Below, in pieces: positions 1 through 64,000 of a stretch of 64,000 bases of DNA (position 1 is the first letter of the stretch; each line of letters opens with the position of its first letter). The stretch is taken from contig NZ_JAHXBN010000028.1 in assembly GCF_019924045.1 (NCBI RefSeq), positions 62,001 through 126,000 of the forward strand, given 5' to 3'. Made by a program: the position numbers and the translations under genes. The stretch comes from Dyadobacter fermentans. GTDB taxonomy: Bacteria > Bacteroidota > Bacteroidia > Cytophagales > Spirosomataceae. The notes under the pieces are model-generated. The model was not told the origin of the DNA, searched no databases, and worked only from the letters and a program-made list of their open reading frames with translations.

Positions 1-1006
1 CACCAAGCGGACCACCAACTTGCTTTACGCGGTTCAGGTTCCTCAGGAATCGGGTTTCTCCAACTACAATGATAATATCGGCGAGATCAAATTTTGGGGA
101 CACGAAGTATCGTTGACCACCCGTAACCTGGTGGGCAAATTGAAATGGACTACCAATGCCAACATCTCGATCAACCGCAACAAGGTGATGGAACTCGCAC
201 CCGGCATCGACCGCGTGTATGGTTCTTTTCACATTACACAGGTAGGCCGCCCATTCGGCCAATTTTATGGCTTGGTAAAAGAAGGCTTCTATATGAACAA
301 GGAGGAGTTGGCCAGCAGCGCGATCATCCCGGGCCGTTCGGCTATTGGTACCATCAAGTTCAAGGACGTGAACGGCGATGGCGTGATCACCAACGGTGGC
401 GATGCCGACGACCGGACGATCATAGGAAATCCGTTCCCGAAATTCACTTACGGTCTGACCAATACATTGAGCTACGGTGGATGGGATCTATCGATCACCG
501 GATCCGGCTCGCAGGGTAACCAGCTTTGGGTACGTCACCTTTACAGCACGGCTAACCTCGACGGTGTATTCAACATGGTGGCAGGTGCCAAGGATCGTTT
601 CCGTGTGAAAAACGGCGTGAACCCGGTAACCGGCGTTGTGGAAGCTCAGACGGTAATTACCCCGGGCAAAGGAATGTACGGTGCTACCAACAACGGTGGT
701 AACTACACCGGTGTGGAACGCGACTGGAACAGCTCTCACTTCCTTGCCAACGCCTCTTACTTTACGCTCAAAAATATTACACTGGGCTACAATCTGGGCG
801 GTATCAACAAGTTTTTCAAGTCGGCCCGTCTGTACGCAAGCGTTCAGCAAGTGTATGTCTTCACCAAATATTGGGGCGGACCTAACCCTGAAACAAGCGC
901 CCAGGGCGACGGACAGGGAGATGGCGGTAACCTTAGCCAGGGTGTGGATCTTTCCAACTATCCGGTACCACGTACATGGACACTCGGTTTGAACCTCAAC
1001 TTCTAA
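1..1006 (+). CDS. SusC/RagA-family TonB-linked outer-membrane transporter, C-terminal part
   Basis: This is the last third of a SusC/RagA-type TonB-dependent transporter; the start lies left of the window. About 334 codons are open from the first bases. The fragment opens with a barrel segment of the type LLYAVQVPQESGFSNY, typical of SusC proteins, and ends with the family's usual last strands (RTWTLGLNLNF, aromatic C-terminal residue for outer-membrane insertion). SusC proteins form a 22-strand barrel that imports oligosaccharides or peptides captured by a SusD lid. A SusD gene follows 39 bp downstream on the same strand, so the two form a normal pair. The substrate cannot be read from this part. 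Confidence 0.93.
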   Translation, partial: TKRTTNLLYAVQVPQESGFSNYNDNIGEIKFWGHEVSLTTRNLVGKLKWTTNANISINRNKVMELAPGIDRVYGSFHITQVGRPFGQFYGLVKEGFYMNKEELASSAIIPGRSAIGTIKFKDVNGDGVITNGGDADDRTIIGNPFPKFTYGLTNTLSYGGWDLSITGSGSQGNQLWVRHLYSTANLDGVFNMVAGAKDRFRVKNGVNPVTGVVEAQTVITPGKGMYGATNNGGNYTGVERDWNSSHFLANASYFTLKNITLGYNLGGINKFFKSARLYASVQQVYVFTKYWGGPNPETSAQGDGQGDGGNLSQGVDLSNYPVPRTWTLGLNLNF

Positions 1007-1045
1007 ACCCGACTCGTAAAACGTCTCATCTTAATTCCGATAGAA

Positions 1046-2557
1046 ATGAAAACTAAATATATAGCAGCGTGGTTTCTGGCAGTGGGGCTGACGAGCAGTT
1101 GCGGGGACAAGTTCCTGACTGTTAACCCGGAAACCGCATTGAGTTCCAACAACTTCTTTACTTCTGAGAACGATTTCAAGCAGGCGGTAAACGCGGCTTA
1201 CGAACCGTTCCGTCAAATGTTCAACGAGCGTGCCTGGATTTTGGAGGAAATGCATTCCGACAATACCTACTACGCCCGTAACAAACTGTACGGTGCGGTG
1301 GACCCTACGGAAAACGTTGCGGATTTCGCGATTCCGACGGCTAACGGCATTACTGCCAACGACAACGTACTGGTGCAGTACCGCCTGAACTACCGGATCA
1401 TCGCCCGCGCGAACCAGATCATCGCATTAATTGACGGGGTGAATTTCGACGCGGCTTCCAAGGGGAACCTGAAAGGCCAAGCGCTCTTCCTGCGTGCGTT
1501 TGCTTATTTCGACCTCGTTCGTCTTTTTGGTAAAGTACCTCTTCACCTGGTACCAGCAACAGGTCGTGACGATGCGCCTGTCCCATTGTCGACGACCGAA
1601 GAAATTTATGCACAGATCGAGAAGGATGCGAAAGAAGCGATCACCGGGCTTCTGGATAAGTCCAAACAAGAGGCTGGACGTGTTACTTCGGGCACAGCTA
1701 GAATGTTGCTGGCGAACCTCTACATTACCCAGAAAAAATGGGCGCTGGCCGAGCCATTACTGAAAGAAATCGTAGCTAGCGGTCAATACGCATTGATGCC
1801 TGATTACAACGATGCATTCTCGACCACGACGGGCAACAAAAACAACAAGGAGTCGCTTTTCGAGATCCAGTACATGGAAGGGTCGTCGGGCTACAACGGT
1901 AACCAGATTTATCGCTTCATTCCGTCGCCTATCACTGCTGCCGAAATCGCGCCGATTACCGGCACCTCCAACCCGCAGCCGACTTCGCAGGAAAGTAACA
2001 ACATTCCGACGCCGGACCTGATTGCAGCATACGAAACCGGCGACAAGAGAAAGGATATTTCGATCGGCTGGGTGACGCTGAGCACCTCACTGGTAGACAA
2101 CAAGCTTTATCCTTACATCAAGAAGTACGCTCGGCCACACTCGTTGCATAACAACACCGGTCAGAACTGGCCTGTGTACCGCTACTCGGAAGTGCTGCTG
2201 TTCCTGGCCGAATCATTGAACGAGCAGGGCAAAACCGGCGACGCCGCTACTTACATCAACCAGGTTCGCACCCGCGCGGGACTCGCAGCGACCAAGGCAG
2301 CCTCGCAGGCGGATATGCGCGAAGCCATCTTCAAAGAAAGAAGGGTAGAACTCGCATTCGAAAACAAGCGCTGGTTTGATCTTACGCGTACTGGACGTGT
2401 GAAGGAAATTATCACTGCCTACGGCGCCAAGGTGAAGGCTAACCCGGCCGCATACTATTTCCCGGCAGGAGCGGTGCCTCCCCCAAATGCATTCACCGTC
2501 CTGGACGACTACTACGGTCTTCCTGCTGTTGAAGCTGCATTGACGCCGCATTTCTGA
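1046..2557 (+). CDS. SusD/RagB-family surface lipoprotein
   Basis: The 503-residue product is a nutrient-binding SusD/RagB lipoprotein, the surface lid of the SusC gene just upstream. A lipoprotein signal ends at a lipobox (LTSSC) with the lipidated Cys at residue 19. The body shows the helical TPR-like family core (repeated FLRAFAYFDLVRLFGKVP-like and WPVYRYSEVLLFLAESLNE-like helices) and the C-terminal block ERRVELAFENKRWFDLTRTG, a hallmark of the family. Length matches the usual 480-600 residues. A strong terminator follows 16 bp after the stop, so this gene ends the transcript. The ligand is not predictable from sequence alone; the next genes suggest a sugar. Confidence 0.95.
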   Translation: MKTKYIAAWFLAVGLTSSCGDKFLTVNPETALSSNNFFTSENDFKQAVNAAYEPFRQMFNERAWILEEMHSDNTYYARNKLYGAVDPTENVADFAIPTANGITANDNVLVQYRLNYRIIARANQIIALIDGVNFDAASKGNLKGQALFLRAFAYFDLVRLFGKVPLHLVPATGRDDAPVPLSTTEEIYAQIEKDAKEAITGLLDKSKQEAGRVTSGTARMLLANLYITQKKWALAEPLLKEIVASGQYALMPDYNDAFSTTTGNKNNKESLFEIQYMEGSSGYNGNQIYRFIPSPITAAEIAPITGTSNPQPTSQESNNIPTPDLIAAYETGDKRKDISIGWVTLSTSLVDNKLYPYIKKYARPHSLHNNTGQNWPVYRYSEVLLFLAESLNEQGKTGDAATYINQVRTRAGLAATKAASQADMREAIFKERRVELAFENKRWFDLTRTGRVKEIITAYGAKVKANPAAYYFPAGAVPPPNAFTVLDDYYGLPAVEAALTPHF

Positions 2558-2572
2558 TGGATGCAGAAGAAT

Positions 2573-2610
2573 AAAAAAGTGCAGCAAGCGAGAGCTCGCT
2601 GCACTTTTTT
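2573..2610 (+). terminator. Rho-independent terminator after the first susCD pair
   Basis: A perfect 13-bp stem (arms 2573-2585 and 2598-2610) pairs AAAAAAGTGCAGC with its complement and ends in a run of six T. It lies directly after the SusD stop codon and should end that transcript. Confidence 0.9.
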
Positions 2611-2808
2611 CATTACAAACACACTTATCCGCCTGATACCCCACAGAACAGGATAGTCGCGTGGATGTTTCAATCTAATATTGCAATATCAGATTATTTA
2701 AAGTTTTAGTTTGCTTTATTTAAGAAGAAACAAATTACGTCAATCAGACACATCCACGCGCTTCATCCTTTTTTATCAATCATATTTACTTAAACTCTGA
2801 GCTGTAAA

Positions 2809-5505
2809 ATGTACACAAAAAAACAATGGTTAAAACTTCCGATGACGCTCGCGGTACTGCTCGCCGTAGGGGTCTTCTGTGGAGTGATGCTAAGTAACCG
2901 AACTGCCAAACACCGTCCTCCCGGCTCAAAGGTCGATAAACTGAAACTTCCTGACGGCTTCAAGGCCGATCATTTATACAGTGTGTCGGAAGAGAAGAAC
3001 GGCTCGTGGGTATCCATGACCTTCGATAACAAGGGAAGGATGATAACTTCCGACCAGTACGGCGGACTTTACCGCCTGGTACTGCCAGCGATCGGCTCTC
3101 CCGACAAGCCTCAGGTTGAAGTGCTTAAAATAGAAGGAGATACTGCGAAAGTAGCGATGGGTTATGCCCACGGGTTGCTGTACGCATTCAATAGCCTTTA
3201 CGTGATGATCAACAACCGGTCGAACGCACGTTTCCCGAAAGGCAGCGGCCTGTACCGTTTGCAGGATACCGATAATAACGATCAGTATGACAAGATCACG
3301 CTCATCAAACCGCTGAAAGGCGAAGGCGAGCATGGTCCGCACAGCATTGTGATGGCACCGGATCAAAAGTCACTTTTCGTGGTAGCCGGTAACTTCACCG
3401 ACCTGCCGCAAATGGATATTTACCGTCTGATGCCGAACTGGAAAAACGACAACCTTTTCCCATTCATTAAAGACCCGCGCGGCCACGCGACGGACCGTAA
3501 TGCACCCGGCGGATGGATTGCCCATACCGATCCGGAAGGCAAAAACTGGGAATTGTACACGGCCGGTTTCCGTAATCCATACGACATTGCATTCAACGAA
3601 GCAGGCGATCTTTTTGCTTATGACTCGGATATGGAATGGGATTTCGGAACACCCTGGTATCGTCCTACACGCGTTTGCCATGCGGTAAGCGGTGGTGAAT
3701 TCGGTTGGAGAACAGGTTCCGCCAACACATCGCCGGCATTTGCCGATTTCCTTTCGCCGGTGATGAATATCGGACAAGGCTCGCCGACCAACCTCATTTA
3801 CCTGAAAGACGCGCGCTTCCCAGCGAAGTACAAAAACACATTGCTCGCATTCGACTGGAGCTTTGGTATCGTTCACGGCTTGCACCTGAAACCAAACGGT
3901 TCTACTTATACTGCCGATCATGAGGAGTTCCTCTCAGGAGCGCCGCTTCCATTGACCGACGGCGCAATCGGCCCCGACGGCGCATTGTATTTCCTGACCG
4001 GCGGCCGTCGCCTCGAATCGGATCTTTACCGCGTGTATTATGGTGATTATAAGAACATTGCACCAGGATCTAACGCAGCTACGCCTGTGATTACCCCCGA
4101 GCACAAGCAGCGTACAGCTATCGAAGAGTACCATGTTAAGAAAGATCCCAAAGCGATCGAGCAGGCCTGGCCATTGCTGAAAAGCCCGGATCGTTTCCTT
4201 CGTTATGCCGGCCGTCTGGCTATTGAACACCAGCCGGTTAGCCAATGGGAAAGCAGAGTTTACGCAGAGAAAGATCCGCAGTCGATCATCTATGCAGCCA
4301 TTGCATTGGGCCGTCAGGGTGACTCCACCAAAGTAGGAGGGCCTCTTTTGAAAAAACTGACCACCATCGATTACGCGAAACTCGACGATCTGAACAAGCA
4401 GGCACTCTTGCGTGCAGTGGAAGTGATCCTGTACCGCACAGGTCAGCCCGACGCCGCCACGAAAGCAGCATTGGTTGCCTATTTGAATCCGAAATACCCA
4501 TCAGCTAATGCATTGCAAAACAGATTTTTAGCTAAAATCCTGGTAACCATCGAAGCGCCGAAAGTGGTTGAAAAAACCCTTGCGCTGATCGCGAAAAACG
4601 AGAAGTTCGATGACAAGGATAATGAAATGGTAACCGCTTCCGCCGACCTTATCCTGCGCAATCCGCAGTACGGCCTTGACCTGGCTGGGTTGTTGGAAAA
4701 AATGCCGCCACAGCAGCAGACTTTCTACGCGATTATGCTGAGCAGCGCCAAAACCGGTTGGACAGCAGCCTCACGCGAAGAGTATTTCAAATGGTTCCAC
4801 AAGGCATTCAGCTACCAGGGTGGACGCAGCTACATCGGCTTTATCGACAAGGCTCGTCAGCTCGCATTGAAACACGTACCGAGCGACAAAGTGGCTTACT
4901 ACAACAAATTATCTGGTTCTGAATTACTTACGGGAACAGGTAACGACCTGGCGAAGCTCTACACGCCGAAAGGACCAGGCCGCGGGTGGAAAGTGGACCA
5001 GGCTGTTGAACTCGTCAAAGACAGTCTCAGCAACCGTGACTTCGAACGCGGCAAGCAGATTTTCTCCGCCGTGCTTTGCAGCCGCTGCCACACGATCCAG
5101 GGCGAAGGAGCCGACGTGGGTCCTGAGCTGACCCAACTGGGAACCCGCTTCTCGGTAAAAGACATGCTTGAAGCGATCATCGAACCGGACAAAGCGGTGT
5201 CTGACCAATATGCTTCGATCTCATTCCAGATGAAAGACGGACAGTCGATCGTTGGCCGCGAGGTGAATCAGGACGCTAACTTCTATTATGTCTCGCAAAA
5301 CCCGTTTGATCCCAAAACGATCCGGAAAGTGGCCAAGAAAGATGTAGTATCAAGCAAAATCTCCCCGGTTTCCATCATGCTTCCGGGTCTGATCAACGGT
5401 TTGAACCCTAACGAATTGAGAGACCTCGTAGCCTACCTGATGGCTGGCGGTAACAAAAATAACCCGATCTACTCCGAATCCGGCGCGCCGAAAAGCGGAA
5501 AATAG
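2809..5505 (+). CDS. Exported sorbosone dehydrogenase-like protein with HEAT-like linker and cytochrome c domain
   Basis: The 898-residue product has an N-terminal membrane or signal segment (about residues 10-30), a beta-propeller of the glucose/sorbosone dehydrogenase type (about 45-420), a helical repeat linker (about 430-720) and a C-terminal cytochrome c domain. The heme motif CSRCH is at residues 757-761, and a distal Met is likely in the SPVSIMLPGL segment near the end. This layout matches the Planctomycete/Verrucomicrobium-type membrane-bound dehydrogenase family (PVC-type heme domain), which is common in Cytophagales. It probably oxidises a sugar or sugar-like substrate in the periplasm and passes electrons to its heme. 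Two exported TIM-barrel genes follow, after a terminator. The substrate is unknown. Confidence 0.85.
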   Translation: MYTKKQWLKLPMTLAVLLAVGVFCGVMLSNRTAKHRPPGSKVDKLKLPDGFKADHLYSVSEEKNGSWVSMTFDNKGRMITSDQYGGLYRLVLPAIGSPDKPQVEVLKIEGDTAKVAMGYAHGLLYAFNSLYVMINNRSNARFPKGSGLYRLQDTDNNDQYDKITLIKPLKGEGEHGPHSIVMAPDQKSLFVVAGNFTDLPQMDIYRLMPNWKNDNLFPFIKDPRGHATDRNAPGGWIAHTDPEGKNWELYTAGFRNPYDIAFNEAGDLFAYDSDMEWDFGTPWYRPTRVCHAVSGGEFGWRTGSANTSPAFADFLSPVMNIGQGSPTNLIYLKDARFPAKYKNTLLAFDWSFGIVHGLHLKPNGSTYTADHEEFLSGAPLPLTDGAIGPDGALYFLTGGRRLESDLYRVYYGDYKNIAPGSNAATPVITPEHKQRTAIEEYHVKKDPKAIEQAWPLLKSPDRFLRYAGRLAIEHQPVSQWESRVYAEKDPQSIIYAAIALGRQGDSTKVGGPLLKKLTTIDYAKLDDLNKQALLRAVEVILYRTGQPDAATKAALVAYLNPKYPSANALQNRFLAKILVTIEAPKVVEKTLALIAKNEKFDDKDNEMVTASADLILRNPQYGLDLAGLLEKMPPQQQTFYAIMLSSAKTGWTAASREEYFKWFHKAFSYQGGRSYIGFIDKARQLALKHVPSDKVAYYNKLSGSELLTGTGNDLAKLYTPKGPGRGWKVDQAVELVKDSLSNRDFERGKQIFSAVLCSRCHTIQGEGADVGPELTQLGTRFSVKDMLEAIIEPDKAVSDQYASISFQMKDGQSIVGREVNQDANFYYVSQNPFDPKTIRKVAKKDVVSSKISPVSIMLPGLINGLNPNELRDLVAYLMAGGNKNNPIYSESGAPKSGK

Positions 5506-5549
5506 ATCACACGATTTTTTGAGTAGATTATAATTAATTAGGCTTAAGA

Positions 5550-5619
5550 TAGTGGTGCTGCGTGTTGATCCTGATGCTTTCCAAGCAGAAACGGGTCCGG
5601 TAGCATCACTACTTTTTTT
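5550..5619 (+). terminator. Rho-independent terminator after the dehydrogenase/cytochrome gene
   Basis: A 10-bp stem pairs TAGTGGTGCT (5550-5559) with AGCATCACTA (5602-5611), with one G-U pair, and is followed by seven T. The 42-base loop is long, so a further internal structure is likely. It separates the cytochrome gene from the TIM-barrel pair. Confidence 0.7.
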
Positions 5620-5654
5620 GTGGATGCAAGAAAGGAACACGCGCTCTTAAAGCA

Positions 5655-5674
5655 AACGTATGTAGCAATACGTT
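5655..5674 (+). other. Small perfect hairpin in the leader of the TIM-barrel pair
   Basis: AACGTAT at 5655-5661 pairs exactly with ATACGTT at 5668-5674 around a six-base loop, about 75 bp before the next start codon. No T-run follows. It could be a transcript hairpin or a protein-binding dyad; the sequence does not decide. Confidence 0.3.
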
Positions 5675-5749
5675 CAAAGCCTAAAAAGGGTAGGGGCTTA
5701 CCGTCCAGACGATCATTAACTTACATTATTACAGATAGTTTACTATTAA

Positions 5750-6646
5750 ATGAAGTCACTTTCAAATCGAAGAAAAGCGCTTAAAAATATGGCTGCGGCA
5801 GCAGGGCTGGGTACATTTTCCAGCTCTCTCGCCCATGCATTTGCCGCTTCTGAAAAGGCGCTCGGACCGCAACTGAACGGCAAGATTAATCACTCCGTAT
5901 GCAAATGGTGTTATAGTAAAATTCCCCTGGAGACCTTCGCGCAGGAATGCAAGAAGATCGGGCTGACGTCCATCGAACTCCTGGGCCCGGAGGAATGGCC
6001 GGTGATCAAAAAATACGGACTTACTTGTGCATTACCCTGGGGCGAAGGACTTACCCGCAGTATTGATAAGGGTTTCAACGACCCGAAGAACCACGAAGAG
6101 CTGATCAAAGGATTTGAAGATGTAATCCCGAAAGTGCGTGCAGCGGGCTACGACAAGATCATTTGTTTTTCCGGCAATCGCCGTGGCATGTCAGATTATG
6201 ACGGCATCCGCAACTGCGCCGAGGGTATCCGCAAACTGATCCCGACTTGCGAAAAGCATAATGTGACACTGGTAATGGAGCTGCTGAATAGCAAGGTCAA
6301 CCATAAAGACTACATGTGCGACCGGACGGAGTGGGGTGCAGCACTTTGTGAAGCGGTTGGTTCTGAGAAGTTTAAGCTGCTTTACGACATCTACCACATG
6401 CAGATCCAGGAAGGTGACGTAATCGCGACAATCAAAAAGTACCATAAGTATATTGCGCATTATCACACGGGCGGCGTACCGGGGCGTCACGAGATCGACG
6501 AAACGCAGGAGCTTTATTATCCGTCGATTATGAAAGCCATTGTAGAAACCGGTTACAAAGGATTCGTAGGGCAGGAGTTTGTCCCAAGCCGCGGCGACGA
6601 TCTGGCTTCTTTGAAGCAGGGAGTTACTATTTGCGATATCGCTTAG
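5750..6646 (+). CDS. Exported TIM-barrel sugar isomerase-like protein (hydroxypyruvate isomerase family), copy 1
   Basis: The 298-residue product belongs to the AP-endonuclease-2/xylose-isomerase-like TIM-barrel family. The hydroxypyruvate isomerase-type metal site is visible as E177 (MELLNSK), D213 with H216 (LLYDIYHMQ), H239 (HYHTGGVPGRHEI) and E276 (GQEFVP). The N-terminus (SNRRKALKNMAAAAGLG, then a hydrophobic stretch to AHAFA) is a Tat-type signal, so the enzyme is folded before export. It is followed 24 bp downstream by a close paralogue. Together with the preceding periplasmic dehydrogenase it suggests extracytoplasmic processing of sugar derivatives; the exact reaction is unknown. Confidence 0.85.
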   Translation: MKSLSNRRKALKNMAAAAGLGTFSSSLAHAFAASEKALGPQLNGKINHSVCKWCYSKIPLETFAQECKKIGLTSIELLGPEEWPVIKKYGLTCALPWGEGLTRSIDKGFNDPKNHEELIKGFEDVIPKVRAAGYDKIICFSGNRRGMSDYDGIRNCAEGIRKLIPTCEKHNVTLVMELLNSKVNHKDYMCDRTEWGAALCEAVGSEKFKLLYDIYHMQIQEGDVIATIKKYHKYIAHYHTGGVPGRHEIDETQELYYPSIMKAIVETGYKGFVGQEFVPSRGDDLASLKQGVTICDIA

Positions 6647-6670
6647 TACTGATATTCCATATTTTAGATT

Positions 6671-7555
6671 ATGTCAACCAGAAGAAACGCCTTAAAAAAT
6701 ATAGCCGCGGGAACCGCCGCAGGTGCCGCAGCCGGAGTGATGTCCATCTCGGAAGTTTTCGCCAAAACCGAATCCGTACTAGGTACTAAACTGAATGGTA
6801 AGATCAATCACTCGGTTTGCAAGTGGTGTTACGGAAAAATCCCGCTCGACACGTTCGCGCAGGAATGTAAGAAAATCGGTATCACTTCCATTGAACTTCT
6901 CGGACCGGAGGATTGGCCGACATTGAAAAAGTACGGGCTCACCTGCGCGCTACCTAACGGCGCGGGCATGGGTATCGAAAAAGGTTTCAACGATCTGGCC
7001 CTGCACGACGAGCTTGTCAAAAGTTACGAGGATCTTTTTCCCAAACTGAAAGAAGCCGGTTATAAAACAGTCATCTGCTTTTCGGGTAACCGCCGCGGGA
7101 TGTCCGACTATGACGGCATGCGCAACTGCGCTATCGGACTGCGGCGCCTGATGCCATCCGCCGAAAAGTATGGCATTACCATGATCATGGAATTGCTGAA
7201 CAGCAAGGTCAACCACAAGGACTATATGTGTGACCACACCGCATGGGGCGCCGGGCTTTGCGAGATGGTCGGTTCGGAAAACTTCAAATTGCTTTACGAC
7301 ATTTACCATATGTCGATCATGGAAGGCGACGTGATCGCGACCATTAAACAGTACCACAAATACATCGGCCATTATCATACCGGCGGCGTCCCGGGCCGCA
7401 ACGAAATCGACGAAGGCCAGGAATTGTATTACCCGGCAATTATGAAAGCGATTGTCGAAACCGGGTACAAAGGATTTGTTGCGCAAGAATTCATCCCCAA
7501 GCGCGAGCCGTTGGCTTCTTTGGCCGAATGCGTGAAGATTTGCGATGTAGCCTGA
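6671..7555 (+). CDS. Exported TIM-barrel sugar isomerase-like protein (hydroxypyruvate isomerase family), copy 2
   Basis: The 294-residue product is closely similar along its whole length to the gene 24 bp upstream, with the same metal ligands (E in MELLNSK, D and H in LLYDIYHMS, H in HYHTGGVPGRNEI, E in AQEF). It also carries its own Tat-type signal (STRRNALKNIAAG). The two differ mainly in the signal peptide and in a surface stretch (WGEGLTRSIDKG against NGAGMGIEKG). This is a tandem duplication; whether both copies act on one substrate cannot be told. The short spacing suggests one transcript. Confidence 0.85.
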   Translation: MSTRRNALKNIAAGTAAGAAAGVMSISEVFAKTESVLGTKLNGKINHSVCKWCYGKIPLDTFAQECKKIGITSIELLGPEDWPTLKKYGLTCALPNGAGMGIEKGFNDLALHDELVKSYEDLFPKLKEAGYKTVICFSGNRRGMSDYDGMRNCAIGLRRLMPSAEKYGITMIMELLNSKVNHKDYMCDHTAWGAGLCEMVGSENFKLLYDIYHMSIMEGDVIATIKQYHKYIGHYHTGGVPGRNEIDEGQELYYPAIMKAIVETGYKGFVAQEFIPKREPLASLAECVKICDVA

Positions 7556-7836
7556 CGCCGAAGCAACACATTCTGCGTGTATTCGCTCGAAAATTGCCTG
7601 AGGAAGCTGTTTGAAACGCTGAAAAAGCACTTAAAATAGCATTTTCGGGAAATTTTGAATTTCATAGAACCATTTTTATTCACCAATAAAACCATCAAAA
7701 TCAACTCAATTTCAAGGCATTAAAAGAAGAAAACCAGCAAACACACCGCCTGACATTTCAACAAAAATATCGACCCGACAAAGAGGACGGGCTATCAAAA
7801 CCTCGACACTATCAACGAACCGTATTCGACGACCTG

Positions 7837-9075
7837 ATGCTTAAATTCTCCGCGAAAGTTTTTATAGCTTTCATTCCAGTCTCCAACATTTATGCACAAT
7901 CGAAATTTGAACCAGGGTACATAGTCACATCGTCACAAGACACTATTCGCGGGACGATTGAGTATCATAACTGGTCGCAGAATCCGGAAACCATTCGTTT
8001 TCGGGACGAAAAGTTTCAGACTGAAAAGACATTAGGGCTACATGAATTGTCTGCATTTCAGGTTCATGGCGAAACTTATGAAAGGGCAGAGGTCCACCGA
8101 AAAATTCAAGGCGATAATAATGTTACAGAAAACGGCCTCCCGGAGCTTACCCGGGATACAGTATTTTTATTGAGACTAGTCGACGGTCCGAAAAGCCTGC
8201 ACTATTTACGGGATCGATCAGACAACGTTCAATTGTACATCGGTCCTGAACACGAATTGCTGGTTTATCATAAGTACAAGATTATCAAGGAGAATCAAAA
8301 TCGAATTGCTACCGTTGATCGTTACCGGCAACAGATCAAGGCGTATTTGGATTGCGAGAGTGTCGCGAACCGCGTTCCAAACCTGAGATATTCTAATAAA
8401 GAAATCTCGCGGCTTTTCGAGCTGTATTACGACAAGTGCTCCACAACGAAACCCAAAGTAATTACGAAACGTGAGGGTCTCGGTTTTGAATCAGGCGCAT
8501 TAGCCGGAGTGACATTTTCAAAATTGTCGTTCAAAGGTTATCATTTTGAATATCTTACCGAACGTCAGCATACTACGTCGGTACGTCCAACAGTTGGATT
8601 GTTCCTGAACATCGTCATACCACGGACAAACAAAAATCTCATAGTGGCCAACGAACTGACGTATTCGTCTTACCAAATTTCAGATCGCTACCAGACCAAT
8701 GTAAATCCTGAAAACTTCACCATTACCGATTTCACTTTCGGGCTGAGTCACCTCAGGCTGAACAACCTGATCCGTTACCGGATTACCCGTGGCAACGCAT
8801 TCCTGTACGGAAACGTCGGAATCTCGAACGGCTTTGTGGTTTCTGAGAATAATCGATACGTAGCCACAACACATTTTTACACAGACGTCCATGTCGACGA
8901 AGACAAGGCGCTGGCAACGCGTAAGCACGACCAGGGTTTTGTTATTGGTATCGGTGCAGGAATTCGGAAGCTCGGGTTCGAAGCGAGGTTTGAGAACAGC
9001 AATGGAAATTCCGATTACTTCTCAGTTACCTCAAATGTAAAGCGAGTAGCTTTGCATGTTTATTACAGATTCTAA
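7837..9075 (+). CDS. Putative outer-membrane beta-barrel protein of unknown function
   Basis: The 412-residue product starts with a signal peptide (MLKFSAKVFIAFIPVSNIYAQ). The N-terminal half resembles a module seen in many Cytophagales proteins (FEPGYIVTSSQDTIRGTIEY and following), with regular beta strands. The C-terminal half (about 215-412) has alternating hydrophobic strands ending in LHVYYRF, with a terminal Phe as in outer-membrane barrels. No enzyme motif is visible. The gene stands alone between a 280-bp gap and a bidirectional terminator. Its function is unknown; family membership rests on recall of similar proteins. Confidence 0.7.
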   Translation: MLKFSAKVFIAFIPVSNIYAQSKFEPGYIVTSSQDTIRGTIEYHNWSQNPETIRFRDEKFQTEKTLGLHELSAFQVHGETYERAEVHRKIQGDNNVTENGLPELTRDTVFLLRLVDGPKSLHYLRDRSDNVQLYIGPEHELLVYHKYKIIKENQNRIATVDRYRQQIKAYLDCESVANRVPNLRYSNKEISRLFELYYDKCSTTKPKVITKREGLGFESGALAGVTFSKLSFKGYHFEYLTERQHTTSVRPTVGLFLNIVIPRTNKNLIVANELTYSSYQISDRYQTNVNPENFTITDFTFGLSHLRLNNLIRYRITRGNAFLYGNVGISNGFVVSENNRYVATTHFYTDVHVDEDKALATRKHDQGFVIGIGAGIRKLGFEARFENSNGNSDYFSVTSNVKRVALHVYYRF

Positions 9076-9160
9076 GAAATCGCTGTGGATACAGTGGTCA
9101 GCGCATCATACATACATTTGTTGTATAATTTATATTATGTTAAATAGATATTCCTAAACG

Positions 9161-9190
9161 AAGAGAGCATCGGGTAATCGATGCTCTCTT
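9161..9190. terminator. Bidirectional hairpin terminator between converging genes
   Basis: A perfect 12-bp stem (AAGAGAGCATCG at 9161-9172 with its complement at 9179-9190, six-base loop) lies between the ends of the outer-membrane protein gene (+) and the TPR gene (-). T-rich stretches follow on both strands. Confidence 0.75.
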
Positions 9191-9229
9191 CTATTTTATA
9201 GACTCACGTGAAGCTATCGCTTCGTAATC

Positions 9230-10687
9230 TTACTCTTCGATACAAGCAACTCCTTTTGCAGCGAATTGTTCCAAAACGCCGTTCAGGTTTGTCAGGTTAT
9301 CCTTAGCCTCAGCTTCGTCCTTAGCCTGGATTGCCTTTTCGAAATACGGTTTCGCTTTTTTGAATTTACCGCAAACACGGCCTTCAACTTCTTTACCACG
9401 CTGCTGATATTCAGTCATGTTCATGTTATCCACTTCGCCTTTCAGCTGCACAGCTTCGTTGAAGTAGAAAACCCCCAGGTTGTAAAGTGCGTCGTAGTTC
9501 GTAGCATCGATTTCCAAAGCTTTTTTGTAGTTAGCTACCGCTTTGTCACTTGCTTCCTTTTGTTTTGCTTTCGCGTCAGCAAGTTCTTTTTGCAATGCAG
9601 CTACGTCTTGTCCTTTTGCAGCTTCCTGAGCAGCTTTCACTTCGCCTTCCAGTTTAGCAATCGCTTCGGTGCTTTCTTTTTTCTTCGCAGTTACGTCTGC
9701 TAGCTGACGCTTCAGGTCCGCATTCTTAGGCTGCTTCTTAATCAGCGCGCCGATACGTTTCACCTCTCCGTCATACACAGCGATCTTGTCTTTTTCAGCC
9801 GCAAGGTTTTTTTCAGCAGAGCTGGCAGCGTTGTTACCGGAACCCACTTTAGCGTTCAACTGTTTTACCTTGTCCGTAGCCGTTCTGTACATGTTATCAT
9901 ACAAAATAGCCAGGTTTACCACATTCTGGGTGTTTTTAGGATCAGCTGCTGCCAAAGCTTCAAGCTCCTGGATAGCCTGGTCCTCTTTACCCGAAGCCAG
10001 CAAGATGTTTACAACTTCAGCTTTCAAATCTTTGTTACCCGGTGATTGTTTCAAACCGTTGTTCAAGGTTTCGATAGCCTTATCGAAGTTGTTTTCTGAA
10101 CGGTACAGCTGAGCCAGACCGTAGAAAACGCTGGGATCTTTACCGCCGTTGGCAGCATATTTCTCGAAAGAAGATTTTGCAATATCCTTTTTGTCAAGCT
10201 GTTGTGCTGCGATACCACCATAAAGGGATGCCAATGTATCCTTTTTGTTGATCTCCTGCGCAGCCTGGAACATTTCCAGCGCGCCGCCCAGATTTTTAGC
10301 CTGGTATTTTTCAGCACCTTGCTTTACGAATGCATTGAAAAGCTGGGTTCCTTCACCGCCGGCGATTACGTTCGCGGCTTCTTTGGAAGATTTACCTGGC
10401 TCCCCTTTCTTCGTAACATCCAGCTCAACAACCTTTTTGTAGGCTTCCAAAGCCGTTTTTGCTGCACTAGAATCTACTTCTGAACCTTGTAGGGCTATGT
10501 TTTCATAAAGTTTAGCGCGTTCGAGCCAGAATGAAGCCTTTGCACTTGCTTTGGGATCAGTGGCATCTTTATCGCTTTTCTCTTTGTCCTTACGAAATCC
10601 ATCTACCAAAGCCTTGTTCACAGCGTCCTGCGCCATCGCAGCACAGCCGAACAGGCTAAGTGCAGAAACAAAAAACAGTTTTTTCAT
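9230..10687 (-). CDS. Exported TPR-repeat protein with central coiled coil
   Basis: The 485-residue product has a signal peptide (MKKLFFVSALSLFGCAAMAQ) and several tetratricopeptide repeats (for example ALEMFQAAQEINKKDTLASL, KSSFEKYAANGGKDPSVFYG and AVANYKKALEIDATNYDALY). A long Lys/Glu/Ala-rich coiled coil lies at about residues 285-390. It ends at CIEE. TPRs make protein-protein contacts; the signal peptide places the protein in the periplasm. It lies 72 bp downstream of gyrA on the same strand, with no clear terminator between them. The partner is unknown. Confidence 0.8.
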   Translation of the reverse strand: MKKLFFVSALSLFGCAAMAQDAVNKALVDGFRKDKEKSDKDATDPKASAKASFWLERAKLYENIALQGSEVDSSAAKTALEAYKKVVELDVTKKGEPGKSSKEAANVIAGGEGTQLFNAFVKQGAEKYQAKNLGGALEMFQAAQEINKKDTLASLYGGIAAQQLDKKDIAKSSFEKYAANGGKDPSVFYGLAQLYRSENNFDKAIETLNNGLKQSPGNKDLKAEVVNILLASGKEDQAIQELEALAAADPKNTQNVVNLAILYDNMYRTATDKVKQLNAKVGSGNNAASSAEKNLAAEKDKIAVYDGEVKRIGALIKKQPKNADLKRQLADVTAKKKESTEAIAKLEGEVKAAQEAAKGQDVAALQKELADAKAKQKEASDKAVANYKKALEIDATNYDALYNLGVFYFNEAVQLKGEVDNMNMTEYQQRGKEVEGRVCGKFKKAKPYFEKAIQAKDEAEAKDNLTNLNGVLEQFAAKGVACIEE

Positions 10688-10759
10688 AAATATTAACTTT
10701 GGTTGTGATTGATTGTTCGAGTTCTAAATATAAATCAATTAATATAATTTTTACAAAAA

Positions 10760-13387
10760 TCATGCCTCTGCGTCGTCGGAAGGCTCTTCATCGTCCTCCT
10801 CCTCGTCATCAGCGACATCTTCATCCTCGTCCAATTCATCATCCGTAACAATTATATCTTCTGCCGAAGCACCTTCAACCTGCGCTACCGGTTTAGGTAC
10901 TACGTTGCCTTCTTCATCCAGCTCCTCGGCTTTTTCATCCGGGTCTTTCAGAATGCGGGTAACCGACGTAATTTCATCCGTGTTGCTCAGGCGGATCAGT
11001 TTCACACCCTGGGTGTTACGTCCAGCCTGGCGGATGTCCTGCACGCTCATACGAATAGCGATACCATTGCGCGTGATGATCATCAGGTCATCTTCCTCGG
11101 TTACCTCACGGATAGCCACCAGCTTGCCTACCTTGTCGGTTGCATTCATGGTCGAAACCCCTTTACCACCACGGTTAGTAACACGGTAACTGTCAATCGC
11201 TGAACGTTTTCCGTAACCGTGTTCCGAAACCACGAGCAGCTGTGCATCCTCGCGGCTGATACAAACCATTCCGATTACCTTGTTCTCAGGATCGTTCAGG
11301 TTGATACCGCGCACACCGGCAGCGGTACGGCCCATTGGTCTTACCCCTTTTTCATTGAAACGCACCGCACGACCGGCCGCTGACGCGATCACTATGTCGT
11401 TGTCCCCGTTAGTCAATGCCACGTTCAGCAGGCGATCGCCTTCATTAATCGAAATAGCGATGATACCGTTGGTACGCGGACGTGAATATGCTTCGAGCAA
11501 CGTCTTCTTGATAGTGCCCTGCTCGGTACACATAATGAGGTAATTATTGTTGATATAATCCTCATCCGACAATGTTTTCACATTGATTACGGAGCGGATC
11601 GAATCACCGGATTCGAGGCTGATCAGGTTCTGGATCGGGCGGCCTTTGGAAGTCTTGCTTCCCTCAGGCACCTCGTAAACCTTCATCCAGAACAACTTAC
11701 CGTATTCGGTAAAGATCAACAGGTAGTTAAGCATTGTCGCGGAGAACAAATGCTCGGTGAAATCGGTATCCTTGGTTTTCACACCGCGGGAACCAACCCC
11801 TCCCCTTGTTTGGGTACGGTATTCCGATAGCGGCGTGCGTTTGATGTAACCTTCTTTGGAAATGGTAATGAGCATTTCCTCGTCGGCGATCATATCTTCA
11901 TCGCTGAATTCCTCTGCGGAGAACTCGATTTGCGTTCTGCGCTCGTCGCCGTAGCGTTCCTTAATTTCGGTCAGCTCGGTTTTGATGATTTCGTACTTGC
12001 GGTATTCGTTGGCCAGGATGTCTTTCAAGTCGGCGATCAGGAGCATAATCTCTTCATATTCCTTCACGATTTTCTCTCTTTCCAGACCAGTCAAACGTTG
12101 CAAACGCATATCAAGGATCGCGCGTGCCTGGATTTCCGACAGACTGAACTGCTCCATCAATCCGGTCTTCGCAGTTTCCGGGTCACGGGCTGCGCGGATC
12201 AACGCGATCACGGCGTCGAGGTTATCGAGCGCGATCAGCAAACCTTGGAGAATGTGTGCACGTTTTTCAGCTTCGCGCAGTTCGTATTCCGTCCGGCGGG
12301 TAATCACCACAATCCGGTGGTCTACATAATGCTTGATCAGGTCTTTCAGGTTGAGCAACACCGGGCGGCCTTTTACGAGCGCCACGTTGTTCACCCCGAA
12401 AGAAGTTTGCAGCGGTGTGTATTTGAACAGGTGGTTCAATACGATATTGGGTATAGCATCCTTTTTCAGGTCGAAAACAATGCGCATACCCTCGCGGTCC
12501 GACTCGTCGCGGATGTCGGAAATACCTTCGAGTTTCTTATCATTGATCAACGACGCGATCCGTTCGATCATCGCCGCCTTGTTGATCATATAAGGAATTT
12601 CGGTGACGATGATCTGCTCGCGGCCGGTTTTAGAAACCTCGAACTGCGCCTTCGAACGCATGATAATGCTTCCGCGGCCGGTTTCCATGGCCGAACGAAC
12701 GCCATTGTAGCCGTAAATGATACCACCCGTCGGGAAATCAGGAGCCTTTACGTGCTCCATCAGTTCCGGGATTGTAATGTCGTTGTTGTCGATGTAAGCG
12801 AGTACCCCGTCTACCACTTCGCCCAGGTTGTGCGGCGCCATGTTGGTGGCCATACCTACCGCGATACCGGAAGACCCGTTAACGAGCAGGTTCGGGAATT
12901 TGGCCGGAAGTACCGACGGCTCGCTCAGCGAGTCATCGAAGTTGGGCTGGAAATCAACCGTGTCCTTGTTCAGGTCGGCGAGCAGCTCGTCAGCAATTCT
13001 TTTCAGCCTTGCCTCCGTATAACGCATCGCCGCGGGATTGTCACCGTCGACAGACCCAAAGTTACCCTGACCATCGACGAGCGGATAGCGCAGCGACCAC
13101 GGCTGGGCCATACGTACCATCGTGTTATAAACCGATGAGTCACCGTGCGGGTGGTATTTACCCAAAACCTCCCCAACAATACGAGCCGACTTTTTATGGG
13201 ACCGGTTGTAACTTACGCCCAGATCGTCCATTCCATAAAGGACCCGCCTGTGAACGGGCTTCAGACCATCGCGAACGTCGGGCAAAGCGCGGGAGATGAT
13301 AACGGACATCGAGTAATCGATGTAGGCTCCACGCATTTCATCCTCGATATTAATCGGGATAATGTTTTCACCAGAAGATTCTGCCAT
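10760..13387 (-). CDS. gyrA: DNA gyrase subunit A
   Basis: The 875-residue product is the breakage-reunion subunit of DNA gyrase, which with GyrB introduces negative supercoils. The catalytic Tyr is Y123 ([10 protein letters not shown]). The quinolone-determining region reads [11 protein letters not shown], so the residue equal to E. coli Ser83 is Ser84 and the residue equal to Asp87 is Asn88. The C-terminal wrapping domain starts near residue 525 with a GyrA-box-like QTRGGVG, which identifies gyrase rather than topoisomerase IV. A long Asp/Glu-rich tail closes the protein. The start has normal family spacing ([18 protein letters not shown]). Confidence 0.97.
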
Positions 13388-13671
13388 AAACGATTAGAAA
13401 AGAATCAAAATTTTAAGTTGGGCTAAACCGATAGATTCAATCGCCCAGCGGATTAATACAATCTTGTTGGTACTAAAAAGTCAAATTTCGCCATTTTTAA
13501 GCATTCTAACAAACTATCTTTTGTGCTATTTCAACCCCTTGGGCGTATATCGGTGACTATCCGCGCATTACCTTCCAGAATTATCCCGGGGAAAACTAAA
13601 TTGGCATCTATCATTAAAAATCCCGTTCTTCCTGCTTATTAGCATTAGCTTAATTTTCGACAATTTCACCT

Positions 13672-14976
13672 ATGCCTTTACTATTAACCTTTATCGCGAT
13701 CCTCGCCCTAATCCTACTCATTGCCTGGCTTAAAATCGACACATTCATTTCCTTCCTGCTGGTTTCGATCGCGCTCGGGCTCGCGAGCGGACTGGAAGTG
13801 GACACGGTGAGCAAAGCCATCCAGAAAGGTGTGGGGGGGACCCTGGGCGACCTGGTACTTATTGTCGGGTTCGGGGCGATGCTGGGGAAGATGGTGGCGG
13901 ACAGTGGTGCGGCCCAGCGAATCACCGACGCGCTGATCAGCCTTTTCGGTCAGAAATATATCCAGTGGGGTATGGCGCTCGCGGGATTTGTGATCGGTAT
14001 ACCATTGTTCTATAATGCAGGGTTCGTGATTGTGATTCCATTGATTTTTATGATCAGTGCAACCGCCCGTTTACCATTATTATATATAGGTATTCCCATG
14101 TTATCCGCATTGTCGGTGGCGCACGGGTACCTCCCACCCCACCCTTCCCCCGCGGCGATCGCCAGCCAGTTGCATGCCGACCTGGGCAAAACCCTATTCT
14201 ATGGCATGATCGTTTCGCTGCCTGCCATCGCGGTGGCCGGTCCTATTTTTGGAAAAACATTGAAACGCTTCCAGCCCAAGCCCGACGCCGACCTGTTCGA
14301 TGTAAAACCCCGCCCCGCTTCCGAACTTCCCGGATTGGGGATCAGCGTCATTACCGCATTACTTCCAGTGTTTCTGCTTACGACCATGTCGGGTGTCAAA
14401 CGCATTTATCCCGACAATAAACTGATTGCATTGTTGGCAGAGCCCTATTTCGGAATGCTGGTTTCGGTGCTTTTCGCAGCATATGCATTAGGTGTAAAGC
14501 GTGGAATGAGCATGAAAAAGGTGGGTAAATCCATGGAAGAAGCCTTCAAAGGCGTTTCCTCAATTTTGCTGATCATCGCCGGCGCAGGTGTATTCAAGGA
14601 AATCATGACGGCCAGCGGCGTAAGCACCTTCATTGCCGAAAGCCTCAAAGGAATGGACATCTCCCCGCTCCTGCTCAGTTGGGCCATTGCGGCGGTGATC
14701 CGCGTTTGCGTGGGCTCTGCTACTGTTGCCGGACTTACGACCGTAGGCATTCTCGCGCCCCTGCTCGCAAATGCGGGCGTACCCGCGGAGCTGCTCGTAC
14801 TCGCCATAGGTTCAGGCAGTTTGATGTTCTCCCACCTCAACGACGGCGGCTTCTGGCTCTTCAAAGAATACTTCAATCTGAGCATCAAAGACACGATCCT
14901 TACCTGGTCGGTGATGGAAACAATTGTGTCAATAATGGGTTTGCTGGGCGTTTTGGTACTAAATTTGTTCATGTAA
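13672..14976 (+). CDS. GntP-family permease (gluconate or D-serine type)
   Basis: The 434-residue product has about 12 hydrophobic segments and the GntP-family signatures: VGGTLGDLVLIVGFGAMLGKMVADSG near the N-terminus, LPPHPSPAAIA in the middle and GSGSLMFSHLNDGGFWLFKEY near the end. GntP proteins are proton symporters for gluconate, other sugar acids or D-serine (DsdX). The next three genes are a RidA protein, a D-threonine aldolase/D-serine dehydratase-like enzyme and a dipeptidase, so a D-amino-acid substrate is more likely here than gluconate. That choice is inference from context. Confidence 0.88.
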   Translation: MPLLLTFIAILALILLIAWLKIDTFISFLLVSIALGLASGLEVDTVSKAIQKGVGGTLGDLVLIVGFGAMLGKMVADSGAAQRITDALISLFGQKYIQWGMALAGFVIGIPLFYNAGFVIVIPLIFMISATARLPLLYIGIPMLSALSVAHGYLPPHPSPAAIASQLHADLGKTLFYGMIVSLPAIAVAGPIFGKTLKRFQPKPDADLFDVKPRPASELPGLGISVITALLPVFLLTTMSGVKRIYPDNKLIALLAEPYFGMLVSVLFAAYALGVKRGMSMKKVGKSMEEAFKGVSSILLIIAGAGVFKEIMTASGVSTFIAESLKGMDISPLLLSWAIAAVIRVCVGSATVAGLTTVGILAPLLANAGVPAELLVLAIGSGSLMFSHLNDGGFWLFKEYFNLSIKDTILTWSVMETIVSIMGLLGVLVLNLFM

Positions 14977-15179
14977 TCGACGCAGCTCTCGTTTCTACTC
15001 CGCCTGTTAAAACAGACGGAAATAGATACTTTTTCAACTAATAAAGAGTATTGCAATCAGAGTTATCAATCTTTACACTATCGACTTGCCGTTCGTTTCA
15101 ACGAACGGTCCCAGATTAGGATTAATAGAATAAGAAAATATTAAGAATAAGGATATTAAATTCAATCCACTTTGCTATC

Positions 15180-15656
15180 ATGGACAATACACCAGAATCA
15201 AACTTCGCCGCGCTTGGCCTCAGTCTTCCTCCTGCCCCGAAACCGGTCGGCGTCTACAAACCGTTATTGATCGTTGACAAGCGCTGGGTTTATGTTTCCG
15301 GACATGGTACGGTACAGGACGACGGCACGCTAATCATCGGACGCATCGGAAAAGACCTGAATGCAGATCAGGGTAAGCTCGCTGCGCGTCAGGTTGGTCT
15401 GGCAATCTTGTCCACGCTGAAAGCCAATCTCGGCAGCCTTAACCGCGTCAAAAGAGTGATCAAGGTACTCGGTATGGTGAACTGCACCGGCGATTTTGAA
15501 AAACATCCATTCATCATCAACGGATGCAGCGAGCTATTCGCAAAGGTTTGGGGTGAAGAAAACGGTATTGGAGTAAGAAGCGCCGTGGGGATGGGTACGC
15601 TACCCGACAACATTCCGGTCGAGATTGAGGCGATGTTTGAATTGGAAGAAAAGTAA
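15180..15656 (+). CDS. RidA-family protein (enamine/imine deaminase or related)
   Basis: The 158-residue product has the RidA (YjgF/YER057c/UK114) fold pattern, with YVSGHGTV at residues 38-45. R133 (GVRSAVGMGTLPDN) is at the place of the catalytic Arg of RidA, and acidic residues E148/E150 follow. RidA proteins hydrolyse reactive 2-aminoacrylate and other imines released by PLP enzymes. The length and the VRSAVGM form suggest the longer RidA-like subfamily rather than classical RidA. Its place next to a D-serine/D-threonine PLP enzyme fits removal of the reactive intermediate. A 10-bp-period repeat array starts 20 bp after the stop. Confidence 0.87.
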   Translation: MDNTPESNFAALGLSLPPAPKPVGVYKPLLIVDKRWVYVSGHGTVQDDGTLIIGRIGKDLNADQGKLAARQVGLAILSTLKANLGSLNRVKRVIKVLGMVNCTGDFEKHPFIINGCSELFAKVWGEENGIGVRSAVGMGTLPDNIPVEIEAMFELEEK

Positions 15657-15675
15657 TGAGCCTGAGGATGAAATA

Positions 15676-15814
15676 GTCAATTGTGGTCAGGAGTTGTCAG
15701 GTATTGTCAGAACGCCATTTAATGCATCCATGCCTGCACTTGACCACAAATGACTATACATGACAAAACTTGACCAATCCTTACCACATTTAACAATACC
15801 TGACCAATTCCTCA
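15676..15814 (+). repeat. Paired inverted 10-bp-period array between ridA-like and aldolase genes
   Basis: Left arm: GTCA at 15676, 15686, 15696 and 15706, each followed by six variable bases. Right arm: TGAC or one-base variants at 15741, 15751, 15761, 15771, 15781, 15791 and 15801, exactly 10 bp apart. The arms are inverted relative to each other around a 31-base spacer. The array fills the gap from the RidA stop to 17 bp before the next ATG. Confidence 0.85.
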
Positions 15815-15830
15815 CGCAAACCTGCATCAC

Positions 15831-16943
15831 ATGTCCTGGTACCTGCTCAACAATCCGGAGAAAGTAATTTCCCCGTCGCTCCTGTTCTATAAAGATCGCA
15901 TCGAAAGCAATATCCGGAGTATGATCAGCATCGCCGGCTCTTCGGAAAGGCTTGTGCCGCATGTCAAAACCCACAAATGCCCGGAGATTGTTGAAAAGCA
16001 ACTTTCAGCGGGTATTTCCAAGTTTAAATGTGCCACCATTGCCGAAGCCGAAATGGTGGCCGGCGCCGGTGCTCCGTGGGTATTGATCGCCTACCAACTT
16101 GTCGGCCCGAATATCGACCGGCTCTTCGCATTGCGCTCGAAATTTCCGAATACGACATTTGCCTCGCTTATCGACAACGAACAGACTGCGGCAGTACTCC
16201 ATGAAGCTTCCATTTCAAAGGGATTTCGCTCCAACGTGTTTCTGGACGTCAACAACGGTATGAACCGAACCGGCCATGCTACGGACGAGAGCCTGCTATC
16301 ACTTTATCGTTATGTGAGCAGCCTCGAAGGACTCGCATTCGGCGGTGTGCACATTTACGACGGACATATCCGCAATCCGGAATTTTCGGAACGCAAAGCC
16401 GCGGCCGATGAAGCCTATGAAAAAGTACTTCCGTTGCTCGACCGCATTGAAACCGAATGCGGCTACGAGCCGATGATCATCGTCGGTGGGTCGCCGTCTT
16501 TCACGGTGCACACGCTCCGGCCGGATGTTTACCTCAGTCCAGGCACGAATGTACTTTGGGACTGGGGCTATGGCGATCGGTTTGACGGCCAGCCGTTCGA
16601 ACACGCTGCGCTGATCCTGACGCGCGTTGTATCCAAACCCGCTCCGGGCATCGTCACGATAGACCTTGGCCACAAAGCCATTTCCGCCGAAAATCCAATC
16701 GAAAACCGCCTTCGTTTGCTCAACCTGCCCGAATACACATTGTTAGGCCAAAGCGAAGAGCACGGCGTGCTGCAAGTAAGTACCGATGCATGGGAAGCGA
16801 TCCAGATCGGCGACGTCTTCTACGCACTCCCCTACCACATTTGCCCGACCGTAGCACTGCACGATTTCGCGACGGTGATCGAGGACGGTAACGTCATGGG
16901 CGAATGGCGCATTACGGCGCGCAGCAGGCGGATAACGATTTAA
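15831..16943 (+). CDS. D-threonine aldolase/D-serine dehydratase-like PLP enzyme (alanine racemase N-domain type)
   Basis: The 370-residue product is a fold-type III PLP enzyme. The Schiff-base Lys is most likely K46 in LVPHVKTHK, the motif of D-threonine aldolase and eukaryotic-type D-serine dehydratase. The PLP-phosphate region is VGGSPSFT (residues 218-225). H336 and C338 (ALPYHICPT) match the metal ligands of the C-terminal domain of this family. It should cleave D-threonine-like beta-hydroxy-D-amino acids or deaminate D-serine; sequence alone does not choose. It lies between two 10-bp-period repeat arrays in a cluster with a GntP permease, RidA and a dipeptidase. Confidence 0.88.
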   Translation: MSWYLLNNPEKVISPSLLFYKDRIESNIRSMISIAGSSERLVPHVKTHKCPEIVEKQLSAGISKFKCATIAEAEMVAGAGAPWVLIAYQLVGPNIDRLFALRSKFPNTTFASLIDNEQTAAVLHEASISKGFRSNVFLDVNNGMNRTGHATDESLLSLYRYVSSLEGLAFGGVHIYDGHIRNPEFSERKAAADEAYEKVLPLLDRIETECGYEPMIIVGGSPSFTVHTLRPDVYLSPGTNVLWDWGYGDRFDGQPFEHAALILTRVVSKPAPGIVTIDLGHKAISAENPIENRLRLLNLPEYTLLGQSEEHGVLQVSTDAWEAIQIGDVFYALPYHICPTVALHDFATVIEDGNVMGEWRITARSRRITI

Positions 16944-16960
16944 CAAAACGGTCTGATGTT

Positions 16961-17086
16961 GTCATGGAAAGTCATGATATTGTCATGAAAGTCAGTATTG
17001 TCTTTTGTTGTACATGCCCTACTGACAAAGCCTGACTATACATGACCACACTTGACTATACCTGACCACAACTGACTATAAAGACC
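16961..17086 (+). repeat. Paired inverted 10-bp-period array between aldolase and dipeptidase genes
   Basis: Left arm: GTCA at 16961, 16971, 16982 and 16991, then the variants GTCT (17000) and GTAC (17010). Right arm: TGAC at 17023, 17033, 17043, 17053, 17063 and 17073, exactly 10 bp apart, then a decayed unit at 17083. The arms are inverted with only about 10 bases between them. The array starts 18 bp after a stop codon and ends 17 bp before the next ATG. Confidence 0.85.
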
Positions 17087-17102
17087 ATTCAACCATTAAC
17101 AT

Positions 17103-18173
17103 ATGTTCCTCTTCGACGCACACCTTGACCTCTCCATGAACGCCGTGGAATGGAACCGGGACCTTACCCAGGACCTGTATTCGATCCGCGACCGTGAAAA
17201 GAACCTCACAGACAAGCCCGACCGCGGTAAAGGCGTAGTGAGTTTTCCGGAAATGCGTAAAGGCAATATCGGGCTTTGCGTAGCTACGCAAATCGGCCGC
17301 TACATTAAACCCGACAGTAAAATCCCGGGCTGGCATTCACAAGCACAGGCATGGGCGATCACGCAAGCGCAGGTGGCATGGTACAAGGCCATGGAAGAAG
17401 CTGGCGAAATGGTTCAGATCACCGGGTTAGCCGGCCTCCGCAGCCATCTGGAATTGTGGCAGAATGCCGAATCGACCGAGGGCTTGCCTATCGGCTACAT
17501 TCTTAGCCTCGAAGGCGCCGACTCATTCGTAAGCCTCAAAAACCTCGAAACCGCTTATGGCTATGGCCTTCGCGCGATCGGGCCTGCACATTACGGCCCG
17601 GGCGTGTATGCGTACGGGACTGACTCTGACGCGCCGCTGAGCGAGAAAGGCAAAGACCTGCTCCGCGAAATGGACCTGCTCGATATGATCCTCGACGCGA
17701 CCCATTTGTGCGACACCGCATTCTGGGAAGCGATGGATTTGTACAAAGGCCCGGTTTGGGCGAGCCATAACCTTGTTCGCGCCATTACACCGCACAACCG
17801 ACAGTTTTCTGATGAGATGATCAAGGTCCTGCTGGAACGCGACGCCGTAATCGGCATGGCGTTTGATGCCTGGATGATGATCCCCGGCTGGATACGCGGC
17901 AAATCGACCCCCGAAAATACAGGGCTGAAAATTGAGCACGTTGTGCAGCATATCGATCATATTTGCCAGATCGCCGGCAACGCATTGCACGTCGGCATCG
18001 GCTCCGATCTGGACGGTGCATATGGCAAAGAGCAATCGCCGGGCGACCTGGACTCCATCGCCGACCTGCAAACGATCCCCGGGCTATTGGCCGCGCGGGG
18101 CTACTCTGCAAGCGATATCGAGCATATTATGTGGCGCAATTGGGTCAACTTTCTGGAAAGGAACTGGGCCTGA
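17103..18173 (+). CDS. Membrane dipeptidase-like enzyme (peptidase family M19)
   Basis: The 356-residue product has the full metal site of the renal dipeptidase family: H7 and D9 (FDAHLDLS), E137 (SLEGADSF), H201 (DATHLCD) and H222 (ASHNLVRAI), with GIGSDLDG near the C-terminus. M19 enzymes hydrolyse dipeptides, often with a D residue at the C-terminal position, and some act on N-acyl-D-amino acids. There is no signal peptide, so it acts in the cytoplasm. It is the last gene of the permease/RidA/aldolase cluster and is followed by a terminator, so it may release free D-amino acids for the aldolase. Confidence 0.9.
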   Translation: MFLFDAHLDLSMNAVEWNRDLTQDLYSIRDREKNLTDKPDRGKGVVSFPEMRKGNIGLCVATQIGRYIKPDSKIPGWHSQAQAWAITQAQVAWYKAMEEAGEMVQITGLAGLRSHLELWQNAESTEGLPIGYILSLEGADSFVSLKNLETAYGYGLRAIGPAHYGPGVYAYGTDSDAPLSEKGKDLLREMDLLDMILDATHLCDTAFWEAMDLYKGPVWASHNLVRAITPHNRQFSDEMIKVLLERDAVIGMAFDAWMMIPGWIRGKSTPENTGLKIEHVVQHIDHICQIAGNALHVGIGSDLDGAYGKEQSPGDLDSIADLQTIPGLLAARGYSASDIEHIMWRNWVNFLERNWA

Positions 18174-18249
18174 CGGCATTAGCCTACTATTTTGCAAGAA
18201 TTTATAAAATCTAATAAATTCTTAATATAGCAATAAAAGGAGTTTTCAG

Positions 18250-18290
18250 AAAAGCTTCGCAACTTGGTACCATGGTTGCGGAGCTTTTTT
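18250..18290 (+). terminator. Rho-independent terminator after the dipeptidase gene
   Basis: A 14-bp stem with one mismatch (AAAAGCTTCGCAAC at 18250-18263 with GTTGCGGAGCTTTT at 18275-18288) ends in a T-run. It closes the D-amino-acid cluster. Confidence 0.88.
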
Positions 18291-18319
18291 GTTTTTATCC
18301 AAATAAACACCTATTCTTA

Positions 18320-18351
18320 TTTGGAATCATTTTAAATAAACAATATCTTTG
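18320..18351 (+). promoter_or_regulatory. Bacteroidota-type promoter for the small HMA-like gene
   Basis: TTTG at 18320-18323 and TATCTTTG at 18344-18351 are separated by 20 bp, matching the Bacteroidota consensus TTTG, about 19-20 bp, TAnnTTTG. It lies 66 bp before the next start codon. Confidence 0.65.
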
Positions 18352-18417
18352 ACTTATTAAATCAACGATCTAAATCAGGTCGGTAACATCCGGCCGCTAA
18401 ATTTCAAGTAACGACCA

Positions 18418-18681
18418 ATGGCAAATACATATAAAATTTTCTTTCGGACGCATATCCAGGCCAGCAAGTCGCTGCAAAAGCTGCACGACTGCCTGAAACA
18501 ATTGAATGTAAAACACTGGGCCTATGATTTTCAGGATTTCCTCCTGACCCTGACCTCCGAACTACCCGATTTCACCCGTATCCAGCTTGCCCTGCGGTCA
18601 GCCGGCTACGTTTGCCACTTTATCAAGCTCGAAAACATGAATGAGAGCCGTTTGGACACCAACGGCCTAGCAATTGCATAA
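18418..18681 (+). CDS. Small protein resembling a heavy-metal-associated domain without the metal cysteines
   Basis: The 87-residue product has no clear family by recall. Its pattern (YKIFFRTHI, then a helix, VKHWAYDFQDFLLTLTSEL, a second helix and SAGYVC) follows the beta-alpha-beta-beta-alpha-beta order of HMA/copper-chaperone domains. The usual CxxC after the first strand is replaced by ASKSL. It has its own promoter and terminator, so it is probably a real single-gene unit. The HMA relation is inference; a regulator or scaffold role is only a possibility. Confidence 0.65.
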   Translation: MANTYKIFFRTHIQASKSLQKLHDCLKQLNVKHWAYDFQDFLLTLTSELPDFTRIQLALRSAGYVCHFIKLENMNESRLDTNGLAIA

Positions 18682-18718
18682 ACTGCTGACGTTTAACGGC
18701 TATCCATTCTCCTCTTGG

Positions 18719-18749
18719 GCAGTCATCGGCTTCCGGTGGCTGCTTTTTT
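18719..18749 (+). terminator. Rho-independent terminator after the small HMA-like gene
   Basis: An 11-bp stem with G-U pairs (GCAGTCATCGG at 18719-18729 with CCGGTGGCTGC at 18733-18743) and six T follow the stop codon by about 40 bp. Confidence 0.82.
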
Positions 18750-18765
18750 ATTGCACCTGTCTAGG

Positions 18766-19329
18766 CTAATAAGTGCTTTCGGGTACCAGGTTCCGTTTCG
18801 CCTGCCGCATATGGCGCTCGTTGTGCGCGATGATAAACTGGAAAACATCCCCGATTTTCATACGGATCAACGGCAAGATCGATATGGGAATACGGATGGC
18901 GTCGAGGTCCTTGCTCATTCCGTCTCGGAGGAGGTAGAGCAGCTCTTCCTGCTGCCTGATAAACTCCCTCACTACACTCGCCGAATCCAGTTGTGAATGC
19001 GGAATATGCCCTTTGAATGCTTTGTACTTTCCTTTTCCCGTTTCCGGGTCCATCATTTTGGTAAAGTAAGCGCCCATCCAGGTGCTGGTGAAACCCTCCG
19101 CATCAGCATGCGGCGCTGCCCCGAGCTTATCACGCATGCGGGGTAAATAGTAATGTCCGTAGCTGTTGAGATGGTCCAGGCATTGTGCGATGCTCCAACC
19201 ACCCGTGGCCGATGGTTTGTTCAGAAATTCATCGTTCCTGTTTTGAAACAATGCAACAGCATCCGAAATGTGTTGCTCGACTACATCGTCGAGTTTTTGC
19301 AGTAAGTCCTTCTTATTAATGGTTTCCAT
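18766..19329 (-). CDS. DinB-superfamily protein
   Basis: The 187-residue product has the four-helix DinB/YfiT-like layout. An early helix reads GGWSIAQCLDHLNSYGHYYL, and the last helix reads IGDVFQFIIAHNERHMRQAKR; the His residues in these two helices usually bind one metal ion. DinB-like proteins include thiol transferases and damage-induced proteins of unknown reaction. The gene lies alone, converging on the small gene to its left and 72 bp downstream of a Crp-type regulator on the same strand. No specific substrate can be given. Confidence 0.82.
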   Translation of the reverse strand: METINKKDLLQKLDDVVEQHISDAVALFQNRNDEFLNKPSATGGWSIAQCLDHLNSYGHYYLPRMRDKLGAAPHADAEGFTSTWMGAYFTKMMDPETGKGKYKAFKGHIPHSQLDSASVVREFIRQQEELLYLLRDGMSKDLDAIRIPISILPLIRMKIGDVFQFIIAHNERHMRQAKRNLVPESTY

Positions 19330-19401
19330 GGGCGTTCGATACTTTGATATCGCAAAGTTGCACTTCCGTTTCCTTGAAATATTTGGTAAAAACCAACATT
19401 T

Positions 19402-19986
19402 TCAAATCCGGACCTTATTCACAAGCTTGCTGAAATTGGTTGGATCGATGCCCAGGTAATTGGCGAGGTACTTGTGCGGCACCAGTTGCAGGATATGCGG
19501 GCTGCGTTTGAGCAGATTACGAAATTTATCCTCCGAAGAAAAGCATTGTACCTCCACGAGGCGCTCCAGAATGCCGGAAAGCGTCTGCGTTATCCCTGCC
19601 CGGAGCATACGCTCGATCGCCGGACGCTCGTAAGCCACCTCCTTAAACTCAGTGTAAGGCGCACGGATAAAGCTAGACGGCGTAAGTGTTTCGTAATAAT
19701 ATCGCGATGGTATGTCCATCATCACCGAATCGATAATGCCCCCGAACGATGGCCGGTAGGTAAATGCGATGGTCGCCTCGCGGCTCTGGTCGTCGAGATA
19801 GTAAATGCGCTGAACGCCGTCGGTAACGAAGTAAACATACCGTTCGGTTTCACCGGCGGAAGTGATAATCTCTTTCCTCCGGGCGCTGAAAGGCTTCCAG
19901 ATTTGCGAGAGTGCCTCCCAATCGGCCTGATCGAGCGGATGGATAGCCTGAACGACCGAATGAAGCAATTTTAGCGGTTCCTCCAT
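19402..19986 (-). CDS. Crp/Fnr-family transcriptional regulator
   Basis: The product (194 residues from the chosen Met in MEEPLKLLHS; an upstream Met at 20004 would add six residues) has an N-terminal cyclic-nucleotide-binding-like jelly roll (AGETERYVYFVTDGVQRIYY) and a C-terminal HTH (HILQLVPHKYLANYLGIDPTNFSKLVNKVRI). The classical phosphate-binding Arg/Ser pair of CAP is not evident, so the effector is probably not cAMP. This type is very common in Bacteroidota beside small metabolic genes. The DinB-family gene downstream on the same strand is a possible target. Confidence 0.85.
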   Translation of the reverse strand: MEEPLKLLHSVVQAIHPLDQADWEALSQIWKPFSARRKEIITSAGETERYVYFVTDGVQRIYYLDDQSREATIAFTYRPSFGGIIDSVMMDIPSRYYYETLTPSSFIRAPYTEFKEVAYERPAIERMLRAGITQTLSGILERLVEVQCFSSEDKFRNLLKRSPHILQLVPHKYLANYLGIDPTNFSKLVNKVRI

Positions 19987-20013
19987 AGAACCGCTAAAAT
20001 ACAAAAGCCCTTC

Positions 20014-22251
20014 CTACTCGCCTACGGGCGAAACCATAAAATGCAGGAAATGGAAAACTTCGTCCTGGCTGCGGATATGATTACGCGCCGCCGAAAGGTC
20101 ATCCCCGATTTTAATGGTAAAAGAAGTATCCGGCAATGCCTCGAACATGTCTTCATCGGTCGTATCGTCGCCAATGGCCAGAATGAAATCAAAATCGCCG
20201 CTTTCTACGAACGTACGCGTGGCAGTCCCTTTATTGAATGCAGTTTTCTTGACTTCCACCACCTTGTTGCCGTCGATCACCTGCAAGTTCAGTTCCGGCT
20301 GAATGTAATTTTTGAGTTGCCAGAGCAGCTCCTGTGCACGGCGGCTTGCATATTCCTTGTCGTCCGCGGTGCGGTAATGCCATGCCAATGCAGTCTCCTT
20401 TTCCTCCACAAACGCGCCGGGGCAACGTTTGGCGTAGATCTGCATCATTGGACGGATCCCATCCTTCCAGTTTTCTTCATAACCTTCATTCAATTGCCAC
20501 TCACCGGAATCTTTTGCTTTGATCAACGCGCCGTGCTCCGCAATCATATGCACGGGCAGGTCGCTGAAAAGCTTATCGAGAAAATAGCGGTCGCGCCCGC
20601 TGACGATCACCACGGTATCGCGTTTGGCAATTTCGGCGAGCAACTTTTTTACATCCTCGCTCATAATCGCCTTTGCCGGATCGGGAACGATCGGCGCCAA
20701 AGTACCGTCGTAATCAAAGAAGAGAATTCTGTTATTGGATAATTGGTAAGCGTGCCGAATCGCGTCGATGCCCTTATTGTTCAGGAAAACCTGACGCAAG
20801 CGGTCGTGTTCTAATTCTAACATTGTCATTTGGGTAAAAAAATCACTGGTCCATGCGAACACATCATAATCGCGAATCCTTTCGCGCATGGCGTTCATTC
20901 GTTTGTTCTGTTCCTCTTCCGGCATTTCGAACGCGGTTTTGATCGCATCCGCAATGTCCTGCCTGTCAAGCGGGTTAATGATCAGCGCTTCGCCCAGCTC
21001 GGCCGCGGCACCGGCCATTTCACTTAAAATCAACACCCCGTGGCCATCCTTCCGGCTGGCGACATACTCCTTGCAAACGAGGTTCATCCCGTCGCGTACG
21101 GGCGTGATGAGCGCAACATCGCTGGCCGTATACATGCCTACCATTTCATGATAAGGCATCGAACGATACTGGTATATGATGGGCTGCCAGGATATGGTTC
21201 CAAAATCGGCATTGATCTTCCCTACCGTCTGATCAATATCCGACTTCATTTGCTGGTATTGCTCGATGGTGTCACGCGACGGCACGACTACCATCACAAA
21301 CGACACTTTCTCGTGCCAATCGGAGTTTTGTTCGAGAAAACGCTGGTAACCATGGAGGCGATGGATAATACCTTTGGAATAATCGAGCCGGTCGACGGAA
21401 AAAATAATCTTCTCTTTGAGTGACTGGCGAGCATCGGAGCGGGCGGCTGTTACGTCCGGGTCGTCGTAGGCGTCGTTGAACTTATCGAAATCAATGCTGA
21501 TGGGGAATGAATCGACCTTCACAATACGGTTGCCCAGATTGATGTAATGCAATTTATTCCCCAATTCGGAGACAAGTCTCGCCGCTTTCAAAAAATATTC
21601 CACATAATCGTTGGTATGGAACCCTACCACATCGGCGCCGAGGATACCATCCACGATCGCCTTTCTCCAAGCTACCGGCAGCAGCCTGAATATCTCGAAA
21701 GAAGGAAAAGGAATATGAAAAAAGAAGCCGATTTTGTTCTCAGGAAATGCATTCCGGATCATTTGCGGAAGCAGCATGAGCTGATAATCCTGCACCCACA
21801 CCACGTCGCCGGGACGGATCACTTCCTTCACCTTTTCGAAGAACAATTCATGCGCCTCGCGGTAGGCGTCGAAATACACATCGTGAAACCGGGCCAATGA
21901 AGGGAAATAATGGCAAAGCGGCCATATCAGGTTGTTACAGAAGCCTTCATAGTAATTTTCATTGAGCTCGTCGGGAATGAAAACAGGGTGCGCCCGGAAG
22001 TTTTCATTCTCCATCGACTGCCCTTCGAGCTCCTCCCGTGTATTCTCGGAGAAACCGATCCACTGGATCTTCTGGTGTGCGTCAAAAGCTTCGTTTTGCT
22101 GATCCTTCACCAGCGAGAGGACCGCTGAAACCAGGCCGCCGGAATTTTGAAATAATCGGGAACCACCGCCGTCCCGAACCACCTTAAACGGTAACCGGTA
22201 TGCGACTATGATGAGCCTTCCCGTATTAACTGACTGAGATAAACTTTCCAT
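20014..22251 (-). CDS. otsAB: Bifunctional trehalose-6-phosphate synthase/phosphatase
   Basis: The product is a fusion of a GT20 glucosyltransferase (about residues 1-475; WVQDYQLMLLPQMIR and DRLDYSKGI) and a HAD phosphatase (about 500-745; FFDYDGTLAP with the nucleophile Asp, then IAIGDDTTDEDMF). The first half joins UDP-glucose and glucose-6-phosphate; the second removes the phosphate to give trehalose, an osmo- and desiccation protectant. I place the start at the Met of MESLSQSVNTG because the residues upstream of it overlap a strong hairpin and fit no family member. Fused OtsBA is usual in Bacteroidota. There is no partner gene nearby. Confidence 0.93.
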   Translation of the reverse strand: MESLSQSVNTGRLIIVAYRLPFKVVRDGGGSRLFQNSGGLVSAVLSLVKDQQNEAFDAHQKIQWIGFSENTREELEGQSMENENFRAHPVFIPDELNENYYEGFCNNLIWPLCHYFPSLARFHDVYFDAYREAHELFFEKVKEVIRPGDVVWVQDYQLMLLPQMIRNAFPENKIGFFFHIPFPSFEIFRLLPVAWRKAIVDGILGADVVGFHTNDYVEYFLKAARLVSELGNKLHYINLGNRIVKVDSFPISIDFDKFNDAYDDPDVTAARSDARQSLKEKIIFSVDRLDYSKGIIHRLHGYQRFLEQNSDWHEKVSFVMVVVPSRDTIEQYQQMKSDIDQTVGKINADFGTISWQPIIYQYRSMPYHEMVGMYTASDVALITPVRDGMNLVCKEYVASRKDGHGVLILSEMAGAAAELGEALIINPLDRQDIADAIKTAFEMPEEEQNKRMNAMRERIRDYDVFAWTSDFFTQMTMLELEHDRLRQVFLNNKGIDAIRHAYQLSNNRILFFDYDGTLAPIVPDPAKAIMSEDVKKLLAEIAKRDTVVIVSGRDRYFLDKLFSDLPVHMIAEHGALIKAKDSGEWQLNEGYEENWKDGIRPMMQIYAKRCPGAFVEEKETALAWHYRTADDKEYASRRAQELLWQLKNYIQPELNLQVIDGNKVVEVKKTAFNKGTATRTFVESGDFDFILAIGDDTTDEDMFEALPDTSFTIKIGDDLSAARNHIRSQDEVFHFLHFMVSPVGE

Positions 22252-22264
22252 AATATGCCCGAAA

Positions 22265-22301
22265 GCCCTCAAAAGCCATGCCAAAAATGGCTTTTGAGGG
22301 C
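22265..22301 (-). promoter_or_regulatory. Perfect 15-bp hairpin in the otsAB leader
   Basis: GCCCTCAAAAGCCAT (22265-22279) pairs perfectly with 22287-22301 around a seven-base loop. It starts 14 bp upstream of the chosen otsAB start codon, so it would lie in the 5' untranslated RNA close to the ribosome site. A role in attenuation or translation control is possible. Confidence 0.5.
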
Positions 22302-22660
22302 AATTCCCTCCGAGGGTACAACAAATGCGGCGTATACTGCCATTTGGCAGATTTGCCCTACTCTATCAAAAAATGAGCGGGCCTATCAATCCGATAAGGT
22401 TTTGCAGGAAGAAATGAATGTGTTAATTTCGCTACCGCAACCTCTTCTATCACATTACTGGAATCGGTGGTCCGTCATACGGGTTTCCGGGCCGCGGAGC
22501 GCAAGCACACAAATCCCCGGCAAGCAACCAAGTTGCTGTTTTCCATGAGTTAGTGTGATAGCTGACCACAAATACAGGCTTGCAAAAGCCCAAGATTAGT
22601 CAAGGACTACAATTATGTAATCGCAGATTAATGCTGTGCCACTCTTTGTTGTGGGTTGCA

Positions 22661-22689
22661 GGCGGCCTGTAAATGGCCGCCATTTTTTT
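22661..22689 (+). terminator. Orphan Rho-independent terminator
   Basis: GGCGGCC (22661-22667) pairs with GGCCGCC (22675-22681), and a T-run follows. No plus-strand gene lies upstream within several kilobases, since otsAB and the genes before it run the other way. It may end a small RNA starting somewhere in 22350-22640. Confidence 0.65.
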
Positions 22690-22796
22690 GCCCGGCACTT
22701 TTTGCAAATCTGTCGGCCTTTCTCTTTATTTGTCTAGTAAGTTAGTAGAATACTCCCTAACCCCGCCCCGTTTCTGAACGGGAAAAGCTTTTCGTT

Positions 22797-24326
22797 ATGT
22801 TTCGAAATTATCCTAACCTGAGTTATACGGTCCTGATGCTTTTGCTGGTATCATCGGCTTTGTTGGTATTCCGCAAAAAAGGCCTCGCCGAAGGTACCGC
22901 GCGACAGCCGAACGTGATCTATATACTCGCCGACGATCTGGGCTCAGGCGATCTCTCCTGCCTTAACTCTGATTCGCAGATCAATACACCCCATCTCGAC
23001 GACCTCGCCTCCAATGGACTTGTCTTCACGGATGCGCATTCGGGCTCTGCCGTATGCACACCTACGCGCTACGGGATTCTCACCGGCCGGTATGCGTTCC
23101 GATCGCGGCTCAAAAAGGGGGTGTTAGGCGGCTATTCACCCATGCTCATTGAAAACAACCGGTTTACGGTCGCTGACCTGATGAAAAAAGCGGGCTACCG
23201 GACGGGCGTCGTCGGGAAATGGCACCTGGGCCTCGATTGGGCCAAAACCGATGCTTCCAAAGCCACCAATCATGCGGAGTACGACGCCGATTGGACTAAA
23301 AGTGAGAACCTGGTTCTTGAAAAAGGCATTACCGCCGGGCCCAACGACCTCGGTTTTGACCATAGTTTCATCATTCCGGCCTCACTGGACATTCCTCCCT
23401 ACATTTACCTGCGAAACGGGAAGCCCGCTGATCCGCATTTGACCGACATTGCCGGAAACAAAACGCCCCGCGGTGTTTTCTGGCGCGACGGCAAAGGTTC
23501 GCAGAGTTTTGATTTGCAAAAGACGCTGGATGTTTTCGGTCAGGAAGCGAAGGACTTTATTGTTGGCGCTGCCCAAAACCGGTCGAAACCATTCTTTTTA
23601 TACCTGCCATTGTCCAGCCCGCACACGCCGTGGCTGCCGTCGGAAGCGCATAAAGGCAGCTCCAAGGCGGGAATCTACGGCGATTTCGTGCATCATACGG
23701 ATGCGGTAGTAGGCGCGGTAATGCACACGCTCGACAGCCTGGGGATTGCCGAAAACACGCTCGTCATTTTCACTTCCGACAATGGTGCCGACTGGAAGCC
23801 CGGCGACACCGAGATCTACCCTGCACACCGGGCCAACTACATTTACCGGGGCGAAAAATCCGACATATGGGAAGGCGGTCACCGCGTCCCCTTCATTCTC
23901 CGCTGGCCGGCCGTCGTGAAGAAAGGCGGCAGAACCACTCAGACTATTTGCCTCACCGACCTGATGGCAACGCTCGCATCCATTACCGGGCAAAAGCTCG
24001 ACAGGAATGCCGGTCAGGATAGTTTCAGCTTCGCGCCTCTGCTGCTTAGCGCAAGCGATCCCGCGCCCATGAGGCCCAGCATTATCCACCATTCTATCGA
24101 CGGCATGTTTGCCATCCGCCGCGGCAAATGGAAGTATATAGACGGCAAGGGAAGCGGTGGCTGGTCGTCGAAGGGTGATGCCTCGGAGCCGGAAGGACAG
24201 CTTTATGATATCGAAAACGATCCTTCGGAAACGGCCAACCTGTTTGAAAAGCAACCTGAAATTGCAAAGGAGCTTAAAACGCTTTTGGAAAAGCAAAAGG
24301 CACAGGGTTATACCCGTCCATTATAA
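22797..24326 (+). CDS. Exported arylsulfatase-like sulfatase (family S1)
   Basis: The 509-residue product is a type I sulfatase. C87 in the motif CTPTRYGILTGR is the residue that becomes formylglycine, and D46/D47 (YILADDLGSGD) are the first metal ligands. GKWHLG, a later HT pair (SSPHTPWLP) and TSDNGAD complete the active site. A signal or membrane segment lies at about residues 8-26. It cleaves sulfate esters outside the cytoplasm, likely on a polysaccharide or aryl sulfate. No SusCD pair is next to it, so the substrate is open. It ends at a hairpin shared with the converging small gene. Confidence 0.92.
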   Translation: MFRNYPNLSYTVLMLLLVSSALLVFRKKGLAEGTARQPNVIYILADDLGSGDLSCLNSDSQINTPHLDDLASNGLVFTDAHSGSAVCTPTRYGILTGRYAFRSRLKKGVLGGYSPMLIENNRFTVADLMKKAGYRTGVVGKWHLGLDWAKTDASKATNHAEYDADWTKSENLVLEKGITAGPNDLGFDHSFIIPASLDIPPYIYLRNGKPADPHLTDIAGNKTPRGVFWRDGKGSQSFDLQKTLDVFGQEAKDFIVGAAQNRSKPFFLYLPLSSPHTPWLPSEAHKGSSKAGIYGDFVHHTDAVVGAVMHTLDSLGIAENTLVIFTSDNGADWKPGDTEIYPAHRANYIYRGEKSDIWEGGHRVPFILRWPAVVKKGGRTTQTICLTDLMATLASITGQKLDRNAGQDSFSFAPLLLSASDPAPMRPSIIHHSIDGMFAIRRGKWKYIDGKGSGGWSSKGDASEPEGQLYDIENDPSETANLFEKQPEIAKELKTLLEKQKAQGYTRPL

Positions 24327-24359
24327 AAACCGGAGCTATAATTCCAACGCGCCGGTTTT
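24326..24359. terminator. Bidirectional hairpin between the sulfatase and the small membrane protein gene
   Basis: AAAACCGG (24326-24333) pairs with CCGGTTTT (24352-24359) with an 18-base loop. A/T runs at both ends make it usable from either side of the two converging genes. Confidence 0.65.
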
Positions 24360-24583
24360 CAAAAGCCAGCTTTTTGACTTGGCGCCAGAAAATAATAGAG
24401 TATTCCACCGGCAAAGGGAAAGCAAATGATCACGATGATCCACACGAGCTTATTGATATCCTTTTTGAAATCACTCCTGATCGCGTCGATCAATGCCCAG
24501 ATGGTAATGGCAAGCGGTAGAATGATAAACAGTAACGTAAACCCGAAACTCCCCAAGCCCATAAATAGTAATATGGCTGACAT
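24359..24583 (-). CDS. Small two-helix membrane protein (PLDc_N-type domain)
   Basis: The 74-residue product has two hydrophobic helices (about residues 10-32 and 45-67) joined by DAIRSDFKKDINKLVW. This is the pattern of the phospholipase-D nuclease N-terminal domain found as small free-standing proteins (IWALIDAI, then IVIICFPFAGGILYYFL). No catalytic residues are present. It probably sits in the inner membrane; its role is unknown. The gene stands alone, divergent from the next one. Confidence 0.75.
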   Translation of the reverse strand: MSAILLFMGLGSFGFTLLFIILPLAITIWALIDAIRSDFKKDINKLVWIIVIICFPFAGGILYYFLAPSQKAGF

Positions 24584-24734
24584 AAGCGGTTTTTGTGTTT
24601 AGGCTGCTATGCGAGAAGGTTCATATCAGAAGTAGTTATATTCTTTACCAAAATAATATAACTTCGGTTACCAACAAATGAATTTCAAAAATTGATTTAA
24701 ATTAACCCCTGTTCACCTTCAATCAATTACTGAA

Positions 24735-25085
24735 ATGGTCCTGAAAATAATCAACGGAATTCTGATATTGATCGCTGTGTTTATGGGCCTCAAACAAGGA
24801 TGGGCTATGGCCAGTGGAAAGCCGGAAATGCTCGAAATGTTCGGCAAATGGGGTTTTACGAAAACCGGCGTGATGATCAATGGAGTGGTCACTATTGCCA
24901 GCGCTCTGTTGATTTTATTTCCAAAAACGTTTGTTTGGGGTAATTTCCTAATGGCTGCCGCTATTTTAATGATTATTTGCTTTCACCTGCTGGAAAAAGA
25001 TTTGAAAGGTGTAGCCATTGAACTTCCTTTTCTGTTTCTCAACCTGGTTATCATTTATTTGCAACATCCTTTGGCAAACCGTTAA
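24735..25085 (+). CDS. Small four-helix membrane protein (DoxX-like)
   Basis: The 116-residue product has about four hydrophobic segments, with a short Gly/Lys-rich first loop (GLKQGWAMASGKPEMLEMFGKW). The size and layout resemble DoxX-like or related small membrane proteins of Bacteroidota. No redox or metal motif stands out. It is a single gene with its own terminator. The family name is tentative. Confidence 0.65.
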   Translation: MVLKIINGILILIAVFMGLKQGWAMASGKPEMLEMFGKWGFTKTGVMINGVVTIASALLILFPKTFVWGNFLMAAAILMIICFHLLEKDLKGVAIELPFLFLNLVIIYLQHPLANR

Positions 25086-25086
25086 G

Positions 25087-25116
25087 AAGGCGGCGAAAGT
25101 TACCCGTCGCCTTTTT
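25087..25116 (+). terminator. Rho-independent terminator after the DoxX-like gene
   Basis: AAGGCGGCG (25087-25095) pairs with CGTCGCCTT (25105-25113) through one G-U pair, and a T-run follows. It also separates this gene from the converging SDR gene. Confidence 0.75.
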
Positions 25117-25125
25117 AAACGAAAT

Positions 25126-25947
25126 CTAAAAATAGCTCCGCATTGCCTCCAAATAATCTTCAATAGGCAGCGAATGCCGCATTTGCATGAGCTGATTTCC
25201 CGTCGCGCCAATCACATTCCTGAACTGGTTGGTTTGGCGCGTGGCTAGGCTATGAATGACATTCACGATTTCCATCGGATCGTCAAGTTGACTCTCGTCG
25301 GCATTTTCCATAATGGATTGAAGCTTATTCGTGAGGTTGTCGTATGCGGTAATCTCCGGGTGGGTATTCCAGACGATGCTTTCTCTGAAATTATTCCCTT
25401 TCGAACCGCCTTGTTCGATAAGCCGCAAATCTATATTAAGCGGTTTCAATTCATAATACAAACCTTCGATCAGTCCTTCCAGCGCGAATTTCGACATATT
25501 ATATAGCGAGCCCAACGGCACCGCAGTGGTAATGCCCATAAACGAGCTGATATTGATAAACATCCCTTCACCCCGTGCACGGAAATGCGGCAGAAATGCG
25601 CGGATTACGTTGATCGGGCCACGTGTGTTGACTGCAAACTGCCAGTCGATATCCGCCTCATTCGCCAGTTCGAGCGCGCCATAAGTGCCCATGCCCGCAT
25701 TGTTGACCACGACATCAATCTTTCCAAAGGTATCGATCGCCTGTTCCGTAGCTGCCTTCACTTGTGCGGGGTCCGTCACGTCCAGCTTGAAAATCCGGAT
25801 GTTTTCGTATTCGGTCAGCTCCGTTTCCTTTTCCGGCGTACGCATGGTAGCGGCGACGTTCCAGCCGTTTTCAGCGAAATACTTAGCGGTTAATTTGCCC
25901 AGCCCGCTGCTGGTACCCGTTATGAAGATGGTCTTTTGCTCGTTCAT
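25126..25947 (-). CDS. SDR-family NAD(P)-dependent oxidoreductase
   Basis: The product (273 residues from MNEQKTIFITG) is a classical short-chain dehydrogenase. The nucleotide-binding TGTSSGLG motif is at residues 10-17, NNAG follows in the middle, and the catalytic Ser/Tyr/Lys set is in SSFMG and YNMSKFAL. The reading frame is open 27 codons further upstream, but those residues fit no SDR and overlap the divergent promoter region, so I use the internal Met. It is divergent from an HxlR regulator, the usual partner arrangement. The substrate is unknown. Confidence 0.9.
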   Translation of the reverse strand: MNEQKTIFITGTSSGLGKLTAKYFAENGWNVAATMRTPEKETELTEYENIRIFKLDVTDPAQVKAATEQAIDTFGKIDVVVNNAGMGTYGALELANEADIDWQFAVNTRGPINVIRAFLPHFRARGEGMFINISSFMGITTAVPLGSLYNMSKFALEGLIEGLYYELKPLNIDLRLIEQGGSKGNNFRESIVWNTHPEITAYDNLTNKLQSIMENADESQLDDPMEIVNVIHSLATRQTNQFRNVIGATGNQLMQMRHSLPIEDYLEAMRSYF

Positions 25948-25986
25948 TTGAATTAAAATTTGATTTGAATGAGACAAAATTACCGA

Positions 25987-26013
25987 GTATTGATATAACT
26001 TTGTAATCAGTAT
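25987..26013 (+). promoter_or_regulatory. Possible operator and promoter in the SDR/HxlR divergent gap
   Basis: An imperfect inverted repeat (GTATTGAT at 25987-25994 and ATCAGTAT at 26006-26013) brackets TAACTTTG (25996-26003), which fits the TAnnTTTG element of Bacteroidota promoters. No good upstream TTTG element was found at the right spacing. HxlR-type regulators usually bind such dyads between themselves and their target. Confidence 0.35.
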
Positions 26014-26036
26014 CACAGAGTATACCAACTACGGTT

Positions 26037-26387
26037 ATGGCAAAAGCAGCATTAGTCAGGAATCAGGCGGAAGAAGTAAAGGCCCTTCAAGACACGATCT
26101 ACGTCATCGGCGGCAAATGGAAGCTGCCCATTATCAATTCGATATGCAATGGGAACAAGCGTTTCAGGGAAATAGAGAGGAGTATTCCGGGCATTACCAC
26201 GCGAATGCTTTCCAGAGAGCTGAAAGAAATGGAAATGAACAAGCTCGTCAAGCGCACCGTCTATCCCGACTCCCCGGTGCTGGTGGAATACGAGTCGACG
26301 CCCTACTGCAAAACTTTCGGAAACATCATTCTCGCGATGATAGAATGGGGTAGGGAGCATAAAAAGTACATCCAGGAAGAGGCCTGA
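26037..26387 (+). CDS. HxlR-family transcriptional regulator
   Basis: The 116-residue product has the HxlR winged-helix signature: VIGGKWKLPIINSICNGNKRFREIERSIPGIT followed by MLSRELKEMEMNKLVKRTVY, and YESTPYCKTF in the C-terminal part. These small dimeric regulators respond to redox, aldehyde or xenobiotic stress. It is divergent from the SDR oxidoreductase with a 90-bp gap holding a possible dyad operator, so the SDR gene is its likely target. Confidence 0.92.
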   Translation: MAKAALVRNQAEEVKALQDTIYVIGGKWKLPIINSICNGNKRFREIERSIPGITTRMLSRELKEMEMNKLVKRTVYPDSPVLVEYESTPYCKTFGNIILAMIEWGREHKKYIQEEA

Positions 26388-26402
26388 AAGCCCGCAAAAG
26401 TA

Positions 26403-26425
26403 TAGCCCACCGTTTGGCGATGGGC
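26403..26425. terminator. Possible hairpin between HxlR and the following converging gene
   Basis: AGCCCACCG pairs with CGATGGGCT around a short loop, just after the HxlR stop codon. There is no T-run, so termination here is uncertain. Confidence 0.35.
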
Positions 26426-26434
26426 TTGGCAAGA

Positions 26435-26890
26435 TCAGGCAATGCTCCGTATCCAGGCTTCGGCTTTGTCAGGGTCCGTGAAGAACCGTTCGTTGGGGCT
26501 GCTGTAAAGCGATTCGTACTTCTCGATTTTCGTAGCGTCCTGGTGGCAATGCACCGCCGCCACGCACCGGATGTTACGCTTACTGGAAATCACGAGCTTA
26601 TCGGCTTCCTCTTCAAACATCGCAACGTACCCCACTTTCCACCCGTAATCCGCCAGCGTCAGCGGCACGATGGTCCGAAAATGCTTGTGCGCTTCCAGGT
26701 TCAGAGCTGTGAAGCCATGCAAGTTCACGAAGATCCTGAACGTACCTCCATCTTCGATGCGATCCAGTGCTTCGTGAAGGGAATTCTCCCAGCGGATCAC
26801 ATCCTCTTTCTCCAAATCGCCGCTGATATGCGTAATAATGAGCCTGTTTTCGGGCTCCCAGTCGGTCTTTGCTATTTTTAAATCTGACAT
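26435..26890 (-). CDS. Uncharacterised small protein, possibly SpoIIAA/STAS-like
   Basis: The product (151 residues from MSDLKIAKTDWEP; an upstream in-frame Met at 26974 is less likely) is soluble. It has the alternating strand-helix order of STAS/SpoIIAA-like proteins: LIITHISGDLEKEDVIRWENSL, then FRIFVNLHGFTAL, then KVGYVAMFEEEADKLVIS. No enzyme residues are recognised. Similar single-copy proteins occur in Cytophagales, often with motility or stress genes; none are next to it here. The fold assignment is tentative. Confidence 0.6.
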   Translation of the reverse strand: MSDLKIAKTDWEPENRLIITHISGDLEKEDVIRWENSLHEALDRIEDGGTFRIFVNLHGFTALNLEAHKHFRTIVPLTLADYGWKVGYVAMFEEEADKLVISSKRNIRCVAAVHCHQDATKIEKYESLYSSPNERFFTDPDKAEAWIRSIA

Positions 26891-26992
26891 TTGAATGTGG
26901 CTAACGATACTAAACTGACGGCATAAACCGCAAGCCCATTCTTTTGTTCCGAACCGTCGACCGACAGCATGCATTTATCGACAAAGCGTATC

Positions 26993-27385
26993 TCAGGCCA
27001 GCAATCCCTTTGCGTGCAGGTCGTCGAAAAGCAGCTGCGCGGCGAGCGACACCCTGGGACGATCCGCGTAGCTAAGCCAGGATGCGTCGTCGATCTCCGC
27101 CGCAGCTTTCACCACTCCCCTTTCGCTGGTCGTGTAGCACCTGAGCCTCACCAGCACCCCGTCGGGCTGCCCGTGCGCCTGTGCATGAAACTCCCCGTAA
27201 AACTTCAATGACGAAGGGGCCAACGTCATGCTAATCTCCTCGGAAATCTCCCGCACCAATGCCTCCTCGTCCGATTCACCGGGCTCACGCTTGCCGCCGG
27301 GAATGTAGTAGGTATCCCGCCCGCGGCTTCTGGCAGCCAGTATTTTTTTATTCTCAATATAAATCAGAGCCAGCTTGTCGATCAT
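26993..27385 (-). CDS. NUDIX hydrolase
   Basis: The product (130 residues from MIDKLALIYIEN) contains a full Nudix box: GGKREPGESDEEALVREISEE, with the Glu residues that bind the metal. It should hydrolyse a nucleoside diphosphate linked to another group; the substrate cannot be told. An upstream Met (27421) would add 12 residues that fit poorly. It is divergent from the LTA-synthase-like gene. Confidence 0.88.
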   Translation of the reverse strand: MIDKLALIYIENKKILAARSRGRDTYYIPGGKREPGESDEEALVREISEEISMTLAPSSLKFYGEFHAQAHGQPDGVLVRLRCYTTSERGVVKAAAEIDDASWLSYADRPRVSLAAQLLFDDLHAKGLLA

Positions 27386-27520
27386 AAGTTTAATGCTTGA
27401 AATGAAAGTTTGATAACTCACAGGACCAAAACTACAAATACCTCTGCCGCCTTACACTCAGAAATTCAAAAAGAATTCAGAATTCAGTGGTAGGTTCAGC
27501 GCCCGATACGGTACATTACC

Positions 27521-27550
27521 CCAACTGACACTACCTAACAAAACCTAACT
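27521..27550 (+). repeat. Decayed half copy of the 10-bp-period array before the LTA-synthase-like start
   Basis: TGAC (27525), TAAC (27535) and TAAC (27545) stand exactly 10 bp apart and end a few bases before the ATG at 27553. This matches the TGAC arm found in front of other genes. No inverted arm is clear. Confidence 0.5.
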
Positions 27551-27552
27551 AA

Positions 27553-29499
27553 ATGGATACTGCCACTCAGGGAGTTGAAACACCGAGCGTAATACGCTCA
27601 AAATCAGAATTTTTATCACGCCCTCTAATAATTACCCTGCTATTGATCGGCATCTCAATGCTGACACGCATCACCCTGATGCTGAAAGCCGGCAGCGGCG
27701 TCGATTACAGCATTACCAACATGCTCGGCATTTTCGGCATCGGCCTGTTTTATGATGTTCTCAATTCCCTGTACTTCCTTATCCCGGTCATGTTGCTTGG
27801 CTGGCTCACGCCCACCAGGTACGCGGGCAAAATAGGCTTCAAAGTAGCAGCCGGTATTTTGCTGTTTATCCTCCTGTTCCTGCTTTTGTTGAATGCCGTC
27901 TCCGAATGGGTATTCTGGGACGAATTCGGCTCGCGGTTCAATTTCATCGCCGTCGATTACCTGGTTTACACCCAGGAAGTGGTGGGCAATATCCGCCAGT
28001 CGTACCCGGTGGAAACGATCATCGGCATATTGCTCGTGCTCGCAGTGCTGCTGACAGTGCTGGTGTCGCGGCTATCCCGCCGGTTCGCTTTCGGGCAAAT
28101 GCGTTTCGGAAAGCGGTCGTTGGTTGTTGGCGTATACTTCCTGATCGTTACCACGGTTTTCCTGACTATCGACAACAAAGTCCGGCAGTTCAGCCGCAAT
28201 GTCTACGTCAACGAGCTGGCCGGGAACGGCATGTACGAGCTCTTTGCCGCATACCTCAACAACGAGCTGGATTACAACCAGTTTTATATCAAACTCGATG
28301 AACCGCAAGCGTCCTCAACCATAAGGTCACTGGTGAAAACGCCGGAAAGCCGCTTTATCGACAACAAACAGTTCTCCATTGAAAGAGATATTGTCAATAC
28401 CGGAGCCGAGCTGCACAAAAACATCATCCTGATCAGCGTTGAAAGCCTCAGCGCCGACTTCCTCGGGAGTTTCGGGAATACGCAGGGCATCACGCCCGCG
28501 CTCGATTCGCTGGCCCGCCAAAGCCTGCTATTTACCAACCTTTACGCTACGGGCACACGCACGGTCCGCGGGCTGGAAGCATTGTCGATATGTACACCGC
28601 CCACACCCGGCCAGTCTATCGTACGCCGGCCGCATAACGAAGGGCTCTTCTCCATGGGCAGCGTATTGCAAAGTAAAGGTTATCAGACCCGCTTCCTCTA
28701 CGGCGGCTACGGGTACTTCGATAATATGGGCTACTTCTTCGGCCATAACAGTTACGGCGTCGTCGACCGGACTGCCCTTTCCAAAAAGGAGATTGACTAT
28801 GAAAACATCTGGGGTGTTGCCGACGAAAACCTTTTTGAGCTGGCCACCCGTGAAATCGGCTCCGCGTCGAAGACCGGCAAACCCGTTTTCGCCCACATCA
28901 TGACCACGTCCAATCACCGTCCCTACACCTATCCCGAAGGTCGGATCGATATCCCCTCGCACACCAGCCGCGAAGGCGCCGTGAAATATACCGATTTCGC
29001 GATAGGCCAGTTCATCCGCAATGCGCGAAACCAGCCGTGGTTCAAAAACACGCTGTTCATCATCGTGGCCGACCATTGCGCGTCCAGCGCCGGCAAAACC
29101 GACCTGCCGGTTAACAAATACAAAATCCCGTTGATGATGTACGCTCCGGGATTTATCGAACCGGGCGTGATGCCGAGGCTCATGAGCCAGATCGATATCG
29201 GGCCGACGGTACTGGGTCTGCTCAATTTCTCCTATCGCAGCAAATTTTTCGGATATGATATTTTCAAACTCGAACCCGGCCGCGAGCGGGCATTTGTGAG
29301 CACCTACCAAAGCCTCGGATACATCAAGCACGACTCGCTGATCGTGCTGAAACCGCAACGAATTGCCGCTACCTTCACGCCAAACTTTACAGATGGCTCT
29401 ACCACGCCGGCCTCTCAAAACGCGCATTTACTCGACGAAGCCATTGCCTGGTACCAGAGTGCTAGTTTTCAGTTCAGGAATGGCCTGATGAAAAAATAG
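27553..29499 (+). CDS. LTA synthase-like membrane sulfatase/phosphoglycerol transferase
   Basis: The 648-residue product has about five membrane helices in the first 210 residues and an extracytoplasmic alkaline-phosphatase-superfamily domain after residue 285. The metal ligand is E297 (SVESLSADFLGSFG), the nucleophile Thr is most likely T337 (YATGTRTVRGLEA), and NHRPY and VADHCAS supply later ligands. LtaS and OpgB move phosphoglycerol from phosphatidylglycerol to lipoteichoic acid or periplasmic glucans. A Gram-negative with no LTA would use it on another glycan or lipid; the acceptor is unknown. A decayed repeat array lies at its start codon. Confidence 0.88.
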   Translation: MDTATQGVETPSVIRSKSEFLSRPLIITLLLIGISMLTRITLMLKAGSGVDYSITNMLGIFGIGLFYDVLNSLYFLIPVMLLGWLTPTRYAGKIGFKVAAGILLFILLFLLLLNAVSEWVFWDEFGSRFNFIAVDYLVYTQEVVGNIRQSYPVETIIGILLVLAVLLTVLVSRLSRRFAFGQMRFGKRSLVVGVYFLIVTTVFLTIDNKVRQFSRNVYVNELAGNGMYELFAAYLNNELDYNQFYIKLDEPQASSTIRSLVKTPESRFIDNKQFSIERDIVNTGAELHKNIILISVESLSADFLGSFGNTQGITPALDSLARQSLLFTNLYATGTRTVRGLEALSICTPPTPGQSIVRRPHNEGLFSMGSVLQSKGYQTRFLYGGYGYFDNMGYFFGHNSYGVVDRTALSKKEIDYENIWGVADENLFELATREIGSASKTGKPVFAHIMTTSNHRPYTYPEGRIDIPSHTSREGAVKYTDFAIGQFIRNARNQPWFKNTLFIIVADHCASSAGKTDLPVNKYKIPLMMYAPGFIEPGVMPRLMSQIDIGPTVLGLLNFSYRSKFFGYDIFKLEPGRERAFVSTYQSLGYIKHDSLIVLKPQRIAATFTPNFTDGSTTPASQNAHLLDEAIAWYQSASFQFRNGLMKK

Positions 29500-29531
29500 T
29501 TTGGTATATTAAAAGTATTTCAAGGTTACAT

Positions 29532-29569
29532 AGGCGTTTATATTAATATTTTCATCAACATAAACGCCT
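29532..29569. other. Ten-bp hairpin between the LTA-synthase-like gene and the next gene
   Basis: AGGCGTTTAT (29532-29541) pairs with ATAAACGCCT (29560-29569) around an 18-base loop. There is no T-run. It sits directly in front of a likely TTG start (29574), so it could end the upstream transcript weakly or affect translation of the next gene. Confidence 0.45.
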
Positions 29570-29573
29570 TGCT

Positions 29574-30992
29574 TTGAAAACCTCTGCCCATCTCGTTGCG
29601 AAATGCTCCTTATCGACACTCCTATGCCTATACGCACACACCCATGCGCAGGCTCAGCACGTGCGTGTTGTACACACGGGCAGTACCAGCATGGATGTAC
29701 GCGACGGTAACGGGTTTCGAAAAGGCGGCTGGGGTATTGACCCCTCGGTCCGGCCGGACGTGTACGAAACATACATTGAAGGCGAAAGTAAAAAAGTCAG
29801 CTTTATCACCGACCGCGATTCCATTACTTTCGACGTTATGCCGGGCAAAACTTATCCTTTTGCCTTCGTCCTCAACGGGAAGGATAGTGCATTTACTGAA
29901 ATCAGGGGGATCAAATTGATGCCCCGGGCGCAGTTTTCAAAAGCGTATCAGCAGGCCAACCGTGGCAAAACATTGGTTGAAATTCCGCAAATGTACGAGC
30001 TGCTCAACGTCGTATTCGCGTTGACCGACAAAGGGCGGACGAGCAATGGCCTTATTCCCCGCAACACCGACTATTATAGTCAGGTGATGGAGTGGTTCAC
30101 TCCCTATCGTGACCAACCTGCCGTAAAAAAAATCAACACCGAACTGGCAGTTGACGGCATTTACCATGCATTAAAAATGGACGCATATGCATTCGAGCTG
30201 AATGCGGACGGCATCATCGTTCAAAGTCCTGTTTACGACCGCATCGGGCGCTCAAACAGTAACAGCTTACGCACCTATATTGCCGATCTGCAACAGTTCG
30301 CCAAGTCGAGCCGGTTTGAGGAATTTTACAAGGCCCATCAACCATTCTACAATCAGCTTATCACGGCTTACCGCGATTCAATCGGAGTGCCTGAAATGCA
30401 GCGCTGGCTTGGCAGAAACTTTCCTTCGACCCGTTATGATGCCTTCAAAATCATCCTGTCGCCACTGGTAGGCAATAACCAATCTGCAAGTTTCTTTGAA
30501 TTCAATGGCTTCCGCGAGGCACAGGCTCACGTGAATTTTCCATTCCATACGCCGGAAAATACTGCCGGATGGTCGCCCGAGGCGATATATGTGAAGGACG
30601 GCAACATCGTTTTCACCGAACTGAACCACGCCTTCATCGGCCCCGAAGGTGAAAAACCGGCCTATCGGGCACGCATTCAAAAAGCATTCTCCGATCTCGC
30701 CATTTGGAACGACCCATCCAAACCGGCCCGGAGCTACAACACCCCACAAGCCTCTTTTGAGGAATACATGAACTGGGCCCTCGTCAACCTCCGGTACGTG
30801 GACTACGCCCCTCCGGCCGAGCAAGACAAACTCATTGCAGGCATTGAGGATATGATGGTAAATAACCGCGGCTTCCGACGCTTCAAAGAATTCGATCAGT
30901 TTTTGATCAAAACCTACAAAACGCGGAAAAAGGGGCAAACGGTTGCGGATTTGTATCCGGTGATTATTGGATGGTTTGAGGAGAATAGGTAG
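29574..30992 (+). CDS. Exported protein of unknown function, possibly DUF4932-like
   Basis: The 472-residue product begins at a TTG codon, chosen because it gives a full signal peptide (KTSAHLVAKCSLSTLLCLYAHTHAQA); the next Met lies beyond that signal. The mature part is soluble, with a helical C-terminal half. The stretch around IVFTELNHAFIGPEGE resembles the conserved block of the DUF4932 family in Bacteroidota, which has a metalloprotease-like look, but I do not see a full HExxH motif. Function is unknown. It follows the LTA-synthase-like gene by 74 bp. Confidence 0.65.
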   Translation: MKTSAHLVAKCSLSTLLCLYAHTHAQAQHVRVVHTGSTSMDVRDGNGFRKGGWGIDPSVRPDVYETYIEGESKKVSFITDRDSITFDVMPGKTYPFAFVLNGKDSAFTEIRGIKLMPRAQFSKAYQQANRGKTLVEIPQMYELLNVVFALTDKGRTSNGLIPRNTDYYSQVMEWFTPYRDQPAVKKINTELAVDGIYHALKMDAYAFELNADGIIVQSPVYDRIGRSNSNSLRTYIADLQQFAKSSRFEEFYKAHQPFYNQLITAYRDSIGVPEMQRWLGRNFPSTRYDAFKIILSPLVGNNQSASFFEFNGFREAQAHVNFPFHTPENTAGWSPEAIYVKDGNIVFTELNHAFIGPEGEKPAYRARIQKAFSDLAIWNDPSKPARSYNTPQASFEEYMNWALVNLRYVDYAPPAEQDKLIAGIEDMMVNNRGFRRFKEFDQFLIKTYKTRKKGQTVADLYPVIIGWFEENR

Positions 30993-31096
30993 CCAGGGGA
31001 TTGCGGATTCACAGCCGCCTGCTAACTGGTTGCTACTCCTTGCTCTCTAATTTCGATGAGCGCAAGGCGTAGCATTTATCTTTCTGCCTCAACTGA

Positions 31097-31120
31097 AAAG
31101 TTTCTTTAAGACGAAACTTT
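31097..31120 (+). promoter_or_regulatory. Dyad before the toxin-antitoxin pair, possible autoregulatory operator
   Basis: AAAGTTTC (31097-31104) and GAAACTTT (31113-31120) form a perfect 8-bp inverted repeat with an eight-base spacer, 20 bp upstream of the toxin start. TACCTTTA (31124-31131) resembles a TAnnTTTG element. Antitoxins with an XRE domain usually bind such a dyad. Confidence 0.5.
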
Positions 31121-31140
31121 CACTACCTTTATCATCGTTG

Positions 31141-31491
31141 ATGGCCAACCAATTTTTTAATGTAGAGTTCCTGGAAGAGGCACGCAGGTTTCTGAAATTG
31201 CTGGACAAAAAGGCGGCCGCCAAGATTATGGCGAACATCAGAAAATCCCAGTCTTGTATAGATCCGGCACTTTTTAAAAAGTTGACTATCGATATTTGGG
31301 AGTTCCGAACGAGTTATCAGGGTATTCAATACCGGATGCTGGCTTTTTGGGACAAAACAGATAAATCGCACACCCTGGTCATTGCAACGCATGGCTTTCT
31401 AAAAAAGCAAAGTAAAGTACCCGATACTGAAATAATGAGGGCTCAGAACCTTAGAAATAGCTACTTTAAAGATAAAAATTCAAATTCATGA
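31141..31491 (+). CDS. Type II toxin of the RelE/HigB (Gp49-like) family
   Basis: The product (116 residues from the ATG after a TTG) has the Gp49/HigB-like toxin pattern: IWEFRTSYQGIQYRMLAFW, then TLVIATHGFLKKQSKVPDTEI and a final helix with RAQNL. These small basic proteins are ribosome-dependent mRNA endonucleases. The stop overlaps the start of the antitoxin gene by 4 bp, giving the toxin-first order typical of HigBA. A dyad 20 bp upstream may bind the antitoxin. Confidence 0.88.
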   Translation: MANQFFNVEFLEEARRFLKLLDKKAAAKIMANIRKSQSCIDPALFKKLTIDIWEFRTSYQGIQYRMLAFWDKTDKSHTLVIATHGFLKKQSKVPDTEIMRAQNLRNSYFKDKNSNS

Positions 31492-31778
31492 AGACGTATT
31501 CCCTTGATGAACTGGAAGACGAGATCATCGGTAAAATTGGCACTCCGGACCGTGACCGTTATGAATACGATCTGCAAACGGAGTTAGTAGGGGCGGCCAT
31601 AAAGCAGGCACGCAAGAAAAGAAAAATCACCCAAGAAGCATTGGGTGAGTTAATAGGTGTTCAAAAATCTCAGATTTCGAGGCTTGAAAATAACGCTGGA
31701 AACGTTACCCTAGACACCTTGCTTCGTGTATTTGGTGCTTTGCAGGCAAATGTCAAACTACAAATTGAGTTAGCTTGA
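31488..31778 (+). CDS. XRE-family antitoxin (HigA-like)
   Basis: The 96-residue product has an N-terminal toxin-binding segment and a C-terminal helix-turn-helix (ITQEALGELIGVQKSQISRLENNAGNVTLDTLLRVFGAL). It overlaps the toxin gene by 4 bp, so the two are translationally coupled. It should neutralise the toxin and repress the pair. Confidence 0.9.
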   Translation: MKTYSLDELEDEIIGKIGTPDRDRYEYDLQTELVGAAIKQARKKRKITQEALGELIGVQKSQISRLENNAGNVTLDTLLRVFGALQANVKLQIELA

Positions 31779-31792
31779 TTGCGTACTCAAAA

Positions 31793-32248
31793 CTACTCGC
31801 CCAAAACCTTCGCAAAGCAGACACTATTCTCCACTCCCACATACTGCCCGTAATTCTCCGTGCGCTGGTAGCCGTTCTTCTCATAAAGCGCGATAGCTTC
31901 GGGTTGGCGTTTGCCCGTTTCGAGGACGCATCGGACATAACCTAGCTCATTCGCCCAGGTTTCCAGCTCGGTGAGGACGCGCGTGGCAATGCCTTTTTTG
32001 CGGCCGTCGGGAGAAACGTACATGCGCTTTACCTCCATGGCTTCTTCACTAAAAGCCTTGATGGCACCGCAGCCGATGGGCTGGTTGTTTTCATAACATA
32101 CTACCGCGTGACGGATCTTGTCAATTTTGTTGAATTGAGCATAAAATCCATGATCGGCACCGTCGCGTTCGGCGAGATCGGCGTCGAGGAGTTTTACTAA
32201 TGCCTTGAAATCCGGGTCGTCGGAATCGGTCCTTCTTAAAATGATCAT
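31793..32248 (-). CDS. GNAT-family N-acetyltransferase
   Basis: The product (151 residues from MIILRRTDSDDPDF) has the GNAT acetyl-CoA motif (VKRMYVSPDGRKKGIATRVLTELETWA) and the C-terminal block LETGKRQPEAIALYEKNGYQR. The start lies inside the last codons of the transporter gene upstream (ATGA overlap, 32245-32248), so translation is coupled to it. The acceptor is unknown; coupling to a sugar-acid gene block is unusual and may not be functional. It converges on the antitoxin gene with only 14 bp between stops. Confidence 0.87.
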   Translation of the reverse strand: MIILRRTDSDDPDFKALVKLLDADLAERDGADHGFYAQFNKIDKIRHAVVCYENNQPIGCGAIKAFSEEAMEVKRMYVSPDGRKKGIATRVLTELETWANELGYVRCVLETGKRQPEAIALYEKNGYQRTENYGQYVGVENSVCFAKVLGE

Positions 32249-33540
32249 TGCAATTCTTCGAGTTCTACTACTTTGGGCGTTTTGGTCAGCCAATGGATAA
32301 TCAGCCACGCCACAAGATAGGTAAATCCGCAGATTGTGAAAATGATGTTGTAACCCGCCTGTATGTTGCCCGCCGCTTTGTAGCTATCAAGCAGACTGCC
32401 GATCAGGATCGGAAAAAGGATCCCTCCCACAGCTCCGGCCATACCACCAATGCCTACGACCGAGCTAACAGCTTGTTTTGGAAAAAGATCGGATGGTAGC
32501 GTGAAAACATTCGTCGCCCAGGCCTGGTGCAATGCCACTGCCAAACTAATGAGTCCGACGGCCATCCAGACGCCGCTGGAAAACTGAATCAGTATCACCG
32601 ACAATTCGCAAAATGCCAGCCCCAGCAAAACCGTCTTGCGCGCTTTGAGCGTCGGCCAGCCTCGCTTGATGAGCCAGGATGACAGGTAACCTCCGCCAAT
32701 ACTCCCGACAGTCGTTGCGGTGTAGATCAGCATGAGTTCAAAACTCGGCTTTTTGAGATCCAGGTTGAATGTGGAAGCGAAATAGGAAGGCAACCAGAAC
32801 AGAAAAAACCAATAAATAGGGTCAATCAGCCCTTTGCCGGTAATGTAGGCCCAGGTCTGCGGAAAAGTGAAGAGTTTGATCCACTTCACAGGCTGCTTTT
32901 CAGCTTCATTTTCGTCCTGCTCCTGCCCGCTCAGGATGTAATGTAGTTCCTCCGAACTCAAACGCTTTTGCTTTACAGGAATATCATAAAATATCAACCA
33001 GAAAACCAACCACACAAAACCCAGCGCGCCCGTGATCCAGAATACTTCCTGCCAGCCGTAATGGCTCAGGATCCACGGCACGAGTATCAAAGCAACCACG
33101 ACGCCGACGCTCGTACCCGCATTGAAAAGACCGGTCGCCAGAGCCCGCTCCTTTTTCGGAAACCACTCGGCTACCGTCTTCACAGCCGCAGGATAATTAC
33201 CGGCCTCGCCTAGCCCTAACCCCACACGTGCCACCCCGAACCCGAACGCGCTCCGCGCAACCGCATGCAGCATACCGGCAATGCTCCAAAAAATGATCGT
33301 AAACGAATACCCGGCTTTCGTGCCAATCTTGTCGATCAACCAGCCGAAAACGAGTAAACCGATTGCATAAGCGGCTGTAAATGCCATCACAATGCGCGCG
33401 AAATCAGTTTCGGTCCAAACGAATTCCTTTTCCAGAATGGGTTTCAGGAGGCCGATGATCTGTCTGTCGAGGTAATTAATGGTCGTGGCGAGAAACAGCA
33501 GGACCACGATGATCCAGCGGTAATTCCTGTTTTTACCCAT
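32245..33540 (-). CDS. MFS transporter of the anion:cation symporter family (hexuronate/galactonate type)
   Basis: The 431-residue product has 12 predicted helices and the ACS-family N-terminus (NYRWIIVVLLFLATTINYLDRQIIGLLKP), the motif FGWLIDKIG in the first cytoplasmic loop and GLGEAGNYPAAVKTVAEWFP. ExuT, DgoT and related ACS proteins import hexuronates or D-galactonate with protons. Its place after the 2-keto-3-deoxygalactonate kinase and aldolase genes (3 bp to the aldolase) supports a sugar-acid substrate. It is translationally coupled to the GNAT gene. Confidence 0.9.
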   Translation of the reverse strand: MGKNRNYRWIIVVLLFLATTINYLDRQIIGLLKPILEKEFVWTETDFARIVMAFTAAYAIGLLVFGWLIDKIGTKAGYSFTIIFWSIAGMLHAVARSAFGFGVARVGLGLGEAGNYPAAVKTVAEWFPKKERALATGLFNAGTSVGVVVALILVPWILSHYGWQEVFWITGALGFVWLVFWLIFYDIPVKQKRLSSEELHYILSGQEQDENEAEKQPVKWIKLFTFPQTWAYITGKGLIDPIYWFFLFWLPSYFASTFNLDLKKPSFELMLIYTATTVGSIGGGYLSSWLIKRGWPTLKARKTVLLGLAFCELSVILIQFSSGVWMAVGLISLAVALHQAWATNVFTLPSDLFPKQAVSSVVGIGGMAGAVGGILFPILIGSLLDSYKAAGNIQAGYNIIFTICGFTYLVAWLIIHWLTKTPKVVELEELQ

Positions 33541-33543
33541 TTG

Positions 33544-34179
33544 TCAAGCGAGTTTTTGTGCGAATTGAAGGAAATGTGCTTTCAGTCCGTCCCAGTCTTT
33601 ATCCTGGATCAGTTTCTTGTCAAACAACTGCCCGCCGATACCCAGCCCGTTAGCACCCGCTTTCAGAAATGCATCCATGTTTTCGAGGCTCACGCCGCCG
33701 GTAGGCAGGAGTTTCAGCTGATTCATAGGCGCTTTCACGTCCTTGATATAACCCGGGCCCAAAGCCGTAGCGGGATAGATTTTCACCATCGACGCGCCCC
33801 ATGACCACGCCTGGAAGATTTCAGTGGGTGTGTAAGCTCCCGGAAACACCGGAACGCCTTTTTTAACACAGGATTTAATCACCTTTTTACTCAGAACCGG
33901 CGTCACGATAAATTGCGCACCGGCATCCAGCGCCGCGTCCAGGTCATCTTTGGTACACACCGTTCCAGCGCCGATGTTCAGGCCGTAATGCTCGTTTTCC
34001 AGCGCATAGCGGATCATATCCGTCGCCCCGGGCGTGTTCATCGTGATTTCGACGGTCGTCAGACCCGCTTCTCGGTAAATGGGCAGGATGCGTTTGACGT
34101 CCTCCGGCGACACGTTACGGATAATACCGACCAGCGGTGCTTTATTGAACAACTCCCACGAAAATGTACGCTCACTCAT
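33544..34179 (-). CDS. 2-dehydro-3-deoxy-6-phosphogalactonate/phosphogluconate aldolase
   Basis: The 211-residue product is a class I KDPG/KDPGal aldolase. The Schiff-base Lys is K133 (GASMVKIYPA) and the proton-moving Glu is E44 (TVEITMNTPGA). It splits the 6-phospho-2-keto-3-deoxy acid into pyruvate and glyceraldehyde-3-phosphate. It overlaps the DgoK-like kinase by 4 bp, which favours the galactonate epimer as its in vivo substrate (DgoA), though this family also serves the Entner-Doudoroff route. Confidence 0.92.
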   Translation of the reverse strand: MSERTFSWELFNKAPLVGIIRNVSPEDVKRILPIYREAGLTTVEITMNTPGATDMIRYALENEHYGLNIGAGTVCTKDDLDAALDAGAQFIVTPVLSKKVIKSCVKKGVPVFPGAYTPTEIFQAWSWGASMVKIYPATALGPGYIKDVKAPMNQLKLLPTGGVSLENMDAFLKAGANGLGIGGQLFDKKLIQDKDWDGLKAHFLQFAQKLA

Positions 34180-35183
34180 AAATTTGTTTTATTCAATGTT
34201 AAATGTTTGTTCTCAAAAATCCGGATATGTCCGGTTGTAGCCGCGCGGTCCACAATTTCCGAGGGAATGATGGTCGCCCTGCCGGCCAGTCCCAGTGTTT
34301 CAACGGCAGCCTTGTACAACTGGTACAGGTTGTTTCCACCGCAAAGCACCAGGTGCGCACTTGTCTCCTTGGTCAGGTCGCGGATTTCATAGCCGATCAA
34401 CAGCCCACTCAGAAACATGCCGTTTTCCCGCTTATTTAATAAATCAAAAAGCTGGTTGGTTCTTACTGTAAATAATGCATTTAAAATATTTCCGGACCCC
34501 GATTCACGTATGCCAGACCGGAATGCAGCTGCGGCTTCTTCGTTGAAATCGGATTGGAAGTATTGATCGATGGAGTCTTTCAGAATGCTTTGATTGGCCA
34601 TCAGATTGAACACTTCACCAGTCATAAAGGTCTTGAAATCAATCAACCGGCCATCTCTCACGAACATATGCTTGGAATGCGTGCCGGGGAAAATGAATAT
34701 CGCATCCCGGCCGGAAAGATCCATCGCCGCCCCCAGGCCTATCAGCTGCGTTTCTTCGCCGCGCATTACGTCGTGATCGCTGCGCACGCCTGAGATCAAT
34801 GTGACTTCGTGCGGAAAACCCGCATAACCTTCGTAGTGCCTCATACCCAAATGAGCCCCGTCCAATGCAAACGGCAGCCGCGCATACGGCAATTCCTCCA
34901 TCCCGATCGACGACGAGGCCATGCCCGACACCACGATCGGCACTCCCGCCAGGTCTATGCCCGTCTGCTTGTGCAATGCGGTGATCTGCGTTGCAATGAT
35001 CGAAAGGTAATAGTCTGCGCGCGCAACCGAGCCATCCGCATTTGCTTCCTGCCAGGCATTGTAAACCGCACCAATCCCATTCGCGGACGTCACCTCGCCT
35101 ACCACATCGTGATCCGTCACATTGACCAGCCTCAACCGAAACGAGGACGTTCCCCAGTCACAACTTAGCAGGTGTTTACTCAT
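34176..35183 (-). CDS. dgoK: 2-dehydro-3-deoxygalactonokinase
   Basis: The 335-residue product matches DgoK: the phosphate-binding start SCDWGTSSFRLRLV, then GMASSSIGMEELPYA, FPGTHSKHMFV and LCGGNNLY near the C-terminus. It phosphorylates 2-keto-3-deoxy-D-galactonate at C6, the step before the aldolase whose gene overlaps its end by 4 bp. A palindromic repeat lies between it and the upstream PQQ dehydrogenase gene. The family is distinct from KdgK (pfkB-type), so the pathway assignment is strong. Confidence 0.92.
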   Translation of the reverse strand: MSKHLLSCDWGTSSFRLRLVNVTDHDVVGEVTSANGIGAVYNAWQEANADGSVARADYYLSIIATQITALHKQTGIDLAGVPIVVSGMASSSIGMEELPYARLPFALDGAHLGMRHYEGYAGFPHEVTLISGVRSDHDVMRGEETQLIGLGAAMDLSGRDAIFIFPGTHSKHMFVRDGRLIDFKTFMTGEVFNLMANQSILKDSIDQYFQSDFNEEAAAAFRSGIRESGSGNILNALFTVRTNQLFDLLNKRENGMFLSGLLIGYEIRDLTKETSAHLVLCGGNNLYQLYKAAVETLGLAGRATIIPSEIVDRAATTGHIRIFENKHLTLNKTNL

Positions 35184-35202
35184 GGTTTCTTTGTTAGGTG
35201 CC

Positions 35203-35290
35203 GGGATTGAACCCCCGGGTTATGAAATGTACATGCCTCCGGCACTTGGCCGTCGACTTCTCTGGCCGTCGACTTCAGTCGACGGAACAA
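35203..35290. repeat. REP-like palindromic repeat between the dehydrogenase and dgoK
   Basis: GTGCCGG near 35208 pairs with CCGGCAC near 35244, enclosing CCCCCGGG. A second dyad follows, made of a repeated GGCCGTCGACTTC and a final GTCGACGG. The first part looks like the T-arm and acceptor of a tRNA but lacks the rest. It resembles the GC-rich palindromic repeats common between genes in Cytophagales. Confidence 0.5.
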
Positions 35291-35301
35291 GGAAAAGATT
35301 A

Positions 35302-37539
35302 TTAGGGCAATGCAAATGCGATGTAATTCCCTCCGGGTTTCAGACCGTATCTTGTGCCTCCCGCAGCGATTGCAATATATTGCTTTCCATCCACCATATA
35401 GGTAACGGGCGTAGCAAAACCGCCTGCCGGGAGCTGATATTCCCAGATAACCTTGCCCGTTTTGGTATCGAATGCCCTTAGTTTCTCGTCGTAGGTGGCC
35501 GCTATGAAAAGCAGGCCTCCCGCGGTTACCAGCGGCCCGCCGTGGTTTTCGGTACCGGTTGGCGGAATGCCCTTTTTCGTCAGCTCGGGGTATTCCCCAA
35601 GTGTCACTTTCCAGAGGTACTCGCCAGTATTCATATTAATAGCGTTCAGTGTGCCCCAGGGCGGCTTAATGGCCGGGTAATTGTCCTGATCCCGGAACTG
35701 GACATTTCCGTTGTTGACATAAGGCGGCTGGTGCGGGAAATGGGCATTGCTTTTCGGCCCGCCGGTCGCTGTTTGGGCGTGAATGTCGTTCGCAGCCGGT
35801 TTGGATTCTGCTTTTAGAAGAAAATCCAAAATCGCTGCGCGGTCTTCCTTTGAAATATGCTGGAAAGAAGGCATTCTCCCACGCCCGGTTTCGAGCAAAG
35901 CGCCAATCTGCTCACGGTTCATGCGCTGGCCAATGTCCTTTAAAACCGGGTAGGCCTGGCTGTTCGTGGAAGCTGTGGCCATTGGGGAATCAGTCGCATG
36001 GCAAACCGCACAATTGGTATTGAACAATACCTGACCTCTTGACCAACCCTGACTTTTCTGACCACTCTGCGCATCCCCCGCATCCCTCATTTTGAGCCAC
36101 CAGAGCATGTTATTGCCATTCACATACACAATTCCATCCGGATCGGCTGCGGTACCGCCCCACTCCGCACCTCCGCCGATGCCATAGAGCAATCCGCCGG
36201 ACAAATCGGGGGGCTGGTTTTTCCGGCCTTTGTTGCTGGTACGGAAGCGGTCGAGCACGTAGGCGTGCGCCTCGGGTGTACGTGTGGTGATATCCGCTTC
36301 CGTCAATGTCTGATTGGCGAATGGCGCGGGCTTGACCGGCACCGGCTGCGTGGGCCAGGGCTGGTCTCCAGGTAATGGCTTCGCATTAGGTACGGCCATC
36401 TCCTTCACCGGAAAAAGCGGCTTGCCCGTATCCCGATCGAAAAGAAAGACATAACCGTCCTTCGTCGCCTGCGCCACGGCATCTACCATCCTGCCATTTC
36501 TTTTGACCCTGATCAGGTTCGGCTGGCAAGGAATATCCCTGTCCCAAAGATCGTGATGGACCGTTTGAAAATGCCATTTCCGCTTGCCGGTAGCTGCATC
36601 GAGGGCAATCACGCAATTCGCAAAAAGGTTACTGCCTTTCCTGGCCCCACCATAAAAGTCCACCGAAGGCGACCCTGTTCCCAGAAACACCATTCCCCGT
36701 TTTTCATCAATCACCATGCCTGCCCAGCAATTGGCACCACCCAGTTTCTTGTACGAGTCTTTCGCCCAGGTTTCATAGCCGTACTCTCCCGGCAGCGGGA
36801 TGGTACGGAACACCCATGCCACTTTGCCCGTGCGCACGTCGAATGCGCGGATGTGCCCCGGCAATGCGTCGCCGCCTTCGGACACCGACGAGCCGGTAAT
36901 GAGCAGATTCTTGAAAATCACCCCGGGAGTCGTGTTCCGGATGTTGAACTGGTAAGGATCGTAACCGTAAATAGCGGTGTCGCCGAGGCCGTCGTGGAAA
37001 TCCACCTCGCCGTTTTTGCCAAAGCCGTCAACCAGTTTCCCGGTTTGGGCATTCAATGCAAACAATGAGGCGCCGGCCGTGAACAGAATGCGTCGGTCAT
37101 TCCCCTCCGACCAATACACCACGCCGCGCATCGGATGAAACCGGGGCCGCTTTCCTTCAAAAGGGTCAAATTTCCAAAGCTCCTTTCCGGTAGCGGCATC
37201 GACGGCAAATACCTTCAACCTCGGTGTAGTACCATACATTATCCCGTCGATCACGATCGGCTGGCATTGTATATCCATGCCCCGCTCGCCGGGTTTATTG
37301 TTTTCGCCGGTGTCGTACGTCCAGGCCGGTTGGAGGTCTTTCACGTTGTCCTTGTTGATCTGCGTTAATGAAGAATAGCGGTTACCGGCATTATTGCCGC
37401 CATAGACCGGCCAGTCGGCGTCCTTGCCGTCTTCCGGGAAGCGACCTTCCGGGAAGCGACCGTGTTGGTCCGGCGTTGAAAGTGAACAAAGGATAGCCGT
37501 TGCAAACAATACCGATATGAGCGGAAAGCGAATCGTCAT
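35302..37539 (-). CDS. Exported PQQ-dependent sugar dehydrogenase with inserted cytochrome c domain
   Basis: The 745-residue product has a signal peptide and a PQQ-type beta-propeller (for example DWPVYGGNNAGNRYSSLTQI, FAVDAATGKELW and WHFQTVHHDLWDRD). A cytochrome c domain is inserted before the last blades (CAVCH at residues 510-514). It is close to quinoprotein glucose dehydrogenases but lacks their N-terminal membrane helices. It should oxidise an aldose in the periplasm and pass electrons to heme. Two short repeat features are read in frame: GRFPE twice at residues 27-36 and a GTCA-like stretch at about residues 491-505. In context its substrate may be galactose. Confidence 0.88.
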   Translation of the reverse strand: MTIRFPLISVLFATAILCSLSTPDQHGRFPEGRFPEDGKDADWPVYGGNNAGNRYSSLTQINKDNVKDLQPAWTYDTGENNKPGERGMDIQCQPIVIDGIMYGTTPRLKVFAVDAATGKELWKFDPFEGKRPRFHPMRGVVYWSEGNDRRILFTAGASLFALNAQTGKLVDGFGKNGEVDFHDGLGDTAIYGYDPYQFNIRNTTPGVIFKNLLITGSSVSEGGDALPGHIRAFDVRTGKVAWVFRTIPLPGEYGYETWAKDSYKKLGGANCWAGMVIDEKRGMVFLGTGSPSVDFYGGARKGSNLFANCVIALDAATGKRKWHFQTVHHDLWDRDIPCQPNLIRVKRNGRMVDAVAQATKDGYVFLFDRDTGKPLFPVKEMAVPNAKPLPGDQPWPTQPVPVKPAPFANQTLTEADITTRTPEAHAYVLDRFRTSNKGRKNQPPDLSGGLLYGIGGGAEWGGTAADPDGIVYVNGNNMLWWLKMRDAGDAQSGQKSQGWSRGQVLFNTNCAVCHATDSPMATASTNSQAYPVLKDIGQRMNREQIGALLETGRGRMPSFQHISKEDRAAILDFLLKAESKPAANDIHAQTATGGPKSNAHFPHQPPYVNNGNVQFRDQDNYPAIKPPWGTLNAINMNTGEYLWKVTLGEYPELTKKGIPPTGTENHGGPLVTAGGLLFIAATYDEKLRAFDTKTGKVIWEYQLPAGGFATPVTYMVDGKQYIAIAAGGTRYGLKPGGNYIAFALP
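36021..36070 (-). repeat. GTCA-type repeat units inside the PQQ dehydrogenase gene
   Basis: TGAC occurs at 36031, 36039, 36049 and 36058 with spacings of 8, 10 and 9 bp, flanked by bases like those of the intergenic arrays (CAATACC before, CACTCT after). It encodes the Gly/Ser/Gln-rich stretch between the propeller and the heme motif. The match is looser than in the intergenic arrays. Confidence 0.4.
37431..37460 (-). repeat. Exact 15-bp tandem duplication in the dehydrogenase N-terminus
   Basis: CTTCCGGGAAGCGAC is repeated exactly twice (37431-37445 and 37446-37460). In the gene it encodes GRFPE twice, just after the signal peptide. The reading frame is kept. Confidence 0.85.
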
Positions 37540-37653
37540 AGGGTCTGGTTAATATTTGTATTTAAAATCAACATCTCGTTTTTGGAGCTATTCAGGTTGC
37601 CGGTTAATTGTAGTTACATACCTACGGTATTGACTGTTTGGTAAAATTGCATA

Positions 37654-37725
37654 GCTACCAATGTTACGTGCCTAACGGCTCCGTTTGGCAAAACTGAGTC
37701 GCGTTAGCGACGTAACATCGGTAGC
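37654..37725. repeat. Long palindromic (REP-like) element between susD and the dehydrogenase gene
   Basis: GCTACCAATGTTACGT (37654-37669) pairs with 37710-37725 with one mismatch, and CTAACG (37672-37677) pairs with CGTTAG (37702-37707) inside it. The rest of the gap holds AACCCCGGAGGGATG. Such elements are typical dispersed intergenic repeats of Cytophagales, by recall. Confidence 0.65.
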
Positions 37726-37784
37726 AAAACCGGTTCAACCCGATTTCAACCCCGGAGGGATGTAACAACAATAACCATTATCCC

Positions 37785-39269
37785 CTATTGATTCAGATTC
37801 GGGTTAATCGAAGTATCGGTGTAAGGCAGCGGGAACCAGTAATTCGCTTTCACGATCGGCTTAATCGGCTGCAAATCATCGGTGCTTTTCTTGGCGTTGG
37901 CTTCCTCCACCTTTTCCAGGCGTACCAGGTCGAACCAGCGTGTGCGCTCGCAAGCGAACTCCCACGCGCGCTCCTGCACGACCTCGTCGGCAAACTGCGC
38001 GGCGGTAAGGCCATCACCGGGTGTCAATGCTTTCGTACCTGCTGCACGTCCGCGCAAACGCACCTTGTTCAGGGCATCATAAGCCGCCTGGTCGGGGCCG
38101 CCGGTTCCGCGGGCTTTGGCTTCGGCGTAGATGGTCAGCACGTGCGGGTAACGCATCATCACCGAAGGCAGCGAAATGCTCGATGTCACGATATTGCCTT
38201 TAATGTACCATTTCTGGTAGTAGGGATGTTTCGTCAAACTGTTTTGCCAGGGAATTTTTGTGGCGCCTAACCCGAATTCCGTCCGGAAAGTAGCATCCTT
38301 ACGGGGCCCTGCCGGGAAATCGCGGAAGAAATTCAGCTCCGCAAACATATCGTCCCAGCCGCCTTCCTCACCGGGCATGGTGGTATTGCCATAGGTCGCA
38401 TTCGCCGTGCCGCTTCCGCCGAGATAACCGCTGATCTGGAACACCGCCTCTTTCGTACCCGGCGACGCAGGATCGTTTTCAAAAACCGCCGCGAAAGTCG
38501 GCAACAGTTCAAAGCCGTAGGTAGCCGCATTGTCGATCACCTCTTTGGCTTTGGCGGCAGCCAGGTCGTATTTATCCGTCTGTTTCAAAGGCCAGCCAGC
38601 CATTGTCAGGTACACGTCCGCGAGGAACGCCTTGGCCGAACCCTTGTTGGGCCGTCCCGGGTCGCGTTTTGCATTCGGCAAATTGGTTTCCGCCACTTTC
38701 AAATCCGCCACGATCAGGTCGTAGACTTCCTGCGGCGTCGATTTTTTGACAGTCAGCAAATCATCGGAATACTCACCAGCCATGATCAACGGAATGTTGC
38801 CCCAGAAGCGCGTCAGCCAGTAATACGAAAACGCGCGGATGAAGTGCGCCTCGCCCACGATGATGTCGATTGTCGCTTTGGTACCCACCGTTTTCTGGTA
38901 GTTGTTAATCACATTATTCGCTCCCTGAATGGCCTTGTAGCAGCCATTATAAACTGCATTGGAACGCTGGTTGGTAGTCGACACATTAAACTGGTCGAAC
39001 TCCCGCCAGTCGGCCTTGTTACTGGCCGGGTGCGTAGTAACATCATCCGCACCCAGCACAGCCGCATTGGCCGATGGGTGTAAAAAGCCGTACGTCCATT
39101 GGTTGGCGAGGCCCTTGTAAGCCCCGGTCAATGCCGATTCGAGGCCGTCCTGTGTCGAAAGCACATTAGGCCCGTACAAAAGCCCGGTTGTATCCTCATC
39201 CAGGTAATCACTGCAACCGGCTCCCGTCAGAAGCAGGCCGCTTAAAAGAAGTATGGTTAGTTTTTTCAT
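37785..39269 (-). CDS. SusD/RagB-family surface lipoprotein of the galactonate block
   Basis: The 494-residue product has a lipoprotein signal (TGAGC, Cys19) and SusD-family blocks: FIRAFSYYWLTRFWGNIPL, YLTMAGWPLKQ and ERAWEFACERTRWFDLVRLEK near the end. It is the partner of the SusC gene upstream, but 250 bp separate them instead of the usual 10-40; that gap is filled by heptamer repeats. It probably binds a galactose-containing glycan or free sugar, judged only from the downstream genes. Confidence 0.94.
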   Translation of the reverse strand: MKKLTILLLSGLLLTGAGCSDYLDEDTTGLLYGPNVLSTQDGLESALTGAYKGLANQWTYGFLHPSANAAVLGADDVTTHPASNKADWREFDQFNVSTTNQRSNAVYNGCYKAIQGANNVINNYQKTVGTKATIDIIVGEAHFIRAFSYYWLTRFWGNIPLIMAGEYSDDLLTVKKSTPQEVYDLIVADLKVAETNLPNAKRDPGRPNKGSAKAFLADVYLTMAGWPLKQTDKYDLAAAKAKEVIDNAATYGFELLPTFAAVFENDPASPGTKEAVFQISGYLGGSGTANATYGNTTMPGEEGGWDDMFAELNFFRDFPAGPRKDATFRTEFGLGATKIPWQNSLTKHPYYQKWYIKGNIVTSSISLPSVMMRYPHVLTIYAEAKARGTGGPDQAAYDALNKVRLRGRAAGTKALTPGDGLTAAQFADEVVQERAWEFACERTRWFDLVRLEKVEEANAKKSTDDLQPIKPIVKANYWFPLPYTDTSINPNLNQ

Positions 39270-39281
39270 TGGTGAAAATTT

Positions 39282-39337
39282 TATGCTTTAAGCTATATGC
39301 TTCAAGCTATATGCTTTAAGCTATATGCTGTAAGCTG
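39282..39337 (-). repeat. Heptamer array, arm next to the susD start
   Basis: Eight exact 7-bp units alternate between TATGCTT-type and TAAGCTA-type sequences without a single indel. The arm begins 13 bp upstream of the SusD start codon. It is the inverted partner of the array at 39402-39506. Confidence 0.85.
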
Positions 39338-39401
39338 CGCGTTTCGCGACAGCAGGTGTTTGAATTTCTATTTAAACTACATGGCAGAGAATCAGAGCTT
39401 T

Positions 39402-39506
39402 TGCCTAAGGCTTATAGCTTACAGCTTATTGCTTATTGCTTATAGCTTACAGCTTATTGCTTACAGCTTATTGCTTACAGCATATAGCTTACTGCCTACT
39501 GCCTAA
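39402..39506 (-). repeat. Heptamer array, arm next to the susC stop
   Basis: Fifteen exact 7-bp units of AGCTTAC, AGCTTAT, TGCTTAC and close variants run without indels and end 13 bp from the SusC stop codon. It is inverted relative to 39282-39337 with a 64-base spacer between. Confidence 0.88.
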
Positions 39507-39519
39507 GGCCTCTAAAGCC

Positions 39520-42510
39520 CTAAAACCCGAGCGTCAACCCAACCGTATACACCTTCGCATTCGGGTAAGAACCGCGGTCGATACCGATGGCTGTATCCGT
39601 GCTGGAACCCACGTTGCTGGTTTCCGGGTCCGGACCGGAGTATTTGGTGATCGTGAACAGGTTGGTAGCGCTCGCGAAAATGCGGATGTTGGCCTTGTCC
39701 CTGAAAACCGATGACGGCACATTGTAAGCCAGGCTCACGTTTTTCAGCCTTACAAAACTGCCGTTCTCCACAAACCGGCTCGACTGTGTAAATGGCTGGT
39801 AGGTTTTGGTAAATGCCGGGATATCCGAATCGGTATTGCCCTCGCGGTAGTAATCGCGGATCTCCGTGAGCAGGAACTGGCGCGCCTCGCCCGAGCCCGA
39901 CATCGCGCCGGCGCGGGTGTAGTTCAGCTTATCCACGTCAAATGCGCCCTGGAAGAACACGTTCAGCGTGAGACCGCCATAAGTAAAGGTGTTATTCCAA
40001 CCGCCGGTCAATTTCGGGAACGCATGGCCGACAATCTGAAAATCGTCCGTCGTGATGGCATTATCGCCGTTCACGTCCTCATAATGAGGGTCTCCCGGCA
40101 CGCGGCCTTGCTTCGCAGCGATATCGGCTTCATCAGGTTTGAAAGTACCAAGGTATTTGAGGCCCCAGTAGGAGCCCAGCGGCTGGCCCGGCATGAGCAT
40201 AAACTCGTTGGTGATAGACATCCCGCCTCCTGCACCCGTTCCGGTCCCAAGCCGTGGCAACCCGCCCAGGCTCACCACCTCGTTTTTCAGTGTAGAAAAA
40301 TTCAGGTTCGTTTCCCAGCTGAATTTCCCCTTTTCGATAGGCGTACCACCGATCGCAAACTCGAATCCGCGGTTCCTGATCTCTCCCACGTTGCGCGGCT
40401 GTGTACCACCGCCGGCGTAGTTGGGCAGCTGCACGTTCAACAGCAAATCGGTCGTGCTCTTGTTGAAGTAATCCGCTTCGAAATGCAGGCGGCCGTTCAG
40501 GATTTCCATTTCGATACCCACATCGGTTTGTGTGGTCGTCTCCCATTTCAGGTTCTTGTTGCCCTGGTTACCTTGAATGACCCCCGCCGTCACGCCGGTA
40601 TTATTGAAACCAACCTGCGTAGAGTTGTACGGCGACAGTGTCGCGTAAGGGTTAATGGCCTGGCTACCGGTTTTACCCCAGCTTCCGCGCAATTTCAGGT
40701 TAGAAAACACATTGAGATTCTTGATGAACTCCTCCTCCGAAAGCCGCCAGCCCAATGCAACCGAAGGAAAAATACTGTTCCGGTTGTCCTCGCTGAACTT
40801 CGACGAACCATCGCGACGGATCGCCGCGGTTACCAGGTATTTGTCTTTGAATGCATAATTCACGCGTCCCAGCAACGAGAGCAGCGTCCATTTCGAAAAG
40901 CCGGAACTGACAGTCGCGGCCGAGTTGCCGCCGATGTTATCATAACCCAGCTGCGGAAAACGCAGACCGTTGGCCGTTGCCGTAAAGTTCTTGTCCGTAA
41001 ACTGCTGGGTTTCCAATACTGCCACAGCCGTAATCGAGTGATTCCCGAATGTACGGGTGTAGTTCAGTGCATTGGTATTCTGCAAAGTCACCTGGTCGGC
41101 CGAGTAGCGGGTTGCATTTGGGTTGTTGTTTGAAAGGCGCTTGCCGTTGAAGTTCTTGTTCTGCGCGTCGAGGTAGTTGATCGCATACTGCAAGTCGAGC
41201 GAAAGGCCATTAATGGGCAGTTGATAGGTTAATCCGCCAATCGCATTGATATTCATGCGCTCAGTGTCGATCGACTTGTCGTACAAATGATCCAGCGGGC
41301 TTCTTGAAACCGAACCGATCGGGTCCGCGAATGTCGGCTGACCGTCCGAGCCGTACGCCGGCGTGGTAGGTGCCCATTGCAGTGCTTCTATCAGCGCACC
41401 GCCGCCGTCGGTATTGTGGTTGGCGGTTTTGGCACCTGACAGATTGAGCCGCAATGCCAGATTCTTATTGATTTGCGTACGCAGGTTGGTTCTCAAAACA
41501 TACCGTTTGAAACCGCTGTTGTTCACGATCCCTTTCTGGTTCACGTAGTTGCCGGAGATCAGGAAGGAGGTCTTCTCGTTCCCGCCCGAAACCGTCACCT
41601 GGTGCTGCTGGCCGCTTCCCTTACGGTAAACGAGGTCCTGCCAGTCGGTGCCGCCATTCTTCTTGAAATCATCGATCTGCGCTTGTGTAAACGGGGCATT
41701 GGAGCCGGTAGCAGCGGCACGCGCGTTCACGATCTCAGCAAATTCTCCCGCAGGCAGGATATCGAACTTCTTAATCACATTCGAAACGCTTCCCTGCCCT
41801 TCATAGCTCACTTTTATTCCTTTGCTACCCTTTTTTGTCGTGATGATAATCACCCCGTTGGCACCCCGGCTACCGTAAATGGAGGTCGAAGCCGCATCTT
41901 TCAGCACTTGCAGCGATTCGATATCGTTGGGGTTCAACAAATTGTAGTTAGCACCCACAAAACCATCGATCACATAAAGCGGATCATTATTACCCAGCAC
42001 GGAGTTCGCCCCACGAACGCGCACTTTCGAATCTCCGCCCGGCGCGCCGTTCGATTGCGTCACCTGCACACCCGCCGCACGCCCCTGTAACACCTGATCG
42101 AGGCGGGTAACGGGCTGCTGCGAGAACTCCCGAGTCGAAACCACCGACAACGCACCGGTAACATCGGTTTTCTTTTGGGTACCATACCCTACCACCACCA
42201 GTTCATCGAGGCTCCGCGAACCCTGCGCCAGTTTAATATCAATGACCGATCGGTTGCCGATCTCTACCGTCTGACTTTCATAGCCGATAAACGAAAACAC
42301 CAGCGTACCGCTTCCCGGCGCCTGGATCACGTAATTCCCCTCCCCGTCTGTCACGGTACCCTGCGAGGTGCCGCTGATCAGGATGCTTACGCCAGGCAGC
42401 GCCGCATTGTCCTGGTCCGTCACTTTTCCGGTCACCCTGGCGTTCTGGGCAAGCAAACTTCCGCCACCCAGGCCGAGCAAAACCAAGCATAAACTCAGTA
42501 ATTTTTTCAT
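39520..42510 (-). CDS. SusC/RagA-family TonB-linked outer-membrane transporter of the galactonate block
   Basis: The 996-residue product has a signal peptide (ending LLAQN), a carboxypeptidase-regulatory-like domain (ARVTGKVTDQDNAALPGVSILISG), the TonB box region LDELVVVGYGTQKK, a plug (VRVRGANSVLGNNDPLYVIDGFVG) and a barrel ending in KVYTVGLTLGF. With the SusD protein it imports a ligand in a TonB-driven way. It is flanked on both sides by inverted heptamer arrays of two different sequence families. Length is normal for the family. Confidence 0.96.
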   Translation of the reverse strand: MKKLLSLCLVLLGLGGGSLLAQNARVTGKVTDQDNAALPGVSILISGTSQGTVTDGEGNYVIQAPGSGTLVFSFIGYESQTVEIGNRSVIDIKLAQGSRSLDELVVVGYGTQKKTDVTGALSVVSTREFSQQPVTRLDQVLQGRAAGVQVTQSNGAPGGDSKVRVRGANSVLGNNDPLYVIDGFVGANYNLLNPNDIESLQVLKDAASTSIYGSRGANGVIIITTKKGSKGIKVSYEGQGSVSNVIKKFDILPAGEFAEIVNARAAATGSNAPFTQAQIDDFKKNGGTDWQDLVYRKGSGQQHQVTVSGGNEKTSFLISGNYVNQKGIVNNSGFKRYVLRTNLRTQINKNLALRLNLSGAKTANHNTDGGGALIEALQWAPTTPAYGSDGQPTFADPIGSVSRSPLDHLYDKSIDTERMNINAIGGLTYQLPINGLSLDLQYAINYLDAQNKNFNGKRLSNNNPNATRYSADQVTLQNTNALNYTRTFGNHSITAVAVLETQQFTDKNFTATANGLRFPQLGYDNIGGNSAATVSSGFSKWTLLSLLGRVNYAFKDKYLVTAAIRRDGSSKFSEDNRNSIFPSVALGWRLSEEEFIKNLNVFSNLKLRGSWGKTGSQAINPYATLSPYNSTQVGFNNTGVTAGVIQGNQGNKNLKWETTTQTDVGIEMEILNGRLHFEADYFNKSTTDLLLNVQLPNYAGGGTQPRNVGEIRNRGFEFAIGGTPIEKGKFSWETNLNFSTLKNEVVSLGGLPRLGTGTGAGGGMSITNEFMLMPGQPLGSYWGLKYLGTFKPDEADIAAKQGRVPGDPHYEDVNGDNAITTDDFQIVGHAFPKLTGGWNNTFTYGGLTLNVFFQGAFDVDKLNYTRAGAMSGSGEARQFLLTEIRDYYREGNTDSDIPAFTKTYQPFTQSSRFVENGSFVRLKNVSLAYNVPSSVFRDKANIRIFASATNLFTITKYSGPDPETSNVGSSTDTAIGIDRGSYPNAKVYTVGLTLGF

Positions 42511-42574
42511 GGATTATTTATAGTTGAACGTTGTTAAATTCTATTTTATCAAAATATGAATATACTATTCCAAT

Positions 42575-42616
42575 ATCGACCGCCGACCATAGACCGCCGA
42601 CCGCCGATTGCTTGAC
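42575..42616 (-). repeat. Heptamer array (GCCGACC type), arm next to the susC start
   Basis: Six 7-bp units (GCCGACC, ATAGACC, ATCGACC and variants; the last is decayed) lie 65 bp upstream of the SusC start codon. It is inverted relative to 42687-42728. Confidence 0.8.
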
Positions 42617-42686
42617 ATTAATCGTTAGGTTTTATCTCACCTGGTTTTTCGTTGAGCCGACAAACAACTGCCCGCCGCTCCTAATA

Positions 42687-42728
42687 TGCGATCGGCGGTC
42701 AGCCGTCGGCCGTCGGCGGTCCATGGTC
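42687..42728 (-). repeat. Heptamer array (GGCGGTC type), arm next to the dgoD-like stop
   Basis: Six 7-bp units (GGCGGTC twice, AGCCGTC, GGCCGTC, CATGGTC and one decayed) lie 27 bp from the stop of the galactonate dehydratase-like gene. A 70-base spacer separates it from its inverted partner. Confidence 0.8.
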
Positions 42729-42754
42729 AATTCCCCAATCGATACCGTACCGCC

Positions 42755-44002
42755 CTACCAATCCACTACCGAACCGTCCAGCGAGTTGTAACTCTCCGGA
42801 TTCTTCCAGTCGTGGCCGATTTTGTCCTTCAATGCATCTTCGTCAAGCTCTACACCCAGGCCGGGTTTGGTAGGCACCATTACGGTCCCGTCTTTTTGTA
42901 GTTTGAATGGTTCTTTGAGATAGCCTTCACCCAGCGTAACCTGCTCCTGCACGAGGAAATTGGGCACGCTGGCAGCCAGTTGGAGGCCAGTAGCAAGTGA
43001 AATCGGGCCCATCGGGTTGTGCGGGGCAATGGGGATGTAATAGGCTTCGGCCATTCCCGCGATGATCCTGCCTTCGGTAATACCGCCTGCGTGGCATAAA
43101 TCAGGCTGGATGATGCTGGCTGCACCTTTTTCGAGGATTTCCCGGAAACCCCATTTGGTAAAGATCCGCTCGCCCGTCGCGATGGGAATATGCGTGCCTC
43201 TTGCAATGTCTACAAGTGTGTCCACATTCTGTGCCTGGCAGGGTTCCTCCACGAAAAACGGTTGATATTGCTCCAATTCCTTGATCAATACCTTGGAAGT
43301 CTGCTGTGGAACAGACCCGTGAAAATCAATGGCGATATCCATTTCCGGGCCACCGGCTTCGCGCAATGAGGCAAAATTGTCGGACGCATATTTGATGAAT
43401 GCCGGATTCTCAACAATGTTCGCCGGGTTCTTTTTGGCAACGCCGGTTTTAATGATCGTATAGCCCTCGGCTTTCCGTTTCTTCATGTCCTCCGCGTTCG
43501 ATGCGCGCCCATATATACGCACGCGGTCGCGGGTCGGCCCGCCCAGGAGCTCGTGCACGGGTACGCCCAGGAGCTTGCCTTTAATGTCCCACAATGCCTG
43601 ATCGATACCGCTTAACGCGCTCGTGAGGATCGGACCGCCCCGGTAGAACGCATGGCGGTAAATCGCCTGCCAGTGATGCACCACCGCCCGCGGGTCCTTG
43701 CCGACGAGGTATGGTTCCACTTCCTTGATCGCCGTTTGGATCGTCAGCGCACGGCCTTCCAGCAATGGCTCCCCGAGGCCCACAATGCCGGCGTCGGTAT
43801 GGATTTTAAGAAAAATCCAGCGCGGCTTCACCAAAAACGTTTCCAGCTTGGTGATCTTGACCTTTCCATACGCCTGAAATGGCGCCGGATTGGCTGCATA
43901 CGAAGTTTTGGGCAGCAGCATTGTGCCTGCCGCCGCAACGCCCAGAACGGATTGAATAGCCGCCCGGCGCGACAATGCGGTAGATTTCGGGTTAGGTTTC
44001 AT
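42755..44002 (-). CDS. Exported galactonate dehydratase-like enolase-superfamily enzyme
   Basis: The 415-residue product resembles D-galactonate dehydratase (DgoD): VKITKLETFLVKPRWIFLKI, RGGPILTSALSGIDQALWDIKGK and the metal ligands D226 (AIDFHGS), E252 (FFVEEP) and E278 (ATGERIF), with catalytic-type H228 and H328 (APHNP). DgoD converts galactonate to 2-keto-3-deoxygalactonate, the substrate of the kinase encoded downstream. A Tat-type leader (SRRAAIQSVLGVAAAGTMLL) suggests export, unlike enterobacterial DgoD. The neighbour 4 bp upstream is a second family member. Confidence 0.87.
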   Translation of the reverse strand: MKPNPKSTALSRRAAIQSVLGVAAAGTMLLPKTSYAANPAPFQAYGKVKITKLETFLVKPRWIFLKIHTDAGIVGLGEPLLEGRALTIQTAIKEVEPYLVGKDPRAVVHHWQAIYRHAFYRGGPILTSALSGIDQALWDIKGKLLGVPVHELLGGPTRDRVRIYGRASNAEDMKKRKAEGYTIIKTGVAKKNPANIVENPAFIKYASDNFASLREAGGPEMDIAIDFHGSVPQQTSKVLIKELEQYQPFFVEEPCQAQNVDTLVDIARGTHIPIATGERIFTKWGFREILEKGAASIIQPDLCHAGGITEGRIIAGMAEAYYIPIAPHNPMGPISLATGLQLAASVPNFLVQEQVTLGEGYLKEPFKLQKDGTVMVPTKPGLGVELDEDALKDKIGHDWKNPESYNSLDGSVVDW

Positions 44003-44006
44003 GGGA

Positions 44007-45248
44007 TTACCAGTTATGGATGGAACCGTCCGGACTTTTCAGGATCGGATGCGGAAATTTGGTTTTCTCTTTGACCTCCATGATGAAAGTCGCCTTTTTC
44101 GGATCAAATTTCACCCCCAGTCCGGGCGCGTCGTTGAGATACAGTTTACCGTTTTTGAAATTGATAAAATCCTCGTTGAAATACGGCGGCCGCTCCGGTT
44201 CACCTCCGCCGAGTTCCATCAACGCCCGCGCAGGGCTGCTGGAACCAAGTACATGCACCAATGTCGCCGTCGCGAGCGGGCCGGTGAAATGCGGTATCAT
44301 GCCTACGTAATGCGTTTCGCACATCGACGCCAGTTTCTTGAACTCGCTGATGCCGCCCGTGTTCGGTAATGTAAACCGAGTGTAGTCGATCCAGCGGTTT
44401 TCGATAAACTCGTTGCAATCCCAGCGGTCGCCGAACTGCTCGCCCACGGCAATGGGCACCTTGGTCATCGAGCGCACGGTTTTGTACACCGAAGGATTCT
44501 CCGAGCGGATAATGTCCTCCACGAAATACGGTTCGAGCGATTCGAGGGCGGTACAGATTTTCAAGCCGTCGGTCATATCAAAACGGGTGTGCAGATCGAT
44601 GGCCCATTTGCCTCCTCCGCCCACGGCGTCGTCGATCCTTTTGCAGAACTCGATCGTCTTTTTCACGTTCTCATAAAAATCGAACGGCTGATCGCCGTTA
44701 CCGCCCGTCGGGCCGATACGGTAGGCCCTCAGCCCTGCTTCAATGCAATCTCTCGCTCTTTCCTCTTCGGTTTTGGCTTTCGAGGCGCGGAAACCGGTGG
44801 CATAGCATTCCACATAATCGCGCGTGGCGCCGCCGAGCAACTCGTACACCGGCACATTCAGCGCCTTGCCTTTAATATCCCAAAGCGCCATTTCCAATGC
44901 ACCCAATGCATGCAGCTTCTCGCGGCCCGGCGGATAAAACATCCCGCGGTAGACGTTCTGCCAGATATGCTCGATACGGAACGGGTCCTCCCCGATCATC
45001 ATCTGCGCGCATTGCTCAATCATATCTTTCGAGCCGCCCTCGCCGATGCCGATAATGCCGCCATCGGTTTCGATCTCAACAATGCCGCGGGCCTGGTTGA
45101 AAAGCGGTTTGTTATATCCAGGCGCGGCGTAGTAGCGGATCTTGGTAATCTTCATTTTGGAAGCCGCCTCGGCCTTTATCAGCGGAAAGCCGGTGGCGAC
45201 GGCGGCGGTGCCTAGGAACGCTGTTTTTATAAAATTTCTTCTTCTCAT
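44007..45248 (-). CDS. Exported mandelate racemase/enolase-superfamily dehydratase
   Basis: The 413-residue product has a Tat-type leader (MRRRNFIKTAFLGTAAVATG) and the enolase-superfamily metal site D218 (AIDLHTRF), E244 (FVEDI) and E270 (VGEQFG), with H320 (IPHFTGP) as probable acid/base. It is clearly related to, but distinct from, the DgoD-like gene 4 bp downstream. It probably dehydrates another sugar acid; I cannot name it. A long 10-bp-period array begins 14 bp upstream of its start codon, leaving little room for a normal leader. Confidence 0.85.
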   Translation of the reverse strand: MRRRNFIKTAFLGTAAVATGFPLIKAEAASKMKITKIRYYAAPGYNKPLFNQARGIVEIETDGGIIGIGEGGSKDMIEQCAQMMIGEDPFRIEHIWQNVYRGMFYPPGREKLHALGALEMALWDIKGKALNVPVYELLGGATRDYVECYATGFRASKAKTEEERARDCIEAGLRAYRIGPTGGNGDQPFDFYENVKKTIEFCKRIDDAVGGGGKWAIDLHTRFDMTDGLKICTALESLEPYFVEDIIRSENPSVYKTVRSMTKVPIAVGEQFGDRWDCNEFIENRWIDYTRFTLPNTGGISEFKKLASMCETHYVGMIPHFTGPLATATLVHVLGSSSPARALMELGGGEPERPPYFNEDFINFKNGKLYLNDAPGLGVKFDPKKATFIMEVKEKTKFPHPILKSPDGSIHNW

Positions 45249-45262
45249 TAGTGTTTCGTTTG

Positions 45263-45474
45263 GTCAGGTATTGTCAGATGTGGCGATTGTGGTCAGGTAT
45301 TGTCATTTGTGGTCATTGGTGGTCAGGAGTTGTCATTTGTGGTCAGGGAAAAGTCAGGTATTGTCATTTGTGGTCAGGTGTTGTCAAGTGTAGTCAAGAG
45401 TTGTCAGGGAAAAGTCAGGTATTGCCATTTATGGTCATGGGGAGTCAGGAGTTGTCATTTGTGGTCAGGAATTG
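45263..45474 (-). repeat. Long 10-bp-period GTCA array before the enolase-superfamily gene
   Basis: About 21 GTCA (or one-base variant) cores recur over 212 bp, nearly all exactly 10 bp apart; two 11-bp steps and one 19-bp gap over a decayed unit shift the register. The six bases between cores often alternate GGTATT and TTTGTG, giving a 20-bp super-unit. The array starts 14 bp from the start codon of the minus-strand gene. Confidence 0.92.
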
Positions 45475-45794
45475 TGTGTTGTTGAATTCGTTGCTTCATG
45501 TTTTTTCTATTCCGTTGCAATAAACCGGGGCTACGAGAGCGGCGTTATTCGATATTCTTAGCCGTTGCTAGAAAACACGAGGCTCCTCCGGAGCCGCTAC
45601 CGCGCCGGATTAGGTTACTACATTGCCCCGGAGGGGCTTCCTGTTTATAGCAAATCAAGCAAGGCTTACAGTTCTACGACACCGGAGGAGTCCCCTGCGC
45701 CCACCGTCAACATCCCGTCAAGTCACAGGCTTTCAATCCCCTCTCTCCAAGCCCCAAAAAAGCCCCGATTCCCGAACCTACACTACTACCCCAA

Positions 45795-45828
45795 TGACTA
45801 CTCTTGACTACACATGACAACACCTGAC
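45795..45828 (-). repeat. Short inverted arm of the GTCA array after the lacI-type gene
   Basis: TGAC at 45795, 45805, 45815 and 45825 is exactly 10 bp apart, inverted relative to 45263-45474, and ends a few bases from the stop codon of the LacI-type gene. Confidence 0.8.
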
Positions 45829-45832
45829 CACC

Positions 45833-46870
45833 CTACCGGCCCACCGCCGTCGGTTTAGCCTTTGACGACTCCCGGGCGATCAGCCTGGCTTCCATTAATA
45901 TCTGCTTCACACCTTCCTCGGGATTTTTCAGTTTCGTCAATAAGAACTCAACAGCCGTTTTACCCAGCATTTCCAACGGCTGCTGCACGTAAGTGATCGG
46001 GCAATAATACAGGTCGAAAACCTCCGCCTGACCGTAGCTGACGATCGCCAGGTCGGACGGCACTTTGAGGCGCAGCTCATTGATATATTTTAATGCATTG
46101 ATAGCCAAACCATAAGTCGCAAAAATCATCGCGTCCACGCGCTGCCCGGAGGCCAGTATTTCGTCAATCGCCGTCCGTACTTCGCTGTCCATCGTTTCAA
46201 AATGCACCTCTTTCAACCAGGAATCGTGAAACTCGATGTGGTTATCGCGCAACGCATGCTTGTAGCCGCGCACACGTTCTTCCATATGGTACATATTCGA
46301 TTTGTAGGCCATGATCCCGATCTTCGAATAGCCGCTTTGAATGAGGTGAACCCCGGCGTCGTAAGAAGCCTTATAGTTGTTGGTAGCGACGAAATCGGTT
46401 TGTATTTCCGGAAAATGGCGGTCCAGCAACACGAATGGAATATTCCGCTCTTTGAGATAATGCACCTGACTTTCGGAGCCTTCGCAGGAGACAATGATGA
46501 AGCCGTCGACCTGCCGGTTGATCAGCACATTGAGCAAATCCCACGATTTCTCGGCATGCTCGTCGCAGCTGCCGATGATCACGGTGTAGCCGTTTTTTTT
46601 GGCCTCATCCTCCACCACACGTGCGATGTTGGCGAAGAACGGGTTGGAAATGTCGGCGATGATGAGCCCGATGGTGTACGTCTTGCCACTCCGGAGGCTT
46701 TTGGCCAGGTGGTTGGGCTGATAGTTCAATTCCTTGGCTATCTGCCTGATTTTCTCAGCAATGGCCTCCCCCACCCTGGTCTCTTTCTCTTTACCATTGA
46801 GGACATACGAAACCAGGGCCGTGGAGACGCCCGCCTGCTGTGCAATATCTTTGAGCGATGCTTTTTTCAT
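45833..46870 (-). CDS. LacI/GalR-family transcriptional regulator
   Basis: The 345-residue product has the LacI HTH and hinge (SLKDIAQQAGVSTALVSYVLNGKEKETRVGEAIAEKI, then LNYQPNHLAKSLRSGKTYTIGLI) and a periplasmic-binding-protein-like effector domain. The start overlaps the stop of the mannonate-dehydratase-like gene by 4 bp (46867-46870), so it is the last gene of the susC-susD-dehydratase operon. Perfect palindromes with a central CG or GC upstream of that operon are likely operators, giving autoregulation with a sugar-acid or sugar effector. Confidence 0.94.
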   Translation of the reverse strand: MKKASLKDIAQQAGVSTALVSYVLNGKEKETRVGEAIAEKIRQIAKELNYQPNHLAKSLRSGKTYTIGLIIADISNPFFANIARVVEDEAKKNGYTVIIGSCDEHAEKSWDLLNVLINRQVDGFIIVSCEGSESQVHYLKERNIPFVLLDRHFPEIQTDFVATNNYKASYDAGVHLIQSGYSKIGIMAYKSNMYHMEERVRGYKHALRDNHIEFHDSWLKEVHFETMDSEVRTAIDEILASGQRVDAMIFATYGLAINALKYINELRLKVPSDLAIVSYGQAEVFDLYYCPITYVQQPLEMLGKTAVEFLLTKLKNPEEGVKQILMEARLIARESSKAKPTAVGR

Positions 46871-48264
46871 GGACGTATAAGCGTACCGTCGAATTTTCTT
46901 ACTTGCCAGTTCGATTTTGTGGTAATCGGGAATTTCGCAGCCGCCTTTTCATCGATGTCCACACCAATGCCGGGCACCTCGTTCACCGACATATAACCGT
47001 TCTTCATCGTCGGGCAACCCGAGAATACCTCCAACGTTTTGTCGTTGAACTGCACTGCCTCCTGAATTCCGAAATTCCAGACAGCCAGGTCGATATGCGC
47101 GTGCGCCGAGTGCCCTACCGGCGACACATCCCCCGGACCGTGCCAGGCTGTTTTCACATTGAACCATTCCCCGAGCCGCGCCACTTTCATAGCCGGCGTA
47201 ACCCCGCCGATCTGCGACACATGAATACGGATGTAGTCAAACCACTGGTTAGCCATCGGTTCCAGGAACTCGTTGATATTATTGAAAAGCTCACCCATGG
47301 CCAATGGTACCGTAGTGCTCTGGCGCAATAACTTGAACCACTTCATGTTTTCGGGAGAAAACGGGTCTTCGATAAAGAACGGCCGGAATTCTTCGAGCTT
47401 TTTGATCATGTTGATCGCGTTCATCGGCTGCACGCGCTCGTGGATATCATGCAGCAGTTCCACCTCCTCGCCGCATTGCTTACGCACGGTTTCGAAGAGC
47501 ATGGGGATAGCTTTCAGGTAGGCATTTTCGTCCATATAGTTGTCGGTAGCCCCGCCGAAACCCGCTTCCTTGAAATCCGGTTTTTTGGTGGTGCTGCCCA
47601 CCGCGCCATACCCTCCCTGCTGAATGCGGATGTAGCGGTAGCCCTGCTCCTGGATCTTCTTCACGCTCTCCACCGTTTCCTCGGGTGTGCGCCCGTTTGC
47701 ATGCGTGTAGCACGGCACCGCGAAGCGTACTTTACCGCCCAGGAGCTGGTACAAAGGCATTCCGGCGCGCTTGCCTTTGATATCCCAAAGTGCCTGGTCC
47801 AAACCGCTCAATGCATTGTTCAATACCGGCCCATTCCGCCAGTAGGAACTCACATAGGCAGCATGCCACATGTCTTCGATATTGTCGACGTCCCTTCCGA
47901 CGCAAAATTCATGGAGATAGGTGTTAATCGCTACCAGCACCACTTCGGCGCGCTGCGTGAAGGTAGCACACCCCAGCCCGTACAATCCCGGCTCGGAAGT
48001 TTCGACCTTCACCACAATGAGGTTGGAGCCCTGCGGCGCCGTGGCAATCGCACGAACGCTCTTAATCGTGATGGGTTTCATCGCCTTAGCGTACTGCGGC
48101 GTCTCCGCTTCGTCGGACCGACGGTCGGCGGCCCGACGCTCGGCGGTCCGACGCTCGGTGCCTTGGGCGTTGGAAATGCTTCCGAACAGCCCCAGTATCC
48201 CCGCGGAACCACCCAGCCCCAGCGCTTTCATCGTGTCCCGCCGATTCATTCCGTTCTCTTTCAT
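46867..48264 (-). CDS. Exported mannonate dehydratase/RspA-like enolase-superfamily enzyme
   Basis: The 465-residue product matches the ManD/RspA group: PCYTHANGRTPEE, metal ligands D273 (LLHDIHERV), E299 (FFIEDPF) and E325 (MGELFNN), and the group hallmark TAWHGPGDVSPVGHSAHAHID with H375. ManD turns D-mannonate into 2-keto-3-deoxygluconate; many relatives have low or other activity. A Tat-type leader (MNRRDTMKALG) is followed by an odd basic stretch, three copies of a 5-residue xxRRx unit at residues 36-50. It is coupled to the LacI gene by a 4-bp overlap and follows susD by 34 bp. Confidence 0.87.
   Translation of the reverse strand: MKENGMNRRDTMKALGLGGSAGILGLFGSISNAQGTERRTAERRAADRRSDEAETPQYAKAMKPITIKSVRAIATAPQGSNLIVVKVETSEPGLYGLGCATFTQRAEVVLVAINTYLHEFCVGRDVDNIEDMWHAAYVSSYWRNGPVLNNALSGLDQALWDIKGKRAGMPLYQLLGGKVRFAVPCYTHANGRTPEETVESVKKIQEQGYRYIRIQQGGYGAVGSTTKKPDFKEAGFGGATDNYMDENAYLKAIPMLFETVRKQCGEEVELLHDIHERVQPMNAINMIKKLEEFRPFFIEDPFSPENMKWFKLLRQSTTVPLAMGELFNNINEFLEPMANQWFDYIRIHVSQIGGVTPAMKVARLGEWFNVKTAWHGPGDVSPVGHSAHAHIDLAVWNFGIQEAVQFNDKTLEVFSGCPTMKNGYMSVNEVPGIGVDIDEKAAAKFPITTKSNWQVRKFDGTLIRP
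48115..48159 (-). repeat. Three 15-bp units read in frame in the dehydratase leader region
   Basis: Three consecutive 15-bp units encode TERRT, AERRA and ADRRS (residues 36-50). The bases are rich in GGTCGGC/GCCGACC-like heptamers, close to the array units at 42575-42728 and 54791-54839. The stretch lies between the export signal and the start of the enzyme fold. Confidence 0.75.
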
Positions 48265-48298
48265 TTATATCAGGTTAAAGGTTCAAGAATTGCTGCCA

Positions 48299-49840
48299 TT
48301 ACTTTTTATCCCACCATATCCTGGTATTCAAATCATTAGGCCCCTGCCGTGTGTTGGCGTCGTTCACATTCTGCAAGTTCACAACGATCTCACTATCGGG
48401 GTACGGCATGCGGCGGATAAAGTCCTCCTTGATCTCAGAACCGGGATATGGGTTCTTTTTCAGCGCCGGGAAGCCGCTTCTGCGGAAATTGGCCCAGGAT
48501 TCGTTGCCGTCCGGGAAGGTTGCTACCCAGTATTGCGTGTTGATCTGCTCCAAAGCCTTGGCGGCATCCAGCGGGTGGGCTTTCAGGTATGCGAGAATAG
48601 CATCCTCTCTGATCGCCGCGCCAGGGTCGTAGAGCGCCATTTGTTCCAGGTTGGCCCGGATTCCTTTGGCATAATAATCGGCTGCTTCGCCCGTCACCCA
48701 CCCGCGCACGGCCGCCTCCGCGAGCAGGAGCTGCACCTGCGCGTAGGTGATGTGGAATTCCGGCGCGTCGAGCTTCAAAACAGTGGTAAGGTTGATCTGC
48801 GTGAAGTCCCAGAGGCTTACCACGCCGTTTTCAGCCAATACGCTATTGATTGTCACATCATTATAACCCATCGGCATCCCGATCTGCACTTTCGGATCGG
48901 ATGAGGCGCGTGCCGGAATTTGTTCCGGGCCGCCCTTCGCGCCCACGTACCTGACCGCGAACACGGGCAAGCGGGGATCATTGTTTTCTTTGAGATAATT
49001 CACAAATGGCGCTGCGAGGTAGAAGTTCGTTTTTTCCCGCGCCGCCAGGTGATTGGCAATGTAGTTGTTATAAAGCGATGTATGCCGGATAACCGAGTTA
49101 TCCGTATTATTCTCAAAAAGGCCGCCTGCTACCGCTTTTGCCACATAGGCTTTGGCTGTCGTCGGATCCACTTTCGAAAGGCGCATCCCTGCCCGGAGCA
49201 TGAGCGAGTAGCCCAGCTTTTTCCAACGGGCCACATTGCCGCCATAGAGAATATCGGTCGTTACAGGCGCTTGCGACGCGTCGAGCGCTCCGGCTGCTTC
49301 TTCCAGCTCTTTGAGAATATCTTTGTAAATAGCCTCCTGCGGGTCATATTTCGGGCGGATTTCTTCGCTGATATAGCCTTTTCCCGCATCGAAATACGGT
49401 ACATCGCCGTAGGTATCGGTCAGGATCATGAATGCGTAGGCCTTCCAGATCCGGGCAGCGTGGTAGATATTTGCATTCAACGGATCCCCCTTCGTTTGCT
49501 CGGTAACCGCTACCAGCTGTTTGATCACATTCCTGTAAAAATTAACCCAAACCAGCGGCGAGTTGGAGTTGTTGAGCTGGTTGTAGTTTCCGCCCGATAA
49601 TGAGCTCCCATAGGGCGTAATTACCTGCTGCACAATACCGAAGTTGTAGCAGAGCATGCCCAGCGTTGACACGCCGTCGAGGTAAGTGGTGGCAATGATC
49701 GCCTTGTTCAGGATCAGGGAAGGTGCCAGGGAAGTCGGGTCGACCTTGTTGGTATTGATCTCGTCAAATCCTTCGTCGCAACCTGTAATGAACGTCAGCG
49801 ACAAGGCGAGCGCCAGCATATATTTGAATGTAGCTTTCAT
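48299..49840 (-). CDS. SusD-like lipoprotein (SusD-like family 2)
   Basis: The 513-residue product has a lipoprotein signal (TFITGC, Cys21) and the pattern of the second SusD-like family: DEINTNKVDPTSLAPSLILNKAI at the start, then YKDILKELEEAAGALDASQ, AAPFVNYLKENNDPRLPVFAV and YWVATFPDGNESWANFRRSGFP. It is 11 bp downstream of its SusC partner and 34 bp upstream of the dehydratase gene, in one operon. The ligand is unknown; the operon points to a uronic-acid or sugar-acid containing substrate. Confidence 0.93.
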   Translation of the reverse strand: MKATFKYMLALALSLTFITGCDEGFDEINTNKVDPTSLAPSLILNKAIIATTYLDGVSTLGMLCYNFGIVQQVITPYGSSLSGGNYNQLNNSNSPLVWVNFYRNVIKQLVAVTEQTKGDPLNANIYHAARIWKAYAFMILTDTYGDVPYFDAGKGYISEEIRPKYDPQEAIYKDILKELEEAAGALDASQAPVTTDILYGGNVARWKKLGYSLMLRAGMRLSKVDPTTAKAYVAKAVAGGLFENNTDNSVIRHTSLYNNYIANHLAAREKTNFYLAAPFVNYLKENNDPRLPVFAVRYVGAKGGPEQIPARASSDPKVQIGMPMGYNDVTINSVLAENGVVSLWDFTQINLTTVLKLDAPEFHITYAQVQLLLAEAAVRGWVTGEAADYYAKGIRANLEQMALYDPGAAIREDAILAYLKAHPLDAAKALEQINTQYWVATFPDGNESWANFRRSGFPALKKNPYPGSEIKEDFIRRMPYPDSEIVVNLQNVNDANTRQGPNDLNTRIWWDKK

Positions 49841-49851
49841 GGGTTCGGCGG

Positions 49852-52800
49852 TTAGAATTTTACATTGAGGTTGAAACCAATGCTGCGGGTCGGCGGCAAG
49901 CCGGGCCAGAAATCAAGGCCGGTAGCATTATCCGAAGAGTTCAGCACCTCTTCCGGGTCCATATTCTCCGTCCATTTCTTGATCACGAGCACATTGTTCG
50001 CGACGGCGCTTAGGCGCAGGCCCTTCACAAATGCTTTTTCCGGCAGCAGTTTGCCCAGGTCATATCCCAATGTGAGCTGGCGCAATTTCCAGAAGCCCGC
50101 ATTCTGTACAAAATCCTCATTGATCCCGAGCGGGTTAATCGACTCGTAAAACGGCTGCACGGCAGCCTTGGTCTGGTTCACCTCACCGTCGGGGTTCACG
50201 CCGTTACCAATCACGTAGCCTTCGGCGCGGCCGGGTAATGTGCGCTTCGACAGCCCGTGGCGCATGTAATTGATGTTACGCCCGGCGATCATTTTATGGC
50301 CCAGTTTGAAGTCCACCAGTGCCGAAAGCATAATGCCTTTGTAATTGAATGTGTTGGTGATACCGCCGAAATACTTGGGCAATGCATTGCCTGCATTCAT
50401 CAATGTATTGTTTCTCAAAGGCATACCGCTGTTTTTATCGAACACCTGCCTGCCTTGCGCGTCGCGCAGGTACGTGAACGTGTACAGCTGGCCAAGCGGC
50501 TTACCTACCACCATATTGAGCGTCCGGCCGCCACCGCCACCGACGGTAATCACGGTATCTTTCTCTGCCAGGCCCAGTTTCAGTACCTTGGAAGTATTGT
50601 ACGACACGTTGAAGCTCACGTCCCAGGTAAAGTCCTTGGTTTTCACCGGTGAGCCCGTCAGCAACAGTTCGATACCCTTGTTCATACTCCGCCCGACATT
50701 GATCAGCTGCGCGGTGTAGGACGAAGCATCGGAAATTTGCGCGGCAAGAATCTGATCATCAGTGGTTTTGTGGTAATACGTTAAATCAAACCCGAACAGG
50801 TTGTTGAACAACTTCATTTCCAGACCTGCCTCGGCTTCCTTAATGCGGAGCGGGCGCAGGTTTTTATTCGGGACGATAGATGCGTTGACGCCGCCTACCG
50901 GCACAGCCTGGCCCGACGGGTTCGGGAACGAGTTGTTATCCACCGCATAATACAATGCATTGGAGTACGGGTTCACGTTGTCGGAACCCACCTGCGCATA
51001 AGCCGCACGCAGCTTGCCGAAGGAAATCCAGGCAGGTAAGTTCGGGAAGGCCTGCGAGAAGATAAAACTACCGGTTACCGACGGATAAAGGATGCTGCGG
51101 TTCTGGGGCGCTAGCGTTGAGAACCAGTCGTTCCGGGCGGTTACGTTCAAGTAAATAAACTCTTTCCAGGAAATGGTGGCAGCACCGTAAAGCGAATTGA
51201 TTTTCTTCTCCGAAAGCTGGTAAAGCGGGTTTTTAACCCGGCCATTCATGACCGTATACAAGCCGGGTTGAACGAAATCCTGGACGGTAACGCTGTTGTA
51301 GTCCATGCGAGCGTAACGCTGATTGCCACCGAGAGTCACATCCAGGCCGATGTTGCCGAAGGTATGATTGCCGCCGAGGATAAAGTCGAAGTTACGCTCG
51401 GTATTACGCCGCACATCCTGTGTAAATGAACCGTTTACATAACCCACCGGCGCCTTGGCGATTGGTGCGTAGCCGTTGGGAATGTTGTAATCCTGGCTGC
51501 GTACATAAAAGTCCTGAGCGCCGCGAAGTTGCAGGTAAAGCCAATCGGTAAACTGGTATTTCAAAGCCACATTGCCGAAAAGGCGGTCACGGGAAATGTT
51601 CTCAAAATGGTGAGTGAGCGAGTAATAAGGGTTGTTGCGCACGAGAAAACGTGAAAACACAAACTCGTCGCCGTTCGGCAGGGTCTGATTTTGCTTCAAT
51701 GCGTCGAAAGGCATCGAGTTGGCGAGGGTGAAAATGACCGTCGATGTAGCAAAATCCTGGGTATCGATCTGCGGCGGATTCGTATTCATTTCTTTGGAAT
51801 AGTTGATGTTACCAAAAGCCGTAAGCCTTTTCGAAATGTTTTGCGTAAAACCCAGGTTTACTACTTTCCGGTTGAATTTGTTGTTCTCGACAATACCCCG
51901 GTTATCGCTGTTGGCCAGCGACAGACTGAAACCGCCGTTCGGACCATTGTTGGAAACGGTGATCGTGTTGGTCATGTTCGTCCCGGTGCGGTAGAATTGC
52001 TTCACGCGTCCGCGTACGGGCTCGTAAGGCCAGGTCTCATTATCGAAAAGTATTTGCGTCATGCCCGGCTCGAATTTCTCACCGAAGCTCCACACGCCCG
52101 AGGTCGGATTAGCCGTCGTAGGACGTTTTCCTCCTTCTCCCTGACCATACTCGTATTGAAAATCAGTAAAATCCAACGGGGTATCGGTTGTGAAATTAAT
52201 GTTGTAATCGAGGCCGATACCTTTTCCCGTGCCCCGGTTTTTGGTCGTGATCATCACCACGCCATCCTTTGCCCGCGAGCCGTAAAGCGCTGCGGCAGTG
52301 GCGCCTTTCAGCACGGTCATCGACTCGATATCGTCCGGGTTAATGCTGGAAAGACCGTCGCCGCCGTCGGAACTATTCGCAGCGCGCGACCCGTAATCCC
52401 CGCCTCCGGCGAAGTTGGAATTATCGATCGGCACGCCGTTCACGACAATGAGCGGGTTGTTCTGCCCGCTGAACGACGATTGCCCGCGGATACGGATCTT
52501 GGCCGTTCCTCCCGGCCCCGTCGATAGTGAAGTAATATTTACGCCTGCCATTTTGCCCTGTAACGAGCTCATTACGTTGGGGGTACGGTTGGTCGAAATC
52601 TGGTCCGAATTGACCGTCGCCGTAGCATAACCGAGTGTTTTGGCCTCCCTTTTAATTCCCAGCGCGGTTACCACGAACTCATCGAGGTTCCTCGATTCCT
52701 GCATTAATTGCACATCGATCACCGACCGCGCGCCAACTGCGATGGTCTGACTTACATAACCTATAAAAGAGAACACGAGCGTCGCATTGGCTGGGGCATC

Positions 52801-52986
52801 CAGGGCATATTTGCCGTCGGCATCGGTAACAGTGCCTTGCGAAGTGCCCCCGATCAGGATATTCACGCCGGGTAAGGGTTCCTTATTCTCGCCGGTGACG
52901 GTGCCGGCAACCCGGCCTGCCTGGGCAAAAACCGGGCCGCTACACAGTGTCGCGAGCAGCACGATCATCGTAAAACATTTCTTCAT
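49852..52986 (-). CDS. SusC/RagA-family TonB-linked outer-membrane transporter
   Basis: The product (1044 residues from MKKCFTMIVLLATLCSG; a Met six codons upstream is less likely because the signal starts here) has a signal peptide, a regulatory-like domain (GTVTGENKEPLPGVNILIGG), the TonB box region NLDEFVVTALGIKRE, a plug (IRIRGQSSFSGQNNPLIVVNGVP) and a long barrel ending SIGFNLNVKF. It is the first gene of an operon with SusD, the ManD-like enzyme and LacI. Its leader may be long: the best promoter lies about 430 bp upstream. Confidence 0.95.
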   Translation of the reverse strand: MKKCFTMIVLLATLCSGPVFAQAGRVAGTVTGENKEPLPGVNILIGGTSQGTVTDADGKYALDAPANATLVFSFIGYVSQTIAVGARSVIDVQLMQESRNLDEFVVTALGIKREAKTLGYATATVNSDQISTNRTPNVMSSLQGKMAGVNITSLSTGPGGTAKIRIRGQSSFSGQNNPLIVVNGVPIDNSNFAGGGDYGSRAANSSDGGDGLSSINPDDIESMTVLKGATAAALYGSRAKDGVVMITTKNRGTGKGIGLDYNINFTTDTPLDFTDFQYEYGQGEGGKRPTTANPTSGVWSFGEKFEPGMTQILFDNETWPYEPVRGRVKQFYRTGTNMTNTITVSNNGPNGGFSLSLANSDNRGIVENNKFNRKVVNLGFTQNISKRLTAFGNINYSKEMNTNPPQIDTQDFATSTVIFTLANSMPFDALKQNQTLPNGDEFVFSRFLVRNNPYYSLTHHFENISRDRLFGNVALKYQFTDWLYLQLRGAQDFYVRSQDYNIPNGYAPIAKAPVGYVNGSFTQDVRRNTERNFDFILGGNHTFGNIGLDVTLGGNQRYARMDYNSVTVQDFVQPGLYTVMNGRVKNPLYQLSEKKINSLYGAATISWKEFIYLNVTARNDWFSTLAPQNRSILYPSVTGSFIFSQAFPNLPAWISFGKLRAAYAQVGSDNVNPYSNALYYAVDNNSFPNPSGQAVPVGGVNASIVPNKNLRPLRIKEAEAGLEMKLFNNLFGFDLTYYHKTTDDQILAAQISDASSYTAQLINVGRSMNKGIELLLTGSPVKTKDFTWDVSFNVSYNTSKVLKLGLAEKDTVITVGGGGGRTLNMVVGKPLGQLYTFTYLRDAQGRQVFDKNSGMPLRNNTLMNAGNALPKYFGGITNTFNYKGIMLSALVDFKLGHKMIAGRNINYMRHGLSKRTLPGRAEGYVIGNGVNPDGEVNQTKAAVQPFYESINPLGINEDFVQNAGFWKLRQLTLGYDLGKLLPEKAFVKGLRLSAVANNVLVIKKWTENMDPEEVLNSSDNATGLDFWPGLPPTRSIGFNLNVKF

Positions 52987-53045
52987 CACATCTAATCGGG
53001 TCAAAATTCAGGGTGAGTAGGAATTATGCAAAACGTACGCGAAAA

Positions 53046-53061
53046 CCGTAAGCGCTTACGG
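53046..53061. promoter_or_regulatory. Perfect 16-bp palindrome near the susC start, LacI-type operator candidate
   Basis: CCGTAAGCGCTTACGG is a perfect palindrome with the GTAAGCGCTTAC core typical of LacI/GalR-family operators. It lies 60 bp upstream of the susC start codon of an operon that encodes a LacI-family regulator. Confidence 0.65.
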
Positions 53062-53419
53062 ACACGAAGGCCAGGAATAGTACAAGCAACAAAATAACAG
53101 GCACGGCTTGAAAGACCGAACGATAATATATATACGTAATCAAAAAGAATCCATGCCACTGCCGACAAAACGCCGTCGACGCAGTTCATGCCTCCAAGGC
53201 ACGGAATACAAGCTATGTCTGAACTACATTTTTTTGTTTAAACGATTAAGCAGGTTGCCAAACAAGATGTCGAATGATAATGTCTTAGTCAGGTTGTTCT
53301 GTGATGGTATCGGGTACTTTAACGGCTAGCCGGAACTGTGCCGGGTTGCAGGAGGAAATATTAAATACGTCTGTCTTTAATATCTGGTATCTAATCTGCC
53401 AATAAGGAAATAATGTGTC

Positions 53420-53450
53420 CAAATGTAGATTTAATCGATTAAACAACAAA
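53420..53450 (-). promoter_or_regulatory. Bacteroidota-type promoter for the susC-susD-dehydratase-lacI operon
   Basis: On the minus strand TTTG (53450-53447) and TACATTTG (53427-53420) are 19 bp apart, an exact fit to the Bacteroidota consensus. Transcription from here would give a leader of about 430 bases. Confidence 0.65.
53430..53443. promoter_or_regulatory. Perfect 14-bp palindrome inside the promoter spacer, operator candidate
   Basis: TTTAATCGATTAAA is a perfect palindrome with a central CG, lying wholly between the two promoter elements. A LacI-type repressor bound here would block the polymerase directly. Confidence 0.6.
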
Positions 53451-53649
53451 ATTTCAAAGCAAATATTTTAACATTTTTTCTAAAAATAAGCACATAACCT
53501 GTTTTCATTATCTCCAACGCATTGCACAGCCACGATGTATTTCAGATAATGATTCGCCCGCTTTGCGTAAATGCGGGTTACTTCCAGGCCGCCGACCGTT
53601 AGATTTACCCCGAAATCCTCCTTATGGTTTTCCGATCATCCATCCTGTC

Positions 53650-54822
53650 ATGACCTTTTTGAAACGTATGTTGGAACAATCCAGGCTCCCGCTGTCCGTC
53701 GGGCAGTTCTGGTGGTACTCCTTCTGCTATTGGGGCATTTTCGCGGTAATAACGTTCGGTCAGCTTATGATGCTGTGGCTTTTGAAGGAAGGGGTGGTGA
53801 TGCAGCCTCACGAAATGTTTATATGGCTGCTCGACGGACTGTTCTGGTGGTCCACCAGCCCGCTTGTGCTGTACGCCGCCATTAAAGTCCCGATCGCCTT
53901 CAAGGTCCGTGAAAGTTCTTCGATTTTCAAGCCGATCCTCGTCCACCTTGCGATCGTTACTTTTCTCAATATTTTCATCAACATCCTGCACTATTATATT
54001 ACCAATCCGCTCATGTACCGTGCGGTCGGGAAATCGGTGCCGCTGGAAAACTACCTGTTCTCGTTTTTTATCGCCTACACCGCGAGTTTTGGCCAATACC
54101 TGCTGCTGGTGGTCGGTTTTAACAAGGTGTCCTACATTTACCGCTACCAGGAACTGAAACAGCAGAATTTCGAAACCGAGCTGCACAACGAACAGCTCCG
54201 CGGTCAACTGGCAAATGCACAGCTGCAATCGCTCAAAATGCAGCTCAACCCCCATTTCCTTTTCAATACATTACATAGTGTGGTGAGCCTGATGGTTAAA
54301 AACGATATCCGCAAAGCCACGCTTATGATCACCACGCTGAGCGACCTGCTGCGCGCCGTACTCGTGAACCAGTCGGCCGATTTCATTCCCTTGCAAGAGG
54401 AACTGAAACTCACCCGCCAATACCTCGACATTCAGCAAGTCCGTTTTCAGGACCGTCTTAAAATCGAATACCACATCGATCCGGCGTCCGAGCTTTACCC
54501 GGTACCCCAGCTCATCCTGCAACCAATCGTAGAAAACTCCATTACCCACGGTATCTCCGATATGACCACCAACGCGCTCATCCGCATTGCCAGCACCGTG
54601 AACGCCTCGGGCATGCAGGTGACGGTTTACGACAACGGCATTGGCGGCGCGTCAAAGAAACCGTCAAAAGGAATGGGACTGGGCTTACAAAACACACGAC
54701 TAAGGCTTCAACAAGCCTACGGCGCAAACGCCCGGCTGGAATTTGACCAGCCGGTGGGGGGAGGGACATCGGTAACGCTCTATTTTGACGGCCGACCGCC
54801 GACCGCTGACGATAGACCATAG
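53650..54822 (+). CDS. LytS/YehU-type membrane sensor histidine kinase
   Basis: The product (390 residues from MTFLKRMLEQSRL) has about four membrane helices in the first 160 residues, a short coiled coil (about 170-195) and a His_kinase domain with phospho-acceptor H202 (LKMQLNPHFLFNTLHSV). The ATPase part shows LQPIVENSITHGI, DNGIGG and GMGLGLQNTRLRLQQ. The frame is open further upstream, but this Met starts the first membrane helix region. The gene ends inside a heptamer array, so its last residues (GRPPTADDRP) come from repeat DNA. The LytTR response regulator gene follows 53 bp on. Confidence 0.92.
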   Translation: MTFLKRMLEQSRLPLSVGQFWWYSFCYWGIFAVITFGQLMMLWLLKEGVVMQPHEMFIWLLDGLFWWSTSPLVLYAAIKVPIAFKVRESSSIFKPILVHLAIVTFLNIFINILHYYITNPLMYRAVGKSVPLENYLFSFFIAYTASFGQYLLLVVGFNKVSYIYRYQELKQQNFETELHNEQLRGQLANAQLQSLKMQLNPHFLFNTLHSVVSLMVKNDIRKATLMITTLSDLLRAVLVNQSADFIPLQEELKLTRQYLDIQQVRFQDRLKIEYHIDPASELYPVPQLILQPIVENSITHGISDMTTNALIRIASTVNASGMQVTVYDNGIGGASKKPSKGMGLGLQNTRLRLQQAYGANARLEFDQPVGGGTSVTLYFDGRPPTADDRP

Positions 54823-54839
54823 GCCTTCGGCCGAAGGCC
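54791..54839 (+). repeat. Heptamer array covering the histidine-kinase stop codon
   Basis: Seven exact 7-bp units, including GCCGACC twice and ATAGACC, cover the last nine codons, the stop codon (54820-54822) and 17 bp beyond. GCCGACC and ATAGACC also occur in the array at 42575-42609. The end of the array forms an 18-bp perfect palindrome (54822-54839, GGCCTTCGG and its complement). No inverted second arm is seen. Confidence 0.85.
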
Positions 54840-54875
54840 CCCCAACAACGCTCACCAAACACCCCAAAAGAAACT

Positions 54876-55643
54876 ATGAAATACCGCTGCCTGATCATCG
54901 ATGATGAAATGCTGGCCAGGGACGTAATCAGGACATTTGTACAGCACGATCATTCCATTGAAATTACCGACGAGGCCGCCAATGGCCCGGAAGCGGTGGT
55001 GAAAATACTGCAACACCGACCCGACGTCATTTTTCTGGACATCCAAATGCCGGAGCTTGACGGTTTTGAGGTGCTGCGCGAAGTATGGCCGCATCATCAG
55101 CCGTTCGTCGTGTTCACCACCGCGTTCGATCAGTATGCATTGCGTGCATTCGAAGTGAATGCGATTGATTATCTGCTCAAACCCTTTGACGAGATCCGCT
55201 TCCACCAGTCGCTAGGCCGGTTGAAAGAGCGGCTGAGCCAAAAATCCCAGCCACGGATCGAAGAACTGGTAAACAGCCTCCTGCGCGACCAGAAGGAGGA
55301 AAACTACCTGCAACGGTTGCTGGTGAAAGAGGCCGGCAAAATGTACCTGGTCAAAACGGACGATATTACGCACTTCTCCGCCGATGGCAATTACATATCG
55401 GTTTACACGGCCCAAAAGAAGGTTTACACAGTTTACGAAAGCCTCGGCAGCCTCGAAAGCCGCCTCGATCCGGCGGTCATGATTCGGGTGGGACGTTCGA
55501 ATATCGTAAACATGAACTTCATTTCAGAGCTCGAAACCTACTTCAACGGTGAGTACATCATCCATTTATCCACCGGTGAAAAAGTAAAATGGACTCGTGG
55601 TTACCGTGATAACATAAAGGCTTTCATTACCAAAATGGGTTAG
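54876..55643 (+). CDS. LytTR-family response regulator
   Basis: The 255-residue product has a receiver domain with phospho-acceptor D55 (PDVIFLDIQMPELDGFE), acidic residues D9/D10 and the conserved Lys (LLKPFD). A LytTR DNA-binding domain follows (about 150-250: YLVKTDDITHFSADGNYISVYT, then MIRVGRSNIVNMNFISELE). It is encoded with the LytS-type kinase upstream. Such pairs often control transport or cell-surface functions; the adjacent divergent susC operon is a possible target. Confidence 0.94.
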   Translation: MKYRCLIIDDEMLARDVIRTFVQHDHSIEITDEAANGPEAVVKILQHRPDVIFLDIQMPELDGFEVLREVWPHHQPFVVFTTAFDQYALRAFEVNAIDYLLKPFDEIRFHQSLGRLKERLSQKSQPRIEELVNSLLRDQKEENYLQRLLVKEAGKMYLVKTDDITHFSADGNYISVYTAQKKVYTVYESLGSLESRLDPAVMIRVGRSNIVNMNFISELETYFNGEYIIHLSTGEKVKWTRGYRDNIKAFITKMG

Positions 55644-55830
55644 CCGGCCGATACGGTTCACGATTTGAAATGCACGCTTTACATAGTAAAAAGTCCAGAT
55701 CAGACATTTTTCGTACCCATTTCAACGATTTCGAGTACAAATTTGTCAGACAAGATAGCTTGCAGCTTTGGGCGGACACCTCAGGCAGATAGCTATCCCC
55801 GACATTCAACCGTAATTAAATCCGTTAGCC

Positions 55831-56211
55831 ATGCTCTTCAAATCTTCTACCAACCTGACCTCAGCGTTATCGGCCGCGCTCCATAATCATAAGGGGCAAC
55901 GCCAGGCCATTTTCATCGCCGCGTTTGTGGCCGCGCTCATTCTCTGGAAATTGTTTACGAGCCTCGCCGCTGGCAACCACGCGGATGCATGTACCTCGCC
56001 CACAGAGACCTCCAGCGACGACCAGAAAATGGCCGGTATGAAATGGAGCTACGATGAACTGGCCCACAAGCTCATCATCGAAAACACCGACCTGGCCTAT
56101 GCTGAAATCGGAGAAGGGTTCACCAAAGGAATTGGCCGGGCCCTCAATAAGGTTACACGGCAAGGCGTTGCCCGGCAGAATTCCGGCAAGCGGGTGTTGG
56201 TTAATTTGTGA
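55831..56211 (+). CDS. Small single-pass membrane protein of unknown function
   Basis: The 126-residue product has one hydrophobic helix (about residues 26-46, AIFIAAFVAALILWKLF) after a short polar start. A soluble tail follows with WSYDELAHKLIIENTDLAYAEIGEGFTKGIGRALNK. No family is recognised. Its last 11 bp overlap the end of the converging dehydrogenase gene. It may be real given the regular composition, but there is no family support. Confidence 0.5.
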   Translation: MLFKSSTNLTSALSAALHNHKGQRQAIFIAAFVAALILWKLFTSLAAGNHADACTSPTETSSDDQKMAGMKWSYDELAHKLIIENTDLAYAEIGEGFTKGIGRALNKVTRQGVARQNSGKRVLVNL

Positions 56212-57217
56212 CCCGCACCACGAGCTTACCCATCACATGCCCTCGCTCCATTTCTTCGTGTGCCTGAGCGAGGTCATGCCAATCATAAATCTTTGAAACA
56301 TGCGGCCGCAACTGCCCGCATTCCACCATTTCGACCAGCTTTTGCAACACCTGGCCGTGGCAGCTCTCCTGTTGGGCTGCATTGGGGCGGCCGGAGCGCC
56401 GGCCGCCGGAGCGCCGGCCATCCATAAACTGGTAGCTTAGGGTGATGTTCTTCAACAGCAGTTGATACCCTTGCTGCTCGTCCACCGCGACCGGCAGTAT
56501 AGTGCAGATGTGGCCGTTGGGCGAAACGTAATCGAGGCTGCGGGAAAAGCATTCTCCTCCGGCATTGTCCATAATCAAACCCACTCCCCGGCCTTGGGTA
56601 ATGTCCATCACGGCACCGGCGACATCGGTTTCGCGGTAATTGAGCACATGGTCGGCGCCTAGTGCATCGGTACAATATGCGAGGGATTCGGGTCGGCTGG
56701 CGGTGGTAATGATCCTGCACCCTGCATTTTTAGCAAGCTGAATGGCCAGGTGCCCTACCCCGCCCGCACCGGCGTGTATCACCACCCAGTCGCCCGACCT
56801 GACCCGCAACCGATCAAATAGTGCCTCATATGCGGTAATCCCCACCAACGGGATGGCTGCGGCTGTCGCATCTGCAAGCGTCCCCGCACGTGTACACGAG
56901 CGATGATCGATCGCCACATATTCCGCATTGGCGCCGTTACGAAAGGGTGTCGGTGAGCCGATTACCCGGTCGCCGATTTCAAAACCCGTCACATTCCGTC
57001 CCATTTCGACCACGATACCGCAAACATCAAAGCCGAGCGTAAGCGGGAAATTCCGGGGAACGGAGACCTTGTTCCGAATCCGGCAATCGAGCGGGTTAAT
57101 ACTGGTAGTCAATACCTTTACAATGAGGTCGCATGCCGTCGGCACCGGATCGGCCACCTGCTGCAACTCGAACACCTCAGCCACCGGCCCGTGGGCGATA
57201 ATTACATTTGCTTTCAT
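56201..57217 (-). CDS. Zinc-type alcohol dehydrogenase/quinone oxidoreductase (MDR superfamily)
   Basis: The 338-residue product has a GroES-like N-terminal domain (LTTSINPLDCRIRNKVSVPRNFPLTLGFDVCGIVVEMG) and a Rossmann domain with VIHAGAGGVGHLAIQLAKNAG. The zinc ligands of alcohol dehydrogenases are absent, so it is closer to zinc-free quinone oxidoreductases that use NADPH. A repeated GRRSG pair at about residues 267-276 comes from a 15-bp tandem repeat. An AraC regulator gene lies 63 bp upstream on the same strand and may control it. Confidence 0.88.
   Translation of the reverse strand: MKANVIIAHGPVAEVFELQQVADPVPTACDLIVKVLTTSINPLDCRIRNKVSVPRNFPLTLGFDVCGIVVEMGRNVTGFEIGDRVIGSPTPFRNGANAEYVAIDHRSCTRAGTLADATAAAIPLVGITAYEALFDRLRVRSGDWVVIHAGAGGVGHLAIQLAKNAGCRIITTASRPESLAYCTDALGADHVLNYRETDVAGAVMDITQGRGVGLIMDNAGGECFSRSLDYVSPNGHICTILPVAVDEQQGYQLLLKNITLSYQFMDGRRSGGRRSGRPNAAQQESCHGQVLQKLVEMVECGQLRPHVSKIYDWHDLAQAHEEMERGHVMGKLVVRVTN
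56393..56422 (-). repeat. 15-bp tandem repeat inside the oxidoreductase gene
   Basis: GGAGCGCCGGCCGCC (56393-56407) is followed at once by a copy (56408-56422) differing in its last three bases. It encodes GRRSG-type units in a surface loop before NAAQQE. The stretch is also strongly palindromic (GCGCCGGC). Confidence 0.75.
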
Positions 57218-57279
57218 AGATCTGATTTTTAAGCAAATGTCGGGGCAACAAACCGGGCGTACTTGCGCGGAAGGGAGCG

Positions 57280-58170
57280 CTATTTGTGCGAGCGGGAGTT
57301 TTTGAATAGCATGGGCCTAACCTTGTATTTTCTCAAAAAAGCATTTGAAAAAGCGGCGGCGCTTTCATACCCGCACTGCAAGGCGATGGCCGAAACGTCC
57401 AGACTCGTATCCAAAAGTAATTTAGCGCCGCGTTCGAGGCGAAGGTCATATTGATATTGGAAAACAGAAGTGCGCATTTGTTCACGGAAAAGCTGTTTAA
57501 GGCGAAAACTGTTGGTACCTGCCAGCCGCGAAAGCTCAGCGATCGTCAGAAAACGTTCGGCCTGGTGAATATGCCAGACAGCCTCTTCCAGAATGGCTTC
57601 CCCGCGGGCGTGCGGGAGGCGCGGGAGCGAGCGCGACGCAAGGTTGAAAAGCTGCTCGCTTATGAGCTTCTCCTGGAACAGGTTGAGTAACCCCTGATTT
57701 TCACGGGAAATGTTTTTGAGCTGCAAAAATGCCTGCGTGACTTCGGCAGACAAACTCATAACCTGCAATTCTCTCTCGAAAACAGCAGGCGCATGGCGTT
57801 GCAGCATCGCCGCGTGCGCATCGGAGAGATGCATATGAATCACTTTAAAAGCCGTGTTTGCCGGTAATGCAGCCTGATACGGCTCCTTCTCGGTCCGGTA
57901 AAACAGCGCCTGCCCCTTCCGGAAACCGTATTCCTGCGAATGTTTGGGCACGGATCTCGATTCCCCAGCAATGCATAGCACCATTTTGTAAAAACTAGCT
58001 GCGTAGCTGACATCTAACGTATGAGCCACATTGGTCTGAAAATCAAACCAATGCATGCCATGCATTAAAGTGCCTTCCGACTGCTCGTAATGGCTGTAAA
58101 GCGGCCGGCCTGTAAAAACCGGGGCGGGTTTCCCGGGAAAAAGCGTTTCGTTCTGATAGGAAATCCTCAT
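57280..58170 (-). CDS. AraC-family transcriptional regulator
   Basis: The product (296 residues from MRISYQNETLFPG; two codons upstream a GTG is also possible) has a C-terminal AraC/XylS double HTH (RFLTIAELSRLAGTNSFRLKQLFREQMRTSVFQYQYDLRLERGAKLLLDT, then DVSAIALQCGYESAAAFSNAFLRKYKVRP). The N-terminal part is typical of the Bacteroidota group that senses small ligands. It precedes the quinone oxidoreductase gene on the same strand, the most likely target. Confidence 0.9.
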   Translation of the reverse strand: MRISYQNETLFPGKPAPVFTGRPLYSHYEQSEGTLMHGMHWFDFQTNVAHTLDVSYAASFYKMVLCIAGESRSVPKHSQEYGFRKGQALFYRTEKEPYQAALPANTAFKVIHMHLSDAHAAMLQRHAPAVFERELQVMSLSAEVTQAFLQLKNISRENQGLLNLFQEKLISEQLFNLASRSLPRLPHARGEAILEEAVWHIHQAERFLTIAELSRLAGTNSFRLKQLFREQMRTSVFQYQYDLRLERGAKLLLDTSLDVSAIALQCGYESAAAFSNAFLRKYKVRPMLFKNSRSHK

Positions 58171-58234
58171 GAGCACTCACATTTCGATTCCTGCAAAATA
58201 AAAAACGCACCCGAAAAACCCGCCCCGCGAGTTA

Positions 58235-61200
58235 TTAATAGGCTGCTTCCAGCTCTGCTTCTTCTACAACAGCCTTTTGTTCAACTTTGGGCGGCAGCAG
58301 CTTGTACATCACCGGCGTCACCAGGCGCGACAGCAACGTAGAGCTGATCAACCCGCCGATCAACACCAGTGCCAACGGCGAATACAATGCGCTGTACTCG
58401 ATCACAAGCGGCAGCAACCCGCCGATCGCCGTCATGGAAGTGAGCAATATCGGTACGAAACGGATTTCACCGGCCTCGATAATGGCTTCTTCAATGCTCT
58501 TACCCTGCTCGCGGAGCTGGTTGGTGAAGTCGACGACGAGCAGTGAGTTCTTCACTTCAATACCTACCAATGCAATAAAACCGATCGTAGCTGTAAATGA
58601 CAACGTTTCACCCGTCAGGAAGAGCATTGCAAGCCCGCCCACAATACCCAGCGGAATCACCGACAATACGATCAGGATGCTTTTAAAAGTTTTGAATTCC
58701 AATATCAACACACCCAGGAAACCGAAAACGGTAATGAGTATGATCAATCCCAGTCCGCCGAAACTCTCCTCCTGGCTCTCTTTTTCGCCGGCCACTTTGA
58801 AATGCTGGCCTTTTTCAAATTTAAACTGGTTGAGCTTCGCCGTAATGTCGTCGTTCATTTTCTGGACGTTGTAGCCGGGTTTCGTAAATGCCGAAACGGT
58901 CACGTAGCGGTCCTTATCGTAATGCCGGATCTGGTTCGGTGAGCTTTCCATCTCGATGGTCGCTATGTTTTTCAAAGGGATACTCGCGCCCGACGCCGAG
59001 GTAACATACAGTTTATCAAAAACACTGTAATCCTGAATGGCTGCATTACGCGGCACCGACACATTGATATTGTAACTATCCGCCTTGCCTACATCTTCCC
59101 GGAAAGTGGCCACGTTCAGCCCGGCAGCCCCCAGCCGCACCGTACGGTCGATGTCGGCCGAGGAAATGCCCAGCGTTCCGGCTTTCTGTTTATTGATGTT
59201 GATGCGTAAGTCGGTCGGTTGTACCAGCAACGGGTTGTTGACGTAAATGGTACCTTCCGTTTTAGTGAGCAGGTCGGCGACGCGGAAGGCTGTTTTACGC
59301 AAGTCTTCCAGGTTTTCGCCATAAATACGATAGGCCAGCGGCGCCTCGATCAACGGGCCCTGTTCAAAGTCCTTGACCTTGATTTCTGCGCCCGGATAGC
59401 GTTCGAGCTTTTTGCGCAGCTTTTCAATCACCTCCACCTTTTCCTCGGTTTCGAGTCCTTCCACCTGCACAAAAATCTCGGCAAAGTTCTCGCTCTCATT
59501 CCGCTGTACTACATTATAATACACCCGTGGGTTACCCTTTCCGACATTGGTCGCAAAGGAAGTAATGAGCGGTTCCTGTTTGAGAACACCTTCCACGTAG
59601 CGGGCTATCTCGTTGGTTTTCTTCAAATTCGTCCCTTGTGGTGTTTCAATGTCGATCAGGAACATAGGCTTTTCCGACTTCGGGAAAAGACTGTTGCCAA
59701 TCAGCGGAACCAGTGCCAGCGAGCCGGCGAATATCAAACCGGCAATCGCCAATGTCGTTTTAGGCCAATGCAATGCACGGTCGAGCACGCTGCCGTACGT
59801 TTTGTGAATGCCTTTTTTCATGCCGCGCAGAAGCCAGTTGCCATCTTCCGAAGCATGGGGTTTCAATATCACGCTCGACAGGAACGGCACCACGGTAAGC
59901 GACACGAGCATCGAAGCGAACACCGTCGTGATCACAGACATGGGCAGGCTGCGGATAAAATCGCCCGCACCCTCGGGCAGGAACACCAGCGGGAGGAATG
60001 CGAAGATCAGCAGGATCGTACAACCCACCACGGCGAGGCCTATTTGCGACGACGCCTGAATAGCTGCCTGCACCTTGCCATAGCCCATCCTCAAATACCG
60101 CTCGATATTCTCCACGACCACAATGCTGTCGTCCACCAGGATACCCAGCGCCACGATCATCCCCACAATGCTGAGCTGGTTGATATTGTACCCCAGCAGG
60201 TTCATCATCGTAAGGCCGATTGCCAGCGAAAGCGGGATCGAGATCATCACCACCAGCGATGCCCGTGTACCGAGCGGTAGCAATGTGAGCAACACAAGCA
60301 AAATAGCGATTCCGAAATCCCGTGCGAAATGCGACAACCGGGTATCCACACTACCAGCCTGGTCAAAAACCTTGATCATTTCGATGTTTGAAGGCAGGTC
60401 TTTCTGAAACTCCGCTACAACAGGCTCCACCTGATCGCGCACGGAAATGATGTTCTCGCCTTCCTTCTGGCTCACATTGACGAAGCTGCACCGGAAGCCG
60501 TTCAGGCGGGTAATGTGCGTTTCGTCTTCGTAGCCCATCTTCACGTCGGCCACGTCTTTGAGGTACACGATCTTGCCGTCCGAACGCGACACCACCGTAT
60601 TGGCCACTTCATCGAGCGTGCGGTAGCTGCCGCTCGTTTTGATATTCAGCTTTTTGGTGGCCATGCTGATACTACCGCCGGGAATGTTCACGCCCTCGCT
60701 CTGCAACGCACCTACGATCTGGTCCTGGGTTAATCGCTGCTGCGCGATCTTCTGCAAATTGAGGCTCACTTTCACCTGTGGTTCGGGAATGCCCGAATAC
60801 TCTACCTTTTTGAGTGTTTTGATCTTTTCGAGCCGCTCCTTGAAGTCCTTCGAATATTTCTTCAACTGCGCGTAAGTCGCGTTCTCACTGATGAGTGCGT
60901 ACTGGTAAATGCTTACGTCGGATGGTATCTGTTTGTTAATACGGATATCGGCAATGTCGGTAGGGAGTTGTGAGCGCAAAGCATTGATCTCGCGCACTAC
61001 TTCCTGGTATTTATCGTCGGGATCCGAGCTGTATTTGTAAATCACCTGCATTACCGCGAGGCCGTCGCGGATGTCGGTGATAATGTGCTTCATATCGTCG
61101 AGTTCGTTGATCTTCTTCTCCATCGGGTCCACCACCAGCTGCTCCATATCTTTCGGGTTGGCGCCGGGGTATACCACCACCACGGTAAATTGCGGCGGGT

Positions 61201-61321
61201 GAATGTCGGGGTCCTCGCTTCGGGGCATGGTGAAGAGCGAGTATAGCCCCAGCGCCAGCACACCCAGGAATACTACCAGTGTGAACTGGTAATTCTTGAC
61301 TGCAAATTCAGGTAATTTCAT
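58235..61321 (-). CDS. RND-family multidrug efflux permease
   Basis: The 1028-residue product is an AcrB/MexB-like inner-membrane pump with two sets of six helices and two large periplasmic loops. The proton-relay pair is in GILVDDSIVVVENIERYL, and the second helix set includes FIALVGIEVKNSLLVVDFTNQLREQG. It takes up drugs or other compounds and exports them through a TolC-like channel using the proton gradient. It is the last gene of a four-gene operon (TetR, channel, adaptor, pump), 21 bp after the adaptor gene. The substrate range is unknown. Confidence 0.95.
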   Translation of the reverse strand: MKLPEFAVKNYQFTLVVFLGVLALGLYSLFTMPRSEDPDIHPPQFTVVVVYPGANPKDMEQLVVDPMEKKINELDDMKHIITDIRDGLAVMQVIYKYSSDPDDKYQEVVREINALRSQLPTDIADIRINKQIPSDVSIYQYALISENATYAQLKKYSKDFKERLEKIKTLKKVEYSGIPEPQVKVSLNLQKIAQQRLTQDQIVGALQSEGVNIPGGSISMATKKLNIKTSGSYRTLDEVANTVVSRSDGKIVYLKDVADVKMGYEDETHITRLNGFRCSFVNVSQKEGENIISVRDQVEPVVAEFQKDLPSNIEMIKVFDQAGSVDTRLSHFARDFGIAILLVLLTLLPLGTRASLVVMISIPLSLAIGLTMMNLLGYNINQLSIVGMIVALGILVDDSIVVVENIERYLRMGYGKVQAAIQASSQIGLAVVGCTILLIFAFLPLVFLPEGAGDFIRSLPMSVITTVFASMLVSLTVVPFLSSVILKPHASEDGNWLLRGMKKGIHKTYGSVLDRALHWPKTTLAIAGLIFAGSLALVPLIGNSLFPKSEKPMFLIDIETPQGTNLKKTNEIARYVEGVLKQEPLITSFATNVGKGNPRVYYNVVQRNESENFAEIFVQVEGLETEEKVEVIEKLRKKLERYPGAEIKVKDFEQGPLIEAPLAYRIYGENLEDLRKTAFRVADLLTKTEGTIYVNNPLLVQPTDLRININKQKAGTLGISSADIDRTVRLGAAGLNVATFREDVGKADSYNINVSVPRNAAIQDYSVFDKLYVTSASGASIPLKNIATIEMESSPNQIRHYDKDRYVTVSAFTKPGYNVQKMNDDITAKLNQFKFEKGQHFKVAGEKESQEESFGGLGLIILITVFGFLGVLILEFKTFKSILIVLSVIPLGIVGGLAMLFLTGETLSFTATIGFIALVGIEVKNSLLVVDFTNQLREQGKSIEEAIIEAGEIRFVPILLTSMTAIGGLLPLVIEYSALYSPLALVLIGGLISSTLLSRLVTPVMYKLLPPKVEQKAVVEEAELEAAY

Positions 61322-61342
61322 GGTCTTTGCGGTTGAAACAGG

Positions 61343-62386
61343 TTACTGAACTACTTTAATCACCGATCCTTCGGCCAGATAGGCCGATCCTTCGCGGATT
61401 ACCTGCGCACCTGCGTCTATGCCTGCGAGGATAAATGCCTTGTCGCCATCGAGGAATGCGATCTTCACCCGCTTCTTCTGCGCCTTGTTACCTTCGGCCA
61501 CAAACACGAATGCGCTGTCATTTTCCCCTTCGATCAACGCATCGACGGGAACGGAAACCATACTGGTCTTTTCTTTCGGGTAAATATGTACCTTGGCAAA
61601 AAGGCCGCTCGCCAGCTTGGCGGCAGGTTTATCGAGCGTGATTTCAGCCTGATAAAGTCCCGAAACCGGGTCGCTCACCTGCGCGAGGGTTTTCACATGG
61701 CCCGTGAATGTCTGGGAATAGGCGTCGAAATGGATTTCCGCTTTCTCGCCGCCTTTCAGCCGCGCCCAATCCTTGTCGGTGAGCCCGCATTTCACGACCC
61801 AGTCGCTGCTGCTGGTGCTGCTGATGTGCAGCACGGGCGTACCGCCTTGCACCTGCTCACCGGCATTCTGCAATTTCTGCATGACTACACCATCGGCGGT
61901 GGAGAAGATTTTGGTTTGGGACAAGTTAAATTTGACGATGTCGAGCTGTTTTTCAGCCAGCACCAATGCGGTTTGGGTATTTTCCAACTGTTCCTTCGTC
62001 GCCACGCTGTCGCGGAAGAGGTTCTGTACGCGGCGGGCGTCTCGCTGGGCTTTCAGGAAGTTTTCCTCAGCCTGGCCCATTTGCGCGGCAATTTCCGTCG
62101 TGTTAAGTGTCGCCAAAAGCTGTCCTCTGCGCACCTTATCGCCCTCTTTTACCATAATATCCTTGATAATCCCTCCTATCTTGAACGATAACCGCGCTTC
62201 ATTTTCAGAGCCCAGCAAGCCGGATGTTTCCACGGCCTGCGCCTGGGTCAATGCGGCTGAACTGATGATTTTCACGGGAATGGTGTCGTCGGTCTGCTCC
62301 GGCTTCTTTTCTTCCTTACAAGCGGCGGTCAGGAGCGCGGCCGCGAGGACGTAGGCGTATATGATGGGATGTGTTGTAGCTTTCAT
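61343..62386 (-). CDS. RND efflux periplasmic adaptor lipoprotein
   Basis: The 347-residue product has a lipoprotein signal (LLTAAC, Cys23), a biotinyl-like lipoyl half motif (LSFKIGGIIKDIMVKEGDKVRRGQLLATLN), a coiled-coil hairpin (about 100-160) and a beta-barrel with KAEIHFDAYSQTFTGHVKTLAQVSDP. It bridges the RND pump and the TolC-like channel. It sits 6 bp after the channel gene and 21 bp before the pump gene. Confidence 0.94.
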   Translation of the reverse strand: MKATTHPIIYAYVLAAALLTAACKEEKKPEQTDDTIPVKIISSAALTQAQAVETSGLLGSENEARLSFKIGGIIKDIMVKEGDKVRRGQLLATLNTTEIAAQMGQAEENFLKAQRDARRVQNLFRDSVATKEQLENTQTALVLAEKQLDIVKFNLSQTKIFSTADGVVMQKLQNAGEQVQGGTPVLHISSTSSSDWVVKCGLTDKDWARLKGGEKAEIHFDAYSQTFTGHVKTLAQVSDPVSGLYQAEITLDKPAAKLASGLFAKVHIYPKEKTSMVSVPVDALIEGENDSAFVFVAEGNKAQKKRVKIAFLDGDKAFILAGIDAGAQVIREGSAYLAEGSVIKVVQ

Positions 62387-62392
62387 ATCATG

Positions 62393-63760
62393 TTAGTTTG
62401 AAAATAAGTAGCTCGCCCGGGCCCGCTCCAATTCGGCAGCGCGGGTCTGGACATTCAAATAGGAAATGCTTTGTTGAAGCTGGTCGTTGATCAGCCGGTT
62501 CTGCGCGTCAAGTAATTCGATGTAGAGCAGCTGGCCTTCCCGGTAGAGTTTCTGCTGGTCCTGATAGTATTGCTGCGACAATGCAGTCTGGCTTTTGGTA
62601 GCGCGGTAAGTGAGCACTGCCGATTGAAAAGTATTGGCGGCTGTTTTGTTTTGTAGTTGAAGCTGTTGTTCTACCTGACTGATCTGCTCGCCGGTAGCCT
62701 TCTGCTCCAATTCGGCTTGTTTCACTTTGTATTGCGTGCGGTTGTTGGCAAACACACGCCAATCGAGCGTCACGCCGAAAAGGTAATAGCGGGTATCGCG
62801 GTTGAAATTAACGAAATCACCCTGCGAACCCAGGTCAATGAATGTCGATAGCTTCGGCAATGCGCCTGCCTGTGCCAGCTGGCCGGATAATGCATTGATT
62901 TTCGAAAGCGATTCCAGCTTCGCCAGCTCCTCTCTCCTACCTGGCGCAGCCGTATCCGCAAGCACTTCCGACTCATTCGGCGACCCTATTTCCAGGCTGG
63001 TTTCCAACGGATTGTTCAGCAAAAAATTAAAATAAGCCTTCGCATTTACCGATTGATTCTTCGCATCCACCAGCCTTGCTTCCAGGCCTATCACCTCATT
63101 CTCCGAGCGGGTCACCACGGTACGGATCGCCTTATCGTTCTTCACCAATGCCTGGTTGAACCGCAAATTCTCTCTCGCCAGCGAAACGGCGCTTTCCAGA
63201 ATGCGAACGGCCTCCTCGGCTTGCTGGCAGGCATAGTAAGCCAGCTTGATCTCCTTCACTAACTCTCTCCTGTAAACGTCAACCTCCGCCTGCTGCAAAT
63301 GAATCTGCTCCTTTCGGATCCTGGTATTGTAAGTGATTTCGGCATTATAAAGCGGCAGAGAAGTCCGGAATTTGGCATCGTAATAGTTTCGCGGATTGAA
63401 GGTCTGGCTCACATTCTCCACTTTCGGGAATGCCGATGAGTTGGTGAGTTCATTGAGTGAATTATATACCGGGTTCAGCAAATCGCCAATCGGGATGCTG
63501 ATCTTCCTTCCGCCGCGCGAGTCGAGATAAGAAGTACTGAAATTGACCTCGGGGTAAAAGAACGTCCTGGCTTCTTTGAGCGCGAACAGGTTCCTTTCGA
63601 GGATAAACCGCTGTTGTTTAAGCCCCTGGTTATTGTGCAAGGCGTGGTCGATATAGCCTTGCAAATGCGTATCCTGCCCTCGTACGGGATTAAACAGGCT
63701 CAGCAAAGGCACAAGAAGATACTGCCAATGCCGGGGCATGGGTTTCAATAATCGCATCAT
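62393..63760 (-). CDS. TolC-family outer-membrane efflux channel
   Basis: The 455-residue product has a signal peptide (ending VRGQ) and two long helical repeats of the outer-membrane factor family (LVKEIKLAYYACQQAEEAVRIL in the first half and KQAELEQKATGEQISQVEQQLQLQ in the second). It forms the outer-membrane exit of the RND pump encoded downstream. No lipobox is present. It is the second gene of the operon, 50 bp after a TetR-type gene. Confidence 0.93.
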   Translation of the reverse strand: MMRLLKPMPRHWQYLLVPLLSLFNPVRGQDTHLQGYIDHALHNNQGLKQQRFILERNLFALKEARTFFYPEVNFSTSYLDSRGGRKISIPIGDLLNPVYNSLNELTNSSAFPKVENVSQTFNPRNYYDAKFRTSLPLYNAEITYNTRIRKEQIHLQQAEVDVYRRELVKEIKLAYYACQQAEEAVRILESAVSLARENLRFNQALVKNDKAIRTVVTRSENEVIGLEARLVDAKNQSVNAKAYFNFLLNNPLETSLEIGSPNESEVLADTAAPGRREELAKLESLSKINALSGQLAQAGALPKLSTFIDLGSQGDFVNFNRDTRYYLFGVTLDWRVFANNRTQYKVKQAELEQKATGEQISQVEQQLQLQNKTAANTFQSAVLTYRATKSQTALSQQYYQDQQKLYREGQLLYIELLDAQNRLINDQLQQSISYLNVQTRAAELERARASYLFSN

Positions 63761-63810
63761 TTTAAGTAATGTTTAGTTTATAAACAGTGTTTAGTGAGTG
63801 GCAAAATTTT

Positions 63811-64000
63811 TTACATTTTCAGATTGGCCATAAAAAGATCGAATGAGCTGTATAGTACCTCGCGGGTCGTGTCATCGGGCAACATGAGAATGCACATGCG
63901 CTCGCGTACGTAAAGCGAAACCAATCCGTGCACAAACGACCAGACCATAATCGCTGTCACATGCAGGTCCGCCGGCCGGATCCTCTTTTGTTCGAGGCAT
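63811..64000 (-). CDS. TetR-family regulator, C-terminal part
   Basis: An open frame runs from the right edge to a TAA at 63811-63813. The 62 visible residues (for example DLHVTAIMVWSFVHGLVSLYV and the end DLFMANLKM) match the C-terminal ligand-binding domain of TetR regulators with the frequent WSFVHGL block. The DNA-binding part lies outside the window. It precedes the channel-adaptor-pump genes on the same strand and probably represses them. Confidence 0.8.
   Translation of the reverse strand, partial: CLEQKRIRPADLHVTAIMVWSFVHGLVSLYVRERMCILMLPDDTTREVLYSSFDLFMANLKM

Follow-up and report, generated by a model that had tools for sequence, protein, structure and literature searches.

Paired inverted arrays of short-period repeats at gene ends in Dyadobacter, with different repeat families in the same gap among related species

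Several families of short-period repeat arrays occur in Dyadobacter-type genomes, mostly as two head-to-head arms with a spacer between them, situated in gaps at gene ends. Which family occupies a given gap can vary between species; among related ones it often does, and layout therefore seems to outweigh letters. We hypothesize, with a probability of roughly 40%, that the paired arms form predicted imperfect hairpins which are clamped by a common core and would act at transcript ends in a manner similar to REPs.

Paired arrays at five junctions

The analyzed window is a stretch of 64,000 nt from Dyadobacter fermentans (contig NZ_JAHXBN010000028.1, positions 62,001 to 126,000). An initial annotation of this window had described five gene junctions with two short-period arrays in inverted order, and at each of them the sequence reads as claimed. 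The gene names given there are backed by Pfam (YjgF/RidA, Ala_racemase_N + D-ser_dehydrat, Peptidase_M19, LacI, two MR_MLE, TonB receptor, and SusD), and Rfam 15 returned 0 matches above the gathering score in the window.

Two of the junctions follow each other on the plus strand. A RidA/YjgF-family gene (15180..15656, plus; PF14588, 46.7 bits) is separated from an aldolase-like gene with Ala_racemase_N and D-ser_dehydrat domains (15831..16943, plus; PF01168, PF14031) by a junction (15657-15830) with a left arm of four units of the 10-bp GTCA-N6 family (15676..15715, plus) and a right arm in TGAC orientation (15735..15808, minus), in which some units are decayed toward the 3′ side. The next junction (16944-17102), between the aldolase-like gene and a dipeptidase gene (Peptidase_M19; 17103..18173, plus; PF01244), likewise has a GTCA left arm (16961..17000, plus) and a TGAC right arm (17017..17076, minus).

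The other three junctions lie between minus-strand genes. Downstream of a LacI-family gene (45833..46870, minus; PF00356, PF00532), the junction (45249-45832, minus) contains four GTCA units past the LacI stop (left arm in minus-strand reading, 45794..45828, minus), a spacer of about 320 nt, and an arm of about 20 units that reads TGAC on the minus strand (45261..45469, plus), followed by an enolase-superfamily gene (MR_MLE; 44007..45248, minus; PF13378, PF02746). A further enolase-superfamily gene (MR_MLE; 42755..44002, minus; PF13378, PF02746), originally named DgoD-like, is joined to a SusC-like TonB-dependent receptor gene (39520..42510, minus; PF00593, PF07715, PF13715) by a junction (42511-42754) of GACNNNN / NNNNGTC heptamers, with the left GACNNNN arm at 42692..42721 (minus) and the right arm, GTC in minus-strand reading, at 42577..42607 (plus). 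Between the SusC-like gene and a SusD-like gene (37785..39269, minus; PF14322, PF07980), the junction (39270-39519) is made of TAAGCNN / NNGCTTA heptamers, with the left TAAGCNN arm at 39410..39505 (minus) and the right arm, GCTTANN in minus-strand reading, at 39282..39336 (plus).

Repeat families and arm order

In the host genome, the exact triplet GTCA-N6-GTCA-N6-GTCA was matched 836 times, overlaps included (415 + 421), whereas the reversed pattern has 0 + 0, and therefore the GTCA arrays are beyond chance. At least six array families were sorted, with periods of 7, 7, 7, 8, 9, and 10; the consensus units include GTCA-N6, GAC-N4, TAAGC-NN, and GAATGA-NN, and the six families counted were GTCA, GAC, AAGC, AGTT, octamer, and purine. 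The earlier statement that units are exactly 7 or 10 bp long is thus too narrow: both periods are present, together with 9- and 11-nt steps and families of period 8 and period 9.

Neighboring same-family pairs are in the order “+ then −” in 60 of 70 cases (six families, 1.72 Mb), i.e., 14/15 for GTCA, 15/18 for GAC, 8/14 for AAGC, 3/3 for AGTT, 4/4 for octamers, and 16/16 for the purine family. Since “+” was set separately for each family as the orientation usually seen first, this total expresses consistency within families and not a rule across them. The initial annotation had further proposed a fixed polarity relative to genes, with GTCA past the stop and TGAC ahead of the start. This claim is mostly empty, because GTCA...TGAC is its own reverse complement, so that an inverted pair is the same on both strands and its order says nothing on gene direction; only the in/out order of paired arms is informative. 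For the same reason, random orientation relative to gene direction, which had been named as a refuting outcome, is undecidable for paired arms, and the unpaired GTCA arms in co-directional gaps are 2 sense and 2 antisense, i.e., they have no sense preference. A G-rich-first rule across families was also rejected, as AAGC is neutral and the left arms of GAC are C-rich, with C at 0.40 and G at 0.28. Only for octamers is there a frequent outer end (AATTTT, 29 of 72 arrays). By eye, nested families were seen at C9 150110, 762962, 977713, and 1038421; under strict thresholds, 0 of 65 pairs were fully nested.

Placement relative to genes

The proposed position at gene junctions was borne out, with arrays concentrated near gene ends: 158 of 198 arms lie in gaps, and of the 40 in ORFs 28 are purine or GAC. 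Among gaps of at least 80 nt, arrays are present in 24/84 convergent (28.6%), 43/351 co-directional (12.3%), and 10/167 divergent ones (6.0%; convergent vs. divergent, p = 2.4e-6; co-directional vs. divergent, p = 0.03). With gaps of all lengths the numbers are 29/188, 56/788, and 12/202, respectively, and convergent gaps still differ from divergent ones (p = 0.003), whereas co-directional gaps do not (p = 0.64). Equal frequency at convergent and divergent junctions, which would have spoken against the original proposal, was therefore not seen, convergent gaps being richer. Where co-directional gaps have two or more arms (31 gaps), the median distance is 8 nt from the stop to the beginning of the array and 23 nt from its end to the next start codon; in 25 of these gaps the array is nearer to the stop.

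Core conservation and unit variation

In seven aligned gaps of G000 and its close relative G018, 204/207 positions of the GTCA core are identical (98.6%, a figure that leans upward because periodic arrays align core to core), compared with 227/299 variable positions (75.9%), 767/917 positions in the rest of the gaps, and 771/838 in the 60-nt gene ends, gapped positions being left out of all counts. Interior GTCA core slots are intact in 162 cases and broken in 10. With the longest arm left out, neighboring units share 3.15 of the 6 variable positions and units at lags 2-4 share 3.21-3.39, vs. 3.06 between different arms and 3.08 from composition. With the longest arm included, the values rise to 3.59 at lag 2 and 3.98 at lag 4, reflecting a 20-bp rhythm in that arm. 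Replication slippage, suggested initially as a possible origin, thus finds no support in its unit-by-unit form as the main origin, since neighboring units are barely more alike than cross-arm units. Block copies of 20 and 40 bp are present in long arms, four-unit block duplications occur in G000 C35, and the center of one element appears, by eye, inverted between G000 and G018. Outside arrays, the GTCA unit motif occurs 325 times, or 0.037 per GTCA, where permuted cores average 0.032 and reach at most 0.040 (C9, C17); with no clear enrichment there, an uptake-signal reading was rejected.

Predicted folding and pairing between arms

The hairpin potential ascribed to the paired arms was confirmed by predicted folding, which beats dinucleotide shuffles in elements of up to 320 nt (median z: GTCA −4.2, n = 16; GAC −6.7, n = 20; AAGC −3.8, n = 6; AGTT −5.7, n = 5; purine −4.3, n = 11; octamer −9.2, n = 2). 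In 14 of the 17 GTCA elements (two with a wrongly joined arm and one longer than 330 nt were set aside), 85% of core bases vs. 50% of variable bases are predicted to pair, and the partners of core bases are core bases in 85%. Real elements in this set are less stable than versions with family-redrawn hexamers in 11 of 14 cases (p = 0.007). Furthermore, GTCA arms pair more weakly within an element than between elements (mean −28.8 vs. −32.8, p = 0.001; all 17 elements, including the two with a wrongly joined arm). The purine family behaves like GTCA (p about 0.001), AAGC gives p = 0.03-0.06, and AGTT is neutral, whereas in the GAC family same-element arms pair better (p = 0.02-0.04). Co-evolving arms as a general rule were therefore rejected: base-pair co-evolution is limited to GAC, because same-element arms elsewhere pair no better than cross-element arms, with GTCA and purine reversed. 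Across species, sequences at two slots had a median folding z of −2.5 (48 sequences of at least 40 nt, array-free ones included), no better than the −1.6 of 80 array-free co-directional gaps (p = 0.17), and in hybrid slots, with a GTCA or purine left arm and an octamer right arm, z was above −2 in 5 of 6.

Family replacement across genomes

Orthologous junctions in other species hold other families or none, and family swaps were found at the RidA-aldolase slot, at C9 gaps 90 and 219, and at C9 212611-214653. These swaps strengthen the original view that the common feature is the architecture and not the sequence. In the tree, the GTCA state (G000, G018) is nested within octamer-bearing species; of the 18/30 that carry the octamer label, at least five are one-sided or remnants and were labeled by eye (G038, G009, G015, G042, and G034). 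The exact GTCA triplet is present in 37 of 48 genus genomes. In the cross-genome comparison of gaps, from which two G011 gaps with masked bases were left out, the assignment of gaps 213 and 259 to “same family” is based on few units and may be due to chance, and of the three gaps scored as “G018 only”, two contain more than 1 kb of inserted DNA.

In a search for a donor of the RidA-slot array (G000, G018, and G003), the best-scoring match had 80% identity over 87 nt and shorter matches reached up to 96% over about 27-34 nt; the candidates are indistinguishable from other arrays of the same family. Dispersal of whole elements was rejected, as loop matches among 61 elements number just six, are short (15-29 nt), and in part lie inside arms. 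Of 47 flank matches among these elements, the 40 listed appear to be paralogous genes or arms of repeats, apart from a few short ones, and the 20 GAC elements have no common loop, only one 8-mer being common to two.

Possible roles and origins

Taken together, we propose that the two arms of each pair would fold back on each other right behind the stop codon, so that the transcript, and potentially single-stranded DNA, forms an imperfect hairpin. All units of both arms have the same short core (GTCA vs. TGAC), and the arms could therefore pair in any register, so that units might be gained or lost without loss of the hairpin. A mutation in the core would break pairing in all registers and be removed, while the other six positions of the unit would drift, with very complete pairing being avoided. 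Like an intercistronic REP/BIME, the hairpin may guard the upstream message from 3′-to-5′ decay or tune passage to the next gene, and in convergent gaps it would have an effect in both directions. Families might be swapped because any family with the same layout could do the job. A further step, which we consider doubtful, is that Dyadobacter slots are interchangeable hairpin cassettes, in which a clamped yet imperfect layout of two short-period arms sharing a core would be selected and the family replaced over short evolutionary times, with no near-identical donor or Y1 link found and with arriving units that already differ. If layout is selected and not sequence, the slots would be a natural experiment on the minimal sequence need of a regulatory RNA structure, and it would be explained how one intercistronic position can be taken by unrelated repeat families. 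For genome annotation in this group, hairpin-forming arrays should be expected in such gaps.

Alternatively, the arrays might be a binding platform, in which a putative sequence-specific DNA- or RNA-binding protein reads the core of each unit, inverted arms load from both sides, and hairpins are a by-product; in the 10-bp family, the cores would be on one face of the DNA helix, 10 bp being about one helical turn. The core is conserved far beyond the rest of the unit, and its fixation at many loci fits a sequence-specific binder as well as the hairpin reading; the wide occurrence of the exact GTCA triplet in the genus and the lack of co-evolution between arms of one GTCA element point the same way. 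However, other families differ in period (7, 8, and 9) and core, so that several binders would be required, and the unit motif has no clear enrichment outside arrays; a binding platform is unlikely overall. It is quite unlikely that the arrays are neutral or selfish sequence that grows in tolerant gaps through slippage, block duplication, and template switching, with placement reflecting only promoter and gene avoidance. Although the block duplications in C35, the 20-bp rhythm of the longest arm, and the apparently inverted center of one element are consistent with such growth, and promoter avoidance would also give scarcity in divergent gaps, the core is kept while neighboring units outside the longest arm are barely more alike than cross-arm units, arm order is fixed within families, and the same families recur at unrelated loci. 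The arrays are also a test case for the origin of bacterial short-period repeats: with the 4-nt core kept and little trace of unit-by-unit copying, they do not fit plain slippage.

Movement as REP/REPIN-type elements by a Y1 (RAYT) transposase appears improbable, even though inverted doublets, spacer, and gene-end placement are as in REPs (PMC3733652, PMC3116915), and Y1 transposase genes are present in 47 of 48 genus genomes. Y1 copy number, a weak test, is not correlated with the number of arrays (Spearman 0.20, p = 0.16 for GTCA; −0.22, p = 0.13 for octamers), the 61 elements lack a common loop or end, their loop matches being few and short, and the one Y1 gene inspected (C9:176887-177354) has a different palindrome next to it downstream. 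Least probable are ordinary intrinsic terminators: convergent bias and hairpin potential would suit them, but at the five window junctions no stem + T run match falls on any arm, the LacI junction has two within its spacer, and the match numbers (3 and 11) are close to those of shuffles (2.8 and 8.3).

Comparison with known repeats

Cyanobacterial STRR heptanucleotide repeats are short, tandem, and intergenic, and to our knowledge they do not occur as paired inverted arms. DNA uptake sequences also combine a short motif, species-wise dialects, and inverted pairs at gene ends; in Dyadobacter, by contrast, there is no clear excess of the unit motif outside arrays.

REPs, BIMEs, and REPINs resemble the Dyadobacter elements in having inverted repeats with a spacer, hairpin potential, and a location mainly between convergent and unidirectional genes; REPs, however, are fixed-sequence palindromes tagged GTAG or CGTC (PMC3733652, PMC3116915), whereas a Dyadobacter arm consists of tandem units; a shared end or loop was not found, nor was a tie to Y1 gene number. 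TAACTGA heptamers of Beggiatoaceae, Cyanobacteria, and five Bacteroidetes form intergenic arrays as well, but they are direct repeats which, in the main genome, mostly sit immediately before start codons, and 1 of 170 sets is inverted (PMC4679880).

The closest parallel is in Xanthomonas, where GGGAATC heptamers of similar layout were published in 2015 and arrays in inverted pairs have the same placement, so the initial remark that no element of this kind had been described does not hold (PMC4692102). That work reports heterogeneous G-rich arrays, (GGGANTN)n in Xanthomonas and GGGGA(C/T)T in Nostoc, and most Xanthomonas arrays are transcribed (PMC4692102). Dyadobacter has the same short-unit tandem arrays with fixed and variable positions, mainly intergenic, the convergent pairing (the 60 “+ then −” pairs of 70), and the closeness to stops and rarity between divergent genes, which is weaker with all gap lengths. 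The layout is therefore already known, and we found no published description of family replacement at one slot. In the accessible part of the Xanthomonas/Nostoc study there is one G-quadruplex-forming family per organism, most often with four units, and no family replacement at a slot, whereas in Dyadobacter several families of different periods coexist and swap (PMC4692102). By reading, the consensus units GTCA-N6, GAC-N4, TAAGC-NN, and GAATGA-NN have no G runs, and the purine family is G-rich; intrastrand triplex repeats were considered as a comparison for it (PMC4666352).

Families and Distribution of the Arrays

Two inverted short-period arrays, as claimed in the initial annotation, were found at all five junctions (RidA–aldolase, aldolase–dipeptidase, LacI–enolase superfamily, DgoD-like–SusC and SusC–SusD; gene identities by Pfam). 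Hereafter, an arm is one array, an element is two inverted arms with their spacer, and "+" is the arm orientation that usually comes first in a family. The arrays are real, genome-wide and non-random. A period scan of host contig C9 (1,097,600 bases) returned 93 segments, 66 of them intergenic, against 2 segments before merging in the shuffled-sequence control. Families were assigned by eye from these segments: GTCA-N6 (period 10, with a GTCA core and six variable positions); GAC-N4, TAAGC-NN (AAGC) and the GAGTTTA-like AGTT family, all of period 7; the GAATGA-NN octamers (period 8); a purine family of GGAGGAAAG-like units (periods 9 and 16); and a rare GCCGAAA family (period 7). Units of AAGC and AGTT differ at few bases, and a relationship between these two families is therefore possible. 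A gap in congener G005 (locus L331) carries GTCATTGG-like units of period 8, intermediate in core and period between the GTCA and octamer families.

In the host genome (G000; 8.0 Mb in 173 contigs, the window included), the triplet GTCA-N6-GTCA-N6-GTCA was matched 415 times on the forward and 421 times on the reverse strand (overlapping matches counted), while the reversed pattern has none on either strand. The triplet occurs at least once in 37 of 48 genomes of the host genus, by inference Dyadobacter, and at least 10 times in 34, compared with one to six matches each in 8 of 101 other relatives; the pattern is nearly confined to the genus. The genus assignment draws on named genomes: among the at least 80 loci listed, the four with both-strand matches belong to D. 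beijingensis, D. luticola, D. jiangsuensis and Dyadobacter sp. CECT 9623, and the "+ then −" pair was present in all six of the listed Dyadobacter loci that were examined. The octamer TGAATGAN has at least 10 matches in 26 of the 48 genomes and is also found beyond the genus, elsewhere in the family and order (56 of 149 genomes overall), as well as in 11 of 395 genomes of a phylum-wide sample, one of the 11 being the host; part of the matches outside the genus are plain TGAA repeats. An outer end AATTTT was seen in 29 of 72 octamer arrays (L212, L215, L216, L328 and others), and in the octamer gaps read, the stop codon TAA flanks one side and AAAATTAA lies ahead of the ATG on the other.

Arm Order and Placement Relative to Genes

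The proposed fixed polarity relative to genes is mostly uninformative: an inverted pair looks the same on both strands, and therefore gene direction cannot be read from paired arms. What can be read is whether the cores face inward or outward. Across C9 plus 620 kb of host contig C17, 60 of the 70 pairs of adjacent arms from one family ran "+ then −"; six of the ten exceptions belong to the AAGC family, for which a reversed-sequence control yields many chance arms (14 vs. 36). Unpaired GTCA arms between co-directional genes had no sense preference (2 sense, 2 antisense).

Gaps were delimited with a simple longest-ORF gene caller. At a minimum length of 80 nt, arms were present in 24 of 84 gaps between convergent genes, 43 of 351 between co-directional genes and 10 of 167 between divergent genes; 15, 27 and 3 of these gaps, respectively, had full pairs. 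Over gaps of every length, co-directional (7.1%) and divergent (5.9%) gaps were alike, and convergent gaps reached 15.4%. In 31 co-directional gaps with at least two arms, the array started a median of 8 nt past the stop codon. A possible decayed lone right arm (TGACACTACCTAACAAAACCTAAC) lies at 27520–27552 of the window, immediately ahead of the gene at 27553.

Predicted Structure and Possible Role

Paired elements of every family are predicted to fold better than shuffles (median z), and in GTCA elements predicted pairing reaches 85% at cores vs. 50% at variable positions. Real GTCA elements were less stable than family-resampled versions in 11 of 14 cases (p 0.007), the largest deviation coming from one element (C9 828987). 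In the GTCA and purine families, an arm pairs worse with its own partner than with an arm from another element; in the GAC family it pairs better. At two orthologous gaps compared across species, the gap sequences did not significantly exceed array-free gaps in predicted structure (p 0.17), and hybrid arrays had z above −2 in five of six cases. We read the elements as imperfect hairpins clamped by their cores, which would permit shifts of register and steer clear of perfect palindromes. Long perfect palindromes are unstable in DNA, which may account for such avoidance; alternatively, such elements may be missing from draft assemblies, which would give the appearance of avoidance.

We tentatively favor a putative role as transcript-end hairpins, at a probability of roughly 0.4. 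The main rival, in which a protein binds the cores, seems to us rather unlikely. The architecture itself is already known, so the statement that no such element had been described needs correcting: the closest described system is the GGGAATC arrays of Xanthomonas (PMC4692102), which have the same placement as those of Dyadobacter, contain variable positions and form 70 and 75 convergent pairs. Their slots are mostly retained while array length varies, transcript starts and stops are more frequent at quadruplex-forming arrays, and the authors could identify no role (PMC4692102). Our searches of open-licence literature found no description of such arrays in Dyadobacter, nor a report of multiple families sharing a genome and replacing one another at a given slot.

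Family Differences and Probable Replacement at Orthologous Gaps

The RidA–aldolase slot (orthologous gap) was recovered from 30 of 48 species: GTCA arrays occupy it in G000 and G018, octamer arrays or remnants in 18, and neither in 10, seven of which have 0–7 nt between the genes. In a tree built from the two genes upstream, octamer-bearing G003 adjoins G000 and G018 (97/95) within octamer-bearing species; the G000–G018 pairing has support 92/62, and some of the deeper nodes are poorly supported. Given this nesting, parsimony suggests that GTCA arrays replaced octamers here. At a second slot (C9:212611–214653), covered in 30 of 48 species with families assigned by eye, arrays of the GTCA, purine (G037, G012), AGTT (G017) and octamer (e.g., G035, G046) families were found, as well as hybrids that combine a left arm of the GTCA or purine family with an octamer arm on the right (G003, G038, G043, G041, G021, G006), and the slot is nearly empty in G002 (5 nt) and G008 (14 nt). 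In G044 (locus L330), where other species have arrays, it holds a REP-like long near-perfect palindrome, CCTGAGCGGAGTCGAAGG...CCTTCGACTCCGCTCAGG; a similar palindrome occurs in G018, in the gap orthologous to C9:368800.

Among 272 C9 gaps with an ortholog in G018, the nearest relative, 8 had the same family, 2 different families, 4 arrays in G000 only, 3 in G018 only, and 255 neither. Therefore, at this distance most arrays keep their place and family, and swaps are a minority. Against G011 (204 gaps scored), the counts were 4, 1, 6, 1 and 192. At C9:987484–1050203, about twenty MacB/FtsX-like permease paralogs (two checked by Pfam), with arrays of the purine family at several junctions, of GAC at two and of GTCA at one, form a series of paralogous slots within one genome.

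Evolution of the Repeat Units

In seven gaps picked as GTCA-bearing in both G000 and G018 (five on C9 plus the first two window junctions; positions in alignment gaps excluded), identity was 204/207 at cores, 227/299 at variable positions, 767/917 in the remaining gap sequence and 771/838 at gene ends; in three gaps against G011, the values were 80/83, 88/125, 180/223 and 327/360. Since periodic alignment favors core-to-core matches and biases core identity upward, interior core slots were counted separately: 162 were intact and 10 broken, 8 of these by a single change. When the longest arm is excluded, neighboring GTCA units have 3.15 of 6 variable bases in common, vs. 3.06 for units of different arms; with it included, sharing is 3.59 at lag 2 and 3.98 at lag 4, a rise that is the signature of 20- and 40-bp block copies. 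Four-unit block duplications are present in host contig C35. In one case judged by eye (C9 gap 123), the element center appears inverted between G000 and G018.

Other Repeats Near the Arrays

The spacer at the LacI junction (window 45480–45700) contains a GC-rich palindromic stretch (CCTCCGGGG, GGCTCCGGAGGAGCC) close to CTATAAACAGG, which recurs in the gap C9:302350–302718; the stretch is probably a further dispersed repeat. REP-like repeats coexist with the arrays in the host genome, where a Y1/RAYT-type transposase gene (PF01797; L039:16887–17354, i.e., C9:176887–177354) is followed by CCGTCGACTTAAGTCGACGG-like palindromes.
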